DNA from: Acidobacteriota bacterium
GTDB lineage: Bacteria > Acidobacteriota > Terriglobia > Acidiferrales > UBA7541
Assembly: GCA_003223295.1 (NCBI GenBank)
Contig: QHYM01000104.1
Coordinates: 32,186 to 96,185, forward strand
DNA length: 64,000 nt
Direction: 5' to 3'
Position 1 is the stretch's first letter; every line of letters begins with the position of its first letter. The notes under the pieces are model-generated. The model made no database searches, was not told the origin of the DNA, and saw nothing but the letters and a program-made list of their open reading frames with translations. Positions 1 through 64,000 of this stretch are shown here, one piece after another. Made by a program: the position numbers and the translations under genes.

Positions 1-17
1 AAGGTGGCGCGCTGACC

Positions 18-1328
18 GTGGAATCCTCTCACGAATATTTCGATCTGCTTTGCGCGATGGCGTCCGCTCATCAAGCCTCTCCGGAAGAGGAGCGTCAACT
101 GGCAGAGCACGTCGAGTCGTGCGCGGCTTGCCGCCAGTCCGTTGAACAATTCAGACAAATCGTTTGGCAAGTCTATCAAGAGCAATTTGCAGGCGAAGAC
201 GAACGAGATGCAGTGGGCTTGTCCCAGGACGAGGCCGGCGAAAAATTGCTGGCAGAAGATCGCTTATTGAGAGAGCTTCGCAGAACGCAAGCGCTGCCGC
301 TGACCGGCGAGCGGTTCGGTTTGGCGGCGGAGCGAAAGGGCACAGCGCGGAGAGTATTCTCTCTCTCCGGTGCTCCTGCGTGGGCGAGTTGGGCGGTGGC
401 GGCATCCTTATTGATAGCGGTAGCCGTGAATTCGACGCAATACTGGTTTTCGAGGCGACTTTCGGGGAACGAGGAAGCGCGGGCAATCGCGCTTCAGAAG
501 GAAGTGGATCAGCTTCGGGAGGATCTGGCGAGAGAGCGGGCGGAACGCTCGCAAAGCGCACAGAAGCAGCAACCTGCGGCGGAGAACGGCGAGGCGCGGA
601 AACTGCTGGCTGAAAACGAAGCCTTGCGGCGGAGTTTGGCGGACAGCGAGGCGGCGCGGGAACAGCAGGCCCGCGATTTTGTAGCTTTGCGGGACAGAGA
701 AAGATTGCTGCAGAGTTCGCTGGATGTGCTGCAGGCGTCCCAGGCCAGCGTGGAAGCAGAGAACGCCGGACTTTCAGAGCGGATTTCGAAATTAACGGAC
801 GACTTGAAGAAGGCGCGCGAAGATTCGACAGCGCTGACCGCACGGAATGAAGCGTTATCGCAGGAGACGCTTACCAAGGTGAAGTACGCGGAACGCCAGC
901 AGAAGCTGCTGGCCACGGACCATGACATTCGCGACATTTTGGGTTCGCGCAGCCTGCATATTATCGATGTGTATGACGTGAGCGGCGAAGGCGAGCTGCA
1001 GCGGCCGTTTGGGAGAGTTTTTTATAACGAGGGGAAGTCGCTTATTTTCTATGCCTTCGACCTGGACCAGCAGAAGGGCCTGAAACGCGGGGCCGTTTTC
1101 CAAGCGTGGGGGCAAAAGGGGGAAGGGAAGGAAATCGCGCGCAGCCTGGGGACCTTTTATATGGACGATTCGTCGCAGAATCGCTGGGTCCTTAAAGTGG
1201 ATGACACCCGGGCATTGTCGCGGATCGATTATGTGTACGTGACGGATAGTTCGCGCAAGGAGAGCGTGAAGCCCAAAGGGAAGCCGCTGCTGTCGGCGTT
1301 TCTCAACGGGCCAGCGAATCACCCGTAG
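18..1328 (+). CDS. Membrane anti-sigma-factor-like protein with zinc-finger and long coiled coil
   Basis: 436 aa. Seen: an N-terminal zf-HC2-type H-x3-C-x2-C motif (HVESCAAC, residues 31-38), one membrane segment at about 121-139, a long Gln/Glu/Arg-rich coiled coil (about 150-300) and a globular C-terminus (about 305-436) reminiscent of the RskA/anti-sigma-K outer domain. This layout fits a membrane anti-sigma factor: cytoplasmic zinc domain binding an ECF sigma factor, periplasmic sensing part. The GTG start at 18 follows an AAGGTGG ribosome site; a TGA at 13-15 may be the stop of an upstream sigma-factor gene lying outside the window, which is inference. The partner and signal are unknown; it could regulate the TonB receptor downstream. 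Confidence 0.7.
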   Translation: MESSHEYFDLLCAMASAHQASPEEERQLAEHVESCAACRQSVEQFRQIVWQVYQEQFAGEDERDAVGLSQDEAGEKLLAEDRLLRELRRTQALPLTGERFGLAAERKGTARRVFSLSGAPAWASWAVAASLLIAVAVNSTQYWFSRRLSGNEEARAIALQKEVDQLREDLARERAERSQSAQKQQPAAENGEARKLLAENEALRRSLADSEAAREQQARDFVALRDRERLLQSSLDVLQASQASVEAENAGLSERISKLTDDLKKAREDSTALTARNEALSQETLTKVKYAERQQKLLATDHDIRDILGSRSLHIIDVYDVSGEGELQRPFGRVFYNEGKSLIFYAFDLDQQKGLKRGAVFQAWGQKGEGKEIARSLGTFYMDDSSQNRWVLKVDDTRALSRIDYVYVTDSSRKESVKPKGKPLLSAFLNGPANHP

Positions 1329-1863
1329 ATTTCAGAGATCAAGTTCCAGCGCGTCCTCTTGTTCAAATACCTCAAGTAGCCGATCGCGTCCTCTCGCTGT
1401 TTGGAGCGAATAAGCCTTTTCGTATGAATAAGGTAGCGGACGACTTCAAGTAAAGGTTTAAGATTTCATTCGGGGGGACTACCCACCCCCCAAGCACTGT
1501 TGCATGAATATCAAAATACAGGACTTACAAAGCGGACAGTTCGTAAGTGATTGATTCTAAAAAGAAGCGAGATAGGTGGCGAGACGTCTGACGTATGACG
1601 CTTGGAAAAGGAAAAGCGGCACTCTAGGCTGCCACGCTCCAAAACTCGCAATACTTCCTAACTTCAAATTCTAGCAGAGGGAACGGTCCCGTCAAGGGCG
1701 ATTTGAAACCGGGAAATCCAGAAAGTTTTCGGATAGTTGAAGCGAGTATCTGGCGATGAAAGGGACATGCAGCGCGGAGTTGGTACAGAGGGCGGGCCGC
1801 GGGGCTATAGGAAAAGTAGCAGGGGTGATAGCGCCATTCAAAAAAGTGAGGTACGGGAAACTC
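1329..1863. other. Intergenic region upstream of the first TonB-dependent receptor
   Basis: About 535 bases between the anti-sigma-like gene and the chosen receptor start. A six-pair G:C hairpin (GGGGGG 1472-1477, CCCCCC 1486-1491, loop of 8) lies about 145 bases past the upstream stop and may end that transcript. The receptor promoter should be here, but no convincing -35/-10 pair is claimed. Open frames in the region lack coding character. Confidence 0.4.
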
Positions 1864-4800
1864 ATGAGAAACGCCAGAGTAGTGTGCGTGGTTGTGTGCG
1901 TATTGCTGTGTTTGCTGGGGGTGAGCAGTTCGGTCCTCGGGCAGGGAGACGTGGCCAGTGTGTCCGGCCGCGTGCTGGACCCCAACGGGGCCATCATCAT
2001 CGAGGCGACAGTAGCCGCGAAGAATGTGGATAAGGGCGTCGAAACGGTGGTGCAGACGAACGAAGACGGAATCTACCGTTTTTCAAACCTCAGCCCGGGG
2101 AGCTATGAATTCACGGTGTCCAAGCGAGGCTTTAAGGTGATCGTAAAGCCAGGAGTTACCCTACATCTCGCGGACACGATTTCCCTGAATTTCAACATGG
2201 TGGTGGGGGCCATCAATGAAACGGTGACGGTGCAGGCGGGCGCATCGATGATCAACACGACAGATGCGTCGATCAGCACGGTGGTGGATCAAAGCTACAT
2301 CAAGAACATGCCGCTGAATGGACGCAGCTTCCAGGATTTGATCCTGCTCACGCCGGGGATCGTGACAAACACGCCGCAAAGGTCCTCGACGCTTGGCCAG
2401 AGCGGTGAATTCAGCGTGAACGGCCAGCGCACGGAATCGAATAACTACACAGTGGACGGCGTGAGCGCCAACGTGGGCGCCTCGGCGGACATCTTTGGCT
2501 ATGCGATGACAGAGGGAGCGGGCGCCAGCGGCTCGGTGCCCGGCGCGACCGCCCTGGGAACGACGCAGGCGTTAGTGTCTGTGGATGATCTCCAGGAGTT
2601 CCGGGTGGAAAGTTCCACGTATTCGGCGCAATATGGACGCAATCCCGGAGCGCAGCTGGTTTTTGAAACGAAATCCGGCACCAATCAGTGGCATGGCACG
2701 GCATCGGATTACTTGCGGAATGACTATTTTGACGCGACCGAATATTTCACCAATTGGTTTCGTTCCGTTGATCCTACTCTCAGGAAATCCCCGGTTCGGC
2801 AGAATGATTTTGGCGGGACGCTGGGCGGACCGTTGAAAATTCCCGGCCTTTATAATGGGAAAGACAAGACATTCTTCCATGTATCGTATGAGGGGCTACG
2901 GTTGATGCTGCCACAGGCGGCAGCATCCTACCCTGTGCCGGACCTTTGCATGCGCGGCGACACCGCCAGCTGCCCGGTTGTCAACGGCACACAAAGAACC
3001 CCGGCTGACAGCGCAGTCCTGCCAGTGGTGAACGCGTTCCCCTTACCCAGCCCCAACAGCATACAGGATCCAACCGACGGCGTTTCCCAGTTCGTGGGTG
3101 CATGGTCTAATCCGGCGTCTGTCAATTCGACGGGTGTCCGTTTCGACCACACGGTTACTCAGAAATTGAGGCTGTTCTTCCGATTTAGCAACTCAACTTC
3201 CGATTCTAAAACCCGAGGATCGGCATTCGCCTTTCTTCCTCCTTCAGGGGTTGCGAGCACTCCCTATACTGATCGGACGTACACGGCCGGGGCCAACAGC
3301 GTCTTCAGCAGCCGCCTGAGCAACGATCTTCGTTTGAATTACAGCTCGAATGTGACTACGAGTACCCTCTCGCTGGACACCTTTGGAGGCGCCAAGGCCG
3401 CAGACTTCGTGCAACTTGCCCAGATCAGCGGTCCATTTGCATCCGTGGGCGTAAACTTTGCCCTTGGCCCGTATTTCCTAAATATCGGACAGCAGGTAAC
3501 TGCCGGGGCTCAGCAGCAGTGGCACTTAGTCGACACACTGCACATGGTGCGCGGGCTCCACCAACTGAGTTTTGGCGTGGATTACCGACGTTTGACTCCG
3601 TATGCCAAGCCGTTCAATCCGTTGTTGGGGTATTCCTTTGGTTTTGTCGCAGGAGAGGCCGACGTCGAACAAAATAACGCCCTCACTGTATACCTAACAG
3701 ATGGTCCCGCATATCCGCTCTATTCCAACTACTCCCTGTTTGCTCAGGACGAATGGAAGGCGACACAACGTTTGAGCCTTTCTTTTGGATTGCGTTGGGA
3801 AGTAAATCCGCCACCCGGCGTTACCCAAGGCACGATGCCCAGCAATGTTTTGTTTCAGAATCCGGACGTAAATAGCTGGCAGCTTGCACCGCAGGGCACG
3901 CCACTATGGAGAACGAGTTGGTTCGACTTGGCCCCTCGGCTGGGTGCTGCCTACATTGTTCGCAACACGCCAGGTTGGGAGACCGTCGTGCGCGGCGGCG
4001 GCGGCCTGTTCTTTGATAGCGGCCAGCAGGTTGGCTCGCTCGGCTTTGATGGGCCAGGATTCAGCTTGGCAAGTTTTGGCTTCGGCCCGTTTCCCAGCGG
4101 CGCGGTTGGGGTTGGGCTCACGGACCAGGCCCTAGCGGCTTATGGCTATTATCCTCATTTGCAATTACCTTACACGCTCCAATGGAACGCAGGCATTGAA
4201 CAGGCCTTGGGTAATTCACAAGCACTGACGCTCTCTTACGTTGGTTCGCATGCGGGGAGATTGCTTCAGACGAACCACATTCCGAGTTCCGTTGCGACAA
4301 GCGGAATTGCGAGTCAGACGGTCAATGGTGTTTTCCTCGTCCAGAACGGCCTCACCTCGGATTATGACTCGGCACAGCTGCAGTTTCGCAGAAGGCTGTC
4401 GCGGGGGTTGACATCTCTGGGTTCGTACACCTGGTCGCACTGTTTGGATTATGGCTCGACGAACGCCAACTTTGGCTACCAGAGGGGGAATTGCGACTTC
4501 GACGTGCGGCACAATCTGCAGGCAGCTTTTTCGTATGACGTGCCCAATGTGGGACATGGTGGGATCGCCGGGGCCCTATTGCACCACTGGGGAATCGATG
4601 ATCGCTTCATGGCGCGGACCGCGTTCCCTGTCACCTTGGTGGGAAACATCATTCCGCAGGTCGATGGAAGGCAATATGATGCCGGTCTCAGTTTTGTTCC
4701 TGGCCAGCCGATTTACATTTACGGCGCCAATTGCACGTCTGTGCTTCAAGCAATGGGGAACCTTCTGCCAAACCAGGGATGCCCAGGCGGGCGGGCCATT

Positions 4801-5118
4801 AATCCAAATGCTTTTACGTCCGTAAGCAGCGGTTTCGGCGATACCCCACGCAACTTTGCCAGAGGTTTTGGAGCTTGGCAGATGAATCTGGCGGTTCGCC
4901 GCGAGTTCCCGATTTATGAGCATCTCGGCCTGCAATTTCGCGCGGAGGCTTTCAATATCTTCAATCATACGAATTTTGGCTTTGTAAACGGCCACTTTGG
5001 ACAACCTACCTTTGGGCAAACCACGGCAACCCTTGCGAATTCGCTGGGTGTCCTAAGCTCGCTGTACCAAATGGGCGGGCCGCGCTCGATGCAGTTCGCG
5101 CTCAAGGTCGTGTTCTAG
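1864..5118 (+). CDS. Oar-like TonB-dependent outer-membrane receptor
   Basis: 1084 aa from the chosen start. Seen: a signal peptide (hydrophobic residues about 6-22, cleavage near SSSVLGQ), a carboxypeptidase-regulatory beta-sandwich (about 30-115), a plug with the NGRSFQDLILLTPGI stretch and a DGVSAN motif, a long beta-barrel, and a C-terminal Phe as expected for an outer-membrane protein. Such receptors take up large substrates across the outer membrane with TonB energy. The frame is open from 1756, but the ATG at 1864 has a GAGG site (1848) and begins a proper signal peptide, so the longer version is unlikely. It precedes the lasso isopeptidase gene, as receptor genes do in proteobacterial astexin-type clusters, so it may import the lasso product or a related ligand; that is inference. 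Confidence 0.88.
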   Translation: MRNARVVCVVVCVLLCLLGVSSSVLGQGDVASVSGRVLDPNGAIIIEATVAAKNVDKGVETVVQTNEDGIYRFSNLSPGSYEFTVSKRGFKVIVKPGVTLHLADTISLNFNMVVGAINETVTVQAGASMINTTDASISTVVDQSYIKNMPLNGRSFQDLILLTPGIVTNTPQRSSTLGQSGEFSVNGQRTESNNYTVDGVSANVGASADIFGYAMTEGAGASGSVPGATALGTTQALVSVDDLQEFRVESSTYSAQYGRNPGAQLVFETKSGTNQWHGTASDYLRNDYFDATEYFTNWFRSVDPTLRKSPVRQNDFGGTLGGPLKIPGLYNGKDKTFFHVSYEGLRLMLPQAAASYPVPDLCMRGDTASCPVVNGTQRTPADSAVLPVVNAFPLPSPNSIQDPTDGVSQFVGAWSNPASVNSTGVRFDHTVTQKLRLFFRFSNSTSDSKTRGSAFAFLPPSGVASTPYTDRTYTAGANSVFSSRLSNDLRLNYSSNVTTSTLSLDTFGGAKAADFVQLAQISGPFASVGVNFALGPYFLNIGQQVTAGAQQQWHLVDTLHMVRGLHQLSFGVDYRRLTPYAKPFNPLLGYSFGFVAGEADVEQNNALTVYLTDGPAYPLYSNYSLFAQDEWKATQRLSLSFGLRWEVNPPPGVTQGTMPSNVLFQNPDVNSWQLAPQGTPLWRTSWFDLAPRLGAAYIVRNTPGWETVVRGGGGLFFDSGQQVGSLGFDGPGFSLASFGFGPFPSGAVGVGLTDQALAAYGYYPHLQLPYTLQWNAGIEQALGNSQALTLSYVGSHAGRLLQTNHIPSSVATSGIASQTVNGVFLVQNGLTSDYDSAQLQFRRRLSRGLTSLGSYTWSHCLDYGSTNANFGYQRGNCDFDVRHNLQAAFSYDVPNVGHGGIAGALLHHWGIDDRFMARTAFPVTLVGNIIPQVDGRQYDAGLSFVPGQPIYIYGANCTSVLQAMGNLLPNQGCPGGRAINPNAFTSVSSGFGDTPRNFARGFGAWQMNLAVRREFPIYEHLGLQFRAEAFNIFNHTNFGFVNGHFGQPTFGQTTATLANSLGVLSSLYQMGGPRSMQFALKVVF

Positions 5119-5486
5119 CCGGTTCACGGTTAGAAGTTGATCGTGGCACGTCGAAGCTCCGGCGGACACTCTCCTCACGCCGGAGCTTCGTGAATGAGCT
5201 GTAAATGAAAGCGTCTCAATCAGAAGCCCAGATTGCTAACCTGGATTTCTGACGAGACAGACAAATGATCTACCGAGAGGCGACATGAACCTGTACTCCT
5301 GAGCCTGCCTGCGGAAAGCAGGCGAATCGAAGGATCTCGACGAACATACAGTTTGCACTTTCAGATCGGTTGAGATTCTTCGGGCATTCGCGACGGATGC
5401 CCTCAGGATGACAGCATTCGCAGCTTTGCAGCTTCAAAGCGCATGGCTTACGAGAAATTCAGGATGAGAGAAAGAGGTTTGTAGCG
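5119..5486. other. Intergenic region between receptor and isopeptidase
   Basis: 368 bases. Besides the hairpin at 5152-5190 it holds a weaker imperfect hairpin near 5221-5251, a short CCTGC/GCAGG hairpin near 5309, and a low-identity phrase (CCTCAGGATGACAG near 5401) related to CCTCGGAATGACAG near 57672. The isopeptidase promoter is presumably here but was not identified. Confidence 0.35.
5152..5190 (+). terminator. Perfect 13-bp hairpin after the first TonB receptor
   Basis: Arms CGAAGCTCCGGCG (5152-5164) and CGCCGGAGCTTCG (5178-5190) pair perfectly around a 13-base loop, 34 bases after the receptor stop. No U-run follows, so it may be a transcript-end stabiliser or part of a non-canonical terminator. 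Confidence 0.55.
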
Positions 5487-7826
5487 ATGGTTCCCGGGAA
5501 AATGATACTTGGCAGTTTGTTCTTAGGAACCCTCGTGTACTTGTTTGGCGCAGGTTCGCTAACGTTGATGGCCGAGCAGACGAAAAGGCCCTTCACCGTG
5601 GCCGACGACATTGAAACATCGCTCTTGCTTCCGCTGGAAGATGGGCCAAACGTGCGGTTTTCGCCCGACGGAAGCTATTTCGCGGTTTATAGCGAGCGCG
5701 GGAATTTGGCCAGGAACCAAGTTGAAGATTCGCTCCGGTTCTACCGGAGCCAAGAAGTCGAGAATTTCCTGGCGCACGCGAAGGAATCGCGGCTGCCTTC
5801 CCCAGCGTGGGTGGTGAATCGCTCGGAAAAAGAGGGACCGATCATCCACAATTGGCGCTGGCTGGCAGACTCCAGTGGAGTGGCCTTTTTGCAGCCAGCG
5901 GCCAATGGAAACTATCAACTCGTCCTTGCCGATCTGCGAAAAAAGACAATCGAACCGCTGACCTCCCCCTCCGAGCAACTCGGGGAATACGCCCTGTTCG
6001 ATATTCGTGATCGGAGCCATTACGTTTACACGGCGGCTGACCCGCAAGATGCAAAGAGTGTGCCAGAGAAGCAGGAGAGAGAGAGTCGTGCGCCAGCGAT
6101 TGTGGGGACGGGGCGCCGTCTGGAAGAGCTGCTTTTTGCAGACGATCCTCTGGTAAAGAAGATAGTGACTGCCCCTAAGAGCTACCTGTGGGCGGTCGTG
6201 GGGAACAAGCGTTTCGAGGTGAAGCACGATGGCAAGGCCCTGGTTCCTCAAGCACAGCCATTGGGGCGGGGGCTGGCACTGGCACCCGATGCCCGGACCG
6301 TGGCTTTGACACTTCCCGTTCCGGAAGTGCCATCCTCTTGGGAAACGCTCTATCCGCCACCTTCGGCATCCTCCTTCTACAGGATCCATGCCGGGCAAGG
6401 ATCGGCGAGGCAGTTCGTCCGCGTTGATTTGCAAACTGGCGCGGTTCACGCGTTGACGGACGCGCCAGTTAGTATGGATGGCGGTTGGATTGCGTACGGG
6501 GGTCCTGATTGGTCAAGCAATGGCAATCAAATCGTGCTGCCAGGAACTTTTGTGAAGGCACAGGATAACGCGCCATCGCGGCCGTGTGTCGCAATTGTGA
6601 ATATACGGTCGGACGCCTCTAGTTGTGTGGAGATGATAAAGAGCAGCCATGCTGATAATCCGACCGATGCGGGTTCCCACACGGTGATCGCTGCCCGCTT
6701 TGTCGATGGAGATGAGCAGCGGGTTCTCGTGAGCTTCTGGAAGGAAAACTGGTCCACCTGGACGACGAAGTACGAGTGGAAGGGCAACCGTTGGGAAATG
6801 ATCGGGCAGAGCGAGGGAGAGGAGCAAAGCGGCCTAAGCGGCCTGCAAGTTAGGGTAAAGCAGGATCTCAACGAGGCGCCACTGCTGGTTGCTTCCATGA
6901 AAGGGAATTCACGGGTCATCTGGGATCCGAATTCGCAGCTCAAAGATATCCAGTTGGGCCAGGCCAGCGTATACACGTGGAAAGATAAGGAAGGGCGGGA
7001 GCAGAAGGGCGGACTGTACAAGCCCGCCAACGACCAGGCAGGTCGGCGCTACCCGCTGGTGCTTCAGACGCATGGATTTCTGGAAGAAGGATTCCGGCCC
7101 TCGGGGACCGGCTTTGGACCGGCGTACGCCGCAAGAGCGCTGGCCGGCGCAGGCATCGCAGTGCTGCAGCTTGGAGAACAATGTGCCGCTCCAGCGCCTA
7201 ACGAAGGGGCCTGCGCGGTCTCCGGCTATGAGGCCGCTGCAAACCAATTGGTGGCCGATGGACTCGTCGATCCCGATAAGATCGGCATCATCGGGTTCAG
7301 CCGGACTTGCTACTACGTGATGGAAGCGCTGACCACTGGTTCATCCCTCCACCTTAAAGCTGCATCGGTCACGAGCGGAGTAATGGAAACCTACTTTCAA
7401 TACATGCAGAGCCCGGAAGGATCAGAGGCGAATACCGTGATCGGCGCCGCGCCCTTCGGCGAAGGATTGCAGCAATGGTTAAAACGATCTCCGGGGTTCA
7501 ATCTCGATAAGATTACAACGCCGCTGCTGGTCAATGCAGAGGGCCGAGGTATCAACGTTCTGGAGATGTGGGAGCCTTACGCCGGACTGCATTATTTACA
7601 CAAGCCGGTGGACCTGATCGTCCTGAATACGGATGAGCACGTGCTGACGAATCCAGCGGTGCGCCTGGCATCGCAAGGTAGCCGCCGGGAATTGAAATTA
7701 TTCCCAGTCGGCATACGCGGGGATGAGGTCGTTCTGGCCGGTGCTGTTTTCATTGAGGGGGTTGACCGGGGATTTGAAAGTCGGGTGGGTTGCCTGCAAG
7801 ACATGGATGGCGATGAACGGCGTTAG
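5487..7826 (+). CDS. Atxe2-like lasso peptide isopeptidase (S9 prolyl-oligopeptidase fold), C-terminus replaced
   Basis: 779 aa. Seen: an N-terminal hydrophobic export signal (about 5-28), a beta-propeller-like region (about 60-470) and an alpha/beta-hydrolase domain (about 500-731). The nucleophile is Ser605 in GFSRTCYY, the catalytic His is His718 (TDEHVLTNP), and Glu685 (NAEG) or Glu693 is the likely acid. A Glu in the triad and the GxSR(S/T) elbow are family marks of Atxe2-type enzymes, which cut the macrolactam isopeptide bond of lasso peptides. After RLASQG (residue 731, nt 7679) the usual C-terminal DWFxFWL helix is absent; the last 48 residues are read antisense through precursor gene 7698-7847. 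Activity of the altered protein is uncertain. ATG with an AAAGAGG site. Confidence 0.85.
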   Translation: MVPGKMILGSLFLGTLVYLFGAGSLTLMAEQTKRPFTVADDIETSLLLPLEDGPNVRFSPDGSYFAVYSERGNLARNQVEDSLRFYRSQEVENFLAHAKESRLPSPAWVVNRSEKEGPIIHNWRWLADSSGVAFLQPAANGNYQLVLADLRKKTIEPLTSPSEQLGEYALFDIRDRSHYVYTAADPQDAKSVPEKQERESRAPAIVGTGRRLEELLFADDPLVKKIVTAPKSYLWAVVGNKRFEVKHDGKALVPQAQPLGRGLALAPDARTVALTLPVPEVPSSWETLYPPPSASSFYRIHAGQGSARQFVRVDLQTGAVHALTDAPVSMDGGWIAYGGPDWSSNGNQIVLPGTFVKAQDNAPSRPCVAIVNIRSDASSCVEMIKSSHADNPTDAGSHTVIAARFVDGDEQRVLVSFWKENWSTWTTKYEWKGNRWEMIGQSEGEEQSGLSGLQVRVKQDLNEAPLLVASMKGNSRVIWDPNSQLKDIQLGQASVYTWKDKEGREQKGGLYKPANDQAGRRYPLVLQTHGFLEEGFRPSGTGFGPAYAARALAGAGIAVLQLGEQCAAPAPNEGACAVSGYEAAANQLVADGLVDPDKIGIIGFSRTCYYVMEALTTGSSLHLKAASVTSGVMETYFQYMQSPEGSEANTVIGAAPFGEGLQQWLKRSPGFNLDKITTPLLVNAEGRGINVLEMWEPYAGLHYLHKPVDLIVLNTDEHVLTNPAVRLASQGSRRELKLFPVGIRGDEVVLAGAVFIEGVDRGFESRVGCLQDMDGDERR

Positions 7827-7847
7827 TTCTGGAGCTTCGTATTTCAT
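7698..7847 (-). CDS. Lasso precursor peptide, third copy (Ser1/Glu8 type)
   Basis: 49 aa, too short for most gene callers and antisense to the isopeptidase 3' end. It starts MKYEAPELTP, carrying the Y-x2-P-x-L leader motif bound by PqqD/RRE domains, and ends AYADWE like the other two copies. After THPTFK the proposed core begins S-P-V-N-P-L-N-E, so Ser1 could form an eight-residue ring with Glu8; Lys1/Glu9 is an alternative register. It is the most divergent copy: the second half of the core differs strongly and one extra residue precedes the shared ND. The ribosome site (AGGGGACGG) is weaker than in the other copies, and it lacks the hairpin that follows them. Confidence 0.78.
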   Translation of the reverse strand: MKYEAPELTPFIAIHVLQATHPTFKSPVNPLNENSTGQNDLIPAYADWE

Positions 7848-7860
7848 GGTTTCCGTCCCC

Positions 7861-7876
7861 TTTGACAATGGTCAAA
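7861..7876. promoter_or_regulatory. Palindrome upstream of the third precursor
   Basis: TTTGACAATGGTCAAA: perfect 6-bp arms around AATG, 14 bases upstream of the ATG of the precursor at 7698-7847. It could be an operator for a dimeric regulator or a small hairpin near the ribosome site. No other copy was seen in the window. Confidence 0.35.
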
Positions 7877-7914
7877 CGCACTTGTAGAGTAGAGTTCCGG
7901 CTGGCGATGAAATC

Positions 7915-7946
7915 GCTGGAGCGCCCGGTGCTTCGGGCGCCCCAGC
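7915..7946 (-). terminator. Stem-loop after precursor 1
   Basis: Arms of 13 (7915-7927 and 7934-7946) with a GTGCTT loop and one mismatch, 10 bases downstream of the stop of the precursor at 7957-8109. It is the 282-bp-offset partner of the stem-loop at 8197-8228. Stem pair 3 is T:A here and A:T there, a compensatory change that supports selection for the RNA fold. No U-run follows, so an mRNA stabiliser or attenuator is as likely as a terminator. Confidence 0.6.
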
Positions 7947-7956
7947 AGGGAGTTAC

Positions 7957-8109
7957 TTAATCCTCCCAGTCGGCGTACGCGTGGATCACGTCGTTCCGGA
8001 GACTGGCGTCCTGCAAGAAGCTGGACGGAGCCTTGAACACCGGATGCGTGGACTGTTGAATCGCATTGACGGCGGTCAATGCGGTCAGTTCAGGCGTTTC
8101 GTATTTCAT
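7957..8109 (-). CDS. Lasso precursor peptide, first copy (Ala1/Asp8 type)
   Basis: 50 aa, starting MKYETPELTALTAV with the Y-x2-P-x-L RRE-binding leader motif. The likely core follows THPVFK and begins A-P-S-S-F-L-Q-D, giving an Ala1-Asp8 eight-residue macrolactam (or Lys1-Asp9), then a 16-residue tail ending AYADWED. The usual Thr at -2 is missing: Phe and Lys stand at -2 and -1, and the nearest conserved Thr is at -6. The frame is open to 8139, but an exact AGGAGGTGA six bases before the ATG at 8109 fixes the start. The unit is a tandem duplicate of the next precursor (offset 282 bp). Confidence 0.88.
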   Translation of the reverse strand: MKYETPELTALTAVNAIQQSTHPVFKAPSSFLQDASLRNDVIHAYADWED

Positions 8110-8140
8110 GGAGTTCACCTCCTTTTCTACAGAATTCACC

Positions 8141-8178
8141 TACATTAGTTAGCTGGAACGAGAGCTCGAGCTAACTAA
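8141..8178. promoter_or_regulatory. Inverted repeat upstream of precursor 1
   Basis: TTAGTTAGCT (8145-8154) and AGCTAACTAA (8169-8178) form a perfect 10-bp inverted repeat with a 14-base spacer, about 36 bases upstream of the precursor 1 ATG on its coding strand. TACATTAG (8141-8148) overlaps it. The diverged equivalent lies before precursor 2 at the same offset. Likely an operator or promoter element. Confidence 0.5.
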
Positions 8179-8196
8179 ACTCTTGAAGAACCAATT

Positions 8197-8228
8197 GCAG
8201 GAGCGCCCGGTGCTTCGGACGCTCCTGC
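8197..8228 (-). terminator. Stem-loop after precursor 2
   Basis: Arms 8197-8209 and 8216-8228, GTGCTT loop, 12 of 13 positions paired, 10 bases downstream of the precursor 2 stop. Homologous to the stem-loop at 7915-7946, with one compensated base pair between the copies. Confidence 0.6.
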
Positions 8229-8238
8229 AGGGAGTTAA

Positions 8239-8391
8239 TTAATCCTCCCAGTCGGCATAGGCGCGCTGCACGTCGTTCATCAGGTGCGCGTCCTGCAGGA
8301 TGCTGGCAGGAGCCTTGAACACCGGATGCGTGCCTTGCTGAATGGCATTGACGGCGGTCAATGCGGTCAGTTCAGGCGTTTCGTATTTCAT
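8239..8391 (-). CDS. Lasso precursor peptide, second copy (Ala1/Asp8 type)
   Basis: 50 aa. The leader is almost the same as copy 1 (MKYETPELTALTAVNAIQQ, then G instead of S). After THPVFK the proposed core starts A-P-A-S-I-L-Q-D (Ala1-Asp8), continues A-H-L-M-N-D and ends AYADWED. It is preceded by AGGAGGTGA, and it is the precursor nearest the cyclase gene, whose stop lies 66 bases upstream. Differences from copy 1 are concentrated in the core, as expected for duplicated and diversified RiPP substrates. Confidence 0.88.
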   Translation of the reverse strand: MKYETPELTALTAVNAIQQGTHPVFKAPASILQDAHLMNDVQRAYADWED

Positions 8392-8422
8392 GGATGTCAC
8401 CTCCTTTTCTACTGGATTCAGC

Positions 8423-8461
8423 TACATTAGCCGGCTAGAACGAAAGCTCGTGGCCAGCTAA
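8423..8461. promoter_or_regulatory. Imperfect inverted repeat with TACATTAGCCGG motif upstream of precursor 2
   Basis: TTAGCCGGCT (8427-8436) faces GGCCAGCTAA (8452-8461), the diverged form of the repeat before precursor 1, and it overlaps the cyclase stop codon. The 12-mer TACATTAGCCGG (8423-8434) recurs exactly, on the other strand, at 20949-20960 before the glycosyltransferase operon. This suggests a shared regulator or promoter element. Confidence 0.45.
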
Positions 8462-10449
8462 ACCTTTGGGCCGACTGTTGTACGCGCTCTCTCTACCTCA
8501 AGCGGCGAAAACCTTTTTCTCTCTGCGGGAATCGAGCTTGCAAGGACTCCTTGAGTGGTAAGGTGCCGGAGCCAGGCTTCCAATGTGAGTGTCGGTGCCA
8601 GGCTGCCCATAGAAATTCCTTCTTCGTTGCGACGGGCCTTCTGTAAAGCATCGAAAAAACGCGTTGCGTTGATAATCCCGATGGACTCGCTAATCAGGGC
8701 CTGGCCGCCGATCTCAAACATGCGCGGCCGTTCCGTGTGAGCCTCTTTTTTCATATCCGGTGGGATAAAGCCCTTGTTCCTTCTTTTGAGGATTTCCTCA
8801 GGGACGATGCCCCTGAGTGCGCGCCTTAGCAGTGAACGGCGCTGGCCGATGCGGACTAATTGTTGCCAAGGGATGGCGCAGGCGAATTCCCGGAGATCGC
8901 GATCCATGAAGGGATAACGCACCGCGCGGAGCAATAGCGGAACTTCAGCCGTGCCAAAGGTTGCGAGCAACCTACGTTCGTATTCCAGGCCGTTAAGCTG
9001 ATTCTGAATGCTGGGCAAGGGCCCGAAGAGGTTCGTCCGCGTTGGGTAGCGCAACAGGGCGGCGCGATTCCTGCTTACAAACCCAGGATGAAACCAAGGG
9101 CTGGCCGAGTCTATGGGATCAGCCATGCCGGAAAGCGAGGGGACAAGAAAGCCACGAACAGCCTGCCAGAGCAATGGAAGCAGAGGGCTTTTCATTTTTG
9201 AAGCCCAGGCTCGCAATTGGCGTGACAGGGCAAGGAGTTGCGCTCTCGAAAGCAGGTTTTGAAGTTCAGGAACGGGTGAAGGGGAGCCGCCACCTGTGGG
9301 GATTTCTCCCCCGACTCCGGAGAGAGCCACGCGATGCCCGTTTGATTTCATGAGAACGGCGTATTGCTTGAAGAATGCGTCTCTTTCGCGGCTCGGAAAA
9401 GGGGTGGCCGCAAAGGGGTCGTTCTCGAATTCCGGTTCAGGAGACGGTTGTGAGGAGTTGTTTCTGAGGTGGGCCAGATTGATGTGATAGCCTGGGCGGC
9501 CGCGTTTTTCTTCGACTTTGGCGACCCAATGGAGTTCGTTGAAATCAGGCTCGAGGTGATCGTAGGAGTCGTCGTACCAGGAGATGGTGTCCACGCGCGG
9601 GCAGTCGGCCTGGCCACGAGCCATGACGAGGTCGGCCATGCAAACAATCGAGCCGGAGTCCATGCCCCCGCTTAGGTCGGCGAGGACAGGACGGTCGGAG
9701 CGGAGCTTGCGCTGAACGGCAGTGGCGAAGACGGAACGGAAGTGCTCTTCGTATTCTGCGTCTGTGCGGTACGAGATTCTTTTGCCGGGATCGAAGTCCC
9801 AGTATTCCCGGACGGATTGCTTTCCGGGCCGAAGCAGCACATAAGACGCAGGCGGGACAGAAGAAATGCCGACATACGGGCTCAGATGCGCGGCAGGAAC
9901 CTGGGAAAACCAGCCGGCAATGTACTCCTCGCAGATGGCAAAGGTCTTGCCGGCAAACAGAACGAGCGGATCGAGAATGGTGCACCAAGTAACGTCGTCT
10001 TTCGCGCAGGAATAGTAAAGGTGTCTGCCGCCGAAAATGTCCTTGGCGAGCAGCAGAGTCCGGCTGCCCGGGTTCCAGACGGAGAGGGCCCAATCGCCGA
10101 GGAGCTTGGCAAAACACTTTTCGCCCCACTTTTCGTAAGCTGCGGCGGCGATGGCAATGTCAGTGGATTCCGCGGTCGTTGAATTAGGAAGCTCGCGAAG
10201 GAGGTCGGTGCGATTGTCCAAACGCCCGTCCCAGGTCATAACCGCGCCGGAAAGCGATACGTGGGGCTGTTTCTCGCGCCTGGATTCCTTCGTCGTGCAG
10301 AAGGCGCGATAAAGGATCTTAACGCCCTCTTTGGAGTAGGATTCATTGCTGTCAGGCCCATAAGGAGCCAGAGTCTCGCCCACCTTCTCAACGTACTCCG
10401 GTGAGGGCGGCTGCCCGTCGAAATTCCATCTTCCAAACTGCACGCTCAT
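8458..10449 (-). CDS. Lasso peptide macrolactam synthetase (asparagine-synthetase-like cyclase) 1
   Basis: 663 aa. N-terminal glutaminase-like domain (about 1-215) starting MSVQFG, so the amidotransferase Cys is absent, as in lasso cyclases. The C-terminal AMP-forming synthetase domain has the ATP loop SGGMDS (260-265). The second loop, SGxGGDE in the paralogue next door, reads SGVGGEI here (377-383): the Asp is changed to Glu and the following Glu is lost, so catalysis may differ. Role: ATP-dependent activation of the ring Asp/Glu of the precursor core and amide closure with the core N-terminus. AGAGGAAC site before the ATG. It lies 99 bases downstream of cyclase 2, in the same direction. 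Confidence 0.9.
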   Translation of the reverse strand: MSVQFGRWNFDGQPPSPEYVEKVGETLAPYGPDSNESYSKEGVKILYRAFCTTKESRREKQPHVSLSGAVMTWDGRLDNRTDLLRELPNSTTAESTDIAIAAAAYEKWGEKCFAKLLGDWALSVWNPGSRTLLLAKDIFGGRHLYYSCAKDDVTWCTILDPLVLFAGKTFAICEEYIAGWFSQVPAAHLSPYVGISSVPPASYVLLRPGKQSVREYWDFDPGKRISYRTDAEYEEHFRSVFATAVQRKLRSDRPVLADLSGGMDSGSIVCMADLVMARGQADCPRVDTISWYDDSYDHLEPDFNELHWVAKVEEKRGRPGYHINLAHLRNNSSQPSPEPEFENDPFAATPFPSRERDAFFKQYAVLMKSNGHRVALSGVGGEIPTGGGSPSPVPELQNLLSRAQLLALSRQLRAWASKMKSPLLPLLWQAVRGFLVPSLSGMADPIDSASPWFHPGFVSRNRAALLRYPTRTNLFGPLPSIQNQLNGLEYERRLLATFGTAEVPLLLRAVRYPFMDRDLREFACAIPWQQLVRIGQRRSLLRRALRGIVPEEILKRRNKGFIPPDMKKEAHTERPRMFEIGGQALISESIGIINATRFFDALQKARRNEEGISMGSLAPTLTLEAWLRHLTTQGVLASSIPAERKRFSPLEVERARTTVGPKV

Positions 10450-10548
10450 GATTGTTCCTCTAGATTTCTTGTGCCGATTCTCGAAAAAAGCCGTTGCGGT
10501 CTATGGTTCAACGCTCGAGAAGCTGACTTTCTCCTTGCTCTTTGTTGA
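10450..10548. other. Spacer between the two cyclase genes with a 7-bp inverted repeat
   Basis: TTCTCGA (10478-10484) and TCGAGAA (10515-10521) form an inverted repeat. It may be a processing or regulatory site between two genes read in the same direction, but it is short enough to be chance. Confidence 0.25.
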
Positions 10549-12474
10549 CTAGCCCTCAATCGAGGGCTGCCATGCCAACTCCCGTTTTTCCGGAGTGTCC
10601 AGCTTTACAACACCGAACTTGCGAATATCCTTCAGCCAGCCTTCAATGAGAATCGTGCGGGTCAAAGAGATCATTGGAATCTCGTCTTCCCCCCGCCGGG
10701 CTTTTTGTAACGTTTCTATAAGACGTGCTGAGTCGACAATTCCAAGTGAGCCGATCACCATGTTCTGGGTCATTTCCATCAGTTTGGCCCAATCTCGGGA
10801 GACTGTTTTCATCGGCGCGCGCGCAACAAAGGCCTTCGTCTTGCGGTTCAAGATTTCGTCCGGAACGATCCCAGCAAGCGCCCGGCGCATCAAGGAACGC
10901 CGCTGCGCTGGCCGGACCAACTGCTCTCGTGGGATGGCGTACATGAACTCGAGCAAGTCGCGGTCGAGATAGGGGTAGCGCTTTTCGTAGGCCGGTTCGA
11001 AAGACAGCGCGGTGTTGGCCAGTTGTCTGCGCAAGAAGTCGAAGGCTTCCACGTTGGCCTGAAGACTGGGGAGGGCACCGAACAGCCTGGTCCTTTTGCC
11101 ATAACCAGTGAGGGCCGTCCAATTGCGCTTAACAAACCTTGGTTGTAACCAGGGAACCGGTCGAACGTACTCGGGGACTCCCAAAAGGGCCGATGGAAAG
11201 AAGTCCCTGACTGCGCCCCAGAACAATTGCAACCACGGTTTTCTTTTGGCCAGGGCCCAGGCTTTCAATTGGTGAGCTAGAGCCCCGAATCTAGCTCGGG
11301 CGAGAAGGTCCTGGAATTCCGGTGAAGCGGTCGGCACGCCGCCCATTACCTCGTCACCGCCAGTACCGGAAAGCACCACGCGATTGCCTTGTGAAGTGAG
11401 GCAAGCCCTGAGCTGCGGAGAGCAGCGGCCATCCGAACCCGGGGTAGTGATAAAGCGGTCGTTCAGGGGAACGGCAGGTTCTTCGAGCCTTTCTGAGTCT
11501 TCCCGCACGCCGACGTCAACGTGCCAGCCAGTCCTGCCGCGCTTCTCTTCAATCTTTGTGAAGTAGGGCCGCTCGTTCCAGTTGGGTTCGGAGTCGTCGT
11601 AATTGGAGATGGTATCGAGTCGAGGCGTTTCTGCCTGGCCACGAGCGATGATGCTATCCGCTACGCAGACAATCGAGGACGAATCTCGGCCACCGCTCAG
11701 CTCAGCGAGGATGGGGCTGTCGGAACGGAGATGACGCTGAACCGCCTTGAAAAAAACGGTGCGGAAATGCTCTTCGTACTCGGCGTCTGAGCGATAGCGA
11801 ATTCTCTTTTGGGGATCAAAATCCCAGTACTTACTGATCGTGCGCTTTCCAGGTGTCAGAAGCACTGACGAAGAAGGTGGCACGGAATGAATCCCCTGGC
11901 ATGGCGTCACCTGCGGCGCTGGAAACACAGCCAGCCACCCGGCGATGAACTCTTCGTTGAGGGAGAAAGTCTTTCCGGCAAGCCTGACCAGTGGATCAAA
12001 GACGGTGCTCCAGGTCACCTGATGGGCGTCATAGAAGTAATAAAGGTTCCGCGTGCCAACGGGATCCTTAGCCAGGATGAGCGAGCGGTTATGAGGGTTC
12101 CAAATGGATAGCGCCCAATCTCCGATCAGTTTTCCAAAACAATTCGTGCCCCATCGTTCGTAGGCCGCGGCAGCGATGGCCACATCGGGAGAGGCCAGCC
12201 TCACAGAGTTATGCAACCCGCGAATGAGTTCCGTTCGATTGTCCAGCCGCCCATCCCACGTGAGCACCGCGCTGGATGGAGATACATGAGGCTGAGTTTC
12301 CCGGCGTGATTCCTTTGTGGTTTGCAGTGCGCGATATAGGATTCTCACGCCGCCGTTGGAATACGTGTGGTTGCTGTCGGGCCCATAAGCGGCAAGAATT
12401 GAGGCGGCCTTTTCAAACTGCTCCTTGGTGGGAGGCTGGCCATCGAAATTCCACTTTCCAAACTGGACGCTCAT
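10549..12474 (-). CDS. Lasso peptide macrolactam synthetase (asparagine-synthetase-like cyclase) 2
   Basis: 641 aa. Close paralogue of the neighbouring cyclase across its length: the same MSVQFG start without a catalytic Cys, the GPDSN, RLDNRT and GDWAL stretches, the ATP loop SGGRDS (260-265) and an intact SGTGGDE loop (369-375). It should close the macrolactam ring of one or more of the three precursors. Start at 12474 with a GGAG site. It lies 36 bases downstream of the B2 peptidase gene, consistent with a B2-C2-C1-precursor transcript. Confidence 0.92.
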   Translation of the reverse strand: MSVQFGKWNFDGQPPTKEQFEKAASILAAYGPDSNHTYSNGGVRILYRALQTTKESRRETQPHVSPSSAVLTWDGRLDNRTELIRGLHNSVRLASPDVAIAAAAYERWGTNCFGKLIGDWALSIWNPHNRSLILAKDPVGTRNLYYFYDAHQVTWSTVFDPLVRLAGKTFSLNEEFIAGWLAVFPAPQVTPCQGIHSVPPSSSVLLTPGKRTISKYWDFDPQKRIRYRSDAEYEEHFRTVFFKAVQRHLRSDSPILAELSGGRDSSSIVCVADSIIARGQAETPRLDTISNYDDSEPNWNERPYFTKIEEKRGRTGWHVDVGVREDSERLEEPAVPLNDRFITTPGSDGRCSPQLRACLTSQGNRVVLSGTGGDEVMGGVPTASPEFQDLLARARFGALAHQLKAWALAKRKPWLQLFWGAVRDFFPSALLGVPEYVRPVPWLQPRFVKRNWTALTGYGKRTRLFGALPSLQANVEAFDFLRRQLANTALSFEPAYEKRYPYLDRDLLEFMYAIPREQLVRPAQRRSLMRRALAGIVPDEILNRKTKAFVARAPMKTVSRDWAKLMEMTQNMVIGSLGIVDSARLIETLQKARRGEDEIPMISLTRTILIEGWLKDIRKFGVVKLDTPEKRELAWQPSIEG

Positions 12475-12510
12475 TAGTTGGCTCCGCGATCCGCTCTGTT
12501 TAAGGATTTA

Positions 12511-12978
12511 CTAGCACCTGTCGAGGACTGCATACATTCCTGGGGTGTACGACTTGTCGTTCACGACGCGGCCATCAACCTCGACCCAGGCATGCGCCTT
12601 GAACGGCATTTGTTGAGCGCCAATCACCATTTGCGCCGGCACACCGTACTTCTTGAGCAGACACGTTGCGACGGCGGAACGCTGCAAACACAGGGCTTCC
12701 TTCCAATACCAAATGCATGCCATATCCACCGCGTGACAGACTCGTTCGACGATATTGGGCGAAGCTTGGTTCTTGCCGACGGGGTACCTGCGTACCTTGC
12801 TGTAGAGGGCTGAAAAATTCTTGCGTGCCAAGTAGAAGTCAAAGTGTATGAGCTTCACGTAGGCCTGCAGTCCAAGGGGCAAGATCACAAGGGTTTCTTC
12901 CCGACGAGGACAGGCTGGCTCTGATGCTTGGCGGCTGTCGTCATGGGAAGCAAGCATGTTGTTGTGCATGCGGGTCAT
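12511..12978 (-). CDS. Lasso peptide B2 leader peptidase (transglutaminase-like)
   Basis: 155 aa. A transglutaminase-like cysteine protease of the B2/McjB C-terminal type, which removes the leader after RRE-assisted binding. The triad is visible as Cys97 (CLQRS), His129 (KAHAWVE) and Asp141 (VVND); the 32- and 12-residue spacings are those of the McjB triad. No PqqD-like N-terminal domain is present, which fits a split B1/B2 system with the RRE encoded at 21192. The frame is open to a GTG at 12996, but the ATG at 12978 has GGAG six bases upstream and is preferred. Confidence 0.9.
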   Translation of the reverse strand: MTRMHNNMLASHDDSRQASEPACPRREETLVILPLGLQAYVKLIHFDFYLARKNFSALYSKVRRYPVGKNQASPNIVERVCHAVDMACIWYWKEALCLQRSAVATCLLKKYGVPAQMVIGAQQMPFKAHAWVEVDGRVVNDKSYTPGMYAVLDRC

Positions 12979-13093
12979 TTTTTCTCCGACCTTCACTCTT
13001 GTTGTGTTTTTGGGGCGGGCTGGAAAAACTGGGCAAAGCTAACTGAGAACGACTCTGAAGACACCGTGATGATTAGCGATGTGACCCTCCGGG

Positions 13094-13126
13094 GTCAATA
13101 CAAGACAGTTCTCATGCGCGGCCAAA
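13094..13126. promoter_or_regulatory. 33-bp shared element upstream of the B2-cyclase operon
   Basis: This stretch matches 22231-22263 at 26 of 33 positions without gaps: GTCAAT, four variable bases, GACAGTTCTCAT, three variable bases, CGGCCAAA. It lies about 115 bases upstream of the B2 start. The other copy is between the AraC-type regulator and the GT4/wHTH gene, so it is a good candidate operator for that regulator. The remaining 12979-13277 spacer shows no gene. Confidence 0.55.
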
Positions 13127-13277
13127 ATCTGAATGATTCGGCCATTTGTTAAGAAATGAATGAGAAATGGGAAGTTTATTCGCTTACTAGTACCACGAGG
13201 AATGCGCCGAAGAAAGGGATTTGCTGGAGCGAAACATCCAGTCCGAATTGATTTTCCGGGCACTGCTCCTGTGTGAA

Positions 13278-15605
13278 CTAAAAGCTTAACGATGGAGGAG
13301 CGGCGCTTTCTTGCGTGCAGAAATTCAAGTTTGGCTGGCTTCCCATGGTGAAGACTATCGTTGCTCCATTCGCGAGATCAGCGTGGCGGAACCATACTTT
13401 GGAATACGGCTGACCGTTGAAATGGATTGTTTGAATGTACTTGTCGCCTGGAGATGTTCGTTTTGCTTCGACGATGAGCTTTTTCCCGTTGTTCAATTCT
13501 ATCTCTGCCCGGTCGAATAGCGGGGTGCCGAAAACATAGTTTCCGCTTACCGGATCAACAGGGTAGAAACCCAGCGCGCTGATGACGTACCAGGCGGACA
13601 TTTGACCACAGTCTTCATTTCCCGCGAGTCCGTCGGGTTGGTTGTCGTACATTTTTTCGAGAAGGTACCACACGCGCTCTTGCGTTTTGTAAGGAGCGCC
13701 CGCGTAAGCATAGAGATAGGCGATGTGGTGGCAAGGCTCGTTGCCATGCGCGTACTGGCCAACCATTCCCGCAATATCCGGAGGCGCATCTGGGGGAAGC
13801 TCCGAGCTTTGATTGAACAGGTCATCAAGCCGCTTCACAAAGTTTTCGTGGCCGCCAAACAATTCAATGCATCCCTTGACGTCGTGCTGGACGCCAAAAG
13901 TGGTTTCCCAGGAGTTGGCTTCCGTGTAGTCGTTCCATTTCTTGGAATGTCCCATGGCTCTCGGATCGAAAGGCTCCGCCCACTCTCCATTTTCGAGGCG
14001 CGCGCGGAGGAAGCGCTGCTTGGCGTCGAAGAGGTTGCGATAGTTCCGGGAGCGCTCGCGCAGCAGCTTGGCATCCTCCGTTGCGCCTACGGCCTGGGCA
14101 ACATGCGCGACAGCCCAGTCGTCATAGGCATACTCGACGGTCTTGCTGGCGGATTCCTCTTCTTTGTCGGCGGGGATGTAACTCAGCTTTCGATAGAATC
14201 CTAGTCCGCGATAGTCGTCCTCCATGGCCCGCTTCCTCATGAGCCGGTAGGCTTTCGCCAAATCGATTCGCGGGAATTTCTTTGTGCAAGCCTCGGCGAT
14301 AACAGGCGCGGAATGATAGCCAGTCATGCAACCTGTTTCTTTTCCTTGCAGCGGCCAGACGGGCATCCCGGCCGGACTTTCTTCCGCCATGCGGATCAGG
14401 CAATTCACGAAATCGGGAACGCGATGGCCTTGGATGAGCGTGTATAGCGGATGCGTGGCGCGATAAGTGTCCCACAGAGAGAACGTACTGTAGTTGTGGA
14501 GGCCGGAGGGCAGTGAATGAACCTTGCCGTCCATGCCACGATACTGGCCGTCGACGTCGTCGAACAGAGTTGGGGCCAGCATCATGTGGTAGAGAGCTGT
14601 ATAGAAGATTTCCTTTTGTTTGCGATTGGAGGTTGCGATTCGAATACGCGAAAGCTCCCGCTGCCAGGAGTGACGCGCCGCGAACCGGACATGATCAAAA
14701 TCCCAACCGGGGATCTCGGCCTCCAAACTCTTCAATGCCGCTTCCGCGCTTACGCCGGAGAGACCGGTTTTGACAAAGATGACCTCTCCGGGTGATGTTT
14801 GATAACGAATCACGCATTTAAGACGCCTTCCCTTGGCTTCTTTGGTCCCAGGGAACAGTTTAGCGTCGTCCGAGAAGACTACGAATTCCCTGAAAGGCTT
14901 GGAGAACTTCATCGCAAAGTAGATTTTGCGCCCACGAGCCCATCCCGCCGTGCTTCGTTCTCCAAGAATCGTATCGTTCTCTCTGGTTTTCAACTCAGCC
15001 GATAAGACGGTATCCGGAGAATTGCCGTAACAGTGAGCAAGGTCGAGGACGATGTGGCTGTCTTCATTTAGGGGAAAAGTGTACTTGTGAATGCCCGCCC
15101 GCTCCGTGGCGCTCAGTTCGGCGCGGATGTCGTAGTCCTTCAGAAGAACGGAATAATATCCGGGCTCAGCAACCTCATCGGCGTGATCGAAGCGGGAGCG
15201 GTAGCCTTCCTCGGGCTTTTCTCGCGTTCCCGGCACGATCTTTGTGCGTCCCGTGCGGGGCATGAGCAGCACATCGAGCATGTCCCCGACGCCAGTTCCG
15301 CTCAGGTGCGTGTGACTAAAGCCCATGATGGAGCCGTCGGAGCGGTGGTATCCCGAACACCAGTCCCATCCATCGTTGAACGTGTCCGGCGAGAGCTGCA
15401 CCATACCGAAGGGCACGGTAGCGCCCGGATAAGTGTGTCCATGGCCTCCTGTGCCGATGGCAATCTTGACAAACTGCGTTAGGTCGTCTCCGGAAGCGGC
15501 TTCTGGCGTCGTGTCGGCTGGCGAGAGCGCATCGAGTCTTCCGCGCAAGCTCATCTCCCCAGTGAGAGCAAGCATCGAACCAAGCAAATCCCTTCTGGTA
15601 ATCAT
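13278..15605 (-). CDS. GH92-family alpha-mannosidase-like glycosidase, exported
   Basis: 775 aa. The N-terminus MITRRDLLGSM is a Tat-type signal. GH92 marks: GTGGHGHTYPGATVPFGMV near residue 50, FSLWDTYRATHPL in the middle, and GNEDCGQMSAWYV followed by ALGFYPVDP near the C-terminus. GH92 enzymes are mostly calcium-dependent exo-alpha-mannosidases of the periplasm or cell surface. The start is only 5 bases past the GH127 stop, so the two are co-transcribed. No polysaccharide-utilisation genes adjoin; the pair sits between the glycosyltransferases and the lasso B2/cyclase genes, which suggests trimming of a glycan connected to the lasso product. The substrate is unproven. Confidence 0.88.
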   Translation of the reverse strand: MITRRDLLGSMLALTGEMSLRGRLDALSPADTTPEAASGDDLTQFVKIAIGTGGHGHTYPGATVPFGMVQLSPDTFNDGWDWCSGYHRSDGSIMGFSHTHLSGTGVGDMLDVLLMPRTGRTKIVPGTREKPEEGYRSRFDHADEVAEPGYYSVLLKDYDIRAELSATERAGIHKYTFPLNEDSHIVLDLAHCYGNSPDTVLSAELKTRENDTILGERSTAGWARGRKIYFAMKFSKPFREFVVFSDDAKLFPGTKEAKGRRLKCVIRYQTSPGEVIFVKTGLSGVSAEAALKSLEAEIPGWDFDHVRFAARHSWQRELSRIRIATSNRKQKEIFYTALYHMMLAPTLFDDVDGQYRGMDGKVHSLPSGLHNYSTFSLWDTYRATHPLYTLIQGHRVPDFVNCLIRMAEESPAGMPVWPLQGKETGCMTGYHSAPVIAEACTKKFPRIDLAKAYRLMRKRAMEDDYRGLGFYRKLSYIPADKEEESASKTVEYAYDDWAVAHVAQAVGATEDAKLLRERSRNYRNLFDAKQRFLRARLENGEWAEPFDPRAMGHSKKWNDYTEANSWETTFGVQHDVKGCIELFGGHENFVKRLDDLFNQSSELPPDAPPDIAGMVGQYAHGNEPCHHIAYLYAYAGAPYKTQERVWYLLEKMYDNQPDGLAGNEDCGQMSAWYVISALGFYPVDPVSGNYVFGTPLFDRAEIELNNGKKLIVEAKRTSPGDKYIQTIHFNGQPYSKVWFRHADLANGATIVFTMGSQPNLNFCTQESAAPPSLSF

Positions 15606-15610
15606 CTCGG

Positions 15611-17665
15611 TTATCCGCGCGACAAAGGTTTAGCAACAATACGGGGAAACACGGTAACCCTCAAGTGCGTCGCCCCGTAAGGAACAAGAGGGAGGAACTC
15701 CGTTTCTGCCGCTGCCGAACCCTCCGTTATTTTGGGAAGTGGCGGCGAGAATCTTTGATTGGCATCGTTCGGCGAAGCGGCTAGCCCCCATCCTTTGACT
15801 TTCTTCAAAGGGGCAACAACGCTGATGGGCGGATCAATCCACGGATCATCGGTCACCCGTTTACGACTTACTTTTGCTTCGGCCGCCGCCAATCCGTAAT
15901 TCCAGGGACTGTTAGCCCTGGCATTCCACTCAGGAAATTCTTGGGTCGACCACTTGGGCTCGACGACAGAAGACCATTCTTCCTTAATCGGCAGGGAATA
16001 GACGAGCGGCCCGTGTTCCACGCCCACGCCGTTGTCGGGCCAGGGGCTCAGAGTCGTTTTCATGGGCAAGACCAGGGAAATCTTGTCGCCCGGACGGAAC
16101 TCGCGGTTGAGGCGGGCAAAACCATTCTTCACCGGAGGAAGGAGAAGCAGCTTTTCGTTCAAATAGAAGCGTGGAGCCGAGCACCATCCTGGGATTCGGA
16201 AAGACCAGGGAAAAGAAACCGGCTTATCCGATTTGAAAACAAAATGAATCTCCTCTTCAAAAGGATAGTTGGTCTGCTCGTGAATCTCGATGGCATGTTT
16301 TGTCAAGCCTACTTCCGCTTTCACTTGCGATGGACCATACAGCGTGGCGGCCAATCCTGCTATGTCAGCCTTCATCCACATGCGAATGGCGTAATTGGGG
16401 AAAATACGATGGACGTTTCCGCCGCAGCAGGCGACCTCTTGGCCCGAGTTCGGACGGTAGGACATCCAACCATTCCCGTACCTTAATACCGCATGACTGG
16501 AATTTTGCGTGGCCAACATCTGATTCGCGCAGGAAAAGTATTGATGCGCCTTCCAGTCCTTCTTGATGGCTCCGAAAGCGGCGTTGAAGATTGCCCGTTC
16601 GATGCGATCACCCCATATGCCATCGCCCGTGGCCATCAACAGATATCCCCAGGTCCAAGTGTGGTCAGCGATGCAGCACGTTTCATGGGAGTCGAGCGCG
16701 GTGATTCCGCGATAGTCTTCACTGGTGGAAGGAATGCCATCAATGAGCATGTGGTGATCGAAGACCCGTTGCTGCGCCGCCAGCGCAAAGCGCAAATGCT
16801 CCTTGTCTCCCGTATACATGTAGAGGATGGCGGGCAACTTGGCTTTTTCGATGTAGGTCACGCCATGGCCGTTAATCGGAGTGTTCGCGAAAACACGCTG
16901 GGGATGAAGATCTCCGGACTCGTAGTCTCCAGGTTCGGCGCTTAGCAGGAAATCCGCCCAGGCTTTCTTGGCCATGGCGAGCAGGCGTTCGTCACCAGTG
17001 TGCTCGTAGCACCAGAGCATCGCTTCGACATTGGTTACGTCGCGGGACGGACCGCCGTATGGAGCATGATCGGAGTGATAGTGCTTCTGGATGGCGGCAG
17101 CGATTGCCGGATCGCCCGTCGCTTCACCTTTGGCGGCCAGGGCTCGGAAGAATACGGTGTGCGGCCAGCGAAAGTTGTCCACTCGGGGATCGTCTTCTTT
17201 TCCATTTTTGGAGAGCGCCGGACCGAGATACCCGTCGGGGAAAACATGATCCCGGGTATAGTCCACCGGAGCCTGCGCCACCTGGAGCAACTGTTGGTTC
17301 CCGGTAACATAGGCACAGCGCAGCGCGCCATCGATCCAATATCCTCTTTGCTCCCACGGCCACCAGGATTCCGCTTCCTCTTCGCCGGCCCAGTATGCTC
17401 CGGTGAAAGGCCACGATACCTCCGGCAAATGCAGGCTTAATTGCTTGGCTTGTTTCTCCAGATAGAGACCGAGCCAGCCATCGGGCTTGACGGCTCCGGG
17501 CGCCAAGGATTGCAACACGCGGTGACCCGCGCGCGCCTCTTTGGAGTTTTCATCGGAGGTTACAATCGAAGTTGTCAAAGCAGAAACCTTGGAGCTGAAA
17601 TGTTGCAAGCCATGAAGCGCGGGAAAAGCAATCAGGGAACCCAAGAATTTCTTTCGTGTAATCAT
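15611..17665 (-). CDS. GH127-family beta-L-arabinofuranosidase-like protein (DUF1680)
   Basis: 684 aa with an N-terminal export signal (MITRKKFLGSLIAFPAL, twin-basic). An alpha/alpha-barrel of the GH127 type: the HETC motif (Glu acid plus Zn-ligand Cys) and the ACCGGN double-Cys motif match the Zn site and Cys nucleophile of the family. GH127 members hydrolyse beta-L-arabinofuranosides, though many are of unknown specificity. First gene of the GH127-GH92 pair, in the same direction as the glycosyltransferases upstream (211-base gap). Confidence 0.87.
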   Translation of the reverse strand: MITRKKFLGSLIAFPALHGLQHFSSKVSALTTSIVTSDENSKEARAGHRVLQSLAPGAVKPDGWLGLYLEKQAKQLSLHLPEVSWPFTGAYWAGEEEAESWWPWEQRGYWIDGALRCAYVTGNQQLLQVAQAPVDYTRDHVFPDGYLGPALSKNGKEDDPRVDNFRWPHTVFFRALAAKGEATGDPAIAAAIQKHYHSDHAPYGGPSRDVTNVEAMLWCYEHTGDERLLAMAKKAWADFLLSAEPGDYESGDLHPQRVFANTPINGHGVTYIEKAKLPAILYMYTGDKEHLRFALAAQQRVFDHHMLIDGIPSTSEDYRGITALDSHETCCIADHTWTWGYLLMATGDGIWGDRIERAIFNAAFGAIKKDWKAHQYFSCANQMLATQNSSHAVLRYGNGWMSYRPNSGQEVACCGGNVHRIFPNYAIRMWMKADIAGLAATLYGPSQVKAEVGLTKHAIEIHEQTNYPFEEEIHFVFKSDKPVSFPWSFRIPGWCSAPRFYLNEKLLLLPPVKNGFARLNREFRPGDKISLVLPMKTTLSPWPDNGVGVEHGPLVYSLPIKEEWSSVVEPKWSTQEFPEWNARANSPWNYGLAAAEAKVSRKRVTDDPWIDPPISVVAPLKKVKGWGLAASPNDANQRFSPPLPKITEGSAAAETEFLPLVPYGATHLRVTVFPRIVAKPLSRG

Positions 17666-17876
17666 CGCCGTTGGAAAACAAGGAGAGTGTTCCGGCCCGC
17701 CTCACAGGCGCAAGACCGTGTGCTCTTTCTTGTCTTGTAGAGTTTCTCCCCATATGCACATAGACCCTTGAGGCAGGCTTTGTACCAAAGGCGAGAAGGA
17801 GATTTCTCCTGCCAACGGGCGACCTGATCAGGGAGTCTTCTCCGCGTCCAAGGGTTTGCGCGCGGTCCTCAGTCAA
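17666..17876. other. Spacer between GT8 and GH127 genes
   Basis: 211 bases; holds a small AGGAGA/TCTCCT hairpin around 17799. No gene seen; an independent promoter for the glycosidase pair could be here. Confidence 0.3.
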
Positions 17877-18797
17877 TCATCCACTTTCCTCGAGGCAGAG
17901 TTCTTGAACGGACTCCCAAGTGCCATCGGGGGCTCGGGTGAATTCTCGCAAGAGCTCTGTGTCGGAGGTGATCGCCAGTCGTGACCCATCGGGCTTATCG
18001 TGAACAAACCAGTGGCGGCCAGTGCCCGGATAATACGGTGGCCCGATAGTTCCGTCGCAATTCAGTCGCAATGATTTCTCCTGGTGCGCACCCTTCAGGC
18101 ACAATGTCTGACCCTTGAGGCGGTTGGTTTCCTCTTCGTTGATTTGTATGTGCCATCGGAAGGGAGGCTTGTAGCGGCCTTCGAAGAAATCAATGTTCGC
18201 GAATTTATGGTAAGGCTTCAGCCCGTGGGCCATGTAGAGGGGCACTTCGTAATCGAAAGTTCCGGTACCAAAGCCGACCCAGTTATAGCGGCGATCGAGC
18301 AATTCGAGTTTTAAGCCCATCCGGTGACGCGTGATATTCAGAGGAGTCTGATCGTACGGGTCGTAAGAGGGAACGCCGGGATTGGCGGTGACAAAACGTT
18401 CGGTTTCGCGGAGCCATTCTTGGTGAGACTTGCGATTGAAGATCATGAGTCCTGCATTGAAGTACTCCTGGATGGGAATGTCCCAGTCTTTGCACGCGCG
18501 GATGACCATGGGATGAAGGCGCTCCGCAACGGCGACAACTGCATCTGTTTTTGCAAAACGCGGGGGATTCCAGGGTTTGAGGCACACCATATCGGAATCG
18601 AAGAACATTACCTGGTCATGGTCAACAAGATCGAATATTCTCAGCTTCAAATGATGCGAATAAGGAAGGCCTGAACTCGCAAGGTGCTCATCTCCCAGAA
18701 TAATGGTCTTCACACCGGTCATTTTTTCGATGGCCTGCGCGGCATGCTGCGCGAGCTTTGTGTAATATTCGCCGGTCCCGATGGTTACGCCGATCAT
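17877..18797 (-). CDS. GT8-like (glycogenin-type) glycosyltransferase 2
   Basis: 306 aa. GT-A fold with the DxD metal/nucleotide-sugar motif DSD at 67-69 (FFDSDMVCLKPW) and the conserved NAGL stretch (EYFNAGLMIFN). Cytoplasmic, no signal peptide. The frame stays open far upstream, but the ATG at 18797, preceded by AGGGGG, aligns exactly with the MIG start of its paralogue. About 60% identical by eye to the preceding gene, so a tandem duplicate; it begins 37 bases past that gene's stop. Donor and acceptor are unknown; context suggests the lasso peptide or an attached glycan as acceptor. Confidence 0.85.
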   Translation of the reverse strand: MIGVTIGTGEYYTKLAQHAAQAIEKMTGVKTIILGDEHLASSGLPYSHHLKLRIFDLVDHDQVMFFDSDMVCLKPWNPPRFAKTDAVVAVAERLHPMVIRACKDWDIPIQEYFNAGLMIFNRKSHQEWLRETERFVTANPGVPSYDPYDQTPLNITRHRMGLKLELLDRRYNWVGFGTGTFDYEVPLYMAHGLKPYHKFANIDFFEGRYKPPFRWHIQINEEETNRLKGQTLCLKGAHQEKSLRLNCDGTIGPPYYPGTGRHWFVHDKPDGSRLAITSDTELLREFTRAPDGTWESVQELCLEESG

Positions 18798-18834
18798 TTG
18801 TGCCCCCTGCTTGGTCCTTGATGGCCGCGAGCGG

Positions 18835-19752
18835 CTAGGCGGCCGCCGGTTCCAGCCGCTGCACGGACTGCCAATGCTCGCCCTTGGCCAACTTGAATTC
18901 CTGCACGATTTGAGCTTCTGAGCAAAATGCCAGTGCCGGGTCGCCGGCGCGCTCGTGGACAAACCAGTACTGCGCGAAGCCGGGAAAATAGGGAGGGCCG
19001 ATGGTCCCATCAGCATTGAGATGGATTCTCATCTCTTCATCCCCCGTCTTCAGTCGCAGAGTGCGATTCTTGAGCTTGTTCATACTGTCTTCGTCAATTT
19101 TGATGTGCCAATTGAAAGGGGGCTTGTAGCGGCCTTCGAAGAAATCGATGTTCACGAACTTATTTTCGGGATGCAGGCCATGAGCCATGAAGACGGGCAC
19201 TTCACAACTGAGCCGGCTGCCTCCGAAACCAATCCAGTTGTATCTTCGATCCAGCAACTCCAGTTTGAGACCGCGGCGATGACGAGTGATGTTCAAAGCC
19301 GCCTGGTCATAGGGATCGTATTCGGCGAACTTCTGATCGGTTTGTACGAAACGTTCCGTCTCTCGAAGCCAGTCTTGATGGCACTTGCGATTTAGAATCA
19401 GAAGCCCCGCGTTGAAGTACTCATTCAAAGGGATCCGCCAATCTCGGGCGGTGCGGACATGCAGGGGACGAGCGCTCTCGGCCACGGCGACCAGCGCATC
19501 TTTCCTCGCGAGGCGTTCGGGCTTCCAGGGATTGAGGCAGACCATATCCGCGTCGAAATACAGCACGAATTCATCATCCACGAAATCGAACAGCCGCAAC
19601 TTGAGATGGTGGGGAGCAGGAAGGCCTGAGGCAGTGAAGTGTTCATCGCCGAGGATGATGGTCTTCACGCCGATTTTTTCCTCGAGGGCGCGCGCGGCGA
19701 GTTTTGCGAGGCGGCTGTAATACTCACCGGTACCAATGGTGATTCCTATCAT
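18835..19752 (-). CDS. GT8-like (glycogenin-type) glycosyltransferase 1
   Basis: 305 aa, starting MIGITIGTGEYY, with DxD motif DAD at 67-69 (YFDADMVCLNPW) and the EYFNAGLLILN stretch. The ATG at 19752 overlaps the TGA of the upstream GT4 gene (ATGA), showing translational coupling; an in-frame TTG at 19761 is a less likely start. Two near-copies in one operon suggest addition of two sugars or of one sugar at two positions. Confidence 0.86.
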   Translation of the reverse strand: MIGITIGTGEYYSRLAKLAARALEEKIGVKTIILGDEHFTASGLPAPHHLKLRLFDFVDDEFVLYFDADMVCLNPWKPERLARKDALVAVAESARPLHVRTARDWRIPLNEYFNAGLLILNRKCHQDWLRETERFVQTDQKFAEYDPYDQAALNITRHRRGLKLELLDRRYNWIGFGGSRLSCEVPVFMAHGLHPENKFVNIDFFEGRYKPPFNWHIKIDEDSMNKLKNRTLRLKTGDEEMRIHLNADGTIGPPYFPGFAQYWFVHERAGDPALAFCSEAQIVQEFKLAKGEHWQSVQRLEPAAA

Positions 19753-20882
19753 GTTCTCCAATCCCTCGCGACCGCCTGTGAAAAGCGGTCAGAATTGACA
19801 ATTTCCATGATTCGTTTTTCCAGGATGGCGTTTACAGAATTACGGTTGAACTTCTGAATGTCGTTCGAGGCATTGCGGATTCTTCGAAGAATCTCAGGGG
19901 CGCCTCGCTCCTGATAGAGCAAGAGCATTTTTTGTTGCAAGTCGTCCAGGGAAGGGTAGGCCCACTTCATACTCGAATCGAAAAGATAGAAACAATCTTC
20001 CGGCTTGATGTGATCTTCGGCGAAGTCGAGCAGCAAGGAATTGTCCGCATTCATGAACTCGCGGTTCCCCGAGTAGCCAGTTGCGATCGTGGGTTTTTGA
20101 AAAAGCATTGCATCGGACAGGGTCAGCCCCCAACCCTCCGAATGGTGCGGGCTGACGTACGCGTCGGCGGTCGCATAAAGGGCGTTCACCTGGGTTTCAT
20201 TCAGGTTTTCTCGCAGGACGATGATGCCATCGGTCACCAGAGCTCCAGCATCGTCTTGAGGACCAGCCTTGATGATGAGTCTCGCTTTCGGCATGGTTGA
20301 CCGCTGGTTCCGAAAAGCAGTCATGAGAGCGGTTGTGTTCTTTCGCAAGTCCCATAGTTTTGTCACCATGAAGAAATAGAAATTGCCTGGATCGTAGGAA
20401 ATGGCGCGCCCAATGTATTCGCCGTCGGCTTCCGAATAACTCGTATCGCGCTCGACGACGTGCGGCACATAGATGACTCGAGGGTGGTGCCTTGCGAAGA
20501 TTTCCAAGCAGTATTGCGAACATGTCCAAATTTCCTGAACCTGGCGGATCGCTTCCCGATACGAGATGGGCAATTCACTGGCTTCCCAGACGCAATACCC
20601 GACGACATACTTCTTTCTCAAGACAGGATAAGTTTCAAAAAGAGAGGCGAAGGTGTGTGGTTCGAAATGAAGAACCACGATGTCTGCGAGATCAATTTCC
20701 TTCACTACGTTGCACTGGCTTCGGATAATGTTGCGGTAAACTCGCGCTACTCTTGCATGGCTTGGATATCGGCCACAGCCATAGGAAACCTTCACATTCC
20801 TCAGGGTCGACTTCGAGCCGGCAATTTCTTTTGTAATTTCTTGGCCAACGGCTTCCATAGTATTCCCATCCCGACGAGTCAC
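19749..20882 (-). CDS. GT4-like glycosyltransferase
   Basis: 377 aa from the GTG at 20882; an ATG at 20858 (MEAVGQ) with a GGGA site is an equally good start. GT-B fold: the Rossmann-like C-domain has the SPHHSEGWGLTLSDAM donor site, an E-x7-E motif with the second Glu changed to Asp. No signal peptide. First gene of the GT4-GT8-GT8 operon, coupled to the first GT8 by a 4-base overlap. The TACATTAGCCGG site upstream links it to the precursor promoters. Confidence 0.85.
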   Translation of the reverse strand: MTRRDGNTMEAVGQEITKEIAGSKSTLRNVKVSYGCGRYPSHARVARVYRNIIRSQCNVVKEIDLADIVVLHFEPHTFASLFETYPVLRKKYVVGYCVWEASELPISYREAIRQVQEIWTCSQYCLEIFARHHPRVIYVPHVVERDTSYSEADGEYIGRAISYDPGNFYFFMVTKLWDLRKNTTALMTAFRNQRSTMPKARLIIKAGPQDDAGALVTDGIIVLRENLNETQVNALYATADAYVSPHHSEGWGLTLSDAMLFQKPTIATGYSGNREFMNADNSLLLDFAEDHIKPEDCFYLFDSSMKWAYPSLDDLQQKMLLLYQERGAPEILRRIRNASNDIQKFNRNSVNAILEKRIMEIVNSDRFSQAVARDWRT

Positions 20883-20948
20883 GTTGCACTTTACGCTTTG
20901 GTTTTTGCTGGGCGGGCTATCAGCCGTTCAGGGCAACGGACTTCTCGT

Positions 20949-20960
20949 CCGGCTAATGTA
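20949..20960 (-). promoter_or_regulatory. TACATTAGCCGG motif upstream of the glycosyltransferase operon
   Basis: Exact reverse complement of the 12-mer at 8423-8434 before precursor 2, followed on this strand by ACGAGAA, similar to the bases after the precursor copy. A small CGGAC/GTCCG hairpin (20937-20951) overlaps it. The rest of the 308-base divergent spacer 20883-21191 shows no gene and should hold the promoters of the GT operon and of the B1 gene. Confidence 0.4.
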
Positions 20961-21191
20961 GGGCGGGGATTGTAGCGAGTGCTGGAGCGTTCTTTTTTAG
21001 TCTCTGCCCTCAAAAGATAAAAAACCCCTAGGTCCCATGTCAATAGCGTCGGGCCCGAAGTGCAAGTACGGATTGTTTTTTGTGTTTGTGTAAGAGCGAA
21101 TAACTGTGCGATGAAGTATGGGTTGGAGCTTTTTGAAGTTGAGACGTGGTTTACCTAAGGGCTCCGAACAAAACGGAAGAGGAGAGCAACA

Positions 21192-21449
21192 TTGCAGGTG
21201 TCAAGCGTAGCTCGCGTGGCCAAAACTTCCGATGGAAAGGCGGTCATGGAGGTTGCTGGCCGGCCCGCTTTTGAATTGAATCCCGTAGCTTTGAGTATTT
21301 GGACGAAGCTCACATCCGGCCATTCGCTCCCGGAGATCAGTTCGCAGATCGCTGCGGAATTTGGCGCTCCGGAAGGTGTGACGGCAAGGGATGTTCAGCG
21401 CTTCGTCAAACAATTGAAGGACCATCTTCTCGTTTACGACGACAACTGA
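21192..21449 (+). CDS. Lasso B1 protein: PqqD-like RiPP recognition element (RRE)
   Basis: 85 aa. Stand-alone PqqD-family winged helix: beta strands (KAVMEVAGRPAFEL), the LNPVALSIWTKLTSGHSLPEI helix-turn, and a C-terminal helix ending FVKQLKDHLLVYD. In split lasso systems the B1 RRE binds the leader Y-x2-P-x-L motif and presents it to B2 and the cyclase. TTG start with GGAGAG upstream. It stands alone on the plus strand, 8 kb from its B2 partner, which is atypical for lasso clusters. Confidence 0.85.
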   Translation: MQVSSVARVAKTSDGKAVMEVAGRPAFELNPVALSIWTKLTSGHSLPEISSQIAAEFGAPEGVTARDVQRFVKQLKDHLLVYDDN

Positions 21450-21503
21450 GGGAATGAGGCCGCAAGAGGTGACGGCTAGTTCTTATCTCGTTTCTTCAAG
21501 AGC

Positions 21504-22073
21504 TTAGACGGGCGAAGAGTCAGGCCGTTTTGAGGCGTGACCAAGCCTTGTGTAGGGATTCTCTTGTGCAGCTACCCATTCGGAGTTCCCTCCGCCCTGC
21601 ATTTGAAAGCGCTTGGGCCGTTTGCCGAATGTGTTTTGAAAGCAACGCGAAAATGCGGACGTAAAACTGTAGCCGAGAACTCTGGCCGCTTCGTCGACAT
21701 TAAGGTTCTTTGACTCTCTGAGGAGCTTTTCTGCCGTCTTCATTCTGACTCGCCGGGCATATGCGCGCATGGTGACGCGGTATAGCTTCTTGAATTGCCT
21801 GCTGACCAGCGAAAGACTTATCTGGAATTTCTCACATTCTTTGGCCGGGCTGCACGACAGACTGCCGCCTGATTCGTCAATCAGTTGCCGAATTCTTGCC
21901 GCTACCTGCCTAGACCTACACACTGCTTTTTCCAGGATGAGATCCGTTGCCCAGCCCAATAAGAACAATTCAGGACCATGGTAGGAAGGTTGCGACCGTG
22001 AAACGCTGTAAGTGTCCGCAGCAGAGGACTCGTACAATGAGGAAACGGGCTTAGGTTTCTCTGTAGCTTTCAT
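21504..22073 (-). CDS. AraC-family regulator without a large sensory domain
   Basis: 189 aa. The C-terminal double helix-turn-helix of AraC type spans about 70-160 (ISLSLVSRQFKKLYRVTMRAYARR, then ARVLGYSFTSAFSRCFQNTFG). The N-terminal 60 residues contain no recognisable ligand domain, so another protein or intracellular cofactor may supply the signal. It faces the GT4/wHTH gene across a spacer carrying the 33-bp element shared with the B2 promoter, so it is the likely cluster regulator. Confidence 0.82.
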   Translation of the reverse strand: MKATEKPKPVSSLYESSAADTYSVSRSQPSYHGPELFLLGWATDLILEKAVCRSRQVAARIRQLIDESGGSLSCSPAKECEKFQISLSLVSRQFKKLYRVTMRAYARRVRMKTAEKLLRESKNLNVDEAARVLGYSFTSAFSRCFQNTFGKRPKRFQMQGGGNSEWVAAQENPYTRLGHASKRPDSSPV

Positions 22074-22436
22074 GTTACGCAGCGACCGATCGGAAGTTCA
22101 TTTTGAAGGGGCAAAGGCCATAACGTAATTGTGTATTGGGCGGAATATTGACTGCGACCAAGGCACAACATTCGGGCAGGGCAAAAGGCTGGGGCCAAAA
22201 ACAGCATGCTGAATGGAGCCTCCTAGCCGAGTCAATCAGGGACAGTTCTCATATCCGGCCAAAGTAGGCTCATTGCGTGTTGGTTAAGCTTCTCTTCATA
22301 GTTGTCTCTATGTTGATGAACCAATTCCTGCCGTGAGTTGTCACAAAAAGAAAAAGCCATTAGTTGCATTGTCTAACGAAATCAATTGACGCTCAGTTCG
22401 AGTCTTTTCTAACGTCGAGGAGAGAAAGGTGCAGAT
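22074..22436. promoter_or_regulatory. Divergent promoter region with the second 33-bp shared element
   Basis: 363 bases between the AraC-type gene and the GT4/wHTH gene. The element at 22231-22263 (core GACAGTTCTCAT, then CGGCCAAA) matches 13094-13126. No small gene is visible. Autoregulation of the AraC gene plus control of the glycosyltransferase is plausible. Confidence 0.5.
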
Positions 22437-24125
22437 GTGTTTGATGTTTTGAAGGTACTTCGAATTCCAGGAATGCACCAGATGAAGGCGCTGTATATCG
22501 ATCAAGTTGCCGGAAACCCCGAGTCTCCTCATACCAAGAACGGTCAGACAATCAAGGGCGCTGGTGTTTTTGAATGGAACCTGCTTTCCGCACTGCTGGA
22601 ACATGGAACCTACGATGCCTACTTCGCACCCGGATTAACCGAAGAGAAGAGACAAGCACTGGCGCAAGAAGGTTTGAGCGCGGATAGCGTCAGGCGTCTG
22701 GTCCCTGTACCTCTTTGGGGACCGCCACCCATCAAGACCGAGGATAAAGTCGTCCTGTTGACGGCGGGACGGTTCCTGAATGCCCTGGCAGGCATTCGTC
22801 AAAAACTGAAGCAATTCAACGCACCGGTGTGCGGATTCGTGCACTCGATAAACTCGCCGCGCATTGCATTTGCTTTGCTGCAGCAGTGTTTTGCCGGTCT
22901 TTCGGGGGCCGATCTCTTGCTTTGTTCCAGCCGGGCAGGAATGAAAACCATCGACACGTACATTAACGAGATCAACGGGTTCTTACCTTTAGAACTGCAC
23001 TATCCAGCGCGCCGGGCTCTCGTTCCTTTAGGGGTCAAGCTTCCATCAACGAAGCAGACAACCGGTGGGACTCTTAGGCAGAAGTTCAGTCTAGAAACGG
23101 ATGCTTGCATCGCCCTGTACTTCGGCCGTTTGTCCCAGACCAGTAAGTGTGATCTTGGGCCCCTTCTTGTTGCTTTTTCCCAGTTGCTGCGGAAAGGGAA
23201 GAGTCTCTACCTGATTATTGCGGGGGACGACACGCAAGCCAAGGAAGCTCCACGCCTGCAGGCCCTTGCCAGAGAGCTAGACTGCAATGAAAGCCTTATG
23301 GTTTGGGCTAATCCGTCGGCTGAAGACAAACATCTCCTCTATTCCGAGGCAGACTTTTTTGTGTCCCCGAGCGACAACATCCAAGAAACGTTTGGGCTGA
23401 CGGTTGCCGAGGCAATGGCTTATGGGTTGCCAGCGGTTGTATCGGACTGGAATGGTTATCGAGACTTGGTGAAAGACGGGCAAAATGGATTCTTGATCCC
23501 AACCGCCTTCCCATCCACCGTGGAAAGCCTTCGTCTTTGTGATTGCACCATGTCCATGTTAGAGGAAGATTTGCTGGCCCAGTCCACGACGGTCGACGTC
23601 TTGGCATTGTCCGAAAGGATGGAGCAACTTGCGGAGAATCCAGAATTGCGCGCGCACATGGGAAAAACCGCCAGACAGTTTGTGGAAGACACTTGTAGCT
23701 GGCGGGCCGTGGTGAGACGCTACGAGGAAATCTGGGAAGAGTCTCTGCATTTTGCGAGCAGCCCCGCTTCGCGCCCGAGGAAATCCGGCCAGTTATTTGA
23801 CATTTCGCTGGAGAAGTGTTTTGGGCACTACGCAACTGTAAAGCGCGGCGCGGAGCAGAGATGCTTCATAACACGCGAAGGTCGGGAATGGCTAAAGCAA
23901 CCCGGGCGTTTGTATTTTTTATGCCGCTTGTCAACTGCTTTGAATCCCCAAGAATTCACGCATATATTGCGGCACATTGCGGATTGTCCTGGTTTCTCGA
24001 TCAAAGAAATTGTTGCGTCTCTGTCAAACGGTGCAGCCCTTACAGCGGCGAACGCACATTGGATCTTGGCTCGTCTTTTCAAATATGGGCTTGTGACAGA
24101 CCAACAGGATAGTCCTAAGACATGA
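22437..24125 (+). CDS. GT4-like glycosyltransferase with a C-terminal winged-helix/RRE-like domain
   Basis: 562 aa from the GTG at 22437 (AAAGGTG site); in-frame ATGs at 22473 and 22482 are alternatives. GT-B fold, with the donor-site E-x7-E motif intact (ETFGLTVAEAMAYGLP, about residue 320). The last 130 or so residues are not part of a GT4 enzyme: a short segment, then a helical domain (LSTALNPQEF, then GFSIKEIVASLSNG, ending ILARLFKYGLV) whose pattern resembles PqqD/winged-helix domains such as the cluster B1 protein. If it is an RRE, it would bring the transferase to the precursor leader; this is inference. It is divergent from the AraC-type regulator and convergent with the M16 gene. Confidence 0.8.
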   Translation: MFDVLKVLRIPGMHQMKALYIDQVAGNPESPHTKNGQTIKGAGVFEWNLLSALLEHGTYDAYFAPGLTEEKRQALAQEGLSADSVRRLVPVPLWGPPPIKTEDKVVLLTAGRFLNALAGIRQKLKQFNAPVCGFVHSINSPRIAFALLQQCFAGLSGADLLLCSSRAGMKTIDTYINEINGFLPLELHYPARRALVPLGVKLPSTKQTTGGTLRQKFSLETDACIALYFGRLSQTSKCDLGPLLVAFSQLLRKGKSLYLIIAGDDTQAKEAPRLQALARELDCNESLMVWANPSAEDKHLLYSEADFFVSPSDNIQETFGLTVAEAMAYGLPAVVSDWNGYRDLVKDGQNGFLIPTAFPSTVESLRLCDCTMSMLEEDLLAQSTTVDVLALSERMEQLAENPELRAHMGKTARQFVEDTCSWRAVVRRYEEIWEESLHFASSPASRPRKSGQLFDISLEKCFGHYATVKRGAEQRCFITREGREWLKQPGRLYFLCRLSTALNPQEFTHILRHIADCPGFSIKEIVASLSNGAALTAANAHWILARLFKYGLVTDQQDSPKT

Positions 24126-24219
24126 CCTTGACTTCTCTTTGATCCTTCCAGGTCATCGCTTTTTTCCCGGTTTTGGCCCGAGCCCTCTTTTGCGGTTCGC
24201 CTGGCGCGGTTCGGCTCCC

Positions 24220-25530
24220 CTACGCCACTTCCTTAGCGGCCGCCTTGGCTGGCGCACGAAAAACTATAGCGCGATTCTCATTTCGCAAATATTTTTGCGC
24301 CACGGTCATCGTTTGTTCCCGCGTTACTGCCAGAAATTCATCCAAAATAGTGTTTACTAACTGCGGTTGGTCATCGAAAAGCGCGAAACAAGCCAGCAAA
24401 TGCATCAGCCCATACTTCGGCATGTAGGGGCCACCATCGTCCAGGCGCGCATAAAAATCTGCTTGCCATTTCACTAACAACTGGTTCAATTCGTCCGTGG
24501 TCAGGCCAACCTCTTGAACGCCGCGAATGACCGCGTCAAATGCTAGTAGTGCAGATTCACTGGGATACTCCGGCCGGAACCGAAGGCATGTAATCAACTG
24601 ATTCGGACCATTATAGCCGAAGAAATCGTCGATTCCGCCCCAAGCTTCTAAGGCAATTTGCCTTTTTTCCACCAACTCGCGGTGAATTCTCCCGGCTCTT
24701 CCATAGTGGAGCTCCTGATCGAGTAGCGCCATTGCGCACCAATCGCTGGTCCGCCTCTCAGGCATCAAATATCCAACGGCCAAGGACGGCAACGCTCCAA
24801 TTTTCTCTTCAATGTATCCGCGCCGTTCTTGGGTTTGTTCGGGCTCGCTTGGATCGAAGGAGGGAAGAGCCGTTCCAGCGGGAATGCTGCCAAAGTATTG
24901 CTCCGCCAAAGCGAGGCCGTCTTGCGGCTTCACGTCGCCAAGCATCAGCAAAACAGCATTATTGGGCACATAATAGGTTTTGAAAAATGTTTCCAGATCT
25001 TTTAAGTCGATGGCGTCGAGATCCGCGAAATCGCCATAGCACGTGTGCGCATTCGCCCAATTGCGAAACGCCATGGCAGGCATGTCAAGTATGGGAAAGC
25101 CGCCATAGGGTTGGTTCAGCACATTGCGACGAACTTCTTCTTTGATAACATCGCGCTGAGTTTTCAGGTTCCCTTCGTTAAGCTTGAGAGCTCGCATGCG
25201 GTCTGCTTCCAGCCAGAGCACGCGGCAGAGCGCGTTTGAGGGCACGGATTCAAAATAATTGGTCCAGTCGCAGCCCGTTGAACCATTAGACCGCCCTCCG
25301 CTCGCGTGGATTAGCTTGAGGTGTTGCTCTCTTGGTGCGTTCGCAGAGCCTTGAAACATCATGTGTTCGAGCAAGTGCGCAAAGCCGCCGCGGCCTGGGG
25401 GGTCCATGCGGAAACCAACCTTGTAGTACACGCCCACAGTCGTCACTGGTGCGCTGTGATCCGGTGCGATGACGACTTTTAAACCGTTCGGCAGCGTTAT
25501 GTATTCAATCGTAATTTGGAGTCGTTTCAA
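24220..25530 (-). CDS. M16-family zinc metallopeptidase (PqqF/processing-peptidase-like)
   Basis: 436 aa. Inverted zinc motif H52-L-L-E-H56 (FAHLLEHMMF) with the third ligand Glu131/132 about 75 residues later (VIKEEVRR), a complete single-unit M16B-type protein. No signal peptide; TTG start. It lies 111 bases downstream of the lasso exporter in the same direction. M16 peptidases process RiPP-like substrates in other systems (PqqF), so it could degrade released leaders or trim the long conserved tail, but a housekeeping role is possible. Confidence 0.83.
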   Translation of the reverse strand: MKRLQITIEYITLPNGLKVVIAPDHSAPVTTVGVYYKVGFRMDPPGRGGFAHLLEHMMFQGSANAPREQHLKLIHASGGRSNGSTGCDWTNYFESVPSNALCRVLWLEADRMRALKLNEGNLKTQRDVIKEEVRRNVLNQPYGGFPILDMPAMAFRNWANAHTCYGDFADLDAIDLKDLETFFKTYYVPNNAVLLMLGDVKPQDGLALAEQYFGSIPAGTALPSFDPSEPEQTQERRGYIEEKIGALPSLAVGYLMPERRTSDWCAMALLDQELHYGRAGRIHRELVEKRQIALEAWGGIDDFFGYNGPNQLITCLRFRPEYPSESALLAFDAVIRGVQEVGLTTDELNQLLVKWQADFYARLDDGGPYMPKYGLMHLLACFALFDDQPQLVNTILDEFLAVTREQTMTVAQKYLRNENRAIVFRAPAKAAAKEVA

Positions 25531-25641
25531 TCGTTGCTCTGCCTTCCAGACGGCATTGTTCTTCTCGGAAAGGACTCAATTGAGTGGAACAGCACAGCAG
25601 GGCATGGGACGGCACTAAGTTTCGCTGGGCACGGACTTTCA

Positions 25642-27420
25642 TTAATTACTCTTTGGGAGTTGGGCAACGGATTCCGTATTCAGAAGCGCCGTTGGCGCAC
25701 TATGCAAATGCGTATAGAGGCCGCCGGTGCGAATCAATTGGTCGTGCGTTCCCTGTTCCTGGATCACTCCTCGGTTGAGAACAACAATTCGGTCCACCCA
25801 TTTAAGCGCCGCAATCCGGTGCGATACGAACACGATGGTTTGGCTGGGAAAATGGCGCGCCAAATTCATAAACACCCGTCGTTCGGACGGTGCGTCGAGG
25901 GCGGAGGTAGATTCATCAAGCAGCAAAATCGAGGGTTTGTGGAGCACGGCCCGGGCCAGCGCTACGCGTTGCTTTTCACCGCCAGACAGCGCGTTCCCTC
26001 TTGGGCCCACGGGTGTGTCCCAGCCTTGCGGCAACCGCCGAAACAGCTCTTCTAGATCGGCAATCTCGACTGCTGTATGAAGTTCTCCAGTCGTCGCGGA
26101 GGGGTTTCCCAATAGAATATTTTCCTTCAGTGTGCGGTCGAAAAGCACGGCATCCTGCAATAAATAGCAAACCCTTGTTCGCAGGCTTGCCAGCCGGATC
26201 TTACGAACGTCAATCCCGTCGATATAAACCGTGCCTCCACTCGCGTCATAAAGCCGGGCGATCAGCTTTGCGATGGTGCTTTTTCCGCTCCCGCTTATGC
26301 CTACCAACGCCACTTTCTCGCCGGGCCCGAGTTTGAGTTGAATCCCGTCCAGCACAGGAACGCCATCCCGATAACAGAAATCAACTCTCTCCATTTCCAC
26401 ATAGCCTCGGAGCGGGGAAGGGAAGGTGATGGCGTCGGGCCGTTCAGGCACGCTGGGAGTCCTTTCCATAACCTCCAGAATTCTGCGGATATTGGTCCCT
26501 AAGCGATTCAACTGGGAATAAATGTCCACGGCGGCACGCAAGGGATCAAATAAGCGCCCCATGTAACTATAAAAGGCGACCACGCCGCCGATCGTCAGAG
26601 CCCCAATAAACACCTGGTAGCCACCATAACCAAGGATCGCGATCGTGCCCGTGGCGATGATGGCCATGTAGCAGGAGCTGAACAGGACCTCGACTAGTTC
26701 CCGATGATTTACTGCTTTCATGCGCTCCATCGCCCACTTTTGGAATGTTTGCGATTGGTTTTTCTCTTGATGAAGGAGCTGAACCTGAATGACGGAAGTA
26801 AGATGCTCCTGAAGAAAACTGCTCTCTTTGGCAGCTTTCTCCTGGGCCAGATCCGAGGCGCGGCGCAGAGGCTTTTCAAACTTCTTTCGGAAAACAAAGA
26901 AAAGAGGCATCAAGGGCAGAACAAGGCTGGTGAGCTTAAAATCAAGGGTGAACATGGTGCCCATGACGAAGATGGAGTTGAATGCGGTTTGTAGTGCATA
27001 GGGCACCAGGTTCGATCCTCCTTCGGCTACCTGGTCCACGTCCTGTTCCAGGCGATAGAGTCTTTCGCCAACCGGCGTTGAATCATGGTAGTCGGCGGAA
27101 AGACGGTTCATTTGCTCCAGGATATTAAGGCGCATCTGGAAGACAAGATTCTGAACGGTTCGAAAATTCACGAGCTGGGCCAGCGTGAAAAAGCCCAGCC
27201 GAAAAATGTAAAGCCCAAAGAATCCTAGGGCAGTGAGAAGAAGGAGACGGAAGTCCTTCTTGGGAAGGACATAGTCAATCAGCCATTTGAGAAGCAAGGG
27301 ATCGAGAAGAAACATGGCGCTGCTTAGAACCACGAGCAGCACGCCCAGTGAGTAGGACGGGAAAAGGGGCCGCATTTGGCGAAGGAACCAGCGCGCCTGC
27401 GCTTTGAGCGTCGAACTCAC
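25642..27420 (-). CDS. ABC exporter, fused permease-ATPase (lasso LasD-like)
   Basis: 592 aa. Six-helix exporter domain (about 20-310) followed by an ATPase domain (about 340-575) with Walker A GISGSGKS (374-381), signature LSGGEKQR (about 479-486) and Walker B ILLLDES (about 498-504). No C39 peptidase domain, as expected where B2 removes the leader. A homodimeric half-transporter suited to exporting the mature lasso peptide to the periplasm. It is followed by the M16 gene. Confidence 0.87.
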   Translation of the reverse strand: MSSTLKAQARWFLRQMRPLFPSYSLGVLLVVLSSAMFLLDPLLLKWLIDYVLPKKDFRLLLLTALGFFGLYIFRLGFFTLAQLVNFRTVQNLVFQMRLNILEQMNRLSADYHDSTPVGERLYRLEQDVDQVAEGGSNLVPYALQTAFNSIFVMGTMFTLDFKLTSLVLPLMPLFFVFRKKFEKPLRRASDLAQEKAAKESSFLQEHLTSVIQVQLLHQEKNQSQTFQKWAMERMKAVNHRELVEVLFSSCYMAIIATGTIAILGYGGYQVFIGALTIGGVVAFYSYMGRLFDPLRAAVDIYSQLNRLGTNIRRILEVMERTPSVPERPDAITFPSPLRGYVEMERVDFCYRDGVPVLDGIQLKLGPGEKVALVGISGSGKSTIAKLIARLYDASGGTVYIDGIDVRKIRLASLRTRVCYLLQDAVLFDRTLKENILLGNPSATTGELHTAVEIADLEELFRRLPQGWDTPVGPRGNALSGGEKQRVALARAVLHKPSILLLDESTSALDAPSERRVFMNLARHFPSQTIVFVSHRIAALKWVDRIVVLNRGVIQEQGTHDQLIRTGGLYTHLHSAPTALLNTESVAQLPKSN

Positions 27421-27879
27421 TTCGTCTCCTTTTCCCGTGCATCTGCCCCCCGGGTTTCCTGCCGGTGACCGTTGTTAATAGAATGTTGGCCGCTTGGGTT
27501 CAAACCAGCCTTGCGCGATCTTTGCCGTTTGCAGAAAGTTTTGTGGCAGCCGCGGAATTGGACAGCGTGGCCGCCATGGCAAACTGAAAAACAAAAGCAT
27601 TGGCTTGAGCCCATGTACCTTCCCCAAGTTTGTGATCGCTGGACTTTCTGGATTGAGGGCTCAAGAATGGCCAAATTGCGAACCCGGGCGTCTCGATTGG
27701 CGGGCGATTCCAGCGAGCCCTCAACGGACGTGTGGCCGGAAGGATCGGCTCAGGCTCGAAGCCACATTTCAATCCCTGAATTAGGGGCTAAGACCGGACT
27801 GCGCCCCTCAAGTTGGTTTTCTACCTAATACTGCCCTGCTCGGTGGCAGGCAGGGCATATTCCGAATATGATTTAGCGG
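27421..27879. other. Intergenic region upstream of the exporter
   Basis: 459 bases. Several overlapping open frames on both strands lack coding features and conserved motifs and are judged spurious. No leader-like Y-x2-P-x-L peptide was found. It should contain the exporter promoter. Confidence 0.35.
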
Positions 27880-28320
27880 TTAGGCAGCAACGTCTTTAAA
27901 CTGCCAGATCCTTCTGAAATTAATCGGGCTTAGGTGAAAATGCTTCAGAAAGCACCTCGTGAAATTGCGAACATGCCGATATCCCGCATCAATAGCGATG
28001 GCTTTGACAGGCGCATCGGTCGTCCGTAATTGTTGCGCCGCGGCATCGAGGCGACTTTTCTTTGCGTATTCTTTGATTCCCAAGCCCGTGTAGGCCTTGA
28101 AGAGCCGTCGCGCCTGGCGGCCAGAAATGCCCAACCCAAGCGCTTGGCAGGCTTCATCAAGGCAAGACAGCCCCCTTGCGGGGTCACTATCGATAAGATT
28201 TTTTAGCTTTTGCACCCGCCAGTCCTCACTAACACGTGCGTCAGTGGTTTTCAAAAAAAACAACTTGAGGAACTCACGTGGACTTCCCCACCTCAGAACA
28301 ACAGGTTGCTCGTAGATCAT
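27880..28320 (-). CDS. Short AraC-family DNA-binding protein
   Basis: 146 aa, essentially an AraC double helix-turn-helix: GISGRQARRLFKAYTGLGIKEYAKKSRLDAA, then AIDAGYRHVRNFTRCFLKHFHLSP. The N-terminal 40 residues are short and non-sensory. It is read toward the exporter gene 459 bases downstream and may control exporter and M16 genes; the permease gene on its other side is an alternative target. Confidence 0.75.
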   Translation of the reverse strand: MIYEQPVVLRWGSPREFLKLFFLKTTDARVSEDWRVQKLKNLIDSDPARGLSCLDEACQALGLGISGRQARRLFKAYTGLGIKEYAKKSRLDAAAQQLRTTDAPVKAIAIDAGYRHVRNFTRCFLKHFHLSPINFRRIWQFKDVAA

Positions 28321-28694
28321 CGACCTTGCCTCCTGGTATTCGCGGTTGGATAAACGAGTTCAGTGATAAAAATTAATGCGATATTCTGAGCCAGGCATCA
28401 TGCCGGACATGTGTTACTTAGGAATTACAAGGGGCTGGTAGTTCCGGAAACCTGAAGAACTTCGAATACAGCAGCGACTTCGCTACAGGGGAACCGCGGC
28501 CCTAACGTCGGAACGTCGGCTCCCTTCTTCCAAATACCGCCACTCAAGCTAAGAGGAAACAAGGAATCGGTCAATAGGGTCTTTCACTCAAATCGAGTAG
28601 GGGTAGAAACCTCAGTCGGTTCTTATGCTCAGGCGAATGCACCGGCAAGTGTAAACATAGAGAGGTCTTTCACAGACGATACTAACTTCTCGTG
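28321..28694. other. Intergenic region
   Basis: 374 bases between the ADOP permease 3' end and the short AraC gene. No gene, repeat or clear hairpin recognised. Confidence 0.3.
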
Positions 28695-31364
28695 TTACTC
28701 CTGGCGTAACGCGCTCATAGGATCGACTCGGCTCGCGCGACGCGCCGGAACAAGACTCGCGAACATCGCAGCGAAAACCAGGAACGGAATAATGATGACA
28801 GATGTCGATAGCATCGTGGGCTGCATTCCTTCGACCAAGCGCTCCAAAACTCGTCCAGCTGCTCCAGCAGCAATCGTGCCAATACCTATTCCCAGAGAGA
28901 TCATTTCCAGGCTTTGCCGAAGCACCAGCCACATGACCTCGCTTGGCCGCGCGCCCAGAGCCATCCGTATGCCAATTTCCGGAACACGCTGACCCGTCAG
29001 ATACGCCAGCACGCCATAGATGCCGATGCACGCGAGAATCAAAGCCAACGCAGCAAAGACGCCGAATAAAAGTAGCAGGAAGCGTTGCATCGCCAGCGAG
29101 TTGTGCGCAAGCTGCTCCATCGTACGGACTTGATAAAGCACTTGGTCGCTAGCCTGCCCTCGTAATTCCTGCCGAAGCGGTTCGACGACGGTCAATGGCG
29201 GAACACTGGTTCGGACGGCAATGGACATGAGTTGCGACCAGCGCCGCAAAAATGGCAAGGCCACTTGGGCAAACGGATAATAGAATTGCGCTCGCACTTG
29301 AGCCTGATCGTCGCCAGCAAGGCCCCAGTAGCGCACATGACCAACGACGCCCACGATTTTGTAAGGCGCGGAGCACGCTACAAAAGTCTTGGTTGTTTGA
29401 GCGCAGGGCATGTCGGGAATCCACAGGCTCCTACCGAGAGCATCCTGGCCTCCGAACGCGCTTTTCGCTAGAACATCGTCCACAACAATTACGAGTTCGC
29501 TTCCAAGACGGTCGTGCTCGTCAAAGAATCGTCCTTCGAGCAGCGGGATGCCCATCACCTTGAGAAAATCCGGCGTCGCACTGCTTGCCAACGCCACAGG
29601 CTGCTTATCCTGGGGCGGGACACTGGGAGTCGGCCAGTAGCCTATTTGGTTGTTGCCTTCCCGCATGGGAACGATGTCCACGGCGGTAACGGACTGCACT
29701 CCGGGGACGCGACGCGCGCGATCGATGACTTCTTGCCAGGCCGCGGGAATCCGTGCGGGATCCGTAAGCGACGCGGGTGAAAGCGCCATGCGCATCACCA
29801 GCAGATTGTGAATGTCTAGGCCGGGACTGAGAGAAGATGCATGTAACAGCGTCCGCCCGAGCATGCCGGCGGCAACCAACAGAACAATCGCCAGCGCAAT
29901 CTCAGAGATGACAAACGCGGAATGCAGACGCCGGGAGCTTCCAGGCATCGTTCGCGCGCTTGCACGGAGTATCTGTTCCAGGTTGCGTGCAGGCGCACGC
30001 AATGCCGGGGCCAGTCCAAACAATAAGCCGCTCAAAACGGAGACGCCGAGGGCAAACATCAGGACGCGCCAATCGAGTTGGATTTCTTCGGCGCGCGGCA
30101 AATCTCCCGGCCAGAAGGTCAAAAACGGATGGAGCCCCGTGGCTGCCAGCCATATACCGAGCAATCCTCCCGCAACCCCCAGGAGCGCGCTTTCCGTCAG
30201 GCACTGTCGCACAAGCCGGCTACGGCTCGCGCCAAGAGCCACGCGCATCGCGAGTTCGCGTTCGCGGGAGACCGCACGCGCCAGCATCAAGCTGGCCACG
30301 TTGGCGCAGGCAATGAGTAAGACCAGGCCGACCGCGCCCAGCAGGAGCCAAAGCGTCGGCCGCGTGTCACCGACGTCGGGCTGCAGGCGCTTCACGAGGA
30401 GAGAACGACCTGCGTTCGTGTCCGCAAATGCCCGCGCCAAGTGGCTTCCCGTCAGGGCTATTTCAGCCTGCGCCTGCCCAAGTGTGGCATCGAGCCGCAG
30501 GCGCGCCACAACGTGGACCGGTTGCGCCGTGCGATTACGCAAGTATCCTGCCGCATCTTGGCCCAGCGGCGTGTAGACATCCGGTTCATCGCCGTAGAGC
30601 CGGAATCCGGCCGGTGCGACGCCGACAATTGTGTATTGCTTTTGTTCGAGAACGATCGAACTGCCCAGCGCGTCAGCCCTGCCGTCGAAGTGGCGCTGCC
30701 AGAAACTGTAGCCCAGTATCGCAACGGGTGTCGCTCCAATCCGGTCTTCCTCGGGCAAGAAAGCACGGCCTTGCGCTACCGGCACGCGCACGACAGAAAA
30801 CAATTCCGGCGAAATTTCGAAGTAGTTCACATACTGAGGTTCACCCGGCGCGCTGAGCGTGCCATTGTTATAGACCAGCGCAGCCAGGTCGAGAGAACGG
30901 CTTTCGCGCTGGCAATCGAGGAAATCCAGGTATGCGACCTTTTGTTCCCCATAGATTTTTGTGTTCCACGCGTCGGTGTGACCATTCACCGCGACTAACC
31001 GGTTGGGTTCGGGAAAGGGCAGAGGCTTCAGTAGAACGCCGCTAACAAGGCTGAACATCAACGTGGTCGCTCCGGTGCCGAGCGCCAGCGTCAACAGGGC
31101 GACCGCAACAAACCCGGGCCGGTGGCGAAAGCTGCGAATCGCATAACGCAGGTCTTGAAGAAAATCCACGGCCCAGCGCCATCCCCACATGTCGCGCGTG
31201 ACTTCTTCAGTAACGCCGACGTTTCCGAATTCACGGCGAGCAGCATGCCGGGCAGCTTTTTCTGTTTGACCGGATTCCATGCCGTCGCACTCCGCAAGAA
31301 GCAAATGAGTCTGAATCTCTTCTTGCAGTTCCTTATTACGCCGCTCCCAAAACGTCCATCTCAT
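28695..31364 (-). CDS. ADOP/MacB-type permease with N-terminal prefix domain, PadR-linked
   Basis: 889 aa from the ATG at 31364, which overlaps the PadR stop (ATGA); the longer open frame to 31646 runs through padR and is not coding. N-terminal permease-prefix domain (NKELQEEIQTHLLLAE), then two MacB periplasmic/FtsX units, the first with PGFVAVALLTLALGTGATTLMF and the second ending near GVLAYLTGQRVPEIGIRMALGARPS. No ATPase is adjacent. PadR-permease pairs of this kind are typical of Acidobacteriota; the substrate is unknown. Confidence 0.86.
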   Translation of the reverse strand: MRWTFWERRNKELQEEIQTHLLLAECDGMESGQTEKAARHAARREFGNVGVTEEVTRDMWGWRWAVDFLQDLRYAIRSFRHRPGFVAVALLTLALGTGATTLMFSLVSGVLLKPLPFPEPNRLVAVNGHTDAWNTKIYGEQKVAYLDFLDCQRESRSLDLAALVYNNGTLSAPGEPQYVNYFEISPELFSVVRVPVAQGRAFLPEEDRIGATPVAILGYSFWQRHFDGRADALGSSIVLEQKQYTIVGVAPAGFRLYGDEPDVYTPLGQDAAGYLRNRTAQPVHVVARLRLDATLGQAQAEIALTGSHLARAFADTNAGRSLLVKRLQPDVGDTRPTLWLLLGAVGLVLLIACANVASLMLARAVSRERELAMRVALGASRSRLVRQCLTESALLGVAGGLLGIWLAATGLHPFLTFWPGDLPRAEEIQLDWRVLMFALGVSVLSGLLFGLAPALRAPARNLEQILRASARTMPGSSRRLHSAFVISEIALAIVLLVAAGMLGRTLLHASSLSPGLDIHNLLVMRMALSPASLTDPARIPAAWQEVIDRARRVPGVQSVTAVDIVPMREGNNQIGYWPTPSVPPQDKQPVALASSATPDFLKVMGIPLLEGRFFDEHDRLGSELVIVVDDVLAKSAFGGQDALGRSLWIPDMPCAQTTKTFVACSAPYKIVGVVGHVRYWGLAGDDQAQVRAQFYYPFAQVALPFLRRWSQLMSIAVRTSVPPLTVVEPLRQELRGQASDQVLYQVRTMEQLAHNSLAMQRFLLLLFGVFAALALILACIGIYGVLAYLTGQRVPEIGIRMALGARPSEVMWLVLRQSLEMISLGIGIGTIAAGAAGRVLERLVEGMQPTMLSTSVIIIPFLVFAAMFASLVPARRASRVDPMSALRQE

Positions 31365-31729
31365 CGCACGTTTTCCTTTTCGGCAGGATTCAGGATGCCC
31401 GTGATGGCGGCAGTGAGGCGTTCCCAGCGCGAACGCTCGGCCACCAATTGCCGCTTTCCTGCTTTCGTCAGGCGATAGACACGCAGCCGGGGCCCAAGAT
31501 CGGAAGCCTTCCATTCCGCCTCGATCCAGCCCTTGCGCTCGAGCCGGTGAAGCGCTGGATAAAGCGAACCGGTGTCCACCTTCAATATTTCCCCCGAGTT
31601 CGTGCGAATGGCTTTGCTCAGGGCATATCCATGCCGGGGCGCCCATTGCAGCGTCTGCAGGATCAGCATATCCAGGGTGCCCTGCAAGAGCTCAGTACGA
31701 TTTTGGTAGCGATCTTTTTGTTTGGACAT
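31361..31729 (-). CDS. PadR-family transcriptional regulator
   Basis: 122 aa. Winged helix of PadR type: LLQGTLDMLILQTLQW, then the wing segment GSLYPALHRLERKGWIEAEW and a C-terminal dimerisation helix with AGKRQLVAERSRW. Co-translated with the downstream ADOP permease. A perfect inverted repeat ending 6 bases before the ATG suggests autorepression. Confidence 0.9.
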   Translation of the reverse strand: MSKQKDRYQNRTELLQGTLDMLILQTLQWAPRHGYALSKAIRTNSGEILKVDTGSLYPALHRLERKGWIEAEWKASDLGPRLRVYRLTKAGKRQLVAERSRWERLTAAITGILNPAEKENVR

Positions 31730-31734
31730 TCTTG

Positions 31735-31780
31735 GGTATGTAGACTCCCTTCTTAGTCGTAGGTAAGCATTCTACATACC
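31735..31780. promoter_or_regulatory. Candidate PadR operator
   Basis: GGTATGTAGA (31735-31744) and TCTACATACC (31771-31780): a perfect 10-bp inverted repeat with a 26-base spacer directly upstream of padR. ATGTA/TACAT half-sites are common for PadR-family proteins. The rest of 31781-32115 holds no gene; a short AGGCT/AGCCT hairpin near 32034 lies in the leader of the fusion-protein gene. Confidence 0.6.
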
Positions 31781-32115
31781 ATAAAATCAAACAATGGACT
31801 GAGCTCATTTAGTGGAGTGGCTACGCTCTGCAGTTTCCCGGGCGACGCCACCGGATGAATTAGAAAGCGCTGGAGTTAGACAGTTTGGCGTTTGACGGCG
31901 ACTGCCGTCGCCGCACCCTCCTGCTCGGTAATCTTGCCTTGGTGTCGGGTTCGCGTAGGGTTAAGCTGTTCGTTGTTGGGACGGGCAATCCCATTTTCGG
32001 GTAATTTAGAGTACCCTCGTGGCGGGGATACAGGCTAACAGCCTGAGGCTAAGGGACTTATTGGAAGGGAACCTTAGGAATGAGAGTTGCGTTCCAAAGA
32101 TACGGACATTAACTT

Positions 32116-33369
32116 ATGGACATCCAACGACCTTCAAACGCACGTGCAAAGAAAATCCGCCGAATTGCCTATGGCTCGGTAGCATTCCTTCTTATTGGGG
32201 GAGTTAGCTACGGGCTCTCCCGGCTGCGGCCGGCGGCGCCTACAGTGGACCGCGCCACAATCTACACCGACGAAGTGAAACGCGGGCCGATGCTGCGGGA
32301 AGTACGCGGCTTGGGGACGCTTGTTCCTGAGGACATTCGGTGGATCCCCGCACAAACGAACTCAAAGGTAGAACGAATCGTGCTGCGGCCGGGAGCGATC
32401 ATCCATCCGAACTCGGTCATCCTGGAGCTGAGCGATCCGCAATTGCAGCGCGACCTGCTGGATGCACAATACCAGCTCAAAGGCGCGGAGGCGGACTACG
32501 CCAATCTAAAGGTTCAGGTAAACAGCCAATTGATGAACCAAAAGTCAGTGGAAGCCACTGTTCGCAGCGATTATGAACAAGCCCACTTGCAGCATGAAGT
32601 CGACCTAAAGTTATTCAAAGAGGGCATCCAGTCAAGCCACATTGAGGAGCTCTCAAGAGTCAAAGAAGACCAGCTCAAGATTCGCTTGCAACTGGAGGTA
32701 GAACGGACGCGGGTGGCGACGGATGCCGCGACGGCGCAGCTTGCTGCGCAGGAAGCGAAGGTCGAGCAACAGCACGCGCTTTATAACCTGAAGCACAGTC
32801 AGTACGACGCATTGCACCTTCGCGCGGGGATCGAAGGAGTGCTCCAACTTGTCCCTGTGGAAGAGGGACAGCAAGTGACGCCCGGAACGAACCTTGCGCG
32901 CGTGGCCGACCCGAAGAAGCTTAAGGCAGAAATCAAGATACCGGAAACGCAAGCGAAGGACGTAACCATCGGGCAAAAGGCGACGGTGGACACACGAAAT
33001 GGCGTCGTCGAGGGACACGTTTCACGAATCGATCCATCCGTTCAGAACGGGACGGTGACCGTGGATGTGAGGATCACTGATCCACTGCCACATGGAGCGC
33101 GGCCTGATTTGAGCGTTGACGGAACTGTGGAGCTTGAGAACTTAAAGGACGTGCTCTTTGTGGGCAGGCCCGTGAATGGTCAGTCGGACAGCACGATTGG
33201 AATCTTCAAGCTCGTTGATGACGGCGCGGAAGCTGTGCGTGTGAATGTCAAGCTAGGGCGGAATTCGGTGAACACGATTGAGATCCGGGATGGGCTGAAA
33301 GTCGGAGATAAAGTGATTCTGTCGGATATGTCGCAGTGGGACAATTTCGACCGCATCCGGCTCAAGTAA
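32116..33369 (+). CDS. HlyD/MacA-type periplasmic membrane-fusion protein
   Basis: 417 aa. N-terminal membrane anchor (about 17-35), biotinyl-lipoyl-like half-motifs (GTLVPEDIRWIPAQTNSKV and LRAGIEGVLQLVPVEEGQQV), a long alpha-hairpin (about 115-240) and a beta-barrel region. It would link the downstream ABC permeases to an outer-membrane partner, as MacA does for MacB. First gene of the plus-strand transporter run; the next gene starts 73 bases later. Confidence 0.85.
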   Translation: MDIQRPSNARAKKIRRIAYGSVAFLLIGGVSYGLSRLRPAAPTVDRATIYTDEVKRGPMLREVRGLGTLVPEDIRWIPAQTNSKVERIVLRPGAIIHPNSVILELSDPQLQRDLLDAQYQLKGAEADYANLKVQVNSQLMNQKSVEATVRSDYEQAHLQHEVDLKLFKEGIQSSHIEELSRVKEDQLKIRLQLEVERTRVATDAATAQLAAQEAKVEQQHALYNLKHSQYDALHLRAGIEGVLQLVPVEEGQQVTPGTNLARVADPKKLKAEIKIPETQAKDVTIGQKATVDTRNGVVEGHVSRIDPSVQNGTVTVDVRITDPLPHGARPDLSVDGTVELENLKDVLFVGRPVNGQSDSTIGIFKLVDDGAEAVRVNVKLGRNSVNTIEIRDGLKVGDKVILSDMSQWDNFDRIRLK

Positions 33370-33442
33370 CCTGTGGTGGGTCCTCGAAAACGGTCTGGGG
33401 AAGAAGCCAAGAAGACGGGAACAGGGAGCGGGGGACGAGTTG

Positions 33443-35953
33443 ATGCAGACGCTCTTGCAAGATCTGCGCTACGGGCTGCGGATGCTCGCAAAGAATCCTG
33501 GGTTCACCGCCATCGTCGTGCTGACACTGGCCCTTGGCATTGGCGCAAACACGGCAATTTTTTCGCTCTTGAATCAAGTGTTGCTGCGGCGTCTGCCGGT
33601 CCGTAACCCCGCGCAGCTCGTGATCTTGAAATCCCCTGGACCGAAGCCCGGCCATGTGTGGAGCGACGGCGACGATTCGGAAATTTTTTCCTATCCGCTG
33701 TACAAAGGCCTGGCGAAGAACACCTCTGTATTCGATGGGGTGATTGCGCGCTATCAGTTTTCCGCAAGCATCGCCAGTCACGGCCAGACAGATCGCGGCT
33801 CGGGCGAGCTGGTTACAGGAAATTATTTCGAGACGCTCGGAATGCGCCCCGCCCTGGGCCGCGTGCTAACACCCGCCGATGACGATGTTCAAGGAGCGCA
33901 CCCGGTTCTTGTGCTGAGCCACGGTTATTGGATGCAGCACTTTGGCGGCGACGCCGGGATGCTGAATCAAACGATCCTCGTGAACAACACGGTGATGACT
34001 ATCGTCGGCGTGGCGCAGGCAGGATTCACGGGCATACAAGTGGGACAAACACCGGACATCTTCGTGCCTATGACCATGAAGGGCCAGATGACTCCCATTC
34101 GCAACGGACTCGACGACTGGAATGACGCTTTCCTGGCTGTGCTGGCTCGCCTGAGGCCAGGCGTGTCCAAAGAACAGGCGGAAGCAGCGATCAATGTGGA
34201 TTATCATCCTCTGCTCGAGCAGCAAACCGCGACGCTGCATTTGCGCGAGGGAGGAAAGGACCGCCAGGAATTTCTGGGCAAGAAAGTCGTGCTCTATCCC
34301 GGTGCGCAAGGCCGCACCACGATTCAACGAGACTCCGGCCCCGCGCTGAAGGCCTTATTTGCCATGGTTGGCATGGTTCTGCTCATTGCGTGCACGAGCG
34401 TGGCTAACCTGCTGCTGGCCAAGGGCGCGGCCCGTCAGCGCGAGTTCGCCATTCGTTCCGCGCTCGGTGCGACCAGGGGGCGGATGATACGCCAGTTGAT
34501 GGTGGAAAGCGTCCTTTGCGCCCTGGCGGGAGGCGGGCTTGGCCTTGTTTTAGGCGCCTGGCTCATGAACATTTTGACCCAAGCCGTAATTACGGAAGGA
34601 GGAGTCCAAGGGCTAACGTCGAGAGTCGATACGACCGTGCTTGGATTCGCGGCGGCGGCAACGGCGGCCTCGGCTTTGGTGTTCGGCTTGATTCCCGCCT
34701 GGCGGGTCGCGCGGGGAGGCGTATCGCAAATGCTGAAAGACCAGGGTTCTACGTCTTCCGCCGGACCAGGCCATGTGCGCTTTCGCAAATGGCTTGTGGC
34801 CGGACAAGTGGCATTTACCCTGCTGCTTCTTGTGGGAGCATCGCTGTTTGCCCGCACACTTTGGAACTTGCGCAAGCAGAATCTGGGACTGAGCACGGAG
34901 AACTTGATTACCTTTTCGATTTCGCCGCAACTAAGCGGCTATGACGAAGCAAGAGCCGTGGCGCTCGTGGACCAGTTGAGGGAGCGGCTCGGGGCGCTTC
35001 CGGGAGTGCTGGGGGTGGGGTCGTCGCAGATTCCAATCCTGACGGGAACTGACATGGGCACGAACATTACCGTCGAGGGCCGCGAAAACCTGGACACCGA
35101 TGACCGGCACGTGGATTACGACGCAGTAAGCCCGAATTATTTTTCAACCATGAGGGTGCCGTTGCTGGCCGGGCGCGAATTCAACGCCAGTGACACCGCG
35201 ACGAGCCCGAAAGTGGCGATCATCAATGACGCCATGATGAAGCAGTTTTTTGGGAAGAGAAACGCGATCGGCGCGCACTTTGCGACGGGCTCCGGAAACG
35301 GACTCAAGTTCGACATTGAAATCGTAGGCGTAGTGAAGAATTGGAAACAAGAGCACGTCCGCACGGGAGACCAGCCTTATTTCTTTCGGCCATATGCGCA
35401 GTTCGGAAAGCTGTTTGGCATGAGCTTTTACGTGCGCACCAAGCAGGACCCGCTGCTGATCGCCAATGACTTGCGGCAGACAGTCAGGCAGCAGGACGTG
35501 AATCTGCCCGTGTATGAGTTGAAGACGGTACGCCGCGTGGTCGATGAAGACTTGTTCGCCGAAAGGGTGATTGCGGGACTTTCTTCAAGTTTTGGGGCGC
35601 TGGCGGCCATCCTGGCGGCTCTGGGTATTTACGGTGTGCTGGCGTATCTGGTGGTGCAGCGGACAAGAGAGATTGGCATTCGCCTGGCACTTGGCGCGGC
35701 GAGCGCGCACGTTCGGGCGTTGGTATTCAAGGAGGTCGGCGGAATGGCGCTTGCCGGGGCGGCCTTGGGGCTGCCTTTGGCGTATGGGCTGGCGCGCGCC
35801 AGCGAGTCGCTGCTCTTCGGCGTGCACGCTAACGATATTGCGGTTTACCTGGTATCGCTAGGGGTGATCACCATGATCGCTTGTGTCGCGTGTTACGTTC
35901 CCGCGCGAAGAGCCACACGCGTGGACCCGTTAGTGGCATTGAGATATGAATGA
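33443..35953 (+). CDS. ADOP/MacB-type ABC permease 1
   Basis: 836 aa. The N-terminus (LLQDLRYGLRMLAKNPGFTA) is the shared permease start of this array, followed by TLALGIGANTAIFS and a periplasmic MacB domain, a central FtsX unit (about 280-420), a second periplasmic domain and a final FtsX unit ending with RATRVDPLVALRYE. The ATG at 33443 is preferred to the TTG at 33440. No ATPase domain. Confidence 0.86.
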   Translation: MQTLLQDLRYGLRMLAKNPGFTAIVVLTLALGIGANTAIFSLLNQVLLRRLPVRNPAQLVILKSPGPKPGHVWSDGDDSEIFSYPLYKGLAKNTSVFDGVIARYQFSASIASHGQTDRGSGELVTGNYFETLGMRPALGRVLTPADDDVQGAHPVLVLSHGYWMQHFGGDAGMLNQTILVNNTVMTIVGVAQAGFTGIQVGQTPDIFVPMTMKGQMTPIRNGLDDWNDAFLAVLARLRPGVSKEQAEAAINVDYHPLLEQQTATLHLREGGKDRQEFLGKKVVLYPGAQGRTTIQRDSGPALKALFAMVGMVLLIACTSVANLLLAKGAARQREFAIRSALGATRGRMIRQLMVESVLCALAGGGLGLVLGAWLMNILTQAVITEGGVQGLTSRVDTTVLGFAAAATAASALVFGLIPAWRVARGGVSQMLKDQGSTSSAGPGHVRFRKWLVAGQVAFTLLLLVGASLFARTLWNLRKQNLGLSTENLITFSISPQLSGYDEARAVALVDQLRERLGALPGVLGVGSSQIPILTGTDMGTNITVEGRENLDTDDRHVDYDAVSPNYFSTMRVPLLAGREFNASDTATSPKVAIINDAMMKQFFGKRNAIGAHFATGSGNGLKFDIEIVGVVKNWKQEHVRTGDQPYFFRPYAQFGKLFGMSFYVRTKQDPLLIANDLRQTVRQQDVNLPVYELKTVRRVVDEDLFAERVIAGLSSSFGALAAILAALGIYGVLAYLVVQRTREIGIRLALGAASAHVRALVFKEVGGMALAGAALGLPLAYGLARASESLLFGVHANDIAVYLVSLGVITMIACVACYVPARRATRVDPLVALRYE

Positions 35954-36056
35954 CTGCGATCCAGCTGACAGTTGGCAGTTGCCAATGAAAGCCGGAATTG
36001 TCAGGGGTAGGCGATGAGGGCCCAGAAAGCGACTGAGGAGTGCTGAGGATTAACGC

Positions 36057-38483
36057 ATGGTAACGCTCTGGCAGGATCTGCGCTATGGCGTGCGAATGCT
36101 GGCGAAGAATCGCGCGTTCACGGCGGTTGCAATCCTGACACTCGCTCTTGGTATCGGCGCAAACACTGCCATCTTCAGCTGTATCAATGCTTGGATTATC
36201 AAGCCGTTGCCCTATCCGCAGTCCGAGCGCTTGATGGTATTCGCAACGCATGACCAGAAAAACGGATGGACCAGCGAACACGTAACGTCCCCCGCGGACT
36301 TCTTCGATTTTCAGAAGCAGAACACCTCGTTTGAGCAAAGCGTAGCTTGGGCTGGCGCGAGTTTAAATCTCACTGGCGATGGGCGTCCCGAGTTAGTCGA
36401 CGGCGGGCGAGTGACTTGGAATTTCTTTGATACGTTGGGCGCCAAACCCATTTTAGGGCGCACCTTTACGCCAGACGACGATCATTCGGGCGCGCCGCAC
36501 GTGGCCATTGTTAGTCAGGGACTATGGCAAGGACGATACGCCGGAGACCCGAAAATTATTGGACGCAACATCGCGATTGGGGGCGAAGCGTATACGGTCG
36601 TCGGAGTCATGCCGGGAACATTTCAGTTTCCATTGATGGGTGTCGCCAATTTATGGACTCCCCTGGCGCTGACCGATAAGCAGCGTGCCGACCGGAACGG
36701 TACGTGGCTGCCCGCATTTGGTCGGCTAAAGCCCGGCGTGACGTCAGGGCAAGCCGAAGCGGAAATGGCGGTGCTTTTTGCTGGTCTCGAAAAGCAGTTT
36801 CCGCAGACGAACATGAATTTGACTTGGCTGGTCAACTCGATGACTTGGGATATTCGCAGGAAAGAAGGCGCGCCCGAACTGATGATCTGCTTCGTGATTG
36901 TGGGGCTGGTTCTGCTGATTGCTTGCACGAACGTCGCCAATCTCTTGCTGGCCCGCGCGACGGGTCGGACGAGGGAGTTCGCCGTGCGCGGAGCGCTTGG
37001 CGCGTCGAAAGAGCGGCTGGCACAACAACTTTTAACGGAATCGCTGCTGCTGTTTCTTCTCGGGGGAGCTGCCGGAACTCTCTTTGGTTTTTGGGGGATG
37101 AAGCTGATCGAGTCGTGGATTCCGGGTCACATTCGCGGATACTTGCTAAATTACGGGCATGTCGATCTGGATTTAACAACGCTGGCGTTCACGATGGGAA
37201 TCGCGCTTTTGTGTGGTCTGGTCTTCGGGCTAGTCCCGGCGTTCGAGAGTGCAAAGCTCGACGTGAATCACGCTCTCAAAGAAGCGGCGGGCCAAGCCTC
37301 CGGCAGTTCGCGCAGCGCGTGGCTCCGGGAGGTCTTCGTGGCTGCCGAGATTGCGCTGGCGGTGGTGGTGCTCATCTCCGCGACACTTTTGGTAAAGAGC
37401 TTCATCATTTCCGTGCGATCGAGTCCCGGTTTCAATCCCTCGAACGTCCTGACAGCGCAACTGGCGCTGCCGAGGACCAAATACACACAAGATACTCAAC
37501 TGCGTAGTTTCAGCGAAGAAGCGCTGGAGCGCATCCGCGCCCTGCCGGAAGTGGCTTCCGCAGGCATGGCCAGTCATGTCCCCTTTGGTGGCTTTGGCCA
37601 GGGCATCGCATTCGAAGTTGTGGGAAGGCCTCTTCAGCCCGGCGAAAGACTGGGGGCACCCTTCACCGCGGTATCCCGGGATTATTTTTCGACGATGCAG
37701 ATTGGGTTAGTGAAGGGTCGACTCTTTGATTCTACCGACGCATATGGTAGCTCACCGTCTGTAATTGTCAGTCAAACGATGGCCCAACAGATTTGGCCGG
37801 GCGAGGATCCCATCGGGAAGAAACTTCAAATCGGCGAGCAGCGTACCGTCGGCACAATCGTTGGCGTGGTGAACGATGCCAAGATGTCCCAATTACGTGA
37901 GCGCCGCGGCTGGCACATCTATGTTCCCATGGCTCAGTTTCCCTCAAGGACTTTGGCGTACGCTGTGCGCACTGCGGGCGATGCCACGACAATGGCGACG
38001 GCTATCCGCGACGCGATTTGGTCGGTGGATCGGGACCAACCGGTTTCTTCGGCCCCGATGGAAACCCTGATAGCTACTGTGGACGCCGGCTACCGTGTGG
38101 TGACTAAGCTGATGGTTTTCTTCGCCGCTCTGGCCATGTTTTTGGGAGCCATCGGGATCTATGGCGTGATGGCGCATCTTGTGTCGCAACGCATCCACGA
38201 AATCGGCATTCGCATGGCGCTAGGGGCAAGCCCGGCGCAAGTGATGCGCATGGTCATCGGGCAGGGGCTGAAGCTCGAATTGATCGGCGTCGCTATAGGT
38301 GTCCTCGTTGCGCTGGGGGCGGCCCGAGCGCTCACAACGGAGCTCTATCAGGTCACTCCGAGTGATCCTGCTACGTTTATCGGAGTGCCGGTACTGTTTG
38401 CCTTGGTTGCCGTGGCCGCGTGTTACATTCCTGCGCGGCGTGGGATGCGCGTGGATCCCTTGGTGGCGCTGAGATATGAGTGA
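36057..38483 (+). CDS. ADOP/MacB-type ABC permease 2
   Basis: 808 aa, a paralogue of the other permeases in the array: start VTLWQDLRYGVRMLAKNRAF, TLALGIGANTAIFS, two MacB-domain/FtsX units, and a GMRVDPLVALRYE end. It lies 78 bases before the first ATPase gene, with which it probably assembles. Confidence 0.87.
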   Translation: MVTLWQDLRYGVRMLAKNRAFTAVAILTLALGIGANTAIFSCINAWIIKPLPYPQSERLMVFATHDQKNGWTSEHVTSPADFFDFQKQNTSFEQSVAWAGASLNLTGDGRPELVDGGRVTWNFFDTLGAKPILGRTFTPDDDHSGAPHVAIVSQGLWQGRYAGDPKIIGRNIAIGGEAYTVVGVMPGTFQFPLMGVANLWTPLALTDKQRADRNGTWLPAFGRLKPGVTSGQAEAEMAVLFAGLEKQFPQTNMNLTWLVNSMTWDIRRKEGAPELMICFVIVGLVLLIACTNVANLLLARATGRTREFAVRGALGASKERLAQQLLTESLLLFLLGGAAGTLFGFWGMKLIESWIPGHIRGYLLNYGHVDLDLTTLAFTMGIALLCGLVFGLVPAFESAKLDVNHALKEAAGQASGSSRSAWLREVFVAAEIALAVVVLISATLLVKSFIISVRSSPGFNPSNVLTAQLALPRTKYTQDTQLRSFSEEALERIRALPEVASAGMASHVPFGGFGQGIAFEVVGRPLQPGERLGAPFTAVSRDYFSTMQIGLVKGRLFDSTDAYGSSPSVIVSQTMAQQIWPGEDPIGKKLQIGEQRTVGTIVGVVNDAKMSQLRERRGWHIYVPMAQFPSRTLAYAVRTAGDATTMATAIRDAIWSVDRDQPVSSAPMETLIATVDAGYRVVTKLMVFFAALAMFLGAIGIYGVMAHLVSQRIHEIGIRMALGASPAQVMRMVIGQGLKLELIGVAIGVLVALGAARALTTELYQVTPSDPATFIGVPVLFALVAVAACYIPARRGMRVDPLVALRYE

Positions 38484-38561
38484 ACTTTGGTCAAGCTTTG
38501 CGCGTAATGACCAATTGAGGGTCAAACGGATTTCGCGAATCAAATGCGATAAGGAGAATCT

Positions 38562-39272
38562 ATGGTTGAAACGAACGGAACTCTGATCAAGATGGAAGGT
38601 GTAAAGAAAGTTTTCTACACCGATGAAGTGGAGACTCATGCCCTGGAGGAGATTCATCTGGAGATCAAGAAAGGGCAGTACATCTCCATTGCCGGTCCTT
38701 CAGGTTGCGGTAAATCCACGCTGCTCTCGATTCTGGGGCTGCTCGATTCGCCTACCGATGGCAATTACATGCTGAACGGCCAGTCGGTGGCAAAGCTTAC
38801 GATCAGTGAGCGCACGCGGATCCGCAACCGCGAAATCGGGTTCATCTTTCAGGCGTTTAACCTGATCGGGGACCTCACCGTCTATGAAAATGTCGAATTG
38901 CCGCTGACTTACCGCGGCACAAGCGCTGCCGAGCGGAAGCAGAAAGTGCAGCAGGCCCTCGAACGCGTGGGCATGGCCCACCGTTTGCGGCATTACCCCT
39001 CACAGCTATCCGGCGGTCAGCAACAGCGTGTTGCCGTGGCGCGTGCGTTGGTGGGCGATCCCCTGATCCTGATGGCGGACGAGCCTACCGGAAACCTCGA
39101 CTCGAAAAACGGCGAGGCTGTCATGGAGCTGCTCCGCGACCTGCACCGCAACGGCGCTACCATTTGCATGGTCACGCACGACCAGCGCTACGCCAACTTT
39201 GCTGAGCGCACCATCCACCTTTTCGACGGCCGCATTGTCGAGGAGACTCGGGAAGCCGAAGTCGGGGCCTGA
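38562..39272 (+). CDS. MacB/LolD-type ABC ATPase 1
   Basis: 236 aa. Walker A GPSGCGKS, Q-loop FQAFNLI, signature LSGGQQQR, Walker B LILMADE, and H-loop His in VTHDQRY. A complete stand-alone ATPase that powers FtsX-type permeases in mechanotransmission-type export or lipid/peptide handling. AAGGAG site before the ATG. Confidence 0.9.
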   Translation: MVETNGTLIKMEGVKKVFYTDEVETHALEEIHLEIKKGQYISIAGPSGCGKSTLLSILGLLDSPTDGNYMLNGQSVAKLTISERTRIRNREIGFIFQAFNLIGDLTVYENVELPLTYRGTSAAERKQKVQQALERVGMAHRLRHYPSQLSGGQQQRVAVARALVGDPLILMADEPTGNLDSKNGEAVMELLRDLHRNGATICMVTHDQRYANFAERTIHLFDGRIVEETREAEVGA

Positions 39273-39403
39273 CGCGGAAGGAGCGGCACAGCCACGATTT
39301 GGCAGGAAATTCGCTCCAATGGGCTATCCGCATCGATGTTTTGGTTGCGCCGCCCCATGAATGATTTGGATATCCCCGATGAGGAATTCAAAGGGGCAAA
39401 GAA

Positions 39404-41821
39404 ATGCAAACCATGTGGCACGATCTGCGATATGCCCTACGCATGCTGGTGAAGAACCCCGGCTTCACCGCCGTGGCCGTGCTGACGTTGGCACTGGGGA
39501 TTGGCGCAAACACTGCCATTTTCACGGTCGTTTACGGCGTGCTGCTTCGCCCACTTCCTTATCCGCAGCCCGACCGCATCGTCCAGATCACGGCCAGCTA
39601 TAGGGGCCAGATCGATTATTCGGGTTTCAGTGCGCTCGAATTTGATTTTTGGAACCGTCACAGCGAGCCCTTCGAGTTCCTCGCCGCGCGGACTGGCGTG
39701 GGGTTCAATCTCACAGGCGGCAGCGAATCCGCACGAGTGCGTGCGCACCGGGTCTCCTCCGCCTATTTCAATGTCATGGGCATGCAGCCCTTTCTGGGCC
39801 GCAATTTTTCGGCAGACGAAGACAACCCGGGCGGCCCAAGCGTCGCTGTGCTCAGCTACGGTCTGTGGAGGGCACAATTCGGCGGAAACTCTCAGATCGT
39901 CGGGAGAAGCATCTCGCTCGACGGGGCCGCTTACACCGTTATTGGCGTTATGCCAAGCGGTTTTCAGAGCGTACCGGCCGCCGACCTCTGGACCACGATC
40001 GCGCAGGTGAATAAAAGCATCGGTTCGGGAATCAATTACACGTTGATCGGCCGCCTGAAAAACGACACTTCGCGCGCCCAAGCTGATAGCTACCTGGGTG
40101 TCGTGAAAAACTCATTCTTCCAGGAATTCCGTCGTGGGACTCCTTCCGCGTACCGTCAGGTGATCGCGTTTCGCGCCATCCCCTTCGGTTACATGATCGC
40201 GTACGGCTATCGTACGCCGCTTCTAGTACTCTTTGGCGCGATTGGATTTGTATTGTTGATCGCCTGCGCTAACGTGGCCAATCTCCTTGTGTCGCGCGCC
40301 GCCGCTCGAAGGCGCGAATTTGCCATTCGCGCCGCGCTCGGCGCCGGGCGTTCGCGCCTCTTAGCGCAATTGCTCAAAGAAAGCTTGGTCCTCGCCATTC
40401 TGGGCGGGGCTCTTGGTTTGCTGCTCGCCGTGTGGCTGCTGAATTCTCTGCTTGCTTTGGCGCCCACGGACTTGCCGCGCGCCCATGAGATTTCCCTTGA
40501 CCGCTGGGCTCTTGGCTTCACAGTTCTTGCCGCTTTTTTGAGCGCCATGTTGTTTGGAAGTGCTCCCGCCCTTAACGCTTCAAAACCGAACGTGAACGAG
40601 CCCCTAAAGGAGGGCGCGGGGAGAGCGAGCTCTGGGGTCGGCCACCAGCGGCTTCGCGGCGCGCTTGTTGTCGCCGAAGTGGCTCTTTCACTTGTGCTTC
40701 TCGCAGGCGCCTCTCTGCTCATTAAAACCTTCGCCAATCTCCTTCGAAGCGATCCCGGCTTCGACCCGCATGCGGTTCTCTCCGTGCAAATCTGGCCGAC
40801 GGGCAATGAATTCTCTTCCACTGAAGTGATGGTGAATTTCAACCGCAACGTCGTGCAGCGCATCAAAAGCATTCCCGGCGTTCAGTCTGCGGCCGTTGTG
40901 GGTGCGGGCTTGCCTTTGGAACAAGGCGGTAACGTCGGTGTCGAGTTCCCCATCCAAAAGCGGGACGAGAGCATCGACTACCGCCAGATCACGCCATCTT
41001 ATTTCCAAACGCTGGGTATCCCGTTGCGCCAGGGTCGTTTTTTCACGGAAGCTGATTCTTCAGATTCCAGCAATGTGGTGATCATCAACGAGAACCTGGC
41101 GCGACAGTATTTTGCCAATCGTAGCCCTCTCGGCGAGCACGTAAAGGTAGCCGACCAGGACAGGGAGATCGTAGGTGTGGTTGGAAATGTGCGCTCTTTC
41201 CTGAACGAGCCCGCACCACCCACGGTGTTTATTCCTGATGCACAGTCCCCCATCGGTTTAGCGAAATTGTTTATTGGCTGGTTTCCGAATTGTATTCTCG
41301 TGCGCACCGCTCAGAATCCTCTGAGCATCAGCAAGGAAGTGGCGGGTGTGGTGCGCAGTGTGAATTCGGACGTGCCTGTTGGCCACATCCAATCCATGGA
41401 GGAGACCCTATCCACCTCGGTCGCTTTTCAAAAATTCCTCATGACGCTGATGAGCGTCTTTGCCGGGCTTGCCGTCCTGCTCGCCGCTATCGGCATTTAT
41501 GGTGTGATGGCCTACTCCGTGGCGCAGCGAACGCATGAATTTGGGATTCGCCTGGCGCTCGGTGCTGGCCGAAAAGACGTGCTGGCGATGGTGCTGTTCG
41601 GCGGAGGGAAACTCGCCGCTCTCGGGATGGCATTGGGATTGGCTGGCGCGTTGGGCCTCAACTACTTGCTAAGAAGTCAACTTTACGGAGTCCGTCCCGC
41701 GGACCCAGCCACGTATCTTGCGGTCTGTGCTCTTCTTGGTTTGGTCGCTCTTGCCGCCTGTTACATCCCGGCACGTCGCGCTACGCGGCTCGACCCATTG
41801 AAGGCGCTGCGTTATGAATGA
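39404..41821 (+). CDS. ADOP/MacB-type ABC permease 3
   Basis: 805 aa: start MWHDLRYALRMLVKNPGFTA, TLALGIGANTAIFT, central FtsX unit near 270-420, final unit with GIYGVMAYSVAQRTHEFGIR and RATRLDPLKALRYE. It ends 22 bases before ATPase 2, consistent with one transcript. Confidence 0.87.
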   Translation: MQTMWHDLRYALRMLVKNPGFTAVAVLTLALGIGANTAIFTVVYGVLLRPLPYPQPDRIVQITASYRGQIDYSGFSALEFDFWNRHSEPFEFLAARTGVGFNLTGGSESARVRAHRVSSAYFNVMGMQPFLGRNFSADEDNPGGPSVAVLSYGLWRAQFGGNSQIVGRSISLDGAAYTVIGVMPSGFQSVPAADLWTTIAQVNKSIGSGINYTLIGRLKNDTSRAQADSYLGVVKNSFFQEFRRGTPSAYRQVIAFRAIPFGYMIAYGYRTPLLVLFGAIGFVLLIACANVANLLVSRAAARRREFAIRAALGAGRSRLLAQLLKESLVLAILGGALGLLLAVWLLNSLLALAPTDLPRAHEISLDRWALGFTVLAAFLSAMLFGSAPALNASKPNVNEPLKEGAGRASSGVGHQRLRGALVVAEVALSLVLLAGASLLIKTFANLLRSDPGFDPHAVLSVQIWPTGNEFSSTEVMVNFNRNVVQRIKSIPGVQSAAVVGAGLPLEQGGNVGVEFPIQKRDESIDYRQITPSYFQTLGIPLRQGRFFTEADSSDSSNVVIINENLARQYFANRSPLGEHVKVADQDREIVGVVGNVRSFLNEPAPPTVFIPDAQSPIGLAKLFIGWFPNCILVRTAQNPLSISKEVAGVVRSVNSDVPVGHIQSMEETLSTSVAFQKFLMTLMSVFAGLAVLLAAIGIYGVMAYSVAQRTHEFGIRLALGAGRKDVLAMVLFGGGKLAALGMALGLAGALGLNYLLRSQLYGVRPADPATYLAVCALLGLVALAACYIPARRATRLDPLKALRYE

Positions 41822-41843
41822 AGAGCAATTCTAAGGAGACCTC

Positions 41844-42560
41844 TTGGAACCATTGATCCAGTTACGCAATCTTGAAAAATCCGTGGAGGCGGGCCCGAAC
41901 CGGTTCTTCCTGCTTCGCCGCATTAATCTGGATATTCAGCCGGGCGAGTTTGTCACCATCATGGGGCCCTCAGGCGCTGGGAAATCCACATTGCTTAGCA
42001 TTGTCGGCATGCTGGATGGCGCGTGGGCGGGTGAATTCTATTTCCGTGGAGAGCCCGTTCACAAACTCAACGTCAAGAAGCGCAATGAACTCCACAAAGC
42101 CAACATCGGGTTTGTCTTTCAAAGCTATCACCTGATCGACAATCTGACGGTCTTCGAAAACCTCGAGGTGCCGCTCTCTTACAAGAATGTTCCCCACAAA
42201 GAGCGCGTCAGCCGTGTTTGCGATGCCCTGGATCGTTTCAATATCGTTGGCAAGAAGGACTTGTTTCCCAGTCAGCTTTCCGGCGGACAGCAGCAGCTTG
42301 TGGGCGTGGCCCGCGCGGTGATTATGAACCCGAAACTGATTCTTGCCGACGAACCCACGGGGAACCTTCATTCGGCTCAAGGTGACGAGATCATGCAGCT
42401 CTTCAAAAGACTCAATGATGCCGGCACGACGATCATTCAGGTCACGCATTCGGAAAGAAATGCGGCGTATGGGCACCGCATCATCCAACTCAAGGATGGA
42501 TGGGTCGTGGATGAGACGACCACGGCTGACGCGAGTGCCAGCGCAGCGCAACCGGGCTAA
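41844..42560 (+). CDS. MacB/LolD-type ABC ATPase 2
   Basis: 238 aa, TTG start after TAAGGAGA. Walker A GPSGAGKS, signature LSGGQQQL (the usual final Arg is Leu), Walker B LILADE and H-loop VTHSER. Only moderately similar to ATPase 1, so the two probably serve different permeases of the array. Confidence 0.88.
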
Positions 42561-42595
42561 GAAACTTCTTTCTCATAAGTTGTAGAGGCTGCTAA

Positions 42596-45052
42596 ATGAG
42601 AACACTCTGGCAAGACTTTCGCTACGCCATCCGCATGCTCGTGAAGAGTCCCGGCTTTACCGCGGTGGCCGTTCTGACGCTTGCCCTGGGCATCGGTGCA
42701 AACACCGCCATCTTCAGCGTGGTCAATGGGCTGCTCCTGCACCCTTACGGGATACAGCATCCCGAGCGATTGATGGCCATTCGCGCGCGCTACGAAAAGT
42801 TGAACCTCAAGAGCATCGTGATTTCCGCGCCGGACTATACGTTTGTCCGCGATAACAAGCAGACTTTCGCCGCGGCCGCCATCCAGACTGAAAATGATTT
42901 TAATTACGCCACAGGCGCCTGGCCGCTGCGCCTGCGTGGCGCCAGCGTATCCTGGCAGTGGTTCGATGTGTTCGAAGCCCAGCCTTTGCTGGGCCGTGTC
43001 TTTACGCCCGAAGAAGATCAGCCCAACGCCAATCGCGAAGTTATTCTGGCGTATAACACCTGGAAGTCGATTTTTGGCGGCGACGCGGACATCACCGGCC
43101 GCTCCGTGCAGCTCAACCAGCAGCCTTACAAAATCATTGGCGTAATGGGGCCTGAATTCCAGTGGCCGAGCCAAACCGATCTTTGGGCTCCGCTGGGCCT
43201 TGCGCCCAATGCCTTTGTCCTCGACAACATTTTCAATGAGAACTATTTTGCGGTCGCGCGGCTGCAGGCTGGAGTGAAATCCTCACACGCAGCGGCCTTC
43301 CTCAAAATGACCTCGCAGCAGATCAGCGACGATCCGCGCACGCAAGGCTATCCTAAGGCATCCGGCTGGAGTTTGTTCGCCGTTCCCTTCACGGAATTTG
43401 TCTATGGCGACGTGCGCACGCCGCTGCTGATTCTTCTGGGCGCCGTAAGTTTCGTTCTGCTGATAGCGTGCTCGAATGTCGCCGGACTTTTGCTGGCGCG
43501 TGCCTCGGCTCGTGCGAGGGAGTTTGCCGTCCGCACCGCGCTGGGCGGCTCACCTTGGCGGCTGGCCCGGCAGATGCTCACGGAAAGCGTGGCACTGGCC
43601 TTTATCGGCATGGCCCTCGGCCTTGTGATTGCCTGGCAAGCGGTTCGCGCCTTGTTGTGGCTCGCTCCAGAAAACCTTTCCAGCGGCCTGGACATTCACC
43701 TGGATTTGTATGTTCTCCTTTTCACAGCGTTGATTGCCGGCGCCTCCGCGATCATCTTCGGTGCCGCGCCGGCATGGCAGATTGCGTTTATTGACCCACA
43801 GCAGAATTTGAAGCAGGGCCGCGGCACAGGGGAGGGAAGCGCCGGGCGTCATCGCTTTCGCAGTGCGCTAGTGGTAGCGGAACTCTCCCTGGCTTTGGTG
43901 TTGCTGGCGGGCGCTGGCGTGTTCATGAAGAGTTTGGCAAAGCTCAAAGAAGTCGATGTTGGCTTTCGTCCCCGCGGCCTGATGACCGCCGCATTGGCCT
44001 TGCCCGATCGCCAGTACGACACTCCGGACAAACAGATTGCGTTTCTGAATAGCACATTAGACCGGCTCCCCAATTTCGCCGGTGTCGTCTCCGCAGCCGC
44101 CGGAGTGCCATTGCCATTCAGTGGGTTCGGAGGCTCCGCTTCCTTCAACATTGAGGGCCGCGTAGCCCCGCCAGGGGATCCGGGGCCGCACGGCGATGTT
44201 CGCGGAGTTAGCCCGCGCTATTTTGAGACCATGGGCATTCGGTTGATCCGTGGTCGCGTCTTTACCGATCAAGACCGCCGCGGTGGCCAGCCTGTCGCCA
44301 TCATTGACGAAAATCTCGCCCACGAGTATTGGCCAAATCAGGATGCTTTGGGGCAACGCCTTCGCAATGGAAACCATGCCCCCTGGAAGACCATTGTTGG
44401 CATTGTGGCGCATGTGCGCCATTATCAGGTTGTCGGCGAGGAAGCATCTACTAGTGGCACAGAAGGTTCTGCGAAGGGCGTCTATTACTTTCCGTTGTAT
44501 CAAGAGAATTCCCCCGCCACTTTTCTAATCGCCCGCACAAGTGGTGATCCAACACCTTTGTCCGGCGTGATTCGCGCTGCGGTGCACGAGGTGGATCCCG
44601 GTCAGCCCGTTTCTGATCTGAGGACCATGGACCAGCGCATCGCCATGTCGATGGGGCCACGGCGCTCTGCCGTGACCTTGCTCAGCGTGTTCGCGGCGAT
44701 GGCGCTGACGTTGGCGGCGGTAGGTCTGTTCGGCCTGATTCGCTACAACGTCACGCAGCGCACTCAGGAAATCGGTGTGCGCATGGCGCTCGGCGCGTCG
44801 CGCCGCGATATCTTGGAAATGGTGCTCGGTGAAAGTCTACGGCTCGCGCTCCTGGGAGTTGCTGGCGGGCTTCTTGCGGCCTTTACTCTCACGCGTGTTC
44901 TCGCCAGCCTCCTCTATGGAGTGAGCGCGACCGACCCCTTGACGTTTGCGGGCACAGCATTGCTGCTGACCTGCGTGGCCCTGCTGGCCTCCTGGGTTCC
45001 CGCATGGCGAGCCACGCGTGTCGATCCGCTCGTCGCGTTGCGCTATGAATAA
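42596..45052 (+). CDS. ADOP/MacB-type ABC permease 4
   Basis: 818 aa: start LWQDFRYAIRMLVKSPGFTA, TLALGIGANTAIFS, paired MacB/FtsX units, RATRVDPLVALRYE end. It starts 35 bases after ATPase 2 and lies 72 bases before the response-regulator gene, which links the transporter run to the two-component system. Confidence 0.87.
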   Translation: MRTLWQDFRYAIRMLVKSPGFTAVAVLTLALGIGANTAIFSVVNGLLLHPYGIQHPERLMAIRARYEKLNLKSIVISAPDYTFVRDNKQTFAAAAIQTENDFNYATGAWPLRLRGASVSWQWFDVFEAQPLLGRVFTPEEDQPNANREVILAYNTWKSIFGGDADITGRSVQLNQQPYKIIGVMGPEFQWPSQTDLWAPLGLAPNAFVLDNIFNENYFAVARLQAGVKSSHAAAFLKMTSQQISDDPRTQGYPKASGWSLFAVPFTEFVYGDVRTPLLILLGAVSFVLLIACSNVAGLLLARASARAREFAVRTALGGSPWRLARQMLTESVALAFIGMALGLVIAWQAVRALLWLAPENLSSGLDIHLDLYVLLFTALIAGASAIIFGAAPAWQIAFIDPQQNLKQGRGTGEGSAGRHRFRSALVVAELSLALVLLAGAGVFMKSLAKLKEVDVGFRPRGLMTAALALPDRQYDTPDKQIAFLNSTLDRLPNFAGVVSAAAGVPLPFSGFGGSASFNIEGRVAPPGDPGPHGDVRGVSPRYFETMGIRLIRGRVFTDQDRRGGQPVAIIDENLAHEYWPNQDALGQRLRNGNHAPWKTIVGIVAHVRHYQVVGEEASTSGTEGSAKGVYYFPLYQENSPATFLIARTSGDPTPLSGVIRAAVHEVDPGQPVSDLRTMDQRIAMSMGPRRSAVTLLSVFAAMALTLAAVGLFGLIRYNVTQRTQEIGVRMALGASRRDILEMVLGESLRLALLGVAGGLLAAFTLTRVLASLLYGVSATDPLTFAGTALLLTCVALLASWVPAWRATRVDPLVALRYE

Positions 45053-45124
45053 AACGCTTGGTTTTGGGCCGCGCTCGTTGTGCCCGAAGAACAGCAATAC
45101 GATGAACTCTAAAATTACATTCGA

Positions 45125-46501
45125 ATGAAGACCGCCACCACGCCATCTTATCGCGTGCTTTTAGCTGACGACCAATCGGACATCCGCGATTCGCTTCGTT
45201 TGCTGCTCAAGGGGGAGGGCTACGAAACGCAGGGCGTAGCTTCTCCCGCGGAAGCCTTAAACGCCCTCGAAGCCCGCGAATTCGACGCCGTCCTCATGGA
45301 CCTCAATTATGCGCGAGACACAACCTCAGGTCAGGAAGGCCTCGACTTGCTTACGCGCATCCAGGTCATCGATAGCACAGTCCCGGTCGTGGTCATGACG
45401 GCCTGGAGCAGTATTGAGCTGGCGGTCGAGGCGATGCGCCGCGGCGCCCGAGACTTCATTGCAAAGCCCTGGGAAAATAACCGCTTGCTTTCCATCCTTC
45501 GAACGCAAATCGACTTGCGTCAGGCTTTGCGTCAGGCCTCTCGCCTCGAGGCCGAAAACCGCCTCCTGCGCGCGGAATCGCGCCCCACCTTTCTGGCCAA
45601 TTCTCCCGCGATGGCTCCCGTCCTTGAACTCATTGGGCAAATTGGCCCCTCCGACGCCAATGTTCTGATCACCGGAGAACATGGCACAGGCAAAGAAGTA
45701 GTTGCGCGAACGCTTCATGCTCTGTCGTCACGCGCGACGAAGCCCATGGTGACGGTGAATGCCGGAGGGCTGTCCGAGGGCGTTTTCGAGAGCGAACTGT
45801 TTGGGCACGTGAAAGGCGCTTTTACCGATGCGCGCTCCGACCGCGTCGGGCGATTCGAGCTTGCCGACGGCAGTACCCTATTCCTGGACGAGATTGCCAA
45901 CGTCCCCCTGAACTTGCAGGCAAAGCTGCTCCGCGTTTTGGAAACAGGCGATCTCGAACGCGTCGGCTCCTCGACGACACGCCGTGTGAATGTACGCGTT
46001 CTGGCCGCGACCAACGCGGACGTCAACGCCGAAGCGTCGGCCGGCCGGTTCCGGCAGGACCTTCTCTTCCGGCTGAACACCATCGAGATTCATTTGCCTC
46101 CGTTGCGGGATCGCCGCGAGGACATCGATCTTCTTGCGCACCATTTCCTTCACGGCTATGCGCAGCGCTACCGCAAGAGCATTTCCTCTTTCGATCCAGC
46201 GGCGCTCAAAGCCCTCCATGAGCATCCTTGGCCTGGAAACGTGCGCGAGCTGGACCATGCCGTGGAGAGGGGCGTGCTCCTCTCTCCCGGTCCCTCCGTT
46301 CGCACCGCGGATCTTGGCTTGCGCGCCCAAGCCACAGGCGGTGCTGCCAAGTTGGAGGAGATGAGCCTCGATGAGGTCGAGCGGTATCTGATCCAGCGCA
46401 CTCTTTCCCGTCATGAAGGAAATGTCAGCCAAGCCGCCAAAGCTCTTGGGCTGAGCCGCAGCGCCATGTACCGTCGCCTGCAAAAACACCAACTGGAATG
46501 A
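45125..46501 (+). CDS. NtrC-type sigma-54-dependent response regulator
   Basis: 458 aa. Receiver domain (about 8-125, phosphoacceptor Asp59 in VLMDL), AAA+ domain (about 150-385) with Walker A GEHGTGKE, a GAFTDA loop in place of GAFTGA, FLDEIAN Walker B, and a Fis-type helix-turn-helix (ALGLSRSAMYRRL) at the C-terminus. It activates sigma-54 RNA polymerase, probably on the transporter genes. The stop overlaps the kinase start by 4 bases. Confidence 0.9.
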   Translation: MKTATTPSYRVLLADDQSDIRDSLRLLLKGEGYETQGVASPAEALNALEAREFDAVLMDLNYARDTTSGQEGLDLLTRIQVIDSTVPVVVMTAWSSIELAVEAMRRGARDFIAKPWENNRLLSILRTQIDLRQALRQASRLEAENRLLRAESRPTFLANSPAMAPVLELIGQIGPSDANVLITGEHGTGKEVVARTLHALSSRATKPMVTVNAGGLSEGVFESELFGHVKGAFTDARSDRVGRFELADGSTLFLDEIANVPLNLQAKLLRVLETGDLERVGSSTTRRVNVRVLAATNADVNAEASAGRFRQDLLFRLNTIEIHLPPLRDRREDIDLLAHHFLHGYAQRYRKSISSFDPAALKALHEHPWPGNVRELDHAVERGVLLSPGPSVRTADLGLRAQATGGAAKLEEMSLDEVERYLIQRTLSRHEGNVSQAAKALGLSRSAMYRRLQKHQLE

Positions 46502-47835
46502 TGCGACTGACCCATGAGCGCCACATCCATCTCCTTGCGCTGGCCGCTGGCCTTCCAGGTTCGCTGGTCGCCCTGATTCTGGTCTGGACCGGGAATTTTT
46601 CTTCAGGCGCTGCCTGGACACTGACCTTCTTCATCGTAATCTTTTGGCTCGGTTTCGCTCTTTCCTTGAAACACCGCGTCGTTTTCTCCCTCCAGACCCT
46701 TTCGAATCTCCTTGCGGCGCTGCGCGAAGAAGATTTCTCGATGCGTGCTCGCGGGGCCGGCACTGAGGATGCCATGGGCGAGGTCATGGTCGAAGTAAAC
46801 GCGCTCAGCGAGACGTTGCGCCAGCAGCGCCTCGGTGCTCTGGAAGCTTCGGCCCTCCTGCGAACCGTGATGGAGGAAATCGACCTTGCGATCTTCACGT
46901 TCGACCAGGACAAGAAACTCCGGCTCGTCAATCGCTCAGGCGTGCGCCTGCTGGACCGCTCCGTGGAGCGTCTTCTCGGATTCACTGCAGACGAGCTCGG
47001 ACTGGGCGCTTGCCTGGAGGGTGAGCCTGCCCGCACGATGGAGTTGGCTTTCCCCGGGGGGTCCGGCCGCTGGGGACTTCGCCGTGGCTCGTTTCGGCAG
47101 GGAGGCTTGCCGCATCATCTGATTGTTCTCAGCGATCTGAGCCGCACGCTTCGTGATGAAGAGCGCAAAGCCTGGCAGCGGCTCATTCGCGTTCTTGGCC
47201 ACGAACTGAATAACTCACTCGCTCCCATTCAATCGGTTGCGCAGAGCCTTGAGAGCGGCCTCCTCGCCGCGACGAAATCCAGCAAAGTTCAAGGCGATTC
47301 GCTCGGCGCCATTCTGGATGATCTGCGTCAGGGACTAAGCATCATTCGTTCTCGTACCGAAGCGCTAGGCCGCTTCATGACCGCCTACGCCCAGCTTGCG
47401 CGTTTGCCGCAACCCAAATTACTGCCCGTGCGGGTCTCGGAATGGGTCGGCAGAAGCGTAAAACTGGAGACACGTGTGAAAGTCAGTCTCGGGAAGGGGC
47501 CGGACGCTGTCATCTCGGCCGACCCAGATCAGTTAGAGCAGTTATTGATCAATCTGATTCGCAATGCCGCGGACGCGGCCCTGGAAACGAACGGTGGCGT
47601 TCAGGTCGGCTGGAAGCGAAGCCGCGGGCAACTGGAGCTGTGGGTTGTCGACGACGGCCCCGGCCTCCCTAACACCGCGAATCTGTTTGTCCCCTTCTTC
47701 ACCACCAAGCCGGGAGGCTCCGGGATTGGCCTCGTTCTTAGCCGTCAGATTGCCGAAGCCCATGGCGGTGAATTGATTCTGAAGAATCGCGTTGATGCGC
47801 GAGGATGTGAAGCGCGGCTTCGTCTGCCTATTTAG
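46498..47835 (+). CDS. Membrane histidine kinase, NtrY/AtoS-like
   Basis: 445 aa. Two membrane helices (about 11-31 and 39-58), HAMP-like segment, PAS domain (about 115-220), H-box GHELNNSLAPI with His235, and a HATPase domain with N-box LINLIRNAADAAL, VVDDGPGLP and GGSGIGLVL. Cognate kinase of the preceding response regulator through translational coupling. Confidence 0.89.
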   Translation: MMRLTHERHIHLLALAAGLPGSLVALILVWTGNFSSGAAWTLTFFIVIFWLGFALSLKHRVVFSLQTLSNLLAALREEDFSMRARGAGTEDAMGEVMVEVNALSETLRQQRLGALEASALLRTVMEEIDLAIFTFDQDKKLRLVNRSGVRLLDRSVERLLGFTADELGLGACLEGEPARTMELAFPGGSGRWGLRRGSFRQGGLPHHLIVLSDLSRTLRDEERKAWQRLIRVLGHELNNSLAPIQSVAQSLESGLLAATKSSKVQGDSLGAILDDLRQGLSIIRSRTEALGRFMTAYAQLARLPQPKLLPVRVSEWVGRSVKLETRVKVSLGKGPDAVISADPDQLEQLLINLIRNAADAALETNGGVQVGWKRSRGQLELWVVDDGPGLPNTANLFVPFFTTKPGGSGIGLVLSRQIAEAHGGELILKNRVDARGCEARLRLPI

Positions 47836-48071
47836 GGGATCACAACTGACAGTACCTGGGCAGGCATCGTATCAGGTGTTTTCCTCATCAAAATTATAGT
47901 CTAACCCTGATACCAGGGATCCCCGCGTCCTTGTACCTTCGCAAAGATTAGTACCACAGCCTAATTGAGTAGCTAACCAACTGAGTTATCCCTGGGACGC
48001 GGCGCTCAGCAGGGTTACGTCGCTCGCAAGACCCCCAATTCAAGATTTCTCGTGAAGTCTGGGGTTTGAAT

Positions 48072-48770
48072 ATGCAGATGTCTAACAATGCCGCCCAGAG
48101 AAAGAACAAACACGGAACACAACAGCAAAGGGACCTGTCCGAGCATTTCAATCCGGAGGCGAGCCTGCGGAAAGAAGTGGAATGGACACAGCGCAACAAT
48201 AACTCCGAGCCCAACGGCGTGCATTCCACTGGCGCGGGTTTCCTTCTCTTGGACACCTCTTTTCGTCCGCTGTATGCAAACCAAGAAGCCCTGGCCGTAC
48301 TAACCTACGCCGCAAACCCCAGAAAAAACAACGATCTCGGCGGCCTCCTGGAGCATAGGGTCCAATCGCTTTTTACGGGATCGAATGGCTCGCGACAGCT
48401 CAAGTGTCACGGTACTCTTGCATCGGGCAGGAGATGTTATCAGGTGCGAATGTTCTCGGTAACGTCGCCTTTGGCCAACGGCTTCAAACCGGCTGTCGCG
48501 ATACTTCTGGAGAGAAACCACAGGCGCAAGGTTGACCTTGCTTACCTCTCCGGCAGATTCCGTCTGACGCAAAGGGAAATGGAAACCGTGGACCACCTGG
48601 TACAAGGGTTCAACACCGAGCAAATTGCTGACCGGATGGGTATCAGTCCGAACACCGTAAAAGCCTTTTTGCGATCCATCATGATCAAGATGGGAACAGA
48701 TACTAGGGCCGGAATCATTGGAAAAATTCTACAGGTGGCAAATTCTATTACCCGGGAAACCTCTCCCTAA
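48072..48770 (+). CDS. PAS-LuxR transcriptional regulator
   Basis: 232 aa from the ATG at 48072 (an in-frame TTG at 48066 is less likely). PAS-like sensor fold (about 50-150; GAGFLLLDTSFRPLYANQEA) and a LuxR-type helix-turn-helix (LTQREMETVDHLVQGFNTEQIADRMGISP) near 165-215. No receiver domain. Target unknown; it stands alone between the kinase and the LacI gene. Confidence 0.82.
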   Translation: MQMSNNAAQRKNKHGTQQQRDLSEHFNPEASLRKEVEWTQRNNNSEPNGVHSTGAGFLLLDTSFRPLYANQEALAVLTYAANPRKNNDLGGLLEHRVQSLFTGSNGSRQLKCHGTLASGRRCYQVRMFSVTSPLANGFKPAVAILLERNHRRKVDLAYLSGRFRLTQREMETVDHLVQGFNTEQIADRMGISPNTVKAFLRSIMIKMGTDTRAGIIGKILQVANSITRETSP

Positions 48771-49088
48771 CTGACTTTTCCTTTCCCCTTCCGTATTTAG
48801 GGCCTGAAAGGTCCGGACGCACCGGACGGATAATGCTCGTGCCATCGCGGAATAAAAGAGACAGCCCGAGCTACCACGCCAAAGGGACCTTGGACCAAGC
48901 GGGCCTCGTCAGGGCGGCAATATATGATCGGCCTCCAGTATGTCCTCTAATCAGCATGCCCTATTTTGCCAGCCAGAGGTCCCATTCAGCGCGGGGTTAT
49001 GCGACATAGTTCCCATTTCACCGAGAAGTCAGTCGCCTCTCCTCATTCGCTAGTGCTTGCTCTCAATAATGACTCGGCCAAACCAGCT
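48771..49088. other. Intergenic region with a short hairpin
   Basis: 318 bases between convergent luxR-like and lacI-like genes. GTCCGG (48811-48816) and CCGGAC (48822-48827) pair around ACGCA, 41 bases after the LuxR stop, and may take part in termination. Nothing else recognised. Confidence 0.35.
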
Positions 49089-50186
49089 TCAGGAGGGATT
49101 GGGAGCCGGGGCTGTGCTTGCGCGGCAGATCAGGTCCGGTTGCACCACAATTTCCTTCGGATACCCTGCTTCCGGGGGCGCAGCAATGCGTCGCAGCAGC
49201 GTTTCGGCCGCTAGCATCCCCATCTCGCGTAGTGGCTGTCTCACGGTTGTCAGCGCGGGGTTTTGAAACGCCGCACTTTGAATATCGTCAAAGCCCACCA
49301 CGGAAACATCCTGCGGAATGCGGCGGCCGGCTTCGCGCAGTGCCTGGATCGCACCGATTGCGGAAATATCATTGAACGCAAAAAGTGCCGTGAAGGCTTC
49401 CCCCAAAGCGAGGAGTCTTTTTGTAACTTGATATCCAAGCTCCGGCGACGAAGATTCCCCTTCCAGTTGCCCCACCAGGCGGTCATTGATTGTCACGCCC
49501 ATGGCCTTCGCGGCAGTGCAGACAGATTCCCAGCGTATGGCGGTGTCCGAGCTGAATGCCTGCCCTTTGATGAAGGCTATTTGCCGGTGTCCAAGCTTGG
49601 TGAGGTGTTCCATCGCCAGCGCCGCGGCCCGCGCATGATCGAGCACGATGTTGGTGACTCCCGGCACTTCACGGTGGCCGGACACGGCCACGAGCGGCAC
49701 TTGCGCCGCGCCAGTAATTGCCGTGTCGACCGCGATCAGCCCTTCCACCGCACGCTGCTGCAAGAGCAGCGGATACTCTTCGATCAGTTCATCGCGATGC
49801 CGGTGGCTCACCACAAAATAGAAATAGCCCTCCTGCAACAAGTGGTCCTCAATCCCAGACATCACCAGGGCCGCATACCCTTCACTGATTTCCGGCACCA
49901 CCACACCGATCGTGTAGCTTCTTTGCTGTCGAAGGGACCGCGCAAGGTGATTCGGCCGGTAATTCAGTTCATGCGCGGCTTTCCGGATCAGTTCTTGCGT
50001 GCGGTGGGGAATCGATTTCGCACCAGGCGAGCGATTGATGACCAGCGATACCGCCGCTTGGGAGAGTCCCAGGTGTTCTGCGAGAGACTTGAGACTCACA
50101 CTTTGCCCGGAAGCTTTTCGAGCACGCAAAGTTGTCCCTGGTTTGGGCCGGAGCATAGGGCTATCGTGCACAGTAGTTTCGCACAT
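49089..50186 (-). CDS. LacI-family transcriptional repressor
   Basis: 365 aa. LacI helix-turn-helix (SLKSLAEHLGLSQAAVSLVINRS, about 31-53) and hinge helix RPNHLARSLRQQ, then a periplasmic-binding-protein-like sensor domain (YTIGVVVPEISEGY onward). Divergent from the GH3/GH144 genes; the palindrome at 50269-50280 between them is the likely operator, and a second copy precedes the TonB receptor at 57856-61497. Confidence 0.9.
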   Translation of the reverse strand: MCETTVHDSPMLRPKPGTTLRARKASGQSVSLKSLAEHLGLSQAAVSLVINRSPGAKSIPHRTQELIRKAAHELNYRPNHLARSLRQQRSYTIGVVVPEISEGYAALVMSGIEDHLLQEGYFYFVVSHRHRDELIEEYPLLLQQRAVEGLIAVDTAITGAAQVPLVAVSGHREVPGVTNIVLDHARAAALAMEHLTKLGHRQIAFIKGQAFSSDTAIRWESVCTAAKAMGVTINDRLVGQLEGESSSPELGYQVTKRLLALGEAFTALFAFNDISAIGAIQALREAGRRIPQDVSVVGFDDIQSAAFQNPALTTVRQPLREMGMLAAETLLRRIAAPPEAGYPKEIVVQPDLICRASTAPAPNPS

Positions 50187-50268
50187 TTGATTAAGCGCCT
50201 ACAAGCGATTATCACGAGGGGGCCGCGGCCGGCATGTGCGTTCGCGCTCCATCGCTTGTAACCGCCAA

Positions 50269-50280
50269 TAAATCGGTTTA
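50269..50280. promoter_or_regulatory. Candidate LacI operator, copy 1
   Basis: TAAATCGGTTTA, a LacI-type partial palindrome, 82 bases before the lacI start and 223 before the GH3 start in the 317-base divergent spacer 50187-50503. It matches TAAATCGGTTAA at 61549-61560 in 11 of 12 positions. No other gene or repeat is seen in the spacer. Confidence 0.55.
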
Positions 50281-50503
50281 GTATGCTACTGTCTTTTCCG
50301 GGAACGAGCGGCTCGGTGCGCAGGTTTGAACATGCTAGCTCGTCGCCGGATGTGCGATTCATCGATTTTCGAACGTCCAAAAATAGGAATTCAAGGCCGC
50401 CTCGCTCTAGGGGTGTCTATGTGATTTGACCTCGAGTTGGCTTTGGAATACTGGCATGTAAGAGCTTCTGGAACCCCTTCTCATCATAAGGAGCGTCTGA
50501 AAC

Positions 50504-52858
50504 GTGAAATCCCTGCTGCATCGCTCGGCAGTCGCAGCCCTCATTCTGTTGCTTTGCCCACGCGCACCCTCGCTCGCTCCTTTATCCGAACGGGCCCCCC
50601 AGGCTGCCTCGACACGCACGGCCCTTTCTGATCCCGGCACCGAGAAGAAAATTGAGGAGCTTCTCCGGAAAATGACGCTCGAGGAAAAAGTGGGCCAATT
50701 GGTCCAATACTCTGCGGGACAACCCACCGGTCCTGGCACAGGTCGCACGGACTATGAGGACATGATCCGGAAAGGTGAAGTCGGCGCGCTCTTCAATATC
50801 ACCACCGCGCGCCAGGTCAACGCCTTTCAACACTTCGCCGTCGAACAGTCCCGCCTGCATATACCTCTTCTTTTTGGTTTAGATGTAATTCACGGTTTCA
50901 AGACGGAATTTCCCGTTCCGTTGGCGCTGGCTTCGAGCTGGAATCTAGAACTCGTCGAACAATCTGCTCGCGTTGCCGCACGCGAAGCTTCCGCCAGCGG
51001 CATCCGCTGGACTTTCTCTCCCATGGTGGATATTGCGAGAGACGCGCGTTGGGGAAGAATGGCCGAAGGTTCTGGTGAAGATCCCTATCTTGGCATGGCC
51101 ATGGCTCGCGCGTACGTCCGTGGATATCAAGGAACCCGCTTGGATGCGCCCGACAGCATCGCTGCATGCGCAAAGCATTTCGTTGGCTACGGCGCAGCCG
51201 AAGGCGGTCGCGACTATAACTCGACAGAAATTTCAGAGCACACCCTGCGCCAATTCTATCTGCCTCCTTTCCATGCAGCCATCGACGAGGGTGCCGCCAC
51301 GATCATGAGCGCATTCAATTCGCTGAATGGAGTGCCTGCCTCAGCCAATCCCTTCACCTTGACGCAAATCCTCAGAAGGGAATGGGGGTTTCAGGGGATC
51401 GTGGACAGCGACTACACCGCGCTCGCGGAACTCATCGCGCACGGCATTGCCAATGACGGTGTCACGGCTGCCCGCAAGGCATTTCTGGCTGGCGTCGACA
51501 TGGACATGGTCAGCAGCCTCTATCATGACCACCTGGTGCAGCTCGTTCATTCCGGAGACGTTCCTGAATCCGCCATCGACGAAGCCGTTCGTCGCGTCTT
51601 ACGCGTTAAGTTCGCCCTCGGCCTCTTTGAGCATCCCTTCACGGAAGAAACCAAAGAGGCGGGCGCCATGCTTCATCCGGACAGCATCGTGCTCGCGCGA
51701 ACCGCTGCCGAACAATCCTTCGTGCTGTTGAAGAACGCTAAGGTTGCCACCAGCCCTCTTCTGCCGCTATCCGCTACGACGAAGACGCTTGCCTTGATTG
51801 GGCCTCTGGCTGACGACCGAGCGAACATGCTTGGTTCCTGGGCAGCGCAGGGACGTCCCGCAAATGTAAGCACGTTACGTGCAGCGCTTGCCGCAAGGGT
51901 AGGAGCACAAAACGTTCATTACGCCAAAGGATCAGAAATCCTTGGTGGTTCCGACACCCAATTGGCGGAGGCCGTCAAAGCTGCCGAGCAATCCGACATT
52001 GCGATCCTGGCCTTGGGCGAAAATGCGCCGGAGATGACTGGCGAAGCCGCCGCGCGGGCATTTCTGGGCCTGCCGGGCCGCCAGGAAGAGCTCCTCGAGA
52101 AAGTCGTCGCTACCGGAAAGCCTGTCGTCCTGCTCATCTTCAGCGGCCGGCCGCTCACGCTTCCCTGGGCGTTTGAACATGTGCCTGCGGTGATGGCCGC
52201 TTGGTTTCCCGGCATGCAAGCCGGGCCAGCCCTTGTGCGAACTCTGTTTGGCGAAGCAAATCCGAGTGGAAGGCTGGTCGTAAGCTGGCCGCGCAGCGTA
52301 GGCCAGGAACCTTTGTATTACAACGCCTTGAATACGGGGCGTCCCGCCGGGAAAATCGATCTGGCCAGGCCGCCTCGCAATGGTCTCGAGAAATACGTTT
52401 CTCGGTACATCGACGAACAAAACGCTCCGCAATTTCCTTTTGGCTTCGGATTGTCATACACAGCCTTCCGCTATGGAAATCTCCACATCGACAAAATGCA
52501 AATGAGCGCCAAGACCTTGAATGAAGGCCTGCAAGTTGGCGAGTACAAACAAAACGCAGTCCTGAGCGCCGGCGCAGATATCACCAACACCGGAACCAGT
52601 GCGGGTGTGGAAACGGTGCAATGCTATCTCCGCCTTCAGGGAACAAGCGTTGCTCAGCCCGTGCGGGTCCTGAGTAAGTTTCAGCGCATTACCCTTGCTC
52701 CCGGCGAAACGAGAAAAGTGACCTTTCTTTTGGGCCCGGATGCATTCGCAATCTGGAATGACCAGCAAAAGTTCGCCGTCGAGCCTGCAAAAGTCACGTT
52801 GTGGATTGCTCCTGATTCGAGCCAAGGTGTTCAAGCGACGCTGGAAATCACGAAGTAG
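50504..52858 (+). CDS. GH3 beta-glucosidase (BglX-like), exported
   Basis: 784 aa. Signal peptide (about 1-24), GH3 N-terminal barrel with KHFVGYGAAEGGRDYN and nucleophile Asp303 in GIVDSDYTA, a C-terminal alpha/beta sandwich (about 400-620), and a fibronectin-like end domain (about 680-784). Hydrolyses beta-linked gluco-oligosaccharides in the periplasm. GTG start after AAGGAG. Followed after 22 bases by the GH144-type lipoprotein gene, suggesting a shared substrate. Confidence 0.9.
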   Translation: MKSLLHRSAVAALILLLCPRAPSLAPLSERAPQAASTRTALSDPGTEKKIEELLRKMTLEEKVGQLVQYSAGQPTGPGTGRTDYEDMIRKGEVGALFNITTARQVNAFQHFAVEQSRLHIPLLFGLDVIHGFKTEFPVPLALASSWNLELVEQSARVAAREASASGIRWTFSPMVDIARDARWGRMAEGSGEDPYLGMAMARAYVRGYQGTRLDAPDSIAACAKHFVGYGAAEGGRDYNSTEISEHTLRQFYLPPFHAAIDEGAATIMSAFNSLNGVPASANPFTLTQILRREWGFQGIVDSDYTALAELIAHGIANDGVTAARKAFLAGVDMDMVSSLYHDHLVQLVHSGDVPESAIDEAVRRVLRVKFALGLFEHPFTEETKEAGAMLHPDSIVLARTAAEQSFVLLKNAKVATSPLLPLSATTKTLALIGPLADDRANMLGSWAAQGRPANVSTLRAALAARVGAQNVHYAKGSEILGGSDTQLAEAVKAAEQSDIAILALGENAPEMTGEAAARAFLGLPGRQEELLEKVVATGKPVVLLIFSGRPLTLPWAFEHVPAVMAAWFPGMQAGPALVRTLFGEANPSGRLVVSWPRSVGQEPLYYNALNTGRPAGKIDLARPPRNGLEKYVSRYIDEQNAPQFPFGFGLSYTAFRYGNLHIDKMQMSAKTLNEGLQVGEYKQNAVLSAGADITNTGTSAGVETVQCYLRLQGTSVAQPVRVLSKFQRITLAPGETRKVTFLLGPDAFAIWNDQQKFAVEPAKVTLWIAPDSSQGVQATLEITK

Positions 52859-52880
52859 GCTGCACGGCCACCAACGAACC

Positions 52881-54248
52881 ATGACGACCAGCAAAAACTC
52901 TCTCAATAGAAGGGAAGTGATGCGAATTTGCGGGATGGGCCTGTTGGCCTCTCCCCTGATGGTTCTCGCCAGTTGCCAAAAGCACGCTTCGCCATCATTT
53001 GTGGAACTCAACGGCGCGCCCTTCGAAGGAACCGACGAACAACTGCTCGAGGACATTCAGCGTTCTAGTTTCGATTTTTTCTGGAACGAAGCGAGCTCCA
53101 AAACTGGCCAGGTGAAAGATCGCGCCCTCGCCAACGGCAATGATTCACGAATGATGTCGAGCATCGCAGCCACGGGATTTGGCTTGACCAGTCTTTGCAT
53201 CGGCGACCACCGCGGCTATCGGAAATCGGCGGAGATTATCGAGCGCGTTCGAAACACGCTGCGGTTCATCGCCAACGATTTGCACAACGAACACGGGTTT
53301 TTTTTCCATTTTATTCACATGGAAACCGGCAACCGCTGGGAGAAGTGCGAACTCTCCTCCATCGACTCGTCGATTCTTTTGTGCGGTGTTCTGACCGCCC
53401 GGCAGTATTTTGCCGATCAGGAAATCAAGGATCTCGCGACGAAAATCTATCAGCGCGTCGATTGGCCCTGGATGCTCAACGGCGGGCGGACCTTGTCCAT
53501 GGGCTGGCATCCGGAATCGGGCTTTTTGAACGCGCGCTGGGAACACTTCTGCGAATTGATGATGATTTATTTGCTGGGCATCGGCTCTCCCACGCATCCG
53601 CTGGAAGCAAGCTCCTGGGATGCCTGGACACGCCCGAAAATTAAGTTTCAGGGAATCGAATATATTTCCGGCGATGATCCCATTTTCACGCATCAGTATT
53701 CCCACGCCTGGTTTGATTTCCGCAACAAACGCGACGCCTACGCGAATTATTTTGACAATTCCGTGAAAGCCACCAAGGCGCACAAACTTTTTTGCCTCTC
53801 TCTCCACGACCGCTTTCCCGACTACAGCGAGAATCTTTGGGGCTTTAGCGCTTCGGATTATGTGAAAGGATACACCGCTTGGGGCGGCCCAACGGCGGGA
53901 GGCGGCCCGATTGGCCCGGTCGACGGCAGCATCGTGCCGTGCGCGACGGGCGGCTCTCTCCCGTTTCTCTTCGACGATTGCATCCGCGTTCTGCGCAATC
54001 TCCGCGGCTCCTATCGCGAAAAGGTGTGGACGAAGTACAGCTTCCGGGATGCCTTCAATCCGCTAATAAATTGGTATGACCCCGACGTGCTCGGACTCGA
54101 TCTGGGAGTCACCATGCTCATGGCGGAAAATCACCGCACCGGTTTTGTGTGGGATCAATTCATGAAGGATGAAGACGTGAAGCGCGGGATGGCGCGCGCA
54201 GGCTTTCGTCCAGAAAATCCCCAGGCGCCACCAAAGCCTGCCCATTAA
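52881..54248 (+). CDS. GH144/glucoamylase-like lipoprotein (PF10091 type)
   Basis: 455 aa from the ATG at 52881; the frame is open further upstream but the earlier part overlaps GH3. Lipobox LASC with Cys32 after a Tat-like RRE-containing region. An alpha/alpha-barrel of the glycoamylase-like type (FFWNEASSKTGQVKDRA, GWHPESGFLNARWEHFCELMMIYLLG, WGFSASDYVKGYTAWGGP). Family members of GH144 are endo-beta-1,2-glucanases; the neighbouring GH3 would then finish sophoro-oligosaccharides. The C-terminal tail PQAPPKPAH looks non-native. Confidence 0.83.
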   Translation: MTTSKNSLNRREVMRICGMGLLASPLMVLASCQKHASPSFVELNGAPFEGTDEQLLEDIQRSSFDFFWNEASSKTGQVKDRALANGNDSRMMSSIAATGFGLTSLCIGDHRGYRKSAEIIERVRNTLRFIANDLHNEHGFFFHFIHMETGNRWEKCELSSIDSSILLCGVLTARQYFADQEIKDLATKIYQRVDWPWMLNGGRTLSMGWHPESGFLNARWEHFCELMMIYLLGIGSPTHPLEASSWDAWTRPKIKFQGIEYISGDDPIFTHQYSHAWFDFRNKRDAYANYFDNSVKATKAHKLFCLSLHDRFPDYSENLWGFSASDYVKGYTAWGGPTAGGGPIGPVDGSIVPCATGGSLPFLFDDCIRVLRNLRGSYREKVWTKYSFRDAFNPLINWYDPDVLGLDLGVTMLMAENHRTGFVWDQFMKDEDVKRGMARAGFRPENPQAPPKPAH

Positions 54249-54272
54249 AGCAGCGCGCAGCGTTGAACTTCG

Positions 54273-54404
54273 CTGGCCTATGAGGACGTGGGCATCTCCA
54301 TGTTGATGACGGAAAACCAGCGCACGCAACTCGTGTGGAACACATTCATGCAGAATCCCGAAGCGCAAAGCGTCCTGCAACTCGCCGGCTTCCAGCCGGG
54401 GTAG
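54273..54404 (+). pseudogene. Remnant of a second GH144-type gene (C-terminus only)
   Basis: In frame 1 bases later than the intact gene, codons from 54279 read YEDVGISMLMTEN, then QLVWNTFMQNPEAQ and a GFQPG stop. This matches the C-terminal LGVTMLMAEN...VWDQFMKDED...GFRPEN segment of the preceding protein. No start or upstream domain remains. It shows that a tandem copy was deleted or fused, leaving its last 41 codons. Confidence 0.75.
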
Positions 54405-54510
54405 CTACAAACCTTGATTCCGATGACCTAGAACTGATGGGACTGCCCCTTACCGCGGCTTCTTGTAAGTGCGCATTCTAAAGCACTTAGCTTTCCGGCT
54501 AACTCATCTG

Positions 54511-54554
54511 TAGAATGAACCGCTTCGATGGGGGGCTTACAAGTGTTCATTCTA
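54511..54554. repeat. Perfect 10-bp inverted repeat
   Basis: TAGAATGAAC (54511-54520) and GTTCATTCTA (54545-54554) with a 24-base spacer. A related CATTCTAA with similar flanks lies at about 54472. The geometry resembles the PadR operator-like repeat at 31735-31780. The remainder of the 54405-54688 spacer contains no recognised gene. Confidence 0.45.
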
Positions 54555-54688
54555 AGGAACTTGCAGGTGCTCCCAGGACGTCCGTGTTTTCTCTCCTCCC
54601 CACCCATCGTTTATTGTTCTTTATCTTACCCAGTGAGTACATCATAGGAGATGCCCGCGGTCAAGGGCATTTTGATAGGTGGCGCCTG

Positions 54689-56467
54689 TTATCGAATGCC
54701 CGAGCCTTCGACGATGGTAATGTAGCGATCAATCGGAAGGTCAGTGAAGGTCTCGACGCGGCCGCTCGGTTGCGGCCAGCCAATTTCCAGCCGGTCGATC
54801 TTTGTTCGCGGGCCCATACCCAAGACTTCGCGGGGATCATGCGAGGAAAGGTAGCTGCCTCCACCTACTTTTAGCCGTGTTCGCTTCAGATCGCCCGCCT
54901 GCCATGTGATGCGAGCGCCGACGGCATCCGGATTGGCCTTCTTGCCGATCAGGCGCACGCCAAGCCAATGGTTGTCTTGCGCGGCGACATTCTTCAGCAA
55001 GAGAGGGGCACCACCGTTGACGGTGACGAGCGCGTCGATGGCACCGTCATTATCGAAATCACCGATCGCCAAACCTCGGCCCGCCAAGTTTTGAGCAAAC
55101 GCCGGTCCAGCGGAAGCGCCGGCATTCTCGAATAGGCGTCCCGTGTTGCGAAACAGGAGCAACGGCTCTTTGTACATCACGTGGCTCGAATGCTGCTCGA
55201 TCTTGTCGTCCGGATGACCGTTCACGATGAACAGATCGATGTTGCCGTCGTTATCGTAGTCGAAGAATTTAACGCCCCATCCACTCATCAAGCGGGTAAT
55301 CCGGCCAATGCCCATCGGTCCGGTCATGTCATCGAACGTCTGGTCGTGGTTGTTCTTGTATATGGAATACATCTCCTGGTCCACGTTGGTGACGAAGAGG
55401 TCTTGCCAGCCGTCTTGGTTGAAATCGGCCGAGTCCACGCCCATCCCGGAGCGCGGCCGCCCTTCCTGGCTGAATGCCACGCCGGATTCCAAGCCGATAT
55501 CAGCGAATTTCCCGTTCTTCCTGTTCAGGAACAGAAAATTCTCCACCGTGTCATTGGCGACGAAAAGGTCCATCCATCCGTCATTGTTGATATCCGTAGC
55601 CACCACGCCCCAGGCCTTTCCCAAAGACTTGGCGATTCCGGATTCCTCAGAAACGTCCTTGAAGGTCCCGTCGCCGTTGTTGTGAAAGAGCCAGCTGCGC
55701 ACCCGTGGGTAGACGCTCGGGATACAATAGGATCGCTCTCTCGTTCGCTCGTTCTCGCAGTACTTGTTATTCGATTTGCCAAAATCTCCAAAGCGGCAGA
55801 CAAAAAGGTCCAGCCTGCCGTCGTTATCGTAATCGAACCATACCGCGCTCGAAGCCCAGCCAGGCGCCGCGACACCGGCTTTTTCGGTAACATCCGAGAA
55901 CGTGCCGTCGCCGTTGTTTCGGTACAAAATGCACCGCTCGTATTGGGTGACGTACAAATCGGAAAAGCCGTCATTGTTGAAATCAGCAACGGCCACGCCC
56001 ATTCCATATCCGCCACCGGCGACTCCTACTTGTTCCGTTACATCCGTGAACGTGCCATCGCGGTTGTTCCTGTAAAGTGCGTTCCGGAGCGGTGGCTTTG
56101 GATCATAAAAGTCGCACTTGCCGCTGTTGACCAGATAAATGTCCATCCAGCCGTCATTGTCGTAGTCGAGAAACGCGCAGCCGGCTCCCGTAGTTTCCGG
56201 CAGGTAGTAGTTCTCCGAGCGGCCGTTCACATGGCGCCAAGTGATTCCGCTTCTGGTGGCCGGAACTTCCTCGAATAACATCTGCTTTGTTTGCTCGGCG
56301 TTATTATTCCTTGTGACTGACAACTCCAGGGGCTGGCGTCCAAATAGCGGCCAACTGCGCGATGCGCACAAGCTGGCGCTCAAGGCGCGCAAAAAATCTC
56401 GCCGCGTGAAGCCACACTTGGCTTCCGCTTCATCACTGGCCGGAGGGAAGGTTGGGGATAGTTTCAC
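54689..56467 (-). CDS. Exported FG-GAP/ASPIC-UnbV (CRTAC1-like) protein
   Basis: 592 aa. Tat signal (FTRRDFLRALSASL), then at least six FG-GAP/VCBS calcium-binding repeats of the DYDNDGWMD and DFNNDGFSD type forming a beta-propeller, and a C-terminal ASPIC/UnbV domain (about 500-585). Secreted, function unknown; such proteins are common next to TPR proteins in Acidobacteriota and Planctomycetes. Start overlaps the TPR gene stop by 4 bases. Confidence 0.87.
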   Translation of the reverse strand: MKLSPTFPPASDEAEAKCGFTRRDFLRALSASLCASRSWPLFGRQPLELSVTRNNNAEQTKQMLFEEVPATRSGITWRHVNGRSENYYLPETTGAGCAFLDYDNDGWMDIYLVNSGKCDFYDPKPPLRNALYRNNRDGTFTDVTEQVGVAGGGYGMGVAVADFNNDGFSDLYVTQYERCILYRNNGDGTFSDVTEKAGVAAPGWASSAVWFDYDNDGRLDLFVCRFGDFGKSNNKYCENERTRERSYCIPSVYPRVRSWLFHNNGDGTFKDVSEESGIAKSLGKAWGVVATDINNDGWMDLFVANDTVENFLFLNRKNGKFADIGLESGVAFSQEGRPRSGMGVDSADFNQDGWQDLFVTNVDQEMYSIYKNNHDQTFDDMTGPMGIGRITRLMSGWGVKFFDYDNDGNIDLFIVNGHPDDKIEQHSSHVMYKEPLLLFRNTGRLFENAGASAGPAFAQNLAGRGLAIGDFDNDGAIDALVTVNGGAPLLLKNVAAQDNHWLGVRLIGKKANPDAVGARITWQAGDLKRTRLKVGGGSYLSSHDPREVLGMGPRTKIDRLEIGWPQPSGRVETFTDLPIDRYITIVEGSGIR

Positions 56468-57732
56468 GGGCGCGGATTCTCTTTGTCGAGGGTTCGCAGT
56501 TGCCCTTGCGAAAGACCGGGCGGCCGCTCACTATACACGGTTGCAGTCCGTTGTTTTTCCTGCGCGCTCAACCGCGCAAATTCTGCGCGAGCCTTTGCTG
56601 CTTCCGCTTTCCGGCCAACCCGTGCATACGCGTTTCCAAGCGAGAAGTAGACGCGGGACTCGTTTGGGAACGCCTTCTGAGCGACTTCGAGTTCGGGAAC
56701 GGCACCCGCGGCATTTCCGGTGTCCAGGCGCAACACTCCAAGCAGGTAGTGGGCAAAGGGTATCCCCGGTGCGAGTTTCACTGCTTGCTCGGCGTAGTGC
56801 AAGCCATCCCGCGAGTCCACTTGGTAGCGTACGGATGCGATTTCCAGCATCGAATTTACATTTTGGGGATCGCGCTTCAGCTCCTTCCGAAACTCCTCGA
56901 TGGCCTCATCGGTCTCATTTGTTTCCAACAGCAATCTTCCAAAGGCGAAGTGCAAATTTGGATAGTCCGGAAATTCGCCCGTTAGTTCTGCGTAGGTTTT
57001 CTTCGCCTGCTCGAAATCCCTCGCTGCCAGGAGCGCCTCAGCCTCCCCCGCCCGCGCGATCACCGAGGAGCCGGGAGTGCCTTCGATGGGAGCATCCTGA
57101 GGCCTGAGGAGGAGTACTGCGAGGCCGAGCGCGATGATCGATTCTTTTGTTCTGACCCGGTCCTTTGCCAATTGATCCAGCGTTTCTTTGGCGTCGCCGA
57201 ACTTTCGGGCCCGCAACTGCAGAATCCCCAGGTGATACAGCGCCACGTGGCGCAACTGCTCGTCTTTGATAACGCCCAGTTGTTCTGCGGCCAGCAAGTT
57301 CTTCAGCGCCTGTGCATCCTTGCTCAGCTCGAATTGACACAAACCGAGCATCGCGTGAGCCGTGCCGTTCGCGGGGTCCAGGGCGGTCAGTTTTTCAAAA
57401 TCCTGCGCCGCCTTGGCGTAATGGTCCTGGTCATACTCGATCGTGCCCAGCGACCACCAGCCTTCTTTCCATTTGGGTTGTAGCGCCAGCGCTTTTGCGT
57501 AGAGAGCTACTGCTTCATCGAAGCGATCCGCGTCGCGCGCTTCGGCGGCGCGTTGGGCCAGAGAGGCAAAAGTCGGTGAGGAAGCTTTGGTTTGACTCTG
57601 AGCAGACAAAATGAGGGGAAAAACGATCTGCCAACAGACCAAGACAAAGCAGATTCCTCGTTGCTCTGCTCCTCGGAATGACAGAGTTAGGTTTCCCTTC
57701 AGCAAGCCGGAATGGCAGGGGAAGATGCGCAC
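56464..57732 (-). CDS. TPR-repeat protein
   Basis: 422 aa. Hydrophobic N-terminal segment (about 28-43), then tetratricopeptide repeats from about 55 to 385 (DEAVALYAKALALQPKWKEGWW, EAIEEFRKELKRDPQNVNSML, AVPELEVAQKAFPNESRVYF). Likely a periplasmic scaffold coupled to the FG-GAP protein by a 4-base overlap. A later start is possible since the first 25 residues are not signal-like. Confidence 0.83.
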   Translation of the reverse strand: MRIFPCHSGLLKGNLTLSFRGAEQRGICFVLVCWQIVFPLILSAQSQTKASSPTFASLAQRAAEARDADRFDEAVALYAKALALQPKWKEGWWSLGTIEYDQDHYAKAAQDFEKLTALDPANGTAHAMLGLCQFELSKDAQALKNLLAAEQLGVIKDEQLRHVALYHLGILQLRARKFGDAKETLDQLAKDRVRTKESIIALGLAVLLLRPQDAPIEGTPGSSVIARAGEAEALLAARDFEQAKKTYAELTGEFPDYPNLHFAFGRLLLETNETDEAIEEFRKELKRDPQNVNSMLEIASVRYQVDSRDGLHYAEQAVKLAPGIPFAHYLLGVLRLDTGNAAGAVPELEVAQKAFPNESRVYFSLGNAYARVGRKAEAAKARAEFARLSAQEKQRTATVYSERPPGLSQGQLRTLDKENPRP

Positions 57733-57750
57733 TCGAATAGTCTAAATCGA

Positions 57751-57802
57751 AAGCTGCCAACGAGTCAGCTTCCCGGGGTGTGGGAACTCTCGTTGGCAGC
57801 TT
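57751..57802. terminator. Strong hairpin downstream of the second TonB receptor
   Basis: Arms AAGCTGCCAACGAG (57751-57764) and CTCGTTGGCAGCTT (57789-57802), a perfect 14-bp stem around a 24-base loop that can pair further. It lies 54 bases past the receptor stop on the minus strand, followed by a moderately U-rich stretch, so it probably ends that transcript. Confidence 0.6.
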
Positions 57803-57855
57803 CGTACTTGTGCCGGAGGCAATACGGCAAAGTAGAACTGCATTGCCGGAACTTT

Positions 57856-60800
57856 TTAGAAACTGAAACGGGCCTGCAATTCGATGGTGCGCGCGCCGAG
57901 CGCCTGCTGGGCTTCGCCGAAATGCTGGTCAAGAATATTGTTTTGCGGGTTGAATAAATTCAGCTTGTTGAACAAGTTGTAGAAGTTGGCGCGAAATTCG
58001 ATTTTCGCGTTCTCGCCGATGATCTTCATCGTGGGAAGACCAAACGCCTTGCTAAGCGTCGCGTCCACATCGAAATAACCAGGACCAGTGAATATGTTGC
58101 GGTGAATTCCCGGGACGGTTGGGAGGGGACCCACGCCTTGCTGGCCTGCTGGACATTGCGCAACCGGCGGGTTCGGGAAAAGGCAAGCGAACAGAACGCC
58201 ACCGGACACATTCGGTTGTGTGAAGAAGGCCTGCCCTCCGGTGGTGACGCTGACTTTGCTGCGATAATCAGGCTTGAACCCTCCGAGATACGCTGCAGGA
58301 AGGATCTGGCCATTACCCGCATTGCTGGAAGAGCCAGCTCCACCCTTGCCGAAATTATAGACGGGGTCGAAGCCGCCATCCAGGTCGCCTTGGTTATAGA
58401 TCGGAGTCCACGGGAATCCAGTGTGCGCGTTGAGGATTCCGGAGACACTCCAGCCGCCGGCAACCTTTTCCATCCAAGCGTTACTGCCATGGAAAATCCT
58501 GGGACTCCAGATGCCGTATACCTTGAATGCGTGACGAGTGTCGTAATCAGATGTGGCATAACCCGTTGCGAGATTGTACTGGTAGAAGCCCCCGGCATAA
58601 GCATTGGATCCGGAGTCGATGCTGTGGCTCCAACGATACTGGGTGTCGAGTAAGAAGGAACTGGCAAATTCGTGCTTCAATTCGAGGAGAAGCGCATTGA
58701 AGTTGGCGTTTCCGTCATTTCCGTAAAAGGTGACTCCGTTCACCAGGGGATTGAACGCGACACTCAGCGCGGCGCCCACGTTATACAGGTTGTAGTGCTC
58801 GGTCAAATGGCGGGTGGTGCTGCCCTGATAGCCGACGGAAGCAACCCAGCGATGAGCCAGCTCATACTCGCCACCGAGAGTGTAGTGATAAGTATAGGTC
58901 GTGGGTTCATCCGCCGGAAAAGCGGTCAAAGAGATGGGCGGGCTGCCGGCAACGGGCAGATTGTTGCTGCCAAAGGTCACGATGGCATTTGGATTCGCGG
59001 CATATCCATTCGGATTGTGTACGTCCGTGGGAAACGTGCTACTGCTGTACAAAAGTAAGCAGGTGCTGGGGTCCGCCGGGCCGTTCGGACATGGAAAGTT
59101 CGGCTGGTTGTCCACGAACGGTGGATTGAAGCGGCCATCCAGCGAGTTGGATTGCACGAGACCGTTGAAGGCCACGCCCAACCCTCCGCGAAGCACGAGG
59201 TGGTTGCCAAAGTCGCGGCCGACGAATGATTTTGGACTCCACGCGAATCCAAGCTGAGGGCCGAAGTTACGTTTGCTGGCGTTGTAGAGATCGCCGCCGG
59301 TACGAACGCTGATGTCCGTGAAGGCATTTGCGCCTTGGCCTAACACCACCGTCGCCAGCTTGCTGTTCTTCGCTGAAATCGGTCCAAAGTACTCCCAACG
59401 GAGACCCATGGTCACCGTCAGATTTGGCTTCACCTTGTAATTGTCTTGAAAGAACAGACCGATGAGATTGTTGCGAAGGTCCTTGCGCAATGCCGAAGGT
59501 ACGCCAGTTTGCGGATCGGATTGCGCGTTTTCCGCAACTGGAGCGTCGTTGAGGAAGTCCCAAATGTTGTTGAAGGTGTAGCTGGGACGATCGGCCCAGA
59601 AAGGGGCGTCAACGGAAAGCAAGTGGGTAAATTCGCCGCCCATTTTCATCGTGTGCGCGCCGTGAATCTTGGTGAGAACATCCTTCACGGCGTAGGTCCA
59701 TTGGTCAAAGCCGTTGAAGGAACCAATCCCGTAGCCCCTGACCGCGGTACCGCCGGTAAGAGAACCTACGGTGTTGAAACTAACCTGAGGAAGACCGAAA
59801 GGTCCGTTGGGATTGCTGGCCAGATCTTTATTGATCCAGCCTGCCGCATTCACCCGCACTTCATTAAGCAGCGTCGGGCTGAAGGTGTGATCCCATAGAG
59901 CGGTTGCCGCCCGGTTCGTATACGTTGAGTTAAACAAATTCATCAGGCGGTCGCCATTGCCATTGAGGCCGGTGCTGGTATTCGGCACGTAGTAGATGCT
60001 GAACGCAACGAGATCTTTGCTGGTCGCATTGAAATCCATCCGTCCGTTGTACTGCCGATGCGTACTGTTCGTTGGCTGTACGGTGCTGAAAAAAGCCATG
60101 TCGGGGGCTCCGTCCAGGTTGTTTGTGCCCCCCAGCCCGTCTCCGCCGGTTCCGTAGTTGACCTCTGTGCAAACCGTTGCGGGCGGCGGCGTCGGATTAG
60201 GAATGGAGTGGTAGCAACCGCTATATGCTGCGTCCACGTGTCCGACCCCCGCTGTGAGCGGAGAGCCAATGTCCAGTCCCTTGCCAGTGATTTCAGCACA
60301 GTTTGCTACGGGCTGATTGGCGGTCACGTGCGCGGCGTCGATCAAGCCGACGTCGGCGCAGGTTTTTTCGACGAAAGTACCGCCGTTGGGAGCGACTCCG
60401 TTGAACGTGAGGAATTTCGTTGCATTCGGCCCGCCCGCGAGCGCGCGGTATTCGGAGGTTTCGTAAAAGTTGCCGCCAACTCCCTGCCGGGCGTTGTTGC
60501 TGAGAGTCTCGTAGGAGAAAAACGCGAAAAGGCGATTCTTGAGAATCGGGCCGCCGGCGCTGCCGCCCCAGTCGTTGAAACGATTAGAGTCGCGGACGTT
60601 AGAGCCATTGTAGCCGTTGTATTTAGTAAAGGCATCCAAGCCCGGGCGATGCGCCTTGAAGTAAATACTGCCGTGATACTGGTTCGTCCCGTTCTGAGAA
60701 ATGATCTGGACTTGGGCTCCACGATAACGGCCATTTTCCGCGTCATAGTTGTCCGTAAGGATTTTGACTTCCTTAATGGAGTCCTCGTTCGGCGTGATGA

Positions 60801-61497
60801 CAGACGTGCCTCCCCATGTGACGCTCGTGGTTCCGACGCCGTCGATCTGATAGTTGTTCTCGCCCGTTCGTGCGCCGTTGGCCGTTATCTGGCCGCCATT
60901 TTCAATCTTGAACGCACCGTCAACTCCGCCAGTGCCGCCGACGGTGGTGGATGGCAAATTTTGCGTTCCGCCCGCTGGGCCTTGCGCGCCGTCTCCGAAA
61001 GCGCCAGGTGCCAGTTGCAAAAGTTGAAATGGATCGCGGCCGAATGACGGAAGGTTCTGAAGCTCGCGGGCATTCACCGTACCTTGAAGGTTGGACGTTT
61101 CGGTATCGATCAGCGGAGTGGAATCGCCGCTTACGGTGACGCTTTGTGTGATCTCCCCTACGTCCAGCTGGACATCCAAGGCATTCGCTTGTTCCGCGAT
61201 GACCCCAACATTTTCGAGAACTTTTTTCTTGAAGCCTGCCTTCTCCACGGTCAGCGTGTACTGGCTGGGGGGAAGAGCATTGAAATTGTAAATTCCATCT
61301 TCATTTGTGGTAGCTGTCTGTGTCTGGTTCGTTTCCAGATTCTTTAGCGTGACCGATGCCCCGGAAACCGCAGCACCCTGGGGATCAGTTACCACCCCTT
61401 TGATCGAAGCGCGGTACTGGGCGTGAGCGGCGACCGCTAGGAACAGGGCGCAGATGGCAAACATGGTGGTGCGGACAAAAATTTTGGATCGATTCAT
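57856..61497 (-). CDS. Oar-like TonB-dependent outer-membrane receptor 2
   Basis: 1213 aa. Signal peptide ending AHAQ (about 27), carboxypeptidase-regulatory domain (about 28-115; GVVTDPQGAAVSGASVTLKN), plug with NARELQNLPSFGRDPF and NNYQIDGVGT, a long barrel, and a terminal ELQARFSF ending in Phe. ATG with GGAGGAA. A LacI-like operator 52 bases upstream, shared with the GH3/lacI spacer, points to glucan or oligosaccharide uptake. Confidence 0.9.
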   Translation of the reverse strand: MNRSKIFVRTTMFAICALFLAVAAHAQYRASIKGVVTDPQGAAVSGASVTLKNLETNQTQTATTNEDGIYNFNALPPSQYTLTVEKAGFKKKVLENVGVIAEQANALDVQLDVGEITQSVTVSGDSTPLIDTETSNLQGTVNARELQNLPSFGRDPFQLLQLAPGAFGDGAQGPAGGTQNLPSTTVGGTGGVDGAFKIENGGQITANGARTGENNYQIDGVGTTSVTWGGTSVITPNEDSIKEVKILTDNYDAENGRYRGAQVQIISQNGTNQYHGSIYFKAHRPGLDAFTKYNGYNGSNVRDSNRFNDWGGSAGGPILKNRLFAFFSYETLSNNARQGVGGNFYETSEYRALAGGPNATKFLTFNGVAPNGGTFVEKTCADVGLIDAAHVTANQPVANCAEITGKGLDIGSPLTAGVGHVDAAYSGCYHSIPNPTPPPATVCTEVNYGTGGDGLGGTNNLDGAPDMAFFSTVQPTNSTHRQYNGRMDFNATSKDLVAFSIYYVPNTSTGLNGNGDRLMNLFNSTYTNRAATALWDHTFSPTLLNEVRVNAAGWINKDLASNPNGPFGLPQVSFNTVGSLTGGTAVRGYGIGSFNGFDQWTYAVKDVLTKIHGAHTMKMGGEFTHLLSVDAPFWADRPSYTFNNIWDFLNDAPVAENAQSDPQTGVPSALRKDLRNNLIGLFFQDNYKVKPNLTVTMGLRWEYFGPISAKNSKLATVVLGQGANAFTDISVRTGGDLYNASKRNFGPQLGFAWSPKSFVGRDFGNHLVLRGGLGVAFNGLVQSNSLDGRFNPPFVDNQPNFPCPNGPADPSTCLLLYSSSTFPTDVHNPNGYAANPNAIVTFGSNNLPVAGSPPISLTAFPADEPTTYTYHYTLGGEYELAHRWVASVGYQGSTTRHLTEHYNLYNVGAALSVAFNPLVNGVTFYGNDGNANFNALLLELKHEFASSFLLDTQYRWSHSIDSGSNAYAGGFYQYNLATGYATSDYDTRHAFKVYGIWSPRIFHGSNAWMEKVAGGWSVSGILNAHTGFPWTPIYNQGDLDGGFDPVYNFGKGGAGSSSNAGNGQILPAAYLGGFKPDYRSKVSVTTGGQAFFTQPNVSGGVLFACLFPNPPVAQCPAGQQGVGPLPTVPGIHRNIFTGPGYFDVDATLSKAFGLPTMKIIGENAKIEFRANFYNLFNKLNLFNPQNNILDQHFGEAQQALGARTIELQARFSF

Positions 61498-61548
61498 GGA
61501 TTATTCCTCCACCCCACGAAATTCTCGAAATGGCCCGGCACCCTTAAC

Positions 61549-61560
61549 TAAATCGGTTAA
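61549..61560. promoter_or_regulatory. Candidate LacI operator, copy 2
   Basis: TAAATCGGTTAA within TTAACTAAATCGGTTAA, 52 bases upstream of the TonB receptor start; differs from the copy at 50269-50280 only at one position. The remaining 61561-61726 spacer shows no gene. Confidence 0.55.
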
Positions 61561-61726
61561 CTACCCCATTGGGCGGGGAGTATAGCCAGCCGAAATTTGA
61601 AAGTCAACCATTGTTCCTTCGGATGGAGGGTGGGAAGGTTCGCTGTCGACAGTTTACAGTCGACTGGCGCGGGGATGCGCTGTGCGCGTCTGCGCGGATG
61701 GATGGAGCGGACGAGGAGGACCGGCG

Positions 61727-62575
61727 TTAGCCTGGATGCGCGGCGCGGAAGGCTTGCAGGCAGCGCTCGGCGGTGTCTAATTCGGAGAAGCGGCTGCCTT
61801 CCTGCTCGATGAGGTAGTACTCGGCGCCGCCAACGCTTTCCGCGGCGGCGAAAATGGCTTTCCAATCGGCGATGCCTTCGCCAAACAAGACCGAGTAGCC
61901 CTTGGCGGCGTCCGGCGACCACTCTTTGAGGTGCAGCGAGCGGATGCGGCCGGGATTGGCGCGAATCCAGGCCACGGGGTCGGACCCCGCTTTGAGGCAT
62001 GTGCCTATGTCAAGCTGGAGCATGATCGACGGCTTGGTGTTTTTCGCGAGAACCTCGATGGGCCGCTGATTCTCGATCGGAGTGAACTCGAGCTCGTGAT
62101 TGTGGTAGCCGGCGTGCAGCCCGGATTTCTCCAATTGCTCATCGGCGGAGTTCAGCGCGTCGGCGACGGCTTTCCAGCCATCGAGACCGGGGCCGGGCTT
62201 GGACGACGCCATCACCATGTACTTGCAGCCGAGGATGAGGTTCTTGTCGCGAGCGCGCGCAAGGTTTTCCGCGTTCATGGAAGAGCTGTCGTTGTGCGTC
62301 GAAAAGCAGCGGATGCCGAGGTCGTCGAGCAGTTTGCGCATCTGCTTGGTTTCGTCCTCAGACCATTGGAAATAGGGCGCGTAAAACTCGACACATTGAT
62401 AGCCCATCTTGGCCACGGCGCGCACGGTGGCTTGCGGGTCGCGCTGGAGTTCTTTGCGGACGGAGTAAAGCTCGAGGCCAACAGGAATGGAGGACAAGGC
62501 GGGCGATCGGAGCGCCCAAGGCAATGTTGCTGAGAAGGCGAGAAAAGTTCGGCGAGAGAGGATGTGCGGTGTCAT
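61727..62575 (-). CDS. Exported sugar-phosphate isomerase/epimerase-like TIM-barrel protein
   Basis: 282 aa. Tat-like signal (LSRRTFLAFSATLPWAL), then a xylose-isomerase-like TIM barrel (VGLELYSVRKELQRDP; YHNHELEFTP; LQLDIGTCLKAGSDP; LHLKEWSP). Metal-binding residues Glu, Asp and His of the family appear conserved in the HNHE and LDIG strands. Substrate unknown; commonly a keto-sugar or inositol derivative. Confidence 0.84.
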   Translation of the reverse strand: MTPHILSRRTFLAFSATLPWALRSPALSSIPVGLELYSVRKELQRDPQATVRAVAKMGYQCVEFYAPYFQWSEDETKQMRKLLDDLGIRCFSTHNDSSSMNAENLARARDKNLILGCKYMVMASSKPGPGLDGWKAVADALNSADEQLEKSGLHAGYHNHELEFTPIENQRPIEVLAKNTKPSIMLQLDIGTCLKAGSDPVAWIRANPGRIRSLHLKEWSPDAAKGYSVLFGEGIADWKAIFAAAESVGGAEYYLIEQEGSRFSELDTAERCLQAFRAAHPG

Positions 62576-62624
62576 GAGTGAATCCTAGGCCCAAAACTTC
62601 GCGGATACAATAAGGAAAGTTGCG

Positions 62625-63030
62625 TCAGGAAAGAAATTCAGTCGGTCGTCTGGGTCGCAGGTGGCGTTGCGCGGAGCGAAACAGATTGTAGTGGCGAATC
62701 ACTTGCGGATTCGCGGTTTGCTCGACGGTGACCAAATTGTCGAGCGAAATCATCTTGCCGGTGTCCGAGCGCAAGTAGTATTCGCGGATGTCTTTGGGCT
62801 GCGGACGGAACTGGCTGTCCGCCTGGACATAGACGCGGTAAGAACGGTTGTTGAAATCGAAATCGTTCACGTACACCGAGCCCATGTACACCTGCAGCGC
62901 GTCGGTGATTTGGCTGATGGGCACTTGCAGGCTTTTTGTTTTTTCGCGGTCGATGTGGACGATGTATTGCGGATCGTTGGCCGTGAAGCTCGAAAAGAGT
63001 CGGGCGAGGTCCGTGCTCGTCCGCGCCGAA
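62625..63030 (-). pseudogene. Fragment of an AcrB/HAE1-type RND efflux gene
   Basis: About 125 codons from RLFSSFTANDPQY to HYNLFRSA match the internal porter region of AcrB-type pumps, then break into unrelated residues and a stop at 62625. No membrane segments remain. The open frame continues upstream to 63224 but that part overlaps the true RND gene in another frame and is not coding. A relic of a second pump. Confidence 0.7.
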
Positions 63031-63066
63031 AACAAACAGAAGACCGATGCGTGTTGCCTGTAGTTG

Positions 63067-64000
63067 TTAGTCCGCGGTTGCGTGTCCCGGCACGGGTGCG
63101 CCGGCAGTCGGCCGCGAATGTCGCGCTCGGAAGAAGGCAAAGTGATCCAGGACCTTCTCCTGGAACTCTTCGAGGTAAAGATAGATGGCCGGAGTGATGA
63201 AAAGGGTGATGAACTGCGACACAATCAGCCCGCCGACCACGACGAGTCCCAGCGGCCGGCGTGAAGCGCCATCCGCCCCATACCCAAGGGCGATCGGCAG
63301 CGCGCCCATGAGCGCGGCCATGGTGGTCATCATGATGGGCCGAAAGCGCTCCATGCTGGCGTCGTGAATCGCCTGGTCGTCAGGGACCCCATGCTCGACA
63401 CGCTGTTGCGCGAAGTCCACGATCATGATTCCGTTTTTCTTCACGATGCCCATTAGCATGAACATGCCGATAAATGCGTATAAGGAAGCCTCGGCGCCGA
63501 ACAGCCACAGGGTCAAGAGCCCGCCTAAGAGCGCAACCGGCAACGAGGAGAGCACGGTAATCGGATGCAGGTAGCTCTCGTACAAAATGGCCAAAATCAC
63601 GTACATGACAAAGACTGCGAGGAACATCAGGACGGTAAGGCTCGATACCGTGTCTCGGAACGTAAGCGCCTCGCCCCGGAACTCGCCGCGAATTCCTGGT
63701 GGCAAGACTTGCTTCGCAGCCTTCTCGACGAAATCAGTGGCCTTCCCGATGGAATAGCCTGGCTTCAGGTTGAAGAACAGTGTGGTGCTCGTGAATTGGT
63801 TGATGTGATTGACGGACTGCTGGCCCAAGACCGGATGCCAGGTCGCCAGGGCGTTGAGCGGAACCATGCGCGAGCCGTCGTCGCTCTTGATGTACAGCAG
63901 ATGCAGATCCTGAGGCTCGGAACGCTGGTCGTCGGCAACCTCCAGGATCACCTGGTATTGGTCGGTGGGCTTCTTGATGAGATAGACGTAGTTCTGCGAG
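63067..64000 (-). CDS. RND multidrug efflux transporter (MdtB/MdtC-like), 3' part
   Basis: Partial: the frame is open past the window edge (codons read SQNYVYLIKKPTDQYQV there), so the GTG at 63951 is internal. Visible are a periplasmic porter segment (YIKSDDGSRMVPLNALA) and the last six membrane helices, including VLMFLAVFVMYVILAILYES, the helix with GIVKKNGIMIVDFAQ, and the conserved MERFRPIMMTTMAALMGALP and RRPLGLVVVGGLI. Proton-driven export of drugs through a tripartite pump; partners lie outside the window. Confidence 0.88.
   Translation of the reverse strand, partial: SQNYVYLIKKPTDQYQVILEVADDQRSEPQDLHLLYIKSDDGSRMVPLNALATWHPVLGQQSVNHINQFTSTTLFFNLKPGYSIGKATDFVEKAAKQVLPPGIRGEFRGEALTFRDTVSSLTVLMFLAVFVMYVILAILYESYLHPITVLSSLPVALLGGLLTLWLFGAEASLYAFIGMFMLMGIVKKNGIMIVDFAQQRVEHGVPDDQAIHDASMERFRPIMMTTMAALMGALPIALGYGADGASRRPLGLVVVGGLIVSQFITLFITPAIYLYLEEFQEKVLDHFAFFRARHSRPTAGAPVPGHATAD

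Follow-up and report, generated by a model that had tools for sequence, protein, structure and literature searches.

Organization of the locus

The window, by which we mean the whole 64,000-nucleotide stretch of DNA that was analysed, contains a lasso-type locus of an acidobacterium, with genes for a B2 leader peptidase, two lasso-cyclase homologues, three precursors, a PqqD/B1 protein, an isopeptidase, a TonB receptor and an ABC exporter. The same locus also encodes two glycosidases as well as four glycosyltransferases. An earlier note on this DNA had described positions 5487..27420 as a class II lasso system in an acidobacterial context; its gene list and its recognition of lasso-type machinery were right, and close relatives are indeed named Acidobacteria MAGs. 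The locus reaches beyond this interval, to a TonB/Oar-like outer-membrane receptor and predicted importer (1756..5118, plus strand; OMP_b-brl_4, 444.9 bits, and CarboxypepD_reg; syntenic). Further upstream the locus takes in a predicted zinc-finger, anti-sigma-like protein (18..1328, plus strand), conserved next to the TonB gene in relatives, with a weak zf-HC2 match (18.5 bits, cut-off 22.2). It adjoins an ECF sigma factor gene that ends at window position 15 (L005:7515-8201; Sigma70_r2, 58.9 bits).

A homologue of the Atxe2-type lasso isopeptidases is encoded at 5487..7826 (plus strand), and its 3' end overlaps precursor A3 on the opposite strand. The score with model NF033523 is 137 bits, below the cut-off of 400, and at E 0.001 the only PDB sequences matched are 5jrk/5jrl and 5txc/5txe, which are lasso isopeptidase entries. 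Other S9 matches in the genome are weaker. The B2 leader peptidase (12511..12996, minus strand; NF033537, 75 bits, cut-off 33), the stand-alone PqqD/B1 leader-binding protein (21192..21449, plus strand; PF05402, 43.9 bits) and the ABC exporter (25642..27420, minus strand; PF00664, PF00005) were confirmed. The lasso PqqD model NF033530 gives the PqqD protein 30 bits (cut-off 70). The exporter gene adjoins that of the GT4b glycosyltransferase in L054, L057 and L058. We predict that the product leaves the cell through the ABC protein, is taken up again via the TonB receptor and is then linearized by the isopeptidase. Two AraC-type regulators are encoded on the minus strand, at 21504..22073 (HTH_18, 58.4 bits) and at 27880..28320 (HTH_18, 73.9 bits), the latter adjoining the ABC gene in L057, L058 and L006. 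It is unsure whether the M16 peptidase (24220..25530, minus strand; PF05193, PF00675), a piece of which is also found in L055, belongs to the system. An Rfam search of the window found nothing.

A B2 search yielded 19 places, of which 14 were extended; two lay in the genome itself, and G167 (twice) and G379:C14 were left out. The locus is more than a chance arrangement, as its genes follow the same order in relatives. The unusual spread over about 22 kb that had been remarked upon is largely explained: the glycosyltransferases are syntenic and in one relative the glycosidases are too. Some relatives belong to kinase-type loci; the kinase and prolyl oligopeptidase of these loci had no match in ten window-type stretches, and the APH kinase of L006 had none at the window locus.

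Precursors and leader cleavage

The three precursors are encoded on the minus strand, as noted before: A3 at 7698..7847, A2 at 7957..8109 and A1 at 8239..8391. A1 and A2 lie within a 258-nt tandem duplication (85% identical) and are preceded by AAGGAGGTGA ribosome-binding sites. None of the NCBIfam models fits the window precursors, the one match (RecG, E 0.099) being due to chance. A phylum-wide precursor search matched only the genome itself (1/396), and the order was therefore searched, with precursor matches in 9/95. Metagenomic matches provided two larger sets: a window-type set of 97 non-redundant precursors from the best 120 of 657 matches, and a kinase-type set of 80 from the best 120 of 300. 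The counts below refer to these two sets.

In the window and its relatives the leader carries Y-x2-P-x-L at about -17. The distance from this Tyr to a Gln is 17 residues in 87/97 window-type relatives (best 120 of 657), and 16 rather than 17 in the three leaders of the window. Thr at -2 is absent from the window precursors, which have Ile, Ile and Leu instead, and -2 is Ile/Val in 96/97 window-type and 79/80 kinase-type precursors (best 120 of 657 and of 300). Ile/Val at this position is a reported exception to Thr (PMC10368454). Directly after the Gln, Gly/Ser occurs in 71/80 kinase-type precursors (best 120 of 300), compared with 24% one position further on; in the window-type set (best 120 of 657) the corresponding figures for G/S/T/A are 83/97 and 63%. 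The canonical Tyr-to-core geometry combined with Ile/Val/Leu(-2)-Gln(-1) leads us to infer that the leader is cut after Gln.

Conserved spacing between lysine and an acidic residue

When the core is read from this inferred cut site, all three window cores lack an acid at positions 7-9, a point absent from the earlier note; the same holds for all but 15/97 window-type (best 120 of 657) and 12/80 kinase-type precursors (best 120 of 300), and in a control at the same -17 geometry 13/13 canonical precursors have it. Together with the Ile, Ile and Leu at -2 in place of Thr, this means that, given the inferred cut, the locus does not qualify as a class II lasso system as that class is defined. What each window core does contain is a single Lys with an acid eight residues later: Lys8 and Asp16 after IQ in A1 and A2, Lys7 and Glu15 after LQ in A3.

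A Lys 6-8 residues ahead of an acid is present in all 177 distinct relatives among the best 120 of 657 and best 120 of 300 matches, found with search profiles that themselves contained Lys. This corresponds to 97/97 window-type precursors (2000 shuffles: mean 19.4, sd 3.7, max 35) and 80/80 kinase-type precursors (mean 16.8, sd 3.5, max 33). The runner-up residues at this spacing are Ser (43/97) and Gly (38/80) in the same sets of best matches. Among the matches listed, the core position of the Lys varies from 3 to 11 and the spacing is constant at 6-8, which is the lasso ring rule (7-9 residues) if Lys is counted as residue 1. The cores of L094 and L084 would also allow a canonical ring, G1-D9 or S1-D8. 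As this Lys precedes the acid by 6-8 residues in all relatives listed, the ring is likely to be closed via the Lys side chain and not the N-terminus. A tail segment, N[DE]-x3-5-YxDWE, goes together with a conserved second cyclase.

Two cyclase homologues

Cyclase paralogue C1 (8458..10449) and cyclase C2, the predicted ring-closing enzyme (10549..12474), are both encoded on the minus strand and contain the SGGMDS and SGGRDS motifs described before. Their best NCBIfam model is the lasso cyclase NF033535 (C1 240 and C2 286 bits, both below the 525-bit cut-off). Asparagine synthetase had been named beforehand as the assignment that would speak against a lasso system; in the profile search the asparagine synthase model scored lower (143 and 168 bits).

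In a quick tree of 32 cyclases, built without bootstrap and with long branches, those from Lys-type loci (24/32) form one side of a branch with an SH-aLRT of 98. Residues aligned with C2 positions 287, 296 and 375 are acidic in 18/18 Lys-type cyclases other than C1, compared with 1/8, 0/8 and 0/8 canonical cyclases. Glu at position 375 may be inherited from ancestral asparagine synthetases and so need not mark the use of Lys. C2 retains the motifs conserved over the 32 aligned cyclases. The second Mg-binding Asp is lost in 5/6 C1 cyclases, with GGEI for GGDE in C1 of the window, and we predict that C1 serves as a partner or as a specialized cyclase acting with the tail. An apparent C1 frameshift in L027/L054 was discounted, since the shift coincides with a stretch of 51 N bases.

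Proposed ring closure and alternatives

We slightly favor a model in which C2 would close the ring by linking the side-chain amine of Lys to the Asp/Glu that follows it by eight residues, once B2 has cut behind Ile/Leu(-2)-Gln(-1). PqqD would bind the Y-x2-P-x-L of the leader, glycosyltransferases would add sugars, probably while the leader is still attached, and B2 would then cleave after Gln, whereupon C2 would adenylate the acid for attack by the Lys epsilon-amine. The product would have a ring of nine residues (7-9 in relatives), preceded by an arm of 6-7 residues with a free N-terminus, and the N[DE]-x3-5-YxDWE segment would form loop and tail. The role of Lys as nucleophile, the threading and the glycosylation are all predictions from sequence.

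From the sequence, a Lys acting through its side chain and a Lys that is residue 1 look alike. The main rival is that B2, alone or with a trimming peptidase, cuts just before the Lys, whose alpha-amine then closes the ring of 7-9 residues. The 6-8 spacing equals the lasso ring rule, and peptidases are found nearby (M16 in the window, prolyl oligopeptidases in kinase-type loci). However, the distance from the leader motif to the Lys varies by eight residues, whereas Ile/Val(-2)-Gln(-1) keeps its canonical position; there is an enrichment of Gly/Ser directly after Gln, the two positions before Lys show no conservation, and an alpha-amine does not need Lys, yet 177/177 of the matches listed have one. 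We regard this explanation as unlikely. The cut after Gln, the best supported one, together with a residue 1 that is mostly Gly/Ser/Thr, would also suit closure of a larger ring of 9-19 residues by the alpha-amine of that residue onto the same acid, with Lys serving in binding or folding. Ring size would then vary between 9 and 19 while the Lys-acid spacing is fixed, and lasso rings are described with the acid at 7-9 (PMC10368454), so that this is improbable.

We initially read the core as starting after the Lys (A1...D8), which would make Lys the end of the leader and let the next residue close a ring of 6-8 residues. The window precursors have Ala, Ala and Ser directly behind the Lys and, counted from there, an acid as residue 8, like a canonical core. 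This reading was dropped because Pro, Arg and Asp follow the Lys in the larger sets and 6-residue rings arise: residue 1 would be Pro in 9/97 (best 120 of 657) and 8/80 (best 120 of 300) precursors, elsewhere also Lys, and by first hit 57/80 kinase-type precursors (best 120 of 300) would require a 6-residue ring; we now consider it very improbable. Finally, the loss of the conserved Asp in 5/6 C1 proteins and the scores under the lasso cut-off would fit a system in which a different amide is made by C2 and C1, or a decaying cluster, with no lasso-type cyclization at all. Against this stand the C2 motifs kept across 32 aligned cyclases, the intact genes in conserved order and the Lys-acid rule, and it appears the least probable of these explanations.

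If Lys side-chain closure by C2 is extended to the relatives, the hundreds of metagenomic precursors would reflect a clade-wide switch of nucleophile in acidobacterial lasso-type cyclases, to an internal Lys side chain, giving N-terminally extended, two-armed lasso-like peptides. In one branch the duplicated cyclase and the N[DE]...YxDWE tail would add a bond or guide threading, and leader-guided glycosyltransferases would decorate the peptide with sugars. We advance this broader proposal tentatively, as somewhat short of an even chance.

Putative glycosylation

Three genes between B2 and PqqD, not reported as such in the earlier note, encode glycosyltransferases, all on the minus strand and syntenic in 5/7 loci: the GT8-like GT8b (17877..18794, open frame to 19016; PF01501, 29.9 bits, cut-off 24.3) and GT8a (18835..19761; 22.7 bits, just below that cut-off), and the GT4 enzyme GT4a (19749..20882; PF13692, 41.3 bits). 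A further GT4 enzyme with an extra C-terminal domain, GT4b (22437..24125, plus strand; PF00534, 96.4 bits), is present in 7/7 loci. Its structure was predicted to ask whether the C-terminal extension is a leader-binding domain, and has a mean pLDDT of 53, with 25-43 over residues 451-560. Related acidobacteria share much of this gene arrangement, and we therefore assign the glycosyltransferases to the locus. PqqD is fused to a GT47 domain in 3/7 loci, the window not among them, and these fusions point to leader-guided glycosylation. The peptide product is thus probably decorated with sugars. The glycosidases GH92 (13278..15605; PF07971, 595 bits) and GH127 (15611..17665; PF07944, 66.6 bits), both on the minus strand, recur as a pair in the same place in one relative only (L027/L054).

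Relation to known systems

Class II lasso peptides with a TonB receptor and an isopeptidase are known from the astexin, sphingopyxin and benenodin type. Like these, the window has PqqD/B1, B2, a cyclase homologue, an Atxe2-type isopeptidase homologue, a TonB receptor and a Y-x2-P-x-L leader. It differs from them in that its cores lack an acid at 7-9 and have a single Lys, at position 1 of the proposed ring, in the Ile/Leu at -2, and in its two cyclases and its glycosyltransferases. Lys to Asp/Glu side-chain amides occur in other RiPPs, the graspetides/microviridins, where they are made by ATP-grasp ligases, whereas the candidate enzymes here belong to the asparagine-synthetase/lasso-cyclase family. 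A glycosylated lasso peptide was reportedly described by Sun et al. in 2025.

Lasso precursors with Ile/Val(-2) from Bradymonadales and Acidobacteriaceae (Duan et al., 2023; PMC10368454) share this residue and the -17 geometry with the Lys-type precursors; the available part of that paper assigns the Bradymonas ring to Gly1-Asp8 and does not mention the core Lys. In the lasso peptide lariocidin B, too, a Lys side chain forms an amide, but this is a second bond (Lys2 to C-terminal Arg17) and not the ring closure, which joins the Ser1 alpha-amine to Asp8 (PMC11451635). Metanodin has Asn1, not Lys (PMC12670498). Pseudomycoidin carries sugar on a lasso-type peptide, as predicted here, through a nucleotidyltransferase homologue (PMC9266682), in contrast to the GT4 and GT8 enzymes of the window and the PqqD-GT47 fusions of its relatives. 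We found no paper on lasso ring closure through a Lys side chain in a literature search whose coverage excluded most subscription journals, so that absence is unproven.

The lasso class is defined by ring closure through the N-terminal amine of the peptide, and this is built into core calling. If an internal Lys can serve, the current core prediction for these clusters would be wrong, both peptide ends would be free for engineering, and side-chain-to-side-chain lactams would gain candidate catalysts in the lasso-type cyclases. Work on leader-guided glycosylation could start from the PqqD-GT47 fusion of the relatives, and the locus couples assembly genes with predicted disassembly genes, namely the isopeptidase, GH92 and GH127.

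Locus organization and relatives

All the genes listed by the earlier note were found in the window, and the order ABC-GT4b-PqqD-GT4a-GT8a-GT8b-(GH127-GH92)-B2-C2-C1-precursors-isopeptidase-TonB-zinc-finger protein recurs, whole or in part, in related stretches. The region around the leader-binding protein PqqD is visible in seven loci (window, L025, L026, L027/L054, L055, L057, and L058); L061 repeats L025, and L056 holds only the right-hand part of the locus. The glycosyltransferase GT4b and the cyclase C1 occur in all seven, GT4a-GT8a-GT8b in five (absent from L057 and L058, where the isopeptidase match is just 27%), and the glycosidases GH127-GH92 in two (window, L054). The window locus is a real, conserved lasso-type locus. 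As query against named genomes, the second cyclase, C2, found six loci: five from Acidobacteria MAGs (L025-L029), three of them labelled gp2, and L030, a distant deltaproteobacterial cyclase (23% identity). The precursor profile matched 9 of 95 genomes order-wide, and in a phylum-wide search of 396 genomes only the window's own.

This genome (6.0 Mb, 95.2% complete; the contig carrying the window measures 96 kb) gave 31 lasso cyclase model matches over 15 contigs, none above the curated cut-off and some presumably other amidotransferases. Canonical-looking lasso precursors with Thr(-2), each adjoining a cyclase homologue, lie at 5777-5905 of contig C31 (L008, acid at core 8) and 5461-5613 of C419 (L009, acid at core 9).

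In a second type of locus, a single cyclase, an isopeptidase and a TonB receptor are accompanied by an APH-family phosphotransferase and often also by a prolyl oligopeptidase (L028, L059, L060, L081-L086, L092, and L094, with the same core in L082 and L083). One such kinase-type locus, L006 (C355:1-9671), lies in the window's own genome, with ABC, PqqD, APH kinase, prolyl oligopeptidase, a B2 leader peptidase 78% identical to that of the window, and a cyclase truncated by the contig end; its kinase and oligopeptidase had no match in the window-type loci. L006 also encodes a protein of 451 aa that combines a PqqD domain with an AraC-type helix-turn-helix.

Precursors and ring closure

A profile from 22 precursors, searched against 5.8 billion proteins, gave 657 matches; the best 120, one further precursor and the three window peptides (n = 124) were reduced to 97 by removing those at least 60% alike in the variable part, the window peptides being among those removed. 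For the kinase type, a profile from ten precursors gave 300 matches, and 80 were kept from the best 120. From the leader Tyr to Gln there are 17 residues in 87 of the 97 (best 120 of 657), 16 in nine and 14 in one; the window precursors have 16. Duan et al. (PMC10368454) locate Y-x2-P-x-L at -17 to -12 and describe Ile/Val(-2) for Acidobacteriaceae. In the canonical precursors of the B2-homologous loci L088, L090, L091, and L093, I/V(-2)-x(-1) is followed immediately by Gly, and core position 8 or 9 is acidic. Together, these sequence features point to a leader cut after Gln.

With this numbering, a Lys stands 6-8 residues ahead of an acid in 97/97 window-type (best 120 of 657) and 80/80 kinase-type precursors (best 120 of 300), and shuffled cores reached at most 35 and 33, respectively, in 2000 trials. 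First-match spacings of 6, 7, and 8 numbered 10, 42, and 45 in the former set and 57, 21, and 2 in the latter. As the Lys occupies core positions 3-11 and the acid 9-19 among the matches listed, the pair shifts jointly relative to the leader. Counting against the rule, an acid at core 7-9 is also present in 15 of the 97 (best 120 of 657) and 12 of the 80 (best 120 of 300); canonical precursors have it in 13/13, and in five of these 13 an acid likewise follows a Lys at a distance of 6-8 residues. The rule may in addition reflect selection bias, since the search profiles themselves contained Lys. In a check on nine loci found by B2 homology, with isopeptidase and TonB matches (L081-L086, L090, L092, and L094), it holds in eight, L090 being canonical, although L084 and L094 would also allow a canonical ring. 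The window locus, which the earlier note had proposed as a class II lasso, probably falls outside that class as it is defined and represents a variant whose ring is closed by Lys.

Cyclases and precursor tail

When 32 cyclases were placed in a quick maximum-likelihood tree (SH-aLRT supports only; some branches long), a branch with SH-aLRT 98 set the 24 from Lys-type loci apart; among these, C1 (window 8458-10449, minus strand; clade SH-aLRT 100) and C2 (window 10549-12474, minus strand; clade 99) form two clades from a single duplication. Acids occupy C2 positions 287, 296, and 375 in all 18 non-C1 Lys-type cyclases; among eight canonical cyclases, 287 is acidic in one and Arg in six, and neither 296 nor 375 is ever acidic. 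A putative general base near the reaction centre, with these positions as candidates, would suit a Lys nucleophile, since the amine of its side chain carries a proton at neutral pH. Position 374, which we take to be the second Mg-binding Asp, as in asparagine and beta-lactam synthetases, lacks Asp in five of six aligned C1 proteins; in the seventh, from L054 and outside that alignment, the frame gives GGGE at this place.

The window-type tail begins with Asn in 93/97 and continues with Asp/Glu in 97/97 (best 120 of 657), its YxDWE end being a requirement of the script and hence present throughout. A comparable N[DE] before the tail Tyr is absent from 79 kinase-type precursors (best 120 of 300; the tail filter retained 79, the spacing count 80). 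C1 is present in 7/7 window-type loci and tblastn found a single cyclase in the kinase-type L028, L059, and L060; the N[DE] tail and C1 therefore go together.

The full reading, in which an acidobacterial lasso-type cyclase clade switched its nucleophile to an internal Lys side chain, C1 with the tail makes a further bond or guides threading, and glycosylation is leader-guided, is one to which we give slightly less than an even chance. We lowered it from even because a canonical ring would also fit two B2-found loci and because the window leaders, at 16 residues, do not reach the canonical 17.

Glycosyltransferases and predicted function

PqqD is fused to another domain in L025 (three copies, 1676-5582), L026 (1374-2663), and L055 (11923-13206). 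In PDB sequence searches, the partner domain of one L025 copy matched GT47 exostosin-type structures (E 5e-10) and its PqqD part matched TbiB1 (E 1.3e-4), a lasso B1 protein; the remaining fused copies match the GT47 part at 67-76%, and this part had no match in the window. Given these PqqD-GT47 fusions and the conserved synteny, the glycosyltransferases are part of the lasso-like system, and the leader plausibly guides sugar transfer.

The isopeptidase gene stands in a row with those for an ECF sigma factor, a zinc-finger-like protein and a TonB receptor, which suggests that a secreted product would be imported and linearised; GH92 and GH127 might strip sugars. Precursor A3 and the isopeptidase 3' end overlap on opposite strands (window 7698-7826). 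Several MacB-like permease genes lie at 28695-45049, one on the minus strand (28695-31646) and four matches on the plus strand, and a second, weak TonB/Oar-like receptor match lies in two pieces at 57820-61545 (minus strand).
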